Of a stretch of DNA of 30,311 bases, positions 1-30,311 are shown in pieces. The first letter of the stretch is position 1. Each line of letters starts with the position of its first letter. Source of the stretch: a virus; the IMG/VR virus record IMGVR_UViG_3300017708_002837, positions 1 to 30,311 of that record; one strand, 5' to 3'. Both the position numbers and the translations under genes were made by a program. The notes below the pieces were generated by a model. That model searched no databases and was not told the origin of the DNA. It saw only the letters and a list, made by a program, of their open reading frames with translations.

Positions 1-39
1 ACGGTAATTAATACATAAGGTTAGAATATAAACAAATAT

Positions 40-720
40 ATGGCTTGTTTGATTGCTAATCTTCCGTCAATAGAAGTATGGATTCGTAAAGAATACTTAA
101 CTGATCATCAATTTGGTCATGGTGAATTTGTAAAAGGCGTTTGGGTATCGGTTAAATCCATACCTGGACGCGCTTTTTATTTTGAAACATACTTACCAGA
201 ATATGCGGCAATGTATGATAAATTGCCGATTAGTGCTTTTGTATCAGATCCAGAAATACCAACACCTGATATGAATTTACCAAACTTACAATTTTGGAAT
301 TGTATGGACTATGGTGTTGTATCAGTTGATAAAAAATTTATTGGTTCAATGGATTTTGAATGCTATACTAGAGACCACGGTATTCAAAAAGGTACTTACA
401 TTTGTACAATTGATAACTATCATCATGATCCAGATTATGTTGATTGGGCAACAAGTGAAAATCCAGCAGAACATAAGTCTCATAACTTAATTGAACTGGA
501 AAATGGACAGTATGCTCTCTATCCTAATAACCGTTTACGTATCTTTGATAATAGTTTGACTCCTGTTGATCCAAAAATGCCCGATTTTAAAGTATCAACT
601 CAATATTATTCTGTTGAAAATGGATTTGAACGTCTTGGTATGGGTCGTGAAGATGAATACCATTGGAAGACTGCAAAAGAACGGGAAGAGGAAGAGAAAA
701 TAAATACCGATGAGGGATAG
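40..720 (+). CDS. Conserved T4-like phage protein of unknown function, probably virion-associated (226 aa)
   Basis: I recognise this as a protein that recurs just upstream of gp25 in marine T4-like phages, but its function is not known to me. It is rich in aromatic residues (for example FWNCMDYG near residue 85 and IDNYHHDPDYVDWA near 125-140). It has no signal peptide and no membrane segment, and it ends in a charged tail (AKEREEEEK). The start at 40 is supported by an in-frame stop at 16-18, so the gene is complete at its 5' end. A purine-rich AAGG lies rather far upstream (17-20). It is not similar to T4 gp53 as far as I can judge by eye. Its place directly before the baseplate wedge genes suggests a baseplate or tail-assembly role, which is inference. 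Its last bases overlap the longer possible start of the next small gene. Confidence 0.8.
   Translation: MACLIANLPSIEVWIRKEYLTDHQFGHGEFVKGVWVSVKSIPGRAFYFETYLPEYAAMYDKLPISAFVSDPEIPTPDMNLPNLQFWNCMDYGVVSVDKKFIGSMDFECYTRDHGIQKGTYICTIDNYHHDPDYVDWATSENPAEHKSHNLIELENGQYALYPNNRLRIFDNSLTPVDPKMPDFKVSTQYYSVENGFERLGMGREDEYHWKTAKEREEEEKINTDEG
699..706 (+). promoter_or_regulatory. Possible T4-type late promoter box (AATAAATA)
   Basis: The box matches the NATAAATA form of the late promoter reported for T4-like cyanophages and lies 54 bases before the preferred start of the 48-aa gene. It falls inside the 3' end of the 226-aa gene. In DNA this rich in A and T, the seven-base core occurs by chance several times per 30 kb, so the call rests mainly on position. 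Confidence 0.3.
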
Positions 721-760
721 GAACCCCTATAAAAGTTCTGGTTCACTAATCAGGAGTACA

Positions 761-907
761 ATGGGCAATTCACCTGTCGATAGAAATAAAGATTATATGT
801 TTAAAATGTATGGTACAACTAGTTTGATTACTGATTATTGGTCAATGCCCCGTAAAACTAATGATGATCCTGAAGAATTAACGGAAGAACAAAAAAATCA
901 AGAGTGA
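761..907 (+). CDS. Small hypothetical protein upstream of gp25 (48 aa from the preferred start)
   Basis: The frame is open from an ATG at 710, which would give 65 aa, but I prefer the ATG at 761. A strong ribosome site AGGAG (752-756) lies four bases before it, while 710 has no such site and overlaps the previous gene. The 48-aa product begins MGNSPVDRNKDYMFK. It contains an aromatic central part (DYMFKMYG, LITDYWSMP) and ends in an acidic, glutamine-rich tail (DDPEELTEEQKNQE). There is no membrane segment or known domain. An AATAAATA box at 699-706 could serve as a late promoter for this gene; if so, transcription would begin near or after 710, which again favours 761. Function unknown; the position suggests a minor structural or assembly factor. 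Confidence 0.6.
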   Translation: MGNSPVDRNKDYMFKMYGTTSLITDYWSMPRKTNDDPEELTEEQKNQE

Positions 908-910
908 GGG

Positions 911-918
911 TATAAATA
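911..918 (+). promoter_or_regulatory. T4-type late promoter TATAAATA before gp25
   Basis: A perfect TATAAATA box lies in the short intergenic gap (908-942), three bases after the stop of the small upstream gene and 24 bases before the gp25 ATG. In T4 this sequence is the single element recognised by the late sigma factor gp55 with gp33 and the gp45 sliding clamp. It would drive the gp25-gp6-gp7 block. Confidence 0.8.
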
Positions 919-942
919 AATTTATAAAAATCTACCCACACG

Positions 943-1344
943 ATGTCTTCACAGAGGGTTTCTAGAGCATTTAAAGATATTAGCTTTGCCTTTGACCCAC
1001 ATCCAGTGACAAAGGACTTACCTATATTGGTAAATCAACGTGCTATTATTCGATCAGTACGTAATTTAGTTGAAACAATACCAACTGAACGGTTTTTTAA
1101 CTCTACATTAGGTACTGATATTCGTGGATCCCTCTTTGAATTCATTGATTATGGTACTTCTATCGTAATTGAAGATCAAATTAAGAATACAGTTGAATTT
1201 TATGAGGATCGAATTGAAAATTTAAAGGTTGAGGTCGATCCTCAACCTGACAATAATAGTTTTGATGTAAAAGTGTTCTTTGATATCGTTGGTTCAGATT
1301 TTCCACCACAAGCATTCTCCTTTATTCTGGAGACAACGCGATAA
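943..1344 (+). CDS. 25: Baseplate wedge subunit gp25 (GPW/gp25 family, lysozyme-like fold name only)
   Basis: At 133 aa it is almost exactly the length of T4 gp25 (132 aa). It has the family pattern: an N-terminal strand region, LVNQRAIIRSVRNLV (about 29-43), then PTERFFNSTLGTDIRGSLFE (about 47-66), which corresponds to the conserved loop carrying the EPR-type motif, here read as TER. A C-terminal half made of alternating strands follows. In T4, gp25 sits at the top of the wedge near the first sheath ring and helps start sheath polymerisation. Here it is first in its operon, behind a perfect late promoter. There is no canonical Shine-Dalgarno sequence just before its ATG. The next gene, gp6, starts four bases after its stop, as expected for partners in the same wedge core. 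Confidence 0.93.
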   Translation: MSSQRVSRAFKDISFAFDPHPVTKDLPILVNQRAIIRSVRNLVETIPTERFFNSTLGTDIRGSLFEFIDYGTSIVIEDQIKNTVEFYEDRIENLKVEVDPQPDNNSFDVKVFFDIVGSDFPPQAFSFILETTR

Positions 1345-1347
1345 AAA

Positions 1348-3249
1348 ATGCCTTTTACTCAGTTTACTAACTTAGATTTTGACCAAATTAAGGTTCAAAT
1401 CAAAGATTATCTCCGTGCTAACTCTAATTTTACGGATTTTGACTTTGAAGGATCTAATTTTTCAGTCTTAATTGATACGCTTGCTTATAATACTTACATT
1501 AACGCATTTAATGCGAACCTTGTAGTTAATGAATCCTTCTTAGATGGTGCTACAGTTCGTGAAAATGTAGTTTCTCTTGCTAGAAATATTGGTTATATAC
1601 CTCGTTCTAAGAGTGCTGCTAAGGCACAGGTCACTTTTACAGTACCAACTGGGACATTAGGTGCTACATTAACCTTAGAATCAGGTTTGGTTTGTGTTGG
1701 TGCTCAAGATAATACTTCATATCGTTTCTCAATACCCTCAAGTATCACTGCTTCTGTTGTTGATGATGTAGCACAGTTTGGTACATCTGAAAATCCTATA
1801 GAAGTTTTTCAAGGATCGCTACTCTCTACACAATTCTTGGTCAATACGGCACAAGATCAGCGTTTTATCCTTGATAATCCAAATATTGACACTTCAACCA
1901 TCACTGTTTTTGTAAAAGGTATCAATGATACTGGTCTTGGACGTGAATTTAAGTTAATTGATAACATTTTAAACATTGATAATAACTCTGAAATCTTCTT
2001 AATTCAAGAAGTACAGGAAGAACGTTATGAATTGTTATTTGGTGATGGATATTTTGGTAAAAAGTTAGAAAATAATGCTGTTGTAACTGTTAATTACATT
2101 ATAACTGATGGTGAAGCAGGAAATGGACCATCATTGTTTGATTTCCAAGGTAATTTTATTGATGAAGATGGACTTAGATTTATTCCTACTGCCTCAGTAC
2201 CCATTACAACCGTCCAGAAGGCACAGAATGGTGGTGAAGTAGAGAACTTATCGTCTATTAAATACTTCGCTCCTAGACTCTACTCGGCACAGTACAGAGC
2301 GGTTACTGCTAGGGACTATGAAGCAATCATCTCCTCAATATATTCTAATACAGAGTCTGTTGCAGTTGTTGGGGGAGAAGAATTAACACCACCACAATTT
2401 GGTAGTGTGCAAATTAGTATCAAACCTAAGAATGGTACTTATATTTCTGACTTTGATAAGCAGAATATTATGAGTAAGATTAAACAATACTCTATTGCTG
2501 GTATTAATCAGAAGATTGTTGATCTAAAAATACTTTATGTTGAGATTGATTCAACAGTTTACTATAATAACACCCAAGTTTCTAATCCGGATGAACTTAG
2601 GACTAATATCATTAATTCTTTAACGACATATTCTAAAGACGTTGATATGAATCGCTTTGGTGGTCGATTTAAGTATAGTAAAGTTCTTCAATTAATTGAT
2701 CGTGTTGATGATGCTATTACTTCTAATGTTACTAAAGTGATAATTAGAAGAGATATTAAGGTTCTTAAGAATCAGTTTGCACAATATGAACTTTGTTTTG
2801 GTAATAGATTCCATGTAAATTCAAATGGATTAAATATTAAATCAACAGGATTTAATATTCCTGGAGAATCTTCAAAAGTATTTTTAACAGACAATCCAAT
2901 TAATAGTGTAAAAGGAACAATCGCAATCGTTAAGATTGATTCTAGCGATAATATAGTAGTTGTTGCTAAAGAAGCAGGAACAGTTGATTATAGTAAAGGA
3001 GAAGTTATTCTTAATACTGTAAATATTACTGAAACAGATAAACCAAATAATATTATTGAGATTCAGGCATTCCCAGAATCTAATGATGTTGTAGGTCTTA
3101 AAGATCTTTACTTAGATTTTAACATTTCTAGTAGTGGAATAAATATGATTAAAGATGTTATCGCATCTGGTGAAGATATTTCTGGTGTATCGTTCACAAG
3201 AGATTACTACACTTCAAGTTATTCAAACGGAGCACTACAGAGGAAATAA
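1348..3249 (+). CDS. 6: Baseplate wedge subunit gp6
   Basis: The 633-aa product is close to T4 gp6 (660 aa) in length. The N-terminal segment, with LDFDQIKVQIKDYL, FEGSNFSVLIDTLAYNT, NESFLDGATVRENV and ARNIGYIPRS (about residues 8-92), is the characteristic gp6/baseplate-J-like region. The middle contains LLFGDGYFGKKL (about 229-240), followed by a Baseplate_J-type stretch with ITARDYEAII-like sequence near 325. In T4, gp6 dimers join gp7 and gp25 and form the continuous inner ring of the baseplate, whose opening accompanies sheath contraction. The gene sits between gp25 and the gp7-slot gene with gaps of three bases, so the core wedge complex is encoded as one unit. A GAGG ribosome site for the next gene lies in its last codons. 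Confidence 0.93.
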   Translation: MPFTQFTNLDFDQIKVQIKDYLRANSNFTDFDFEGSNFSVLIDTLAYNTYINAFNANLVVNESFLDGATVRENVVSLARNIGYIPRSKSAAKAQVTFTVPTGTLGATLTLESGLVCVGAQDNTSYRFSIPSSITASVVDDVAQFGTSENPIEVFQGSLLSTQFLVNTAQDQRFILDNPNIDTSTITVFVKGINDTGLGREFKLIDNILNIDNNSEIFLIQEVQEERYELLFGDGYFGKKLENNAVVTVNYIITDGEAGNGPSLFDFQGNFIDEDGLRFIPTASVPITTVQKAQNGGEVENLSSIKYFAPRLYSAQYRAVTARDYEAIISSIYSNTESVAVVGGEELTPPQFGSVQISIKPKNGTYISDFDKQNIMSKIKQYSIAGINQKIVDLKILYVEIDSTVYYNNTQVSNPDELRTNIINSLTTYSKDVDMNRFGGRFKYSKVLQLIDRVDDAITSNVTKVIIRRDIKVLKNQFAQYELCFGNRFHVNSNGLNIKSTGFNIPGESSKVFLTDNPINSVKGTIAIVKIDSSDNIVVVAKEAGTVDYSKGEVILNTVNITETDKPNNIIEIQAFPESNDVVGLKDLYLDFNISSSGINMIKDVIASGEDISGVSFTRDYYTSSYSNGALQRK

Positions 3250-3252
3250 GAT

Positions 3253-6200
3253 ATGTCGCATTTTGAGAAGAAAGTGCAACTCAATAAAATTATTGAGAGC
3301 CAACTTCCAGAATTTTTAGTTGCCGACTTTCCTAAAGCGGTAGAGTTTTTCAAGCAATATTATATCTCTCAAGAGTCTCAGGGTAGTAATATTGATTTGA
3401 TTGATAATCTCGATAAGTATATCAAATTAGATAATCTTATTCCTGAAGTTATTGTTGGAACAGCAACTCTCTCGGTAAATATCAGTGCTTCAGATACCAC
3501 AATCATAGTATCTTCTACAAGAGGATATCCGGATGATTATGGTCTTTTAAAGATTGGTGATGAAATTATTACATATACTGGTAAGACAGATACTTCTTTT
3601 ACCGGATGTATCCGTGGTTTTAGTGGTGTAACTGGATTTGATGATACAACAAAATCATACTTTACAAATACTAACCGCCAAAGTGTAATTTTTGAAGATA
3701 CTGTTGCATCTAATCATAGTGCAAATGCAACTATTCAGAATCTTAGTGCTCTTTTCCTGCAAGAATTTTATAAAAAGTTAAAGAAAACATTTACTCCTGG
3801 ATTTGAAGAAGAGACTTTTGTATCTGATCTTAACGTCTCAAACTTCATTAAACACGCCAGAAACTTCTATCAGTCTAAAGGTATTGAAGAGTCTATAATC
3901 ATCCTCTTCAAGGTGCTCTACGGGGTCACTGCGAAGGTTATTGATCTTGAGAGTAGATTGATTAAATCTTCTTCTGCAGATTATGCTAGAAGAGAAGTTG
4001 TTGTTGTTGAAAGAATTTCCGGAGATCCTTTTGGTTTAGAAGGTCAAACTATTTTTAAATCAACTGATCTCAATACCAATGCATCAATATCTGAAGTAGA
4101 AATATTTACTAAAAATAATAGATCTTTTTATAAACTTGGACTGTTTGTTGGATATAATGATAGAGATCTTATAGAAGGTTTTTTTACAATACCTGGATTT
4201 TCTAGAGTTTTAGAGACAGTTTCTCCTGGAGATTCTGTTATTAGTGTAGATTCTACAATTGGATTTGATGAATCTGGTATTATCATTAGTGGAAATAATA
4301 CAATAACATACACTTCAAAGAGTGTTAATCAGTTTTTTGGATGTAGTGGTGTTGAAGATATAATTAACACTACAGATCCAATTAGATCAAATGAAACTGT
4401 ATTTGGATATGAAAATGGTGATGTAAGCAAAAAGTGTGAATTGCGTATTACTGGTGTTCTTTCTAGTTTTGAAGTACTTGAAGATAATCCCCTGATTGAA
4501 GTTGGTGAGAAAATTTTCGTAAAAAATATTGGTGATGTAATTAAAAATCCATCACAAAATAAAACAAATAAGGAAATATTTGCAAATTCTTGGATATACA
4601 ACACTAAAACAAGATTTGAAGTAGAAAGTATTTTTAATTCTTCTTTCTACTTGTATAGTGATGTTGATAAGGCAACTTTACGAATTGGAGACACTGTTGA
4701 TATCCTCATTGGCAGTAGTAATCAAGTAGCTCCAGGTGGATCTAATGCTCTTGTACAGTCAATTAGTACTCCACCAGTTTCTGTTGGAATAGCAGAAGTA
4801 ACTTTAGGAAATATTGGTTCTTTTCAACCAGTTCCATTTCAATCTTATAGTATTAGAAGGAATCTTATAAAAGGTAAGAGTTTAACAACTCCAATTAAAG
4901 AAGGTAATAATGTTTATATTGCCGATACTTTAAATGTTTATACTGATGATAATGAAGAATTTGGATATATTGCATCAAATTCTTTACCAGGATATGAAAT
5001 CTTAGATGAAATTATTGAATCATCTATATCAGATGGTCAGGAGTCTAATCTTGGTGGATATAGTGAAGAACTAAAGACTTGGAAATCTATTAAATTTGAT
5101 TCTTCCGTAAGATTTTTAAATGGTGATCGTGTAAAATATATTGCTGAAAATCAATTAGTTGGATTAGTTTCTGGACAGTATTATTATATTAAGATAATAA
5201 AATCAAACGAAATTCAATTATATTCATCTAAAACATTACTGAATACTAGTAGTGATGATCCAGTTAGATTTATACCTAATCAATTAGGAGGAACACATTC
5301 CTTCACTCTTGACAGACATGAGAATAAGCAATTATCTTCCAACAATATTCTTAGGAAAATTTCATTAAAAGAAAAAATTTCATCTAAAAATAAAGATGTA
5401 AGAACTATTGGTAGTGTTGGTATTCTTATTAATGGTGTTGAGATTAGTAGTCCAGATTCTAGAGATAGCATTTATTTTGGTCCTTTAGACAAATTTGAAG
5501 TTTTAAATAGTGGTATAGGTTATGATGTAATTAATCCACCAGAAATTGAAATTAGTAGTGGAACATCTACTGCTTTAGTTGAACCTATTATTGTAGGAAG
5601 TGTAAAAGAAGTTCTTGTAGATCCCCAAAGTTTTGATGTTAATGATGTTCTTTCAGTAACATTAACAGGAGGAAATGGTAGTGGATGTCAGTTAGAACCA
5701 GTCTTTGGTAAAAGATTTAGAGAAGTATCATTTGATAGTCGTGCTTTATCTCTTGGTGGTGGTATTGATATTACTAATGAAACTATTACTTTTCTTGACG
5801 ATCACAATTTTGTAAATGGACAATCCATTATTTACAATAATAATGGTAGTGATTCAATTTCTATAGGTGATGCTTTTGATCCAACAAATACCATTACAGG
5901 AACTTTAGGTAATAGTGATCAATATTTTGTTAAGGTTGTTAATCCATCAACTATTAAACTTCATATTAATGAAGGGGATGCTCTTGCAGGAATAAACACA
6001 ATTGGATTTTCTACTGCAACAAGTTCTTCAGGTATTCATAAGTTTACAACTCTTCCAAAAAATAATCTTAGAAAGATTGTAGTATTAAATCCTGGTTCTG
6101 GGTATACACATAGAAAACTAAGAGTCAAAACATCAGGAATTTCCACAGTTTACAATACTGTATCATTTAAAAATCATGGATTTGAGACGGGTGAGACTGT

Positions 6201-9200
6201 TAATTATTCAACTACTGGAACTAGTATTGTCGGACTTGATACTTCCAATCAATATCAAATTCAAAAAATTGATTCCGATTCTTTTAGACTGATTAATTTG
6301 GGTATTGGTAGTACAGTTACTGAAAATATTGTAAAAAATAAACATGTTAACTTTACAAATTCTGGTAGTGGATATCATATCTTTAATTATCCAGATATTG
6401 AAGTAACTGCTAATATTTTATTTGAGGGAACGACAGGAACATTTACATTTACTCCTTCAATTACTGGAGAAATTGTTGATACTTATCTCTATGAAACCGG
6501 TGCTGGTTATGGATCAACAACTATAAACCTTCATAAAAAACCTAATATTAGTGTTTCTAAAGGTAAAAATGGGCAACTTTCTCCCATTGTTAGTAATGGA
6601 AGAATTATTGAGGTACAAATTTTAAATGGTGGGAAAGATTATAAATCAACTCCAGAATTAGTTGTTGAAGACACTACAGGCACTGGAGCAATTCTTAGAC
6701 CAGTAATGGTTGATGGTAAAATTACTAATGTTATAGTAATTAATGAAGGTATTGGTTATAGTAGTAATGCAACAATTAAAGTAAAATCTAGAGGATTTGG
6801 TGCAAAGTTTGATACTAGAGTCAGAAAACTTCACATTAATGATGCAGAAAGATTCTCAAAATTTTCTAAAAATAAAAATGAGAAGATTTTTTCAAACTTA
6901 TACAAAAATAATAGAGAAGATTCACTTGTATATGGAATATTTGGATATTCCGAAGATTTAGCAAAAAATATTGAGTCTCTTGATGATCTTCATTCACCGA
7001 TCATTGGATGGGCATATGATGGAAATCCAATTTATGGTCCTTATGCATATTCTAATCCTAGTGATATTCAATCTGGTGTTGAAATTATCAAACCAAGTTA
7101 TGAATTAGCACCCTCTTCAGTTGAAGATAGACCAGATTTTGAGAATGGATTCTTTATTGAAGATTACAGATATAATGCAAGTGGTGATTTAGATGAGCAT
7201 AATGGTCGTTTTACAAAAACACCAGAATATCCAAATGGTGTTTATGCATACTTTGTTGGTGTTACAAAAGAAACTACATCTTCAACTCCTGAAGCATTTG
7301 AACCAAAATATCCATATTTTATTGGAAATACATATCAATCAAAATTTATTGAAGATAATCTAATATTAGATCATAAATTTGATTTTAATAATTCAAATCT
7401 CTCTAGAAATACTTTCCCATATAATATTAATCGTTTGAGAGAAGATTATGATTTTATTAATGAAAGTTATCAGCAGACTGAACAAATAAATTTTGTAAAG
7501 TCTGTATCTCAAGGATCTATAGATAAAATTAATATTGTTGATGGTGGTATTGGATATAAAATTGGAGATAGGGTCAATTTTGAAGATGAAGATGCTAGTG
7601 GTACAGGACTAAGAGCACAAGTATCTGAATTGGTTGGTGCTGCAATTACTTCTCTTGATACAACACTTGAAAGTTACGAAAATGTTGTATTTGAGTGGGA
7701 TAATGATAGTCAAGTATCTGCTTATAATATTTCAGGATTTGAAATTCTCAATAATGATACTGTTGCTATTTCTGATTTATCTACATCAGTAGATGCTCTT
7801 GCAGATTCGTTTACCGTTGAATTTAGTACTCAAACTGTTGCTCTTGCAGCAACAATGAGTTCAAATAATTTTACTCCTTATGGTAAATATGAAGATATCT
7901 TCATTTCCAAAAAACTTAACAATGTATCAATTGGAAACTCAATTAGAATTGTTTCGGATTTAGGAAGTGAAATTGTAACTGTATTGAATACGTTTGATAA
8001 TGATGTTATAAGAGTTAAGAGACATGGTAGTGCAGGTGCTGCACATAGTTTGAGTAGTAGACTTGAACTTCTTAATGATCGTGTAGTTCTTCCGGTAAAA
8101 ACTAAACAGTTTGAATCTACGAGAGATGATTTAGTATATTTTAATGGGCACCAGTCAATTGGTCTTGGAACAACACCTGGAGGAGCACTTGAAACTACAT
8201 TCTTAGTTGGGAATACAAATGTAACTGCAAATATTCCCTTTAGACAGATTCGCCTACCAAATCACCCATTTAAAACTGGTCAAAAAGTAATACTTGAGAA
8301 ATCTTCAAATCCTGCAGTAGATCAAATTATTGTTGGTAACGATGAAAGTGGTGCAGGTACCTTCTTTGTTCCACAAGTGATATCAGAACTTTATGTAATT
8401 GATAAAGGTAAAGATTATATTGGTCTTACAACACAAGTTGGTCTTACCACTGCAGGAAATGGTCTATTTTTCTATAATAATGGTAGTGATAATTCAGAAT
8501 ACAAATTATCTTCAGATTTTACACAACTGACTGGTGATCTTAATAAAATTACTACCAAAATTAGTTGTGGTGCTACTCATGGGTTGAAAGTTGGCGACAC
8601 AGTTAATTTAACTGTTAATCCTAACACCATAGTTGGTCTTGGAACAACATCGGCATGTAGAGCAGCATTTGATATTGATAATCAACTCCTATTAATCAAT
8701 CGTGTTGATATTGATTCATCTGCATTTAATACTAATAATAACAGTATTACATTTAATGATCACGAATATAAGACTGGTGATAAGTTATTATATGAATCTA
8801 ATAATGTAGCAACAGGTCTTATTTCAGGACAATCTTACTATGTTATAAAAGATAGTTCCAATACTTTCAGACTTGCAGAAACTTTATATGAAACCAATTC
8901 CTCAACAGAAAAATCTATTAATATTACTGGAACTGGAACTGGTACACATAAATTATCATTAATTAATCCACAAATTGATGTCACAAGAAATAGTGATCTT
9001 CAGATTAAATTAGAAGATTCTTCACTTACTGGATATGAATTAAGAATCTATAGAGAAAATGAATTTATTAATGAGTATAATTCATCTTCTGATACTTTAG
9101 ATTTCAACGTTGTTAGAGTTGGTACTCCAGGAAATAGTGGTGCATCACTTACAATTAAATATTCTGATAATATTGTATCAGAACTCTTCTATACTCTTGA

Positions 9201-12200
9201 AAAGGGTGGATATATTAGTACTGCTGATAGGGATGTAACTAATTTCTCAAAGATAAACTATGTTAATAGTGAATATATTGGAACATATGATGTATTTGGA
9301 ATTGAATCTACAACTTTTAATATCTCACCATTAAAATTACCAAAAGTTTTAAATTACACATCTAATCAATGTGACTCTTTAGAATATACAATATCATCTT
9401 CCAATGATATTACTGGTTCAATATCAAAAGTAGATATTATTTCTAAAGGATTTAATTATCAGAAACTTCCAAAATTTAAAGATGTTACTAGCGTAAATGG
9501 AACCAATGCAAATTTAGGAGCAATCTCATCTTCTATTGGAAGGATTAATAAAGTAAAATTTAGTAATATTGGATATGATTATCCATCAGACAAAACACTA
9601 AGACCAGAAGCAGATATTGCATCAACATTTAATATTGATAATTTAGATACAATTACTGGATTTAGTATTGTAAATCCAGGTGATAAGTATATTAGTGATC
9701 CAGATCTTTTACTTTGGAATGATACTAGTAATAAAATTGTAGATTCATCATCTTTAAAGACAGATGCTTCAAATGGATCTATTTCCACAATTGAGCAGAT
9801 AGCACCTATATTTGGTTTAGAATCAGAACCACATAGAGTTATTGCAATTAACAACTCTAATGGTATTGGTATTAATAACATTACTACCGACAATTCTGGA
9901 ACAGCTGTTTGTACATTAAAAACTCCGTTACTTACAGGATTCATAACACCACCATTTGCAGGAGGAGATCTTGTATTTGTTGAAGGCATTGAGATGTCTG
10001 ATGATGGTGATGGATATAACTCTTCTGATTATAACTATCAGTTCTTTAAAGTTATCTCATATTCTAATACAAATCCAGCAACATTAACATTCCAAATTGC
10101 TGGTAATGATGGTATTGGATTTTCTACAAATCCAGGAATTGCTAAAACCAATCAATCTGGATATGCAAATATTATTAATAGCAAAGAATATCCAGATATT
10201 AAAGTTATTCAGGATAGAGGCACCTTCACTATCAATGAACCACTTCTTGTAGATGCAAATACTGGGTATGTAAGTACAGATCTTACAGTTGCTTCAGTAA
10301 GAGATGATTTTCTAAAAATAAATGGAAGATTTGACTTAGAAAAAGGTTATAAAATCAAAGGTGTTATTAGTGGATGTATTGCCGACATAACTAACGTTGA
10401 TAGAAAGAGAGCAAAATTTAATATTAATTATTCATCTAAATTGAATATTGGGTGGAGAAATGATATTGGTAAAATTAGTGAAGATTATCAAGTCATTCCA
10501 GATAATGATTATTATCAAAACCTTTCATACTCTATCAAGAGTCCAATCACTTGGAATGAATTTTTATCACCAGTAAACAGCATACTTCATCCAGCAGGTC
10601 TTAAGAACTTTGCTGATGTTGGAATTTCTTCTACTGCAAATGTATCAGCATCTGCTGAAGGATCAACAATAGCAATTACCACTCTTGATATTAATTCTGA
10701 GAAGAGGGTAGATGCTATAAATCTGTTTGATAATAGTATTGATGATAATCCTAAAGAAAGTTTAATAGGAAATTTCTTACAATCTAACTCTTTACAAGTT
10801 CAGAATAGAAAGTTAGCAGACTATATTGAATGTAAAACCAACAGGGTTTTAATACATGATGATATTAGTGGCGAGTTCTCAAGCAGTGGATTTAAAGATA
10901 TATTTAAAGAAATTGAAGAGATTGATACTCTTGATGATCATGTAAGATATTTAATTCAAATTATTGATCCAGATACTGGAAATATTCAAATTACCGAATT
11001 AGTATTACAGTCTACCAATCTTAACGCATATCTGTTCACAAAGTATAATACTTTTAGTGAAAAATTACTTGGAACTTTTCGTGCAGATGTTGATACTTTT
11101 AGTAGAAAAACATTAATATTTGATCCAGTTGATCCATATAATACTGATCATGATATTAAGATTCTAAAGAAGACATACTTATATCAAGATTTGCCTGTAG
11201 ATATTACTGGAATTGGAACGGAAAATTTTGGATCTATTAATCTTACAAGTACATTTACATCTGGAATCGGTAGTGTTGGAACTGCTACAAGCACAAAAAC
11301 TATTGCAGAGTTCAATGTAAATGATTTTAATGGTGCATTTGCTACTATTGAAATTAGAGATAGATTTGGACTAAATGTAAATTATATTGAAGCATCTATT
11401 GACTTTGATGGAACGGATACTTATTTAAATGAATATTATTTTGATTCTGAAAATATTTCATATAGTTATATTCAAACTGGTATTCTTGATGTTGAATATG
11501 ATTCAAACTCTGGGATAGTCTCTTTAACTGCATCTAACAATGAAACTTCTACTGATGTATATGATGTTCGTTCTAGTATTGTTGGATTTGGAACTACAAC
11601 ATCTGGTATTGGAACATATCGTTTCCTTGTTAGCGGACAACCAGAAGGATCTGAAAATAGTGCAAGATTAGAATCTACTTTAGGTGAGGGATCAGGTACT
11701 GTAAGATTGGGCACATTTAATATTGATGAGATTGCATCATCATCTTCTATTGTTCGTGTTTCTGCAGGACAAACCTCTTCAATTCATCAGGTTACAATTA
11801 TTGCTAATGATATTGAATCAGAGGTTTATGTTACTCCTGGTCCATTCTCAGCAGTTAATAATACATCTGGTCTTGGAACATTTGGTGGAGAAATTAATGG
11901 TAATGATTTCTACTTAAATTTCTATCCAGATTCTGGATATAGTGTTAAGACACAATCATTTAATGAGGTTCTTTACAGATTTAGTGATTTTGATAATGAA
12001 CCACAATCTTTAGAATTTGGACCATCAGAACAAAATCTTTTCTTAACTAGCTTTGATGGTCTAAATGGTGTAAGAGCAAATAGAGTTAATTTTAAATTAA
12101 GTCATGAAAATTTTCCAATTTATACTAAGATATTCAATCCTGGGGATACGTCTAATATAGATTATGAAACAGGATTATTTAAATATACTAATCATTTCTT

Positions 12201-15200
12201 TAATACTGGAGAAGAACTGATTTATGAACCAAAATCAACATTTACTGGTGTTGGTCAAAGTGCAATGGGTATTGGTTCTACAGAAAATTATCTTGGAATT
12301 GTAACTGATAGACTTCCGGAAAGAGTTTATCCAATTGCTGTTACACCAGATAGTTTTAAACTGGCAACCAAAAAAGAATATGCTACAGCAGGTATTTTTG
12401 TAACATTTACTGATGCTGGTGAGGGAAATGCTCATGAATTAGAATTTACTAAAAAACTTTCCAAAACAGTTATTGCTCTTGATGGTATAATTCAGCAACC
12501 AATTACATTTACACCTATTAGTCATAGCCTTAGTTTTAACAATGGTTCAATTAGTGCTGGTATTGCTACGTTCAATCTCAGTGGTATTTCATCAATTCAA
12601 CCAAGAGATCTTATTAGAATTGATGATGAATACATGAAGGTTGTTGAGGTTGGTCTTAGTACTAACTTTAATGGTGAAATTCTTGGTCCAATTAATGGTA
12701 TCATTTCTGCTGGAATTGCTGCAACACATCCAACGGTTTCTGTTAAGAGGGGTGTTGTTGGTTCTACCGCTACATCACATATTGATAATGCGAATGTACA
12801 AGTATATCGTGGATCATTTGATATTGTTAAGAATGAAATATTCTTTATAGATCCACCAAAAGGAAATACTAGATCACAAAGAAATGAATCAAATTTACCA
12901 TATGTAAAATCAGAATTTAATGGAAGAACATTCCTGAGATCTGATTATAATTCAAACTTTATTTTTGACGATATTTCTGATCAATTTACTGGAATTGGTA
13001 AAACTTTTACATTAACTGTTGGAGGTGCTAATACTTCAGGCATCCAACCTGGTGATGGTATATTATTCATTAATGGTGTTTTCCAAACCCCAACTACTGA
13101 AAATAATGAAGGAAATAATTATGAAATTGAAAGTGACATTAGTTCGGGAATAAGTACTGTAATTTTTACAGGCATTACTTCAGAAAATGGTTCTAATATT
13201 GAGTCTACATTTGATATCAATCAAAACCAAATTCCAAGAGGTGGTTTAGTTGTTTCCTTAGGTTCTACATCTGGACTTGGATATGCGCCTCTTGTTGGTG
13301 CAAAAGTCAAAGCGAAAAAGAATTCTTCTGGAGCACTTACCGAAATCGTTGGCATCAATACTTGGACTAATCCAGTTTCTATCAGCACTGCTTACTACAA
13401 TAAGTTCTCGGGTATTATTCAGATTGAGACTTCAGATTCTCATAATTTGAAAGATGGTGATAGAGTGAAGTTATTAGGATTACAATTCACGTCTACTCCT
13501 ACATATAGCGGAACTTTCCCAGATCCTGATAGATCATTTGATATTATCAATATTGTTAGTGCAACTGAATTAAATGTAAATGTTGGCACAAGCGATATTA
13601 CTCACGATTATGATGGTCAAGGTGAGATTTATGAGCATTTCTCTCTAAATGTTGGTTCTGGTTATAGAGAACCAGTTTCAATTGCGGTAACCGATCTTGC
13701 CTATGAGCATAGATTTGAAAGAGCAGTAACTAATGCTGTTTCTAGTCAGTTTACACCAACTGCAGCAAAGTATACTTCACATACAGGTGTTCTCCAATTA
13801 ACTATATCAAATCACGGTCTTACTACTTCCGACACCATAACGATTGCTGATAATTCTCTAATCTTTAGATGTTCTGATGATAATTTCTTCACTGAACAAT
13901 CATATCCAAGATCTACTGATCCAGCATCTGGATCTAATTTAACAATCACTTCAGTTACTACTAATACAATTACGGTAAATGTTGGACCTGGTGGTGGTGC
14001 AGGAACAGGTGCTGTAGTTGAAGCAACTGTGGGTGCAGGAGGAACACTTACGTTTAATGTTACAAGTCCTGGAAGTGGATATATTAATCCCGTTATTCAG
14101 ATTCCAGAACCAGTTTATGAAAATATGCCTGTTGTGGGTGTTTCTAGACTTGGGGTTGGTCCTACAACTGAAACTGGTAGAAATCTTTTGCTTAATTTGA
14201 CGGTTGGTGCTGCATCAACAACTGTTGGTATTGGTTCAACACTTTTCCTCATTGACTCTTATAAAATTGTTAGAAATGGATATGCATTCCAACCTGGTGA
14301 TGTTTTGGAAGTAGTTGGTCTTGTAACCGCTAAAGATTACAATCAACCTATTGCACCATTCCAACTTGAAGTTGTACGAACATTTAATGATTTCTTCTCT
14401 GCTTGGACTTTTGGTGAAATGGATTTCATTGATAATATTGCAGTCTATCAAAATGGAACTAGAAAGAGATTCCCATTATTTTACAACGGAGAACTCTTGA
14501 GTTTTGAAATTGATAAGAATAATCCACTTTCTTCTAAAATTAATTTAGATGCAGTTCTTATTATTTTTGTTAATGGTGTTCTTCAAAAACCTGGATATGC
14601 CTATGAATTTATTGGTGGTACATCATTTATCTTTACAGAAGCACCAGATACAGAAGATGATGTAGATATTTTCTTCTATCTTGGTCAAGATGGTATTGAT
14701 GTTAACCTAGTGAATGTTACAGAGACCCTTAAAGTTGGTGATGATGTATCTGTCAATAAGCATCCATTATATCAACAAACTGTTGATCAATTATTATCAA
14801 GAACCATAATTGAAATTACTGGAGCAGATACTATTGAAACTCCAATTTACAAAGGTCCTGGTATAAATCAAAATATATTCAAACCATTTGATTGGATAAA
14901 ACAAAAACGGGACAAATATGTAAATAGTACAATTATTTACAAGACAAGAAGCAGTCTTGAACCAAGAATTTTCCCAACATCCAAAATTATTGGTGATATA
15001 ACTCCATCCTCTACAGAAATTTTTGTAGATAATGCTCAGTTCTTTGATTATGAAGATGATTATTATGGATTAACCATAATTGATTTTGATGGAATCATTA
15101 TTGATCATAATGAACCAGTTCCTGCAAATCTTTCTCCAGTTGTTAGTGCTGCAGGATCTGTTACGTCCATCAATATAGTTGATGGTGGTAATGGATATAC

Positions 15201-16260
15201 ACCAGGCATCACTAGCGTTAGCATTGCACCACCAATTGGCGGAACTGGAACTAATGTATTCAGACCAAAAGTTACAAATAGAGGTGGAATTATTGGAGCA
15301 GGATCTAATACTATTACTGGTATTAATACTGCATCAATTGTAGTTGGTCAGTCTTTGGCAAGAGTGTTTGATGGGTCAACAGAAATTGTTGATAATACTT
15401 ATACTGTTACTTCTATTGGTAATGCAACTGTCGTTCTTAGTAAGTCTGCTACAAACACAGCACAGTTAGAAAAGATATTTGAATTTGGTACTTATCAAGA
15501 TCAATTACGTGCTACTGCAAATGCTACAGTTTCTGCTGGAGGAACTGTTGCATCAATTTCAGTAACTAATACTGGAACTGGATATACAACATCTACACCA
15601 CCAAATGCTATTGTGGAAATTGCTTCTGCAAGAACTGAACTAATTACCAATTTTAAAGATATTCAAGGATTTAGTGGAATTATTACTGGTATTAGTGAAA
15701 CCACTGGAAGTGGTGGTCAAAAAGCAATTAAGTTTAACTTTAAAGGATTATTAGATTATACCACTGGCGGTGAGTTGCAAGTTGCAGGTAGTATTTTAGA
15801 TCTTCAAGCTGGATATCCAGTTATGATTAGTAATACCAAAGTTGGTAATGGTGTTGTTTCAGTAAATGATTCAGATTCTGCGATTGTTGGTATTGGAACA
15901 TCATTCCTTGATAATATTTACATCGTAGACTCGTATTCATCCATATCTTCAAATGGTGAAATTATTTGCAATGTAACCTCTTCTAGTAATCTTACATCAA
16001 TTGCATCTACTGGAAACTTTGATGATAATCAAGCAGGTTTAACAACTTCTCTTGGAACAATATCTTGGGGTAGATTGTACAATGGAAGCAGTGGAATAAC
16101 TAGAAGTAATCCAATTTCTATTGGTGTTACTGGATTAACTGTTGATGCAGATCTTTCAACATTCCCAACAATTCAAAGAAGAGCAGACTTTGGTGAAGGT
16201 GGAACTGGAGCAATTCGTTCTAAATCATTAAATCCTAGTCTCAATTTTTATCCACAATAA
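3253..16260 (+). CDS. 7: Giant baseplate wedge protein in the gp7 position (4335 aa)
   Basis: The start at 3253 has a ribosome site (AGAGG, about nine bases upstream). Residues 1-62 include QLPEFLVADFPKAVEFFKQYY, and residues about 166-270 include FLQEFYKKL, FIKHARNFYQSKG and ESIIILFKVLYG. Together with the place between gp6 and gp8, these indicate the cyanophage-type gp7. T4 gp7 has 1032 aa, so this protein is about four times longer. Most of the rest is modular: two IGDE/ITYTG repeats (about 71-126, 318-366), five repeats with an H..(x)tG(D/E) opening and a GTH-F ending, more than ten GxGY repeats, a YHYH-like domain (1247-1361) and NGV(L/F)Q modules (about 3074-3790). It has no membrane segments and few cysteines. 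In T4, gp7 is the wedge scaffold that binds gp6, gp8 and gp10. The added modules probably project outward, which is inference. The frame is open throughout with no sign of a frameshift. Confidence 0.8.
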   Translation: MSHFEKKVQLNKIIESQLPEFLVADFPKAVEFFKQYYISQESQGSNIDLIDNLDKYIKLDNLIPEVIVGTATLSVNISASDTTIIVSSTRGYPDDYGLLKIGDEIITYTGKTDTSFTGCIRGFSGVTGFDDTTKSYFTNTNRQSVIFEDTVASNHSANATIQNLSALFLQEFYKKLKKTFTPGFEEETFVSDLNVSNFIKHARNFYQSKGIEESIIILFKVLYGVTAKVIDLESRLIKSSSADYARREVVVVERISGDPFGLEGQTIFKSTDLNTNASISEVEIFTKNNRSFYKLGLFVGYNDRDLIEGFFTIPGFSRVLETVSPGDSVISVDSTIGFDESGIIISGNNTITYTSKSVNQFFGCSGVEDIINTTDPIRSNETVFGYENGDVSKKCELRITGVLSSFEVLEDNPLIEVGEKIFVKNIGDVIKNPSQNKTNKEIFANSWIYNTKTRFEVESIFNSSFYLYSDVDKATLRIGDTVDILIGSSNQVAPGGSNALVQSISTPPVSVGIAEVTLGNIGSFQPVPFQSYSIRRNLIKGKSLTTPIKEGNNVYIADTLNVYTDDNEEFGYIASNSLPGYEILDEIIESSISDGQESNLGGYSEELKTWKSIKFDSSVRFLNGDRVKYIAENQLVGLVSGQYYYIKIIKSNEIQLYSSKTLLNTSSDDPVRFIPNQLGGTHSFTLDRHENKQLSSNNILRKISLKEKISSKNKDVRTIGSVGILINGVEISSPDSRDSIYFGPLDKFEVLNSGIGYDVINPPEIEISSGTSTALVEPIIVGSVKEVLVDPQSFDVNDVLSVTLTGGNGSGCQLEPVFGKRFREVSFDSRALSLGGGIDITNETITFLDDHNFVNGQSIIYNNNGSDSISIGDAFDPTNTITGTLGNSDQYFVKVVNPSTIKLHINEGDALAGINTIGFSTATSSSGIHKFTTLPKNNLRKIVVLNPGSGYTHRKLRVKTSGISTVYNTVSFKNHGFETGETVNYSTTGTSIVGLDTSNQYQIQKIDSDSFRLINLGIGSTVTENIVKNKHVNFTNSGSGYHIFNYPDIEVTANILFEGTTGTFTFTPSITGEIVDTYLYETGAGYGSTTINLHKKPNISVSKGKNGQLSPIVSNGRIIEVQILNGGKDYKSTPELVVEDTTGTGAILRPVMVDGKITNVIVINEGIGYSSNATIKVKSRGFGAKFDTRVRKLHINDAERFSKFSKNKNEKIFSNLYKNNREDSLVYGIFGYSEDLAKNIESLDDLHSPIIGWAYDGNPIYGPYAYSNPSDIQSGVEIIKPSYELAPSSVEDRPDFENGFFIEDYRYNASGDLDEHNGRFTKTPEYPNGVYAYFVGVTKETTSSTPEAFEPKYPYFIGNTYQSKFIEDNLILDHKFDFNNSNLSRNTFPYNINRLREDYDFINESYQQTEQINFVKSVSQGSIDKINIVDGGIGYKIGDRVNFEDEDASGTGLRAQVSELVGAAITSLDTTLESYENVVFEWDNDSQVSAYNISGFEILNNDTVAISDLSTSVDALADSFTVEFSTQTVALAATMSSNNFTPYGKYEDIFISKKLNNVSIGNSIRIVSDLGSEIVTVLNTFDNDVIRVKRHGSAGAAHSLSSRLELLNDRVVLPVKTKQFESTRDDLVYFNGHQSIGLGTTPGGALETTFLVGNTNVTANIPFRQIRLPNHPFKTGQKVILEKSSNPAVDQIIVGNDESGAGTFFVPQVISELYVIDKGKDYIGLTTQVGLTTAGNGLFFYNNGSDNSEYKLSSDFTQLTGDLNKITTKISCGATHGLKVGDTVNLTVNPNTIVGLGTTSACRAAFDIDNQLLLINRVDIDSSAFNTNNNSITFNDHEYKTGDKLLYESNNVATGLISGQSYYVIKDSSNTFRLAETLYETNSSTEKSINITGTGTGTHKLSLINPQIDVTRNSDLQIKLEDSSLTGYELRIYRENEFINEYNSSSDTLDFNVVRVGTPGNSGASLTIKYSDNIVSELFYTLEKGGYISTADRDVTNFSKINYVNSEYIGTYDVFGIESTTFNISPLKLPKVLNYTSNQCDSLEYTISSSNDITGSISKVDIISKGFNYQKLPKFKDVTSVNGTNANLGAISSSIGRINKVKFSNIGYDYPSDKTLRPEADIASTFNIDNLDTITGFSIVNPGDKYISDPDLLLWNDTSNKIVDSSSLKTDASNGSISTIEQIAPIFGLESEPHRVIAINNSNGIGINNITTDNSGTAVCTLKTPLLTGFITPPFAGGDLVFVEGIEMSDDGDGYNSSDYNYQFFKVISYSNTNPATLTFQIAGNDGIGFSTNPGIAKTNQSGYANIINSKEYPDIKVIQDRGTFTINEPLLVDANTGYVSTDLTVASVRDDFLKINGRFDLEKGYKIKGVISGCIADITNVDRKRAKFNINYSSKLNIGWRNDIGKISEDYQVIPDNDYYQNLSYSIKSPITWNEFLSPVNSILHPAGLKNFADVGISSTANVSASAEGSTIAITTLDINSEKRVDAINLFDNSIDDNPKESLIGNFLQSNSLQVQNRKLADYIECKTNRVLIHDDISGEFSSSGFKDIFKEIEEIDTLDDHVRYLIQIIDPDTGNIQITELVLQSTNLNAYLFTKYNTFSEKLLGTFRADVDTFSRKTLIFDPVDPYNTDHDIKILKKTYLYQDLPVDITGIGTENFGSINLTSTFTSGIGSVGTATSTKTIAEFNVNDFNGAFATIEIRDRFGLNVNYIEASIDFDGTDTYLNEYYFDSENISYSYIQTGILDVEYDSNSGIVSLTASNNETSTDVYDVRSSIVGFGTTTSGIGTYRFLVSGQPEGSENSARLESTLGEGSGTVRLGTFNIDEIASSSSIVRVSAGQTSSIHQVTIIANDIESEVYVTPGPFSAVNNTSGLGTFGGEINGNDFYLNFYPDSGYSVKTQSFNEVLYRFSDFDNEPQSLEFGPSEQNLFLTSFDGLNGVRANRVNFKLSHENFPIYTKIFNPGDTSNIDYETGLFKYTNHFFNTGEELIYEPKSTFTGVGQSAMGIGSTENYLGIVTDRLPERVYPIAVTPDSFKLATKKEYATAGIFVTFTDAGEGNAHELEFTKKLSKTVIALDGIIQQPITFTPISHSLSFNNGSISAGIATFNLSGISSIQPRDLIRIDDEYMKVVEVGLSTNFNGEILGPINGIISAGIAATHPTVSVKRGVVGSTATSHIDNANVQVYRGSFDIVKNEIFFIDPPKGNTRSQRNESNLPYVKSEFNGRTFLRSDYNSNFIFDDISDQFTGIGKTFTLTVGGANTSGIQPGDGILFINGVFQTPTTENNEGNNYEIESDISSGISTVIFTGITSENGSNIESTFDINQNQIPRGGLVVSLGSTSGLGYAPLVGAKVKAKKNSSGALTEIVGINTWTNPVSISTAYYNKFSGIIQIETSDSHNLKDGDRVKLLGLQFTSTPTYSGTFPDPDRSFDIINIVSATELNVNVGTSDITHDYDGQGEIYEHFSLNVGSGYREPVSIAVTDLAYEHRFERAVTNAVSSQFTPTAAKYTSHTGVLQLTISNHGLTTSDTITIADNSLIFRCSDDNFFTEQSYPRSTDPASGSNLTITSVTTNTITVNVGPGGGAGTGAVVEATVGAGGTLTFNVTSPGSGYINPVIQIPEPVYENMPVVGVSRLGVGPTTETGRNLLLNLTVGAASTTVGIGSTLFLIDSYKIVRNGYAFQPGDVLEVVGLVTAKDYNQPIAPFQLEVVRTFNDFFSAWTFGEMDFIDNIAVYQNGTRKRFPLFYNGELLSFEIDKNNPLSSKINLDAVLIIFVNGVLQKPGYAYEFIGGTSFIFTEAPDTEDDVDIFFYLGQDGIDVNLVNVTETLKVGDDVSVNKHPLYQQTVDQLLSRTIIEITGADTIETPIYKGPGINQNIFKPFDWIKQKRDKYVNSTIIYKTRSSLEPRIFPTSKIIGDITPSSTEIFVDNAQFFDYEDDYYGLTIIDFDGIIIDHNEPVPANLSPVVSAAGSVTSINIVDGGNGYTPGITSVSIAPPIGGTGTNVFRPKVTNRGGIIGAGSNTITGINTASIVVGQSLARVFDGSTEIVDNTYTVTSIGNATVVLSKSATNTAQLEKIFEFGTYQDQLRATANATVSAGGTVASISVTNTGTGYTTSTPPNAIVEIASARTELITNFKDIQGFSGIITGISETTGSGGQKAIKFNFKGLLDYTTGGELQVAGSILDLQAGYPVMISNTKVGNGVVSVNDSDSAIVGIGTSFLDNIYIVDSYSSISSNGEIICNVTSSSNLTSIASTGNFDDNQAGLTTSLGTISWGRLYNGSSGITRSNPISIGVTGLTVDADLSTFPTIQRRADFGEGGTGAIRSKSLNPSLNFYPQ
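5080..6390 (+). repeat. Tandem H-x-(6)-G(D/E/Q) ... GTH-F repeats in the gp7-slot gene (three of five copies)
   Basis: Units of about 75-90 aa open with a strand and a short turn such as DHNFVNGQSIIY, NHGFETGETVNY or SVRFLNGDRVKY. They continue through a (Q/N)YYxxK/V strand and an (E/S/D)(I/F)(Q/K/R)L strand, and end in GTHSFTL, GIHKFTTL or GYHIFNY. The three copies here cover residues about 610-686, 845-934 and 970-1046. Two clear further copies lie at nucleotides about 8746-8964 (DHEYKTGDKLLY to GTHKLSL) and 12178-12447 (NHFFNTGEELIY to AHELEF). Partial relatives lie near 13417 and 13795. Confidence 0.75.
5491..6789 (+). repeat. Cluster of GxGY protein repeats in the gp7-slot gene (residues about 747-1179)
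   Basis: The recurring pattern is hydrophobic strand, N/D-x-G-x-G-Y, about six residues, P-x-(I/L/V)-x-(I/V), then G-T/S-G-A. Copies have their GxGY at residues 754-757, 948-951, 1038-1041, 1083-1086, 1127-1130 (GKDY) and 1166-1169. Further copies lie outside the cluster: 1432-1435, 1719-1722 (GKDY), 3468-3471, 3607-3610, 3979-3982 and 4108-4111. The same module occurs in gp8, the 2462-aa protein and gp14. The repeat is seen at protein level; the DNA copies have diverged. Confidence 0.85.
6991..7335 (+). other. YHYH-like domain inside the gp7-slot protein (residues about 1247-1361)
   Basis: The segment starts with HSPIIGWAYDGNPIYGPYAY (1247-1266). It continues with DEHNGRF (1314-1320) and PEYPNGVYAYF (1324-1334) and closes with YPYFIGNTY (1353-1361). 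This order matches the YHYH family (PF14240), known mainly from secreted bacterial and marine proteins: a 'GxxxDGxPIYGP' element, a D-x-NGr element, a 'YP.GtYHYH' element and a 'PY.iG' ending. The signature tetrad reads YAYF here, so both histidines are absent. The match is by eye. Confidence 0.75.
14560..14700 (+). repeat. 'VNGVLQ' module near the end of the gp7-slot gene, last of three related copies
   Basis: The segment reads IIFVNGVLQKPGYAY, then FIFTEAPDTEDDVDIFFY. This is a module I recognise from large structural proteins of marine T4-like phages: a 'vfvNGvlQ.P..dY' turn followed by 'iiFteAPp..d.vdI'. Earlier, more degenerate copies are IALDGIIQQPITF (about nt 12472-12510) and LFINGVFQTPTT (about nt 13060-13098). 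It is probably a small beta module; its function is unknown. Confidence 0.7.
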
Positions 16261-16265
16261 TTTCC

Positions 16266-16273
16266 TATAAATA
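16266..16273 (+). promoter_or_regulatory. T4-type late promoter TATAAATA before gp8
   Basis: A perfect TATAAATA box occupies the 29-base gap after the gp7-slot gene, five bases past its stop and 16 bases before the gp8 ATG. An independent promoter here would keep gp8 and downstream expression from depending on a 13-kb upstream transcript. The leader is short and AT-rich without a clear Shine-Dalgarno sequence. Confidence 0.8.
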
Positions 16274-16289
16274 TATAAAAAAAGATAAA

Positions 16290-17858
16290 ATGTCCGCACT
16301 TGTTACTGATCAATTTAGAATTCTGAATGCCAGTAATTTTGTCGAATCGTTTTCTAACGATAAGAACTCATATTACATTACTTTAGGTCTTCCCAATCCA
16401 ACTGCAGTTGGATTTGGAAGAAATTCTACTTGGAATACTGATCCTCCTGCACCTGTTGATAATTTACAATATAACTCACATTCTAGTGATGTTATGATGT
16501 TTGGGAAAAAAGTTTCTTCTTCTAATGTTAGAAGATTAATACGGAGGATTAATTATGTTCAGGGTAATAGATATGAAATGTATCGCCATGATTATAGTAT
16601 TCTCAATCCATCTCCTTTGACTAATGCATCTAGATTATATGATGCAAATTATTATGTAATAAATGAAGATTATAGGGTCTACATTTGCATTGAAAATGGA
16701 TCACATGGAGATATTGGAAACACATCAAATTTAACAGGAAATGTATCTCTCGATCAACCAACCTTCACCGATTTAGAACCATCCAAAGCTGGTGATAGTG
16801 GTGATGGATATATTTGGAAGTATTTGTTTTCAGTTAATCCAAGTGATATTATAAAATTTGATTCTACTGAATATATCACCGTTCCAAATAATTGGGAATC
16901 TTCCACAGATTCTGAAATTGAATCAATTAGAGAAGCAGCAGATTCATCGGTAAATGAAAATCAAATAAAAGCAGTTTATATTGAAAATGGTGGTGCTAGC
17001 TATGCTTCAGGTCTCGGTCAAGAGATGGATATTATTGGTGACGGAACTGGTGGAAAAGTAAGAGTTGATGTTGTTGGTGGAAAAATTACCAATACTGTTG
17101 TTACTAATGGTGGTAAGGGATATAGTTATGCATTGGTTGATTTAGGTAGAATCAATTCAAGTTCAACTGGAACTTTTGCAAATTTAATTCCAATCATTCC
17201 ACCATCTAAGGGTCATGGATATAATATTTATTCCGAATTAGGAACAGATAAAGTTCTAGTTTATGCTCGTTTTGATGGTAATGATAAGGATCTTCCAATT
17301 GATACCAGTTTTGCACAAGTATCAATTGTAAAAAATCCAACAGCAGTTGGAACTAGTGGTACATTTTATGGAAATAACTTTAATAATTTAAATGCATTTA
17401 AGTTTTTATCTTCCACTATTTCTGGTACTCCAAAAGTAGGGGAAAAGATAGAACAAATCGTTACTGGCGGAAAGGCAGTTGCATATGTTGCTTCTTTTGA
17501 TGAAGAAACAAAAGTCTTGAAGTATTTCCAGGACAGATCATTATTTTTCAAAAATGATACTGAAGATTACACAGGAATTAGCACAGATGGTAGAAGATTA
17601 GATTTCAATTCATCTAGTGTAAATCCTATTAGTGGGAAAACATCAGGATTTAGTGCTTCTATTGATAGTGGATTTGCAGGATTTACTACAAATCCAACAG
17701 GAACAAAATTAATTAACTTAGGTGTTAATTTTACAGGAGGCATGGCAGTTTCTGAGATAAATAAAGGTTCAGGGGATATTATTTTCCTGGATAATCGGGC
17801 AAGTATTGCTAGAAACATCCGCCAAAAAGAAGATTTAAAGATAGTACTGGAATTCTAA
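16290..17858 (+). CDS. 8: Baseplate wedge subunit gp8
   Basis: The 522-aa protein carries gp8 landmarks. It has an N-terminal VTDQFRILNASNFVESF, then SYYITLGLP near residue 30, a middle YRVYICIENG, and GDGYIWKYLF (171-180) followed by STEYITVPNNW. These align by eye with T4 gp8 'GDGYVWEYLF' and 'NEYIVVPWP'. T4 gp8 has 334 aa. The extra length includes a GxGY-type insertion (NGGASY at 233-238 and NGGKGY at 273-278) that resembles modules in the neighbouring giant proteins. In T4, a gp8 dimer binds gp7 and gp10 and stiffens the wedge arm. It begins a transcript with its own late promoter, and the next gene starts four bases after its stop. Confidence 0.93.
   Translation: MSALVTDQFRILNASNFVESFSNDKNSYYITLGLPNPTAVGFGRNSTWNTDPPAPVDNLQYNSHSSDVMMFGKKVSSSNVRRLIRRINYVQGNRYEMYRHDYSILNPSPLTNASRLYDANYYVINEDYRVYICIENGSHGDIGNTSNLTGNVSLDQPTFTDLEPSKAGDSGDGYIWKYLFSVNPSDIIKFDSTEYITVPNNWESSTDSEIESIREAADSSVNENQIKAVYIENGGASYASGLGQEMDIIGDGTGGKVRVDVVGGKITNTVVTNGGKGYSYALVDLGRINSSSTGTFANLIPIIPPSKGHGYNIYSELGTDKVLVYARFDGNDKDLPIDTSFAQVSIVKNPTAVGTSGTFYGNNFNNLNAFKFLSSTISGTPKVGEKIEQIVTGGKAVAYVASFDEETKVLKYFQDRSLFFKNDTEDYTGISTDGRRLDFNSSSVNPISGKTSGFSASIDSGFAGFTTNPTGTKLINLGVNFTGGMAVSEINKGSGDIIFLDNRASIARNIRQKEDLKIVLEF
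16980..17150 (+). repeat. GxGY-type repeat pair inserted in gp8 (residues about 231-287)
   Basis: Two units, NGGASY at 233-238 and NGGKGY at 273-278, are separated by DGTGGKVRVDVVGGKITN. They match the spacing and composition of the repeats in the gp7-slot protein and gp14. T4 gp8 has no comparable segment as far as I recall. Confidence 0.75.
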
Positions 17859-17861
17859 AAA

Positions 17862-20800
17862 ATGCCACAGAAGACTAATCTCAATGTAAATCCTTATTAC
17901 GATGACTTCAATAAGGATAAAAATTTTTATAAAGTTTTGTTCAAACCTGGATATCCTGTTCAGGCGAGAGAATTAACTGGTCTTCAGTCAGTTTTACAGA
18001 ACCAAATAGAATCCTTTGGCAGTCATATGTTCAAAGAGGGTTCTATGGTGATTCCTGGTGGAATCACTTGTGATAATCAATTTACTACAGTTAAAGTTAA
18101 TACTACTAATTTAGGTATTGACGTAACAGTGTATTTGGATTCTATCACTTCCGGTAAAGGAACTTTAGTCAAAGGTACAACTTCTGAGGTTGTAGGCACA
18201 ATTAAAGGTTATCTTCTCCCCCCAGACTTAGGTGTAGAAGAAATCACTCTATTTGTTAAGTACCTTGATGGTTCTAGTGATGGAGAATCTCTAGTATTTT
18301 ATGATGGGGAAGTATTACAATTAGAAGAAAACGTTGCCTATGGTAATACAACACTCGTAGCAGGAGATTCTGTATTCACCCTAGTAAATAACAATTCAAC
18401 CGCCACAGGGTACGCTGTAGGTGTTGCAGAGGGCGTTTATTTTATTAGAGGAACATTTGTTGATGTTCAAAGTTCTCAAATTGTTCTAGATCCTTATGAT
18501 AATGAACCATCATTTAGAGTTGGATTTGATATTCTAGAAGAAATTGTAAATGCTGATGAAGACTCAAGTCTTAATGATAATGCAAAAGGATTTACAAACT
18601 ATGCTGCACCAGGTGCAGATAGATTTAAAATTAGTTTAAATTTAGCAAAAAAACAACTTACTGATTTTGAAGATACTAACTTTGTAGAGTTAGTTAAAAT
18701 TGATAATGGAGAAATTAAGAGATTACAAGATAAATCAAATTATAATCTGATTAGAGATTATTTTGCTAAAAGGACTTTTGATGAGTCTGGTGACTATTCT
18801 ATTGATAGTTTTATTGTAGAAACATCAGAATCTCTCAATGATGAAGTAGGAAATGGTGGTCTGTTTAGATCTGACGAATTAACTGAAGAGGGAAATACAC
18901 CCACAGAAGATTTGATGTCAGTCAAAGTTTCTGCCGGAACTGCTTACGTTAGAGGATATGATGTTGACCTAGAGGGTTCAACAGTACTTGATGTTGAAAA
19001 ACCAAGAACTACAAAAACAGTTCCTACTTCTCAAATTCCATTTGAAGCAGGAAGTCTTCTGAGAGTTAATAATGTAGCGGGTGTTCCATATATTAATATT
19101 GGTGATACTTCTAGTGCTAATACCACCAATTCCAATATTATTGAACTCTATAAGGAAAGAAGAAATAATACAGATGTTAATAGTATTACAGATCAAAATA
19201 CTGCTGGTCTCACTACCAAAATTGGCGAAGCAAGAGTTTATTCGTTTGGTGTAACTGATGATAGTTACAAAGGAAATGCTACTGAATGGGATTTATATCT
19301 CTATGATATTCAAACATTCATTGAACTGACTCTTAGCAATACATATAATCAAACAGATGTTCCATTAACTTCACTTGTTAGAGGTCTTTCTAGTGGTGCA
19401 ACTGGATATCTTGCAGAGTCAACTAGTAATACTTACAAGTTAAATCAAACTTCTGGTGAATTTTTAGTTGGTGAGCAAGTAATCATCAATGAAGAGGTTA
19501 AATTCCAGACAGGTATTCAGAGTATTACTGTATATACTACAGATGATATCAAAGCAGTATTCCAGGATGCTGATGGTTTAAATAGTAGTCTTCAAACAAA
19601 CTTTATTGCAAATACAGTTCTTCATGAAGTAGGACTACCAAACTTTGCTAAAACTGATTTACTAAACATTACTGGTACAACTGGAAAAGTTAGTGGAAGA
19701 TTTTTCAGTGGTGTAACTGGAATTAAAGAAGGAAGAACTATTAAATATCAGACTGGTGGTACTGATCCAGTTTATGTTGATATTAGTGGTATTGCTGGAG
19801 ACGGAACAAATATCACTCTAGCAGACCCCGATACTGCTGTTACAGGTGTTTATTCTAACACCTCTGCTGATGGAAACTATACATTCTCAATGATGGTTCC
19901 AAGAATCATTAACACTGGTTCTACAGGTTTATATTCTGCACTTCCTGTTCAAAATATTGCATCAGTTGATTTATCTGGGGCACAGTTAATAATTACCAAA
20001 CAAATTAATGGTAAGTCTGTTGTTGCTAATAGTATGCAGATTACTGTTGCAGATGCAATTGATGCTTCGGCAGGAATTACTAGTGTATTTTATGAAGCAT
20101 TTGATGCTGAGAGATATTCAATCCACTATTCTGATGGAAGTATAGAATCATTATCCTCTGGTATGGTCACCTTAGGTTCTGGTGGATCAAGTGTTACATT
20201 TAATGGATTGAGCAAAACAACAGATTCAAATGTAACTGTAATTGCAACTCTTTCTAAGAGATCTATTACTAATAAGTCTAAAGATTTTATTAGAAGTCAG
20301 AAGTTAGATATAACTAGAACACAAAAAACTAAGACCCTTAACGGTCTTACAGATAGTAAGTATTATGGAACTAGAATTGAAGATAATGAAATATCTTTGA
20401 ACGTTCCTGACGTTGTAAATATTCGTGCAGTTTATGAGTCTACAGATTCAAATGCACCTATTCTTGATAAATTAACCTTTGTTAGTGGATTATCTTTAGA
20501 TCAAAATGTAGTTATTGGTGAAAAAATTACTGGTCAAGATGGTAGAGCAGTTGGTCAAGTAGTCAGTGCAACAGCAACTGAAGTTTTCTATGTTCCTAGA
20601 AATAGCAATAACTTTATTGTGGGTGAAAGTGTTAAATTTAGTGATTCCTCTTTAAATCTGGAACTTCAACAATCAACTAAAGGTAGTTACGTTGATTTAA
20701 CTGAAAATTATAGATTAGATGATGGTAGTAGAAATGAATATTGTGACTATTCTAGAATTGTAAGAAGAGATGGTTCTCCAACTCCAGATAAGCGTTTACT

Positions 20801-23800
20801 TATTATTTTTGATAAGTATGATATTGCTTCTGGTAATAGTGGAGATGTATTTACTTGCAGTTCATATGGTGCAGGTAGATACAAGAGTGATATTCCATCT
20901 CTTCCAAATGGTCTTCGTGTCAGTGATTTAATTGACTTTAGACCAAGGGTTAAACCATTTGATTTAACAACCACATCTTCACCATTTGCATTTAATAGTA
21001 GGCAGTATGAATCCACCTTTAGATATGTAATTACTCCAGGTGAAACTTCATTCTTTGGATATAGTTATTATCTTCCAAGAGTTGATCTTATCAGCATAAA
21101 TCGTTTTGGTGAGGTAGAAGTTATCAAAGGTGAACCTTCTGATAGTCCACAGTCTCCTGTTCTTGCAGATGATGCAATGGAGATTGCTCAAATCTCTCTT
21201 CCACCATATCTGTATAATACTACTAAAGAACCGAAAATTCTTCTGAGAGATAATAGAAGATTTACCATGAGGGATATTGGTGTTCTTGAAGATAGGATTG
21301 AAAATCTTGAAGAGGTTACTAGCCTTTCAATGCTAGAACTTAATGCAAAAACCCTCTCTGTGACTGATGCTAATGGTTTAGATAGATTTAAGAGTGGATT
21401 TATTGTTACTGATTTTAAAGATAAATCACTTGCTGATCCTCGGCATAGTACTATTGATATTGATAGAGAAAATGCAGCTGCAATAGCACCTATTGATTTT
21501 TGGAGTATAAATGCAGAACTTGCTTTAGATCCAGGTATTGATTTACTTACAACAAGTAATACTTCTAATCAAAAATTATTAGATCAATCTATCCAAAAAA
21601 CTGGTGATATGCTAACTTTAGCATATACTGAAGTTGAATGGTTAAATCAACCACATGCAACTAATGTTGAAAATGTTAACCCATTTAGTGTTATTGCTTT
21701 CCAAGGTGGTGTATTATTAGATCCTAGTTCTGATAATTGGACAAGAACTATCTATGTTAATGACCATAGAGCAGAGTCAACTGGTGCTAAATGGAAACAG
21801 ATAGCAAAAACCACTACAAATGTAGATACCACTAGTGAAATTAAGACTTATAAAAAAGGTGGTGGTAGAGGTGAAAAACGAAAGAAAACAGTCTATACTA
21901 CAACAACTACAAAGAAAACAAATTATACAGCAAAACTTACAGGACCTTCCAGAGAGTTTGATTATGTTGAAAATGTAAAAATATCCAGTGAAGTTGATCC
22001 TTGGATGCGCTCCAGAAATGTTTATTTTAATTCTAACGGTTTAAAACCATATATAAAGCATTATCTGTATCTTGATAGCCAACAAGTCGATATTGTACCA
22101 AAACTTTGTGCAATCCAGATGAAATCTGGTACATTTACAGTGTTTGAAGATGCTGATATTTTAGATTCAAACAACAATAAGGTTGGATTTATTAAAATTC
22201 AAAGACCAAATCATAAATTTGGTGATAAATCTAGACCAGATATTGGTGCCGGATTAGCGTCTCCTTCTGTTCTGGTAGAAAACTATCAAAGTAATCCATA
22301 TGATAGAAATAAACCTGTTCCAGGAGAATCTTATTCTCCTACATCCGAATTAATTAATTTTGGTGTTAGATCTTTAGCAACTAGACAAAAATATTATGGA
22401 TATGTTGAAAAAGGATTTAAAATTGTAGGAAAAGAAAGTGGTGCAATTGCAACAATTACTAGAGCAGAATTAATTTCTGATAATTGGGGCGATATTGTTG
22501 CCAGTTTCTTCTTTAGAGATGCAAATAGCACACCAAAACCTGCTACTTTAGTTAAGAGTGGTACTAAAACTGTTAAAGTTACTGCAATTCCACCAAATAC
22601 AGTTACTGTTCCTGGATCAACTGTATTTGAATCTCAAGGACTTGGAACTTATGAGGGTTCGGGAACCGTTATTACTCAAAATACCAGTACAGTTTCTGTT
22701 AGAAATCCACCCAAACCAAAAGCAAAGAAAACTAAAATTGATATTACAGTTAAAACAAAGGCAGTACATAGGGATCCATTAGCACAGTCATTTACTGTTG
22801 ATAGTACTGGCGCATTCTTAACTGGATTTGATTTATATTTTGCATCTAAAGATCCTAATTCTAAAGTTTTTGTCGAACTTAGAACTATGGAACTTGGAAC
22901 TCCAACTCAGTTCTTAGTGCAAGATTATACTCAAGTTGCTTTAAATCCAAAAGATGTTAATGTCAATGAAAACAATCCATTTGAACCTATAGCAACAAAT
23001 ATAAAATTCTCATCACCAGTATTTTTGGAGGCAGAGAAAGAGTATGCAATTGTTGTACTTGCTCCTTCATCCGATAAGTATGAGTTGTGGACTGCAACTA
23101 TGGGTCAAAAGGCAATTTCACCAACACTCCTCCCAGATGTTCAAGATGTAGTTGTTACCAAACAGTATATTGGTGGATCATTATTTAAATCTCAAAACGG
23201 TACTATATGGACACCAAGTCAGTTCCAAGATCTTAAATTTACATTATATAAAGCAAAGTTTGCAAAATCTGGAACTTTAACTTGGTATAATACAGATATT
23301 ACTCCAAAAGGAGATAATAATGCAAGATTAATTACCAATCCTATTGAAAGTCTTCCTAGGAAACTCATGTTACCTATAACTGGAACACTTAATAGTTCAG
23401 TTGAACTTGGTACTAAAGTTATTCAGGGAGCAACTGGGAACACTATAAATGGATTTATTGAAAACTTTGGTGCTGCTGCAGCAGGTATTGGGATTGTTGG
23501 TGGTGGTTCTGGATATAAAGCATCACAAAATAGTGTAACTGGTGTTGGACTTTATTCAATTACTGGAAAAGGAACCGGTGGTATTGTAACAATTAATACT
23601 GATGCGGATGGTAAAGTTTCCAATGTAACTTTAACTACAAATGGTTCTGGGTATGTTGATGGAGAAATAGTTGGAATTGTAACTTCAGATATCGCAACTC
23701 CAGTTGGAACTGGTGCTAAGTTTACTATTAATTCTATCAGCGCGTCAACAGATACTCTGTATCTGACTGATGTTCAAGGCGAAAACTTCACTAATACTTC

Positions 23801-25250
23801 AAATATCTATTTCTTCAATTCCTCTTCAGTAAGAACAGATTCTAATACAACTGCTTCTGCAGAGTCTACATTAATTTCATCTGAATATTCTGGAAATGTA
23901 TTCAGAATTAAGCAGTACACTCATGCTCATCATGGTGGAAACAATAAGATTGAAATTGTTGATGTTCTTCCAGATACTACAATAACACAAACTACATCTG
24001 AATTTGGTCTAACTTCAACTCAAGTTTCTGTTGCGAATACATTACCATTTGGAAGTTTTGAAGGTATTAGTACTTCTAGAGGTTACGCTCTGTTAGGTGG
24101 AGAAATTGTCTCTTATAATGGAATTAATGCAACATCTTCTCCTGCAGGTACATTAACAATTGATGCTCGTGCAATTAGTGGATCATCTAAAATTATTCAC
24201 GAGTCTAATAGCAATATTCAACCATATGAGGTTAACGGTGTATCTTTAACTAGAATTAATACCATACATGATATTCCATCAACATATTATAACACTATGA
24301 ATTCAAATGTTGATTCATATCATCTTGAATTTGATAGAACTATACTTGCACCTATAGACAGAAGTTCTGGTGATGGTAGGGTCAACTTTACTTCTCAAAA
24401 AGGATTTGGTGGAAATACTGTTGGAATTTCCAAAAACTACCAGTTTAGTTCTGTTGAACCATTATTTAACTTTATCACTCCCGGTAAAGGTACTAAAATA
24501 ACTTCTAATATTAGAACAATTACAGGTACTAGTGCAGGAGGTAATGAAACATCATTTATAGATCAAGGATATGAAGCAGCTACTCTTAATAAAGTAATTA
24601 AATTTGATACTCCAAGAATGGTTGCTTCTGAGATCAATGAAAATACATATCTCACAACAATGCCTGGAAATAAATCTCTTACACTAAGAGTTGATTTTGA
24701 AACTGAAAATGAAAATCTATCACCAATGATGGATGTTCAAAATGCATCGTTTATTCTTGGTAGAAATAAGGTAAATAATCCAATTTCGGATTATACATCT
24801 GATCCTAGAAGTAATAACTATGATAATGATCCTCACGGTTCAGTATTTGTTACTAAAACTGTAGGTCTTCAGCAACCAGCAACAAGTTTGAAAGTTATTA
24901 TCGCTGCTCATAGGCAGGAAGATGCTGATTTTAGAGTTTTCTATAAATTAGATAAGGTAGATTCTAGTGGAGTTGATCAAAAATTTGTTCCATTCCCAGG
25001 ATATAATAATTTACTTGATACTGATGGTGATGGATTTGGAGATCAAGTAATTGATCTTAATAAAAATAATGGAAGAGCAGATGCTTATGTTGCACCTAAT
25101 GAAAATAGTGAGGATTCATACTCTGAGTATCAGTTCTCTATTGATAATGTAGATCAATTTAATGGTTTTGCAATTAAAATTGTTATGTCGTCAACAAATG
25201 AATCAAAACCAGTTAAATTGAAAGATTTCAGAGCACTCGCACTTGCCTAA
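17862..25250 (+). CDS. Giant DUF4815-type tail/baseplate structural protein (2462 aa)
   Basis: The N-terminus (NVNPYYDDFNKDKNFYKVLF, then PGYPVQARELTGLQ, QNQIESFGSHMFKEGSMVIPG) is the typical start of the DUF4815 family, found in marine phage virion proteins. Later landmarks are two lysine-rich segments (about 1328-1357 and 1619-1636), DPLAQSFTVDSTGAFLTG from residue 1638 onward, two GxGY repeats (GGGSGY ending at 1885, NGSGY ending at 1931), and a DTDGDGFGD calcium-loop-like motif (2386-2394). The end, NGFAIKIVMSSTNESKPV..LKDFRALALA, is also typical of the family. There are no membrane segments. It occupies the place of T4 gp9-gp12, so an outer baseplate, tail-pin or fibre-anchoring role is likely but unproven. 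It starts four bases after gp8, and its stop lies at the start of the next small gene (TAATATG). Confidence 0.85.
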   Translation: MPQKTNLNVNPYYDDFNKDKNFYKVLFKPGYPVQARELTGLQSVLQNQIESFGSHMFKEGSMVIPGGITCDNQFTTVKVNTTNLGIDVTVYLDSITSGKGTLVKGTTSEVVGTIKGYLLPPDLGVEEITLFVKYLDGSSDGESLVFYDGEVLQLEENVAYGNTTLVAGDSVFTLVNNNSTATGYAVGVAEGVYFIRGTFVDVQSSQIVLDPYDNEPSFRVGFDILEEIVNADEDSSLNDNAKGFTNYAAPGADRFKISLNLAKKQLTDFEDTNFVELVKIDNGEIKRLQDKSNYNLIRDYFAKRTFDESGDYSIDSFIVETSESLNDEVGNGGLFRSDELTEEGNTPTEDLMSVKVSAGTAYVRGYDVDLEGSTVLDVEKPRTTKTVPTSQIPFEAGSLLRVNNVAGVPYINIGDTSSANTTNSNIIELYKERRNNTDVNSITDQNTAGLTTKIGEARVYSFGVTDDSYKGNATEWDLYLYDIQTFIELTLSNTYNQTDVPLTSLVRGLSSGATGYLAESTSNTYKLNQTSGEFLVGEQVIINEEVKFQTGIQSITVYTTDDIKAVFQDADGLNSSLQTNFIANTVLHEVGLPNFAKTDLLNITGTTGKVSGRFFSGVTGIKEGRTIKYQTGGTDPVYVDISGIAGDGTNITLADPDTAVTGVYSNTSADGNYTFSMMVPRIINTGSTGLYSALPVQNIASVDLSGAQLIITKQINGKSVVANSMQITVADAIDASAGITSVFYEAFDAERYSIHYSDGSIESLSSGMVTLGSGGSSVTFNGLSKTTDSNVTVIATLSKRSITNKSKDFIRSQKLDITRTQKTKTLNGLTDSKYYGTRIEDNEISLNVPDVVNIRAVYESTDSNAPILDKLTFVSGLSLDQNVVIGEKITGQDGRAVGQVVSATATEVFYVPRNSNNFIVGESVKFSDSSLNLELQQSTKGSYVDLTENYRLDDGSRNEYCDYSRIVRRDGSPTPDKRLLIIFDKYDIASGNSGDVFTCSSYGAGRYKSDIPSLPNGLRVSDLIDFRPRVKPFDLTTTSSPFAFNSRQYESTFRYVITPGETSFFGYSYYLPRVDLISINRFGEVEVIKGEPSDSPQSPVLADDAMEIAQISLPPYLYNTTKEPKILLRDNRRFTMRDIGVLEDRIENLEEVTSLSMLELNAKTLSVTDANGLDRFKSGFIVTDFKDKSLADPRHSTIDIDRENAAAIAPIDFWSINAELALDPGIDLLTTSNTSNQKLLDQSIQKTGDMLTLAYTEVEWLNQPHATNVENVNPFSVIAFQGGVLLDPSSDNWTRTIYVNDHRAESTGAKWKQIAKTTTNVDTTSEIKTYKKGGGRGEKRKKTVYTTTTTKKTNYTAKLTGPSREFDYVENVKISSEVDPWMRSRNVYFNSNGLKPYIKHYLYLDSQQVDIVPKLCAIQMKSGTFTVFEDADILDSNNNKVGFIKIQRPNHKFGDKSRPDIGAGLASPSVLVENYQSNPYDRNKPVPGESYSPTSELINFGVRSLATRQKYYGYVEKGFKIVGKESGAIATITRAELISDNWGDIVASFFFRDANSTPKPATLVKSGTKTVKVTAIPPNTVTVPGSTVFESQGLGTYEGSGTVITQNTSTVSVRNPPKPKAKKTKIDITVKTKAVHRDPLAQSFTVDSTGAFLTGFDLYFASKDPNSKVFVELRTMELGTPTQFLVQDYTQVALNPKDVNVNENNPFEPIATNIKFSSPVFLEAEKEYAIVVLAPSSDKYELWTATMGQKAISPTLLPDVQDVVVTKQYIGGSLFKSQNGTIWTPSQFQDLKFTLYKAKFAKSGTLTWYNTDITPKGDNNARLITNPIESLPRKLMLPITGTLNSSVELGTKVIQGATGNTINGFIENFGAAAAGIGIVGGGSGYKASQNSVTGVGLYSITGKGTGGIVTINTDADGKVSNVTLTTNGSGYVDGEIVGIVTSDIATPVGTGAKFTINSISASTDTLYLTDVQGENFTNTSNIYFFNSSSVRTDSNTTASAESTLISSEYSGNVFRIKQYTHAHHGGNNKIEIVDVLPDTTITQTTSEFGLTSTQVSVANTLPFGSFEGISTSRGYALLGGEIVSYNGINATSSPAGTLTIDARAISGSSKIIHESNSNIQPYEVNGVSLTRINTIHDIPSTYYNTMNSNVDSYHLEFDRTILAPIDRSSGDGRVNFTSQKGFGGNTVGISKNYQFSSVEPLFNFITPGKGTKITSNIRTITGTSAGGNETSFIDQGYEAATLNKVIKFDTPRMVASEINENTYLTTMPGNKSLTLRVDFETENENLSPMMDVQNASFILGRNKVNNPISDYTSDPRSNNYDNDPHGSVFVTKTVGLQQPATSLKVIIAAHRQEDADFRVFYKLDKVDSSGVDQKFVPFPGYNNLLDTDGDGFGDQVIDLNKNNGRADAYVAPNENSEDSYSEYQFSIDNVDQFNGFAIKIVMSSTNESKPVKLKDFRALALA
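23463..23680 (+). repeat. GxGY repeat pair in the DUF4815 protein (residues about 1868-1940)
   Basis: IVGGGSGYKAS (GxGY at 1882-1885) and TTNGSGYVDGEIV (1928-1931) are joined by a KGTGGIVTINTDADGKVSN-like linker. The linker has the same GTGG...V..DGKV.N layout as the linker between the two gp8 repeats. This makes a shared module origin more likely than chance composition. Confidence 0.75.
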
Positions 25251-25251
25251 T

Positions 25252-25467
25252 ATGGAAAAAAAAGATCTAATTCCTGTTGAGGGACATAACAATCTTTTTA
25301 GAGATAGAAATACAGGAGCTATCATTAATAACGATAATTCTGGTTATATTCAATATAAAAAAATGAAGCAAAAGAGGCAGACAGAACGAGAAGAACTTGA
25401 TATACTTAAGAGTGATATTGAAGAAATTAAATCTTTATTAAAGGAAATTACTAATGGATCCAGATGA
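25252..25467 (+). CDS. Small hypothetical protein with predicted coiled-coil tail (71 aa)
   Basis: The frame can be read from a TTG at 25243, but the ATG at 25252 is preferred because it follows the upstream stop in the coupling arrangement TAATATG. The product starts MEKKDLIPVEGHNNLFRDRN and continues TGAIINNDNSGYIQYKK. I recognise this 'vEGh.nL.RD..tGAIIN.d...Y..Y' pattern from small conserved proteins of T4-like phages, but I know no function for it. The second half (KQKRQTEREELDILKSDIEEIKSLLKEI) has heptad-spaced leucines and isoleucines and should form a coiled coil. It overlaps the next small gene by 14 bases. It may be a minor virion or assembly protein. Confidence 0.8.
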   Translation: MEKKDLIPVEGHNNLFRDRNTGAIINNDNSGYIQYKKMKQKRQTEREELDILKSDIEEIKSLLKEITNGSR

Positions 25468-25633
25468 CATAAAACTTGGAGCACTTTCCAAGCAATTTGC
25501 TTATCAAAAACTTGCTAATGAAATTGATGAATGCGATTCTGTGACTATGTTGAAAAACATTGCTAAGTCATACGCAAAACTTTATCTTAAACAACAAGAA
25601 GTTGTAAGTACTTTAGGACTTAAAGGAATATAA
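25454..25633 (+). CDS. Small hypothetical helical protein overlapping its upstream neighbour (59 aa)
   Basis: This short gene has a clear ribosome site, AAGGA at 25441-25445, eight bases before the ATG, and ends with TAA at 25631-25633. The product starts MDPDDIKLGALSKQFAYQK. It is mostly helical in character (KLANEIDECDSVTMLKNIAKSYAKLY) and ends in VSTLGLKGI. I recognise no domain. It fills a stretch that would otherwise be a gap of about 200 bases in a cluster with almost no gaps, and its codon composition resembles that of its neighbours. Its stop codon lies inside the next late promoter. A small structural or chaperone role is possible but not shown. Confidence 0.75.
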   Translation: MDPDDIKLGALSKQFAYQKLANEIDECDSVTMLKNIAKSYAKLYLKQQEVVSTLGLKGI

Positions 25634-25636
25634 ATA
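25629..25636 (+). promoter_or_regulatory. T4-type late promoter TATAAATA overlapping a stop codon
   Basis: The perfect box contains the TAA stop of the 59-aa gene (25631-25633) and lies 28 bases before the ATG at 25665. It would start a transcript covering the 75-aa gene, the 542-aa fibre-like gene, the 61-aa gene, gp13 and gp14. Confidence 0.8.
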
Positions 25637-25664
25637 GTTTTTAGATTCCTGATAATCATCGTAA

Positions 25665-25892
25665 ATGGCTGATATTAAAGTCAGGGTAGGTCAACAACCT
25701 GCAGTAAAAGTAATATCTTCGCTTGCTGGTGCCCAAGGACTTTCTTTGGCTGAACTTAATGATGTTTCTGCAACCAATTTGCAGAATGGAATGGTTCTGG
25801 TATACAACAGTTCCATTCAAAAGTGGGAAGCAACGCTAGAACTTACACCAGGTGCAACTCAGAATTTAGACATCAACGGGGGAAACTTCTAA
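25665..25892 (+). CDS. Small fibre-associated structural protein (75 aa)
   Basis: The protein begins MADIKVRVGQQPAVKVISSL. It then has LSLAELNDVSA (about 27-37) and LQNGMVLVYNSSIQKWEA (about 39-56), a short form of the 'L.dL.DV....NGqvLvYn....kW' repeat that is common in phage tail-fibre and adhesin proteins. It ends INGGNF, directly at the start of the next gene, whose ATG follows the stop without a gap. This close coupling and the shared fibre-type motif suggest that it works with the 542-aa protein, perhaps as a cap, adaptor or attachment unit. That is inference; I know of no assigned name. Confidence 0.75.
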   Translation: MADIKVRVGQQPAVKVISSLAGAQGLSLAELNDVSATNLQNGMVLVYNSSIQKWEATLELTPGATQNLDINGGNF

Positions 25893-27521
25893 ATGGCAAG
25901 TATTATTAGGATAAAAAGATCCTCTGGTACTAACAAACCAGCATCATTACAATGGGGAGAACTTGCATACGTAACTGGTATTGGTAGTTTTGGTGGAACT
26001 AATCAATATAAGGATAGAGTTTTCCTAGGAGACGACGGCACTAACGTTAATCCAATAGGGGGACGCTATTACACCTCTATGATGGAGCACGCTCCTGGTA
26101 CTATTCCAGCAGCGTCACACAACACTAGAAACCAAGACAAGGGTGTTGTAGCCATTATGGCACCTGCAACTAACTCTGGTTTGAGTGGTGCAGAATCACT
26201 GAAAGTAGATCAATGGAACGTAGATAACTTAAGAATTGATCTTAATACTATCTCCTCAACGAATACTGATGGAGATATTATTCTTGATCCAAACGGAACT
26301 GGTGAAGTAGTCATTCCCGATGATACTTTTTTGACTTTCGGTAATGATGATAACGCCAGAATTGAATATGATGAAGATGGGACAGATCATGTTCAAGTAA
26401 CTGGTGCTCCATGGACTTGGAATTCAAATATCATATTTGACGGAGAAACTCAATTCGGTGATATAAAAGTTGAAGATAATATTATCTCTACCGTATCTGG
26501 TTCGGGTAATACCCTTTATATTGATCCATATCCAGATGGTTTAAGTAATGAAGGCACTGTAATTATTAAAGGTGATCTTCAAGTTGATGGTACAACTACT
26601 ACCGTTAACTCAACTTCTAAGACTTTAAACGATCCAATTCTTCATATTGGTGATGTTACGAGCACTAGAACTGTAATGGTATCTGTCAGTAATTCTGGCG
26701 CTACATCTTTGACTCTAGACTCTGTTGTTGGTATCAATACTGGTGACGCTGTTACTGGAAGTGGTATTGCTAATAATACTACCATCAGTTCTTATAATAC
26801 TGGTGCTAAAACGATTACGTTTAATAACTCCACAACTGCAGGTGTTCCTGCAACAACACAACTAACAATTACTCACGGATACGATAGTAATACTGATAGA
26901 GGTATTTCTTTCACATTTAACACCAGTACTGGAACTTCCAATAATAAGACTGGTTTCTTTGGTATGGAAGATAGTTCCATCGCTAATAGTGCGGCGGATG
27001 CTGATAACCATGGAACTCATGCAGATGATAGCAGAAGATGGACATATGTTCCTGATGCTACTATTGCTAGTAGTGTTGTTGCAGGAACAAAAGGATTCCT
27101 TGATATTAAAGGTATCTATTATCAGTCTGGCAATTATTCCACCGGTGGTGTTGTTTATTTTGATGACACTGGTCTCCAAAGATCAACCAACGCCCCCGCT
27201 TCACCAGTTTCAACATCTAAGCAAGTATTAACGGCAATTACAAAGAAAGACTTTGTAGTATCTGTTGCAATTACAGCAGGTGCTGGTGATATTATTAGAC
27301 AAGACAGTACTGGAGCATATGGTGTTGTTGAAAATGCTGTGACTAGTTCAACTACTGTAAGTTTAATTGGAATTGAAGGTGCATTTAATACTTCAGATAA
27401 TCTGAGAAGAGAGGGGCAGAGTGGATTTATCACAAATCTTGCTTCAGTTCCAAATACAATCACCGACATATATACTAACAAACCCCATTGGACTTCAACT
27501 CTTGATGGTGGTACCTTCTAA
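25893..27521 (+). CDS. Tail-fibre/whisker-like virion protein with beta-rich repeats (542 aa)
   Basis: The N-terminus, MASIIRIKRSSGTNKPASLQ followed by WGELAYVTG, matches the 'ikiRRgt...p..L..GElay' segment that often opens phage tail-fibre and tropism-determinant proteins. Residues about 125-260 look like a beta-helical or triple-beta shaft, with DGDIILDPNGTGEVVIPDD and a GDLQVDGTTTTVNSTSKTL unit typical of phage fibres. Near 265-330 is a module with SGATSLTLDSVVGINTGDAV and GSGIANNTTISS, a type seen in many large phage surface proteins. It has no membrane segment or signal peptide. A GGGGGA ribosome site lies about nine bases before its ATG. It stands where T4 has gp12/wac, so an adhesion fibre or neck whisker is plausible; its exact equivalent is uncertain. 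Confidence 0.75.
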   Translation: MASIIRIKRSSGTNKPASLQWGELAYVTGIGSFGGTNQYKDRVFLGDDGTNVNPIGGRYYTSMMEHAPGTIPAASHNTRNQDKGVVAIMAPATNSGLSGAESLKVDQWNVDNLRIDLNTISSTNTDGDIILDPNGTGEVVIPDDTFLTFGNDDNARIEYDEDGTDHVQVTGAPWTWNSNIIFDGETQFGDIKVEDNIISTVSGSGNTLYIDPYPDGLSNEGTVIIKGDLQVDGTTTTVNSTSKTLNDPILHIGDVTSTRTVMVSVSNSGATSLTLDSVVGINTGDAVTGSGIANNTTISSYNTGAKTITFNNSTTAGVPATTQLTITHGYDSNTDRGISFTFNTSTGTSNNKTGFFGMEDSSIANSAADADNHGTHADDSRRWTYVPDATIASSVVAGTKGFLDIKGIYYQSGNYSTGGVVYFDDTGLQRSTNAPASPVSTSKQVLTAITKKDFVVSVAITAGAGDIIRQDSTGAYGVVENAVTSSTTVSLIGIEGAFNTSDNLRREGQSGFITNLASVPNTITDIYTNKPHWTSTLDGGTF

Positions 27522-27527
27522 TATTAA

Positions 27528-27713
27528 ATGGAAAATCAATCTGAAGTGGACGTGAATGTCCTAATTAAAATTTATAATTCTAAATTAGCAACAGTATCAA
27601 ATCAAAACGTTCTTCTTGAGGCAAAGTTAGCAACTCTATCTCAAGATTATAAAGAACAACTTGATGCTTTACTAGAAGAAAACGCGGATCTTAAGGCACA
27701 ATTAGAAGATTAA
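27528..27713 (+). CDS. Small coiled-coil protein upstream of gp13 (61 aa)
   Basis: The 61-aa product (MENQSEVDVNVLIKIYNSKL...) is almost entirely a heptad-type helix. Leucines, valines and isoleucines are spaced for a coiled coil from about residue 10 to the end (LLEAKLATL, LDALLEENADLKAQLED). It is acidic and has no membrane segment. It lies six bases after the 542-aa fibre-like gene and is linked to gp13 by TAATATG, so it should be made in step with both. It might be an oligomerisation or assembly factor for the fibre or neck, comparable in shape to the coiled coil of the T4 whisker, but there is no recognisable sequence relation. Function unknown. Confidence 0.75.
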   Translation: MENQSEVDVNVLIKIYNSKLATVSNQNVLLEAKLATLSQDYKEQLDALLEENADLKAQLED

Positions 27714-27714
27714 T

Positions 27715-28545
27715 ATGGCAAAACCATCATCTAGACAAGGACTCATAGACTATTGTTTACGTCAACTTGGTGCTCCAATCCTTGAGATTAATGTGGACGA
27801 CGATCAAATTGATGATCTAGTTGATGATGCCATTCAATATTTTAATGAGCGCCATTTTGATGGTGTTGAAAAAATGTATCTTAAGTACAAAATCACTGAA
27901 GATGATGTAACTAGAGGTACAGCAAAAGGAACTACTGGTACAGGAATTGTACAAACAACTGCTACTGATACTTCCAATAGAACATATAATTTTTATGAAA
28001 CTGAAAACTATATTCAAGTTCCAGAATCTGTAATTGGAATTGAAAAGATTTTTAAATTTGATTCTAGTTCCATTTCTGGTGGGATGTTCAGTATCAAATA
28101 TCAACTGTTCTTGAATGATCTTTATTATTTCAATTCAGTTGAACTTCTTCATTATGCAATGACTAAAAGTTATCTTGAAGATATTGACTTCTTATTGACT
28201 CCAGATAAGCAAATAAGATTTAATAAAAGACAAGACAGATTATATCTAGATATTGATTGGGGTTCTCAACCTGCAGGGGAATTTATTATACTTGAATGTT
28301 ATAGAGCATTGGATCCTGCAGCATTCACTCAAATTTTTAACGATAGTTTCATGAAACTATATCTTACCGCTCTCATTAAGAGACAGTGGGGAAGAAATCT
28401 TAGTAAGTTCAAAGGAGTTAAACTTCCTGGTGGTCTTGAACTTAATGGAGGAGAAATTCTTCAACAAGCAGAATCAGAATTAGCAGATATCAGATCAAGA
28501 ATGATGACTGAGTTCGAATTACCTCCCCTAGATTTTATCGGATAA
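27715..28545 (+). CDS. 13: Neck protein gp13
   Basis: The protein has 276 aa (T4 gp13 has 309). Its N-terminus is typical of the family: SRQGLIDYCLRQLGAPILEI, then DDDQIDDLVDDAIQYFNERHFDG (about 18-46). The central part includes IGIEKIFKF and LNDLYYFNS, and the C-terminal part LKLYLTALIKRQWGRNLSKF-like sequence followed by LPGGLELNGGEIL. In T4, gp13 and gp14 form the neck that completes filled heads and lets the tail attach. The start is coupled to the upstream small gene (TAATATG), and the stop overlaps the gp14 ATG by one base (TAATG). This is the usual arrangement for proteins that act as one complex. Confidence 0.93.
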   Translation: MAKPSSRQGLIDYCLRQLGAPILEINVDDDQIDDLVDDAIQYFNERHFDGVEKMYLKYKITEDDVTRGTAKGTTGTGIVQTTATDTSNRTYNFYETENYIQVPESVIGIEKIFKFDSSSISGGMFSIKYQLFLNDLYYFNSVELLHYAMTKSYLEDIDFLLTPDKQIRFNKRQDRLYLDIDWGSQPAGEFIILECYRALDPAAFTQIFNDSFMKLYLTALIKRQWGRNLSKFKGVKLPGGLELNGGEILQQAESELADIRSRMMTEFELPPLDFIG

Positions 28546-29663
28546 TGGCTCTTAATCCTTTCTTTTTACAAGGTACTGCAGGTGAGCAGAGACTAGTTCA
28601 AAATCTAGTCAATGAGCACTTAAGATTTAATGGTGTAGAAGTAATTTATATTCCAAGAAAATATGTAAATACAAAAACTATTATTGAAGAAGTTCAATCA
28701 TCTAAGTTTGATGATAATTATTCAATTGAAGCATATGTAAATAATTTTGATGGTTATTCTGGTGCTGGTGATATACTCACAAAGTTTGGTGTAAGCGTAA
28801 GAGATGAACTTTTACTTACAATCTCCAGAGAAAGATTTGAAGAATTTATTTCTCCATTTTTAGCGTCAGAAGATGATGGGACTGGAACTGGTGAAGTTAT
28901 TTTATCAACAAGACCAAGAGAAGGAGATATAATATACTTTCCATTAGGTGAACGTTTATTTGAAGTTAAATTTGTTGAGCATGAAGATCCATTTTATCAG
29001 TTAGGTAAAAATTACGTATATCAACTTAAGTGTGAACTGTTTGAGTATGAGAATGAAGTATTTGATACTTCTCTTGATATTTTAGACACTCAAGTTCAGG
29101 ATGAAGGTTTCATCACAACACTTAACTTGGTTGGTACTGGAAGAACTGCATCTGCTATTGCACAGATTCAAGGAACAGTTCCCAGTGGATATATTGATAA
29201 AATTTTCCTTAATAATGATGGATATGGATATACATCAGTACCATCAATTAATATTACACAATCACCTACTAATCAGATTGGTGACCATGCTAAAGCAGTT
29301 GGTATATTGACTACTGTAGGTGGGGTTACTTCTATAAAAGAAATTTTACTCACAAATGCTGGTGCAGGATATACAGTTGCACCAATAATCACTATTACAG
29401 GTGGCGGAGGAGCAGGTGCTGCTGCAACATGTTCAATTAGAACAACTGGTCTTGGTGTTATGAGAATTGTTGTTACTGATGGTGGTGTTGGTTATAGTAC
29501 TGCACCAACAGTAACAATTGATGCACCTCCAATCACTTCACAACCTATTGATGTTAATATAGTTACAACCGTTGATGATAATTTTTCCTATAATGTTTCT
29601 GAAAGATTTGATTCGGAAATCACAACATTTGATGGAGAATTGACCTTTGATAAGAATTCATAA
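28545..29663 (+). CDS. 14: Neck protein gp14 with an inserted GxGY repeat region
   Basis: Residues 1-180 carry the gp14 pattern: NPFFLQGTAGEQRLVQNLVN, VEVIYIPRKYVN, IEAYVNNFDGYSGAGDILTKFG, RERFEEFI, RPREGDIIYFPLGERLFEVKF and YQLKCELFEYENE. T4 gp14 has 256 aa; this one has 372. The extra length lies in residues about 195-330, which hold three GxGY units (226-229, 273-276, 314-317, with PSINI, PIITI and PTVTI after each), the same repeat family as in the gp7-slot protein, gp8 and the DUF4815 protein. After them a short tail resumes (DNFSYNVSERFDSE...). The gene overlaps gp13 by one base. Its stop lies inside the late promoter of the next gene. Confidence 0.92.
   Translation: MALNPFFLQGTAGEQRLVQNLVNEHLRFNGVEVIYIPRKYVNTKTIIEEVQSSKFDDNYSIEAYVNNFDGYSGAGDILTKFGVSVRDELLLTISRERFEEFISPFLASEDDGTGTGEVILSTRPREGDIIYFPLGERLFEVKFVEHEDPFYQLGKNYVYQLKCELFEYENEVFDTSLDILDTQVQDEGFITTLNLVGTGRTASAIAQIQGTVPSGYIDKIFLNNDGYGYTSVPSINITQSPTNQIGDHAKAVGILTTVGGVTSIKEILLTNAGAGYTVAPIITITGGGGAGAAATCSIRTTGLGVMRIVVTDGGVGYSTAPTVTIDAPPITSQPIDVNIVTTVDDNFSYNVSERFDSEITTFDGELTFDKNS
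29200..29540 (+). repeat. Three GxGY repeats inserted in gp14 (residues about 219-332)
   Basis: The repeats read NDGYGYTSVPSINI, NAGAGYTVAPIITI and DGGVGYSTAPTVTI, spaced 47 and 41 residues apart, with GGGGAGAAA between the second and third. These are the most regular copies of the family in the window and show its consensus best: (N/D)(A/G)GxGYxxxPx(I/V)xI. Confidence 0.85.
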
Positions 29664-29666
29664 ATA
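29659..29666 (+). promoter_or_regulatory. T4-type late promoter box CATAAATA overlapping the gp14 stop
   Basis: CATAAATA fits the NATAAATA form of the cyanophage late promoter. It contains the gp14 stop codon (29661-29663) and lies 20 bases before the ATG of the next gene. The arrangement is the same as at 25629-25636, which strengthens the call. Confidence 0.65.
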
Positions 29667-29686
29667 GAAGAAAGTAATTTTTTACA

Positions 29687-30311
29687 ATGGCACGATTAGG
29701 CATATCAACTGGAACTACACCAAATGATGGTACTGGAGATTCGTTGATTGATGGTGCTGATAAGATTAATAAGAATTTTGAAGAAATTTATAATGCTATT
29801 GGAAATGGAACTACTATATTTGCAGGTAGTCCAAATATGCAGGTTGGTATCATTACTGCAACAGAATATTATGGAAATGGTGCTAATCTAACAGGTGTTG
29901 GTGCCGATGTAACTCTTCAAGATAATGGAACTGGAATTGGTACAGCAAGAATTATCAATTTTGGAGATTATCTTGATGTATCTTCAATTACTTCCACAGG
30001 AATTTGTACAGTAACTTCTACATTTATTGGTAGTAATCAACTTGGAGTAAGAACTGATATTTCACAGACAACAGGTTCAATTGCAGACGATGCAGCAGCA
30101 AATATTCAGTTTGCTGGATTTAAATCATATACACTTTATAAAGTTCAAACTTCTGCTGCTGCTTGGGTTACATTATATACAAATTCAGCAACAAGAACTG
30201 CAGATGCAAGTAGAAATATAAACACAGACCCAGCAAACGGTTCTGGCGTTATTGCTGAAGTTATTACAACTGGCGCACAAACTCAGTTAATTACTCCAGC
30301 AACTATTGGAT
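29687..30311 (+). CDS. Tail-fibre-like virion protein, 5' part only (at least 208 aa)
   Basis: The reading frame runs open from the ATG at 29687 to the end of the window, so the C-terminus is missing. It begins MARLGISTGTTPNDGTGDSL, followed by IDGADKINKNFEEIYNAIGN. This 'PNDGTGDsL..g..KIN.NF.ElY' pattern commonly opens tail-fibre and other adhesin-type phage proteins and probably marks the virion attachment end. Further on is ATEYYGNGANLTGVG, a 'yyGdGsnLTGv' fibre motif. From about residue 135 there is a different domain (FAGFKSYTLYKVQTSAAAWV, then TRTADASRNINTDPANGSG), which I associate with structural proteins of marine T4-like phages without a known role. It follows gp14 after a late promoter, so it may be expressed separately from the neck genes. 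No strong ribosome site is visible. Confidence 0.8.
   Translation, partial: MARLGISTGTTPNDGTGDSLIDGADKINKNFEEIYNAIGNGTTIFAGSPNMQVGIITATEYYGNGANLTGVGADVTLQDNGTGIGTARIINFGDYLDVSSITSTGICTVTSTFIGSNQLGVRTDISQTTGSIADDAAANIQFAGFKSYTLYKVQTSAAAWVTLYTNSATRTADASRNINTDPANGSGVIAEVITTGAQTQLITPATIG

Follow-up and report, generated by a model that had tools for sequence, protein, structure and literature searches.

A GxGY repeat unit shared by neck and baseplate proteins of a T4-like cyanophage, and a gp14 gene split among its copies

In this study, we find that a repeat unit of about 40 aa recurs in four virion proteins encoded by a 30,311-base virus contig (the window, by which we mean the whole stretch of DNA analysed), a baseplate-to-neck gene run of a T4-like cyanophage. 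We read this unit, with a probability of roughly three in four, as a portable beta module of extracellular type that virion genes take up in surface loops, amplify as tandem copies and trade through recombination. The window carries, in order, gp25, gp6, a 4335-aa gp7-slot protein, gp8, a DUF4815 protein, a 542-aa ORF, gp13, gp14 and the start of a fibre-like gene, and its nearest named relatives, P-SSM2, S-SRM01 and a single-cell marine virus, match it at about 75% DNA identity over gp13-gp14 only. The genes that encode the unit are as follows; the gp7-slot protein carries the largest set.

3253..16260, + strand: gp7-slot giant baseplate wedge protein, 4335 aa (ORF; phrog_2885 baseplate wedge subunit, E 0; YHYH domain PF14240, E 3.4e-26)
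16290..17858, + strand: gp8 baseplate wedge protein, 522 aa (PF09215, E 1.1e-14)
17862..25250, + strand: DUF4815 virion protein, 2462 aa (PF16075, E 6.5e-55)
28545..29663, + strand: gp14-N, 372 aa, the front portion of the head-closure (neck) protein gp14, whose gene is split (PF11649, E 1.3e-32; gene order in relatives)

A sequence-only reading of the window had reported a GxGY motif in these four proteins, and the motif indeed lies where it had been placed. The motif is real, but the unit is longer than that reading described, because the GTGAxA strand preceding GxGY is its start. So defined, the unit spans about 38-47 aa and three strands, and follows the pattern GTGAxAxAxV-xxxIxxIxVTNxGxGYxxxPxVxI (the 38-letter protein consensus of an iterated 38-position profile is not shown); consecutive units are mostly spaced by 38-48 aa. 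We assign to the GxGY repeat family the units of this pattern that a profile recovers above shuffled background. A profile trained on the gp14 repeats of relatives alone, with the window excluded, detected all three gp14 units of the window (41-52 bits) as well as five units in gp7 (8-16 bits), and a score of 8 bits was never reached in 200 shuffles per protein or in reversed proteins. With the same profile, the units of DUF4815 and gp8, taken singly, could not be told apart from background, at 5.9 bits and 3.3-3.6 bits respectively. A narrower profile built from the three gp14 repeats of the window was discarded as too narrow, since fragments of gp7 and gp8 scoring no better than background were all that it recovered.

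Whole repeat segments were also compared with one another by hhalign. The gp14 segment matched those of gp8 (E 1e-5), DUF4815 (E 1.7e-5) and gp7 (E 2e-7), and the gp8 segment matched that of DUF4815 (E 1e-9), while all nine control regions stayed below 2% probability. These profile-profile comparisons show that the copies in gp14, gp8, DUF4815 and gp7 are homologous, and the claim of one repeat family spread over four proteins is borne out at the level of segments. An iterated profile, seeded with gp14 and then trained on all loci including the window, identified three units in gp14, two in gp8, one in DUF4815 and seven in gp7 at E<0.05 (Z=1000), together with a few further degenerate gp7 copies; shuffled background of 2.1 million residues gave no match at E<0.01 and a maximum of 8.8 bits. 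Neither the nine control regions nor thousands of shuffled proteins produced anything similar. The short motif also occurs by chance, outside any unit, as GHGY at gp8 residue 308, GDGY at gp8 residue 171 and GDGY in gp6. Pfam and NCBIfam scans returned no named family for the unit, and our search of open-licence papers found no description of the motif or of a split gp14.

The units of the gp7-slot protein are the following:

5485..5559, + strand: unit at residues 745-769 (iterated profile E 0.0098)
6562..6666, + strand: unit at residues 1104-1138, in tandem with the next (30.3 bits)
6679..6783, + strand: unit at residues 1143-1177 (31.1 bits)
7501..7557, + strand: unit at residues 1417-1435, C-terminal to the YHYH domain (12.7 bits)
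9400..9708, + strand: three degenerate units at residues 2050-2152 (7.0-7.6 bits each, near the shuffled maximum of 8.8)
14002..14112, + strand: unit at residues 3584-3620 (24.4 bits)
15124..15234, + strand: unit at residues 3958-3994 (22.8 bits)
15511..15615, + strand: unit at residues 4087-4121 (25.5 bits)

The region corresponding to the degenerate stretch at 2050-2152 holds two units in gp7 of S-SRM01, ACG-2014f and S-CAM7. The total in gp7 comes to about 12 when degenerate copies are counted and to 7 when they are not, so that the 'at least a dozen' copies originally proposed depend on including the former.

In gp8 and DUF4815 the units occupy a single segment each:

16947..17126, + strand: two gp8 units at residues 220-240 and 252-279 (10.6 and 16.7 bits), an insertion relative to T4 gp8 by alignment
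23442..23681, + strand: DUF4815 repeat segment with GSGY at residue 1882 (sub-threshold) and a unit at residues 1904-1940 (11.0 bits; hhalign against the gp8 segment E 1e-9)

One of the two copies proposed for DUF4815, the GSGY at 1882, falls below the single-unit threshold. The core of gp8 matches PF09215 and also resembles T4 gp8 in fold (Foldseek to 1n7z, E 2.6e-8), and the units lie inside the segment that makes the window protein longer than its T4 counterpart (522 against 334 aa). This repeat segment sits at one position in all cyanophage gp8 proteins compared, although it is degenerate in S-PM2 and ACG-2014e, and T4 is without it; judged by alignment, the gp8 insertion is old and fixed in cyanophages. 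The DUF4815 units likewise keep a similar, fixed position across cyanophages. Universal presence at identical positions, which the sequence-only reading took to speak against spread, is therefore found for gp8, but not for gp14.

In gp14 the pattern is one of gain and loss. The PF11649 core domain covers residues 3-173 of the window protein, and the three units lie beyond it, inside the segment that is extra relative to T4 (372 against 256 aa), as had been anticipated for both gp8 and gp14:

29139..29258, + strand: gp14 unit 1, residues 199-238 (33.4 bits)
29313..29402, + strand: gp14 unit 2, residues 257-286 (25.5 bits)
29409..29528, + strand: gp14 unit 3, residues 289-328 (36.2 bits), the point where the intact gene is interrupted, by alignment with intact gp14 proteins

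No units are present in gp14 of T4 (256 aa), S-PM2 and S-RIM44 (292 aa), S-CREM1 (302 aa), MbCM1 (308 aa) or S-CRM01 (351 aa), whereas syn9 and ACG-2014e carry two, most P-SSM2-type phages four and S-CAM9 eight. The array of P-SSM2-type gp14 is N-terminal to a conserved GxGTFxxNExVxGxxSGxxARVKSW domain, while that of syn9-type gp14 breaks into this domain, with GEEIVGD before it and RAEVKSW after it; since there are two insertion points, insertion must have happened at least twice. The gp14 of ACG-2014e adds evidence of exchange. Its core shares 72-73% identity with the unit-free proteins of S-PM2 and S-RIM44 and 38-41% with the syn9 group, but its array, a 30-aa upstream flank and part of the downstream flank most resemble the syn9 group, whereas at the C-terminus S-PM2 and S-RIM44 are again the nearest. 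With the array excluded and informative flank sites considered alone, this mosaic gives Fisher p values of 7e-13 to 9e-10. On this site pattern, ACG-2014e gp14 is a recombinant in which a syn9-type array sits in an S-PM2-type protein. Units also reach a further gene, since gp13 of S-CRM01 has one unit inside an insertion of about 100 aa, at a place where S-CAM9 gp13 carries a different insertion.

Evidence of exchange between genes comes from the gp14 locus at the end of the window and in related contigs. Alignment and gene order identify the window gp14 as the front half of a gene that has been split, which is why it is shorter than its intact relatives (about 480 aa). It lacks the C-terminal domain conserved in cyanophages (..DFTESNPFG) and is thus not a single complete chain; in relatives, this domain is encoded by a separate gene downstream of a three-gene block. 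The relevant features in the window are:

29529..29660, + strand: foreign 44-aa C-terminal tail of gp14-N, in place of unit 4 and the conserved gp14 C-domain (alignment with intact relatives)
29660..29666, + strand: ATAAATA, a T4-type late-promoter-like element between gp14-N and the block (position upstream of the block's first gene)
29687..30311, + strand: first block gene, a gp9/10-N-like fibre protein, 208 aa seen before it runs off the window (translation; PF07880 T4_gp9_10_N, E 8.6e-6, in relative L001)

Related contigs show the order gp13, gp14-N, a gp9/10-N-like fibre protein of 243-252 aa, a subtilisin-family protease (PF00082, E 5.8e-25 in relative L067), an ORF of 734-1194 aa, gp14-C (226-237 aa) and gp15. 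The block separates repeats 3 and 4 of gp14 in about 17 related contigs that differ in sequence identity, and at least nine split-gp14 contigs extend from gp13 or gp14-N through to gp15. The two halves align to P-SSM2 gp14 at 1-334 and 256-470, and in four contigs of relatives that were searched whole, and may be incomplete, the two halves were found alone, with no intact gp14. The rear half, gp14-C, carries the final gp14 unit together with the conserved C-domain, but its first 80 aa or so, which include two units, align from start codon to start codon with the beginning of syn9 gp103 (E 1.7e-23) and of a 702-aa gene of S-CREM1 (E 8e-19). In S-CREM1, tail-pin and peptidase genes stand directly before the 702-aa gene, after the giant protein gene and upstream of gp8. 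The contents of the split gp14 therefore resemble syn9 gp101-gp103 and the S-CREM1 block of giant, tail-pin, peptidase and 702-aa genes, in the tail-pin-like and protease genes as well as in the 702-aa/gp103 N-terminus; however, in syn9 and S-CREM1 this block is found between gp6 and gp8 while gp14 is uninterrupted, and syn9 has no protease there.

The element ATAAATA, which we take to be the core of the T4-type late promoter, lies no more than 60 nt ahead of the first block gene in 14 of 18 loci and also precedes gp14-C in all 12, against an expectation of 0.017 per 60 nt, although these loci are not all independent because some of them overlap on a single contig. Intact relatives lack the 44-aa tail of gp14-N, and a profile search for its source gave no significant match. 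Its C-terminal motif matches one of 4551 ORFs, the giant baseplate protein of S-CREM1, a likeness that is suggestive only, because the motif was chosen after the tails had been seen; derivation of the tail from the C-terminus of a giant baseplate protein is no more than suggested. On the simplest reading of the locus, part of the baseplate region was carried into gp14, and the downstream end of the transferred stretch was joined at the repeats; how the upstream end was joined is less certain. In sequence terms, the chimera of gp14-C and a baseplate gene, joined at repeats, is direct evidence for gene-to-gene exchange.

How often such exchange takes place is a separate matter. For 818 of 836 units (98%) the nearest neighbour is in the same gene of another phage, indicating that genes have exchanged units rarely or long ago. 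Within a genome, even the best DNA matches between genes are short, at 23-57 nt, so no very recent transfer was caught, and we rejected very recent within-genome transfer at the DNA level on these grounds. Enlarged gp14 arrays (relatives L053, L065, L078, L080 and L022, and S-CAM9) contain extra units that look nearer to gp7 in DNA but inconsistently so in protein, and because the protein scores split we do not claim a gp7 origin for them. Spread between genes is thus for the most part old, and the chimera is a clear instance of a later event. The proposal of a small domain that spreads by recombination is accordingly supported for gp14, by its empty sites, its two insertion points, the ACG-2014e recombinant and the gp14/baseplate chimera, but recent free flow among the four genes of one genome is not supported, given the same-gene neighbours and the fixed gp8 and DUF4815 positions.

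Nor is the domain limited to four neighbouring structural genes, since besides gp13 of S-CRM01 it occurs in bacteria and archaea. A one-genome-per-species search returned at least 80 loci from Verrucomicrobia, Bacteroidota, Planctomycetes, Acidobacteria, Actinomycetota, archaea and others. Among the matches listed, the cyanophage-trained profile finds units in 76 of 80 loci, often many in tandem, an agreement that is partly built in because the query was close to the consensus of the same profile. On these profile matches, the unit is widespread in bacteria and archaea. In bacteria, units flank or interrupt multicopper oxidase and GH64 domains. The GxGY-repeat proteins of Verrucomicrobia, Bacteroidota, Planctomycetes, archaea and other groups share the unit, often in tandem, with cyanophages, but they are large secreted-type proteins and enzymes, whereas the cyanophage hosts of the unit are virion proteins.

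AlphaFold2 models of gp14 and gp8 show about three strands per unit, with pLDDT of about 70-90 over gp14 residues 210-300 and about 81-92 over gp8 residues 220-290; away from the repeats, the model of gp14 is of low quality (mean pLDDT 48). Searches of the PDB by sequence and by fold, with a gp14 model that is poor overall, gave matches to the T4-type gp14 and gp8 cores only and no solved structure that matches the repeats. The core domains of T4 gp14 (PF11649) and T4 gp8 (PF09215; 1n7z, 5hx2) are clearly homologous to the cyanophage proteins; however, the T4 proteins are without the unit, and their cyanophage counterparts bear arrays in loops or C-terminal segments. Domain exchange has been described in neck passage proteins, some with carbohydrate-binding domains, along with shuffling of Ig-like and other domains (Smug et al., PMC10684548), and tandem BACON repeats are tail-associated (PMC6949934). 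Like those domains, the GxGY unit is a small beta domain found in tandem and shuffled among virion proteins. Unlike them, it is shorter (about 40 aa), it occurs in neck and baseplate proteins rather than mainly in fibres, and it has no curated family: no Ig-like, Big or fn3 Pfam match was found in the repeat segments of gp14, gp8, gp7 and DUF4815, and no BACON match in the repeat-bearing proteins.

Several other explanations deserve consideration. The unit might have been acquired once, then inherited vertically and lost repeatedly, with no spread between genes after the cyanophage ancestor. The constancy of the gp8 position in all cyanophages compared, the similar position in DUF4815 and the 98% of same-gene neighbours fit such a history, but we regard it as improbable, as the two gp14 insertion points, the ACG-2014e mosaic, the gp14-C chimera and the gp13 unit of S-CRM01 speak against it, and for gp14 it is already contradicted. 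We consider it highly unlikely that the split gp14 reflects faulty contig assembly (an assembly artefact) or gene decay. It is true that every split example is a metagenome contig and that no isolate with the chimeric rear half was seen in a search of 50,697 phage records (best 30 of 435 matches), but the same gene order recurs in contigs of differing identity, of which at least nine reach gp15, both halves keep open, conserved reading frames, and a promoter-like element stands ahead of each downstream gene.

Two further alternatives concern what the arrays do. They could be glycan-binding or adhesion surfaces, selected for sticking to cell surfaces by analogy with phage Ig-like or BACON domains. 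The secreted or surface contexts of the bacterial relatives (GH64 with dockerin, PATR autotransporter repeat, multicopper oxidase) would agree with this, as would the carbohydrate-binding domains of exchanged neck passage proteins (PMC10684548) and the tail-associated BACON repeats (PMC6949934); yet there is no sequence or fold match to any carbohydrate-binding family, and the conserved G, Y and P residues look structural, so that we consider such a role rather unlikely. We are equally doubtful that the arrays serve assembly or packing by lengthening or bracing the contacts that neighbouring proteins make in the neck and baseplate, with the unit packing against itself in gp7, gp8, gp14 and DUF4815. 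Every host protein belongs to the baseplate or neck, and the copies in gp8 and DUF4815 stay fixed throughout the cyanophages, in line with a load-bearing contact, but a gp14 copy number that ranges from 0 to at least 8 among viable phages is hard to square with a fixed contact. Moreover, gp14 in the neck and gp8 in the baseplate are not neighbours in T4.

We therefore favour the portable module, which virion genes would pick up at tolerant surface loops and multiply in tandem, and propose that units of different genes recombined by homeologous exchange at the repeats. In the clade of the window, gp14 is split between units 3 and 4 by the three-gene block, with a rear half that starts with the first 80 aa or so of another baseplate gene; since that half begins with another gene's start, each half stays an open gene, and each junction has its late-promoter-like ATAAATA. 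The two halves may still assemble into the neck. Our best guess is that the arrays project from the neck and baseplate as spacers or weak-contact surfaces, rather than serving catalysis. A bolder possibility, which we hold tentatively and at somewhat less than even odds, is that units act as generic in-frame recombination joints, so that exchange between units of different genes would bring entire blocks into the middle of an essential neck gene, leaving gp14 to work as a two-piece protein; in the present case the block consists of the large ORF and the genes for the tail-pin-like fibre and the subtilisin-like protease.

These results also carry a warning for annotation, because short gp14 genes such as that of the window are halves, and the other half may be labelled as an unrelated protein. 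A beta unit without a database family recurs in neck and baseplate genes and marks a joint of gene-to-gene fusion. If the joints are repeats, this would explain how structural genes can be split or lengthened with the reading frame kept, and why gp14 in these phages ranges from about 290 to 850 aa. The unit offers a concrete and testable handle on how giant modular virion proteins are built in common ocean cyanophages.

The gene for the neck protein gp14 is interrupted by an inserted gene block, both in the window (28545-30311) and in the compared loci L189, L190, L193-L196, L198-L200, L066 and L067. Three genes make up this block: one for a fibre protein that is gp9/10-N-like, one for a protease of subtilisin-like type, and a large ORF. 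The rear half of gp14 is a chimera that carries the start of another baseplate gene. As judged by eye only, a further small module, GExVxGxxSGxxAxV..W.....L.V...G.F..GE, seems to be recurrent in gp14, gp8 and the DUF4815 protein:

gp14 C-domain, e.g. gp14 of locus L161 from residue 371; window gp8, about residues 380-415; DUF4815 protein: second module (GExVxGxxSGxxAxV..)

S-CAM9 and S-CRM01 carry unrelated insertions at one common loop of gp13, and the insertion in S-CRM01 includes one GxGY unit:

L166, 30337-31458, and L173, 32612-33757: gp13 with loop insertion, S-CAM9 and S-CRM01

In bacterial genomes, long arrays of GxGY units are found within or adjoining multicopper oxidase and GH64 glucanase domains (loci L226, L254 and L228).

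Within the giant gp7-slot protein of the window, GxGY units flank both sides of a YHYH domain:

residues 1228-1340, nt 6934-7272 (+): YHYH domain PF14240, E 3.4e-26

Neighbouring units in gp7 of L115, L121, L134, L137, L143 and L151 are identical at 27/27 bases, and such identity at the nucleotide level points to recent tandem duplication or gene conversion in gp7.
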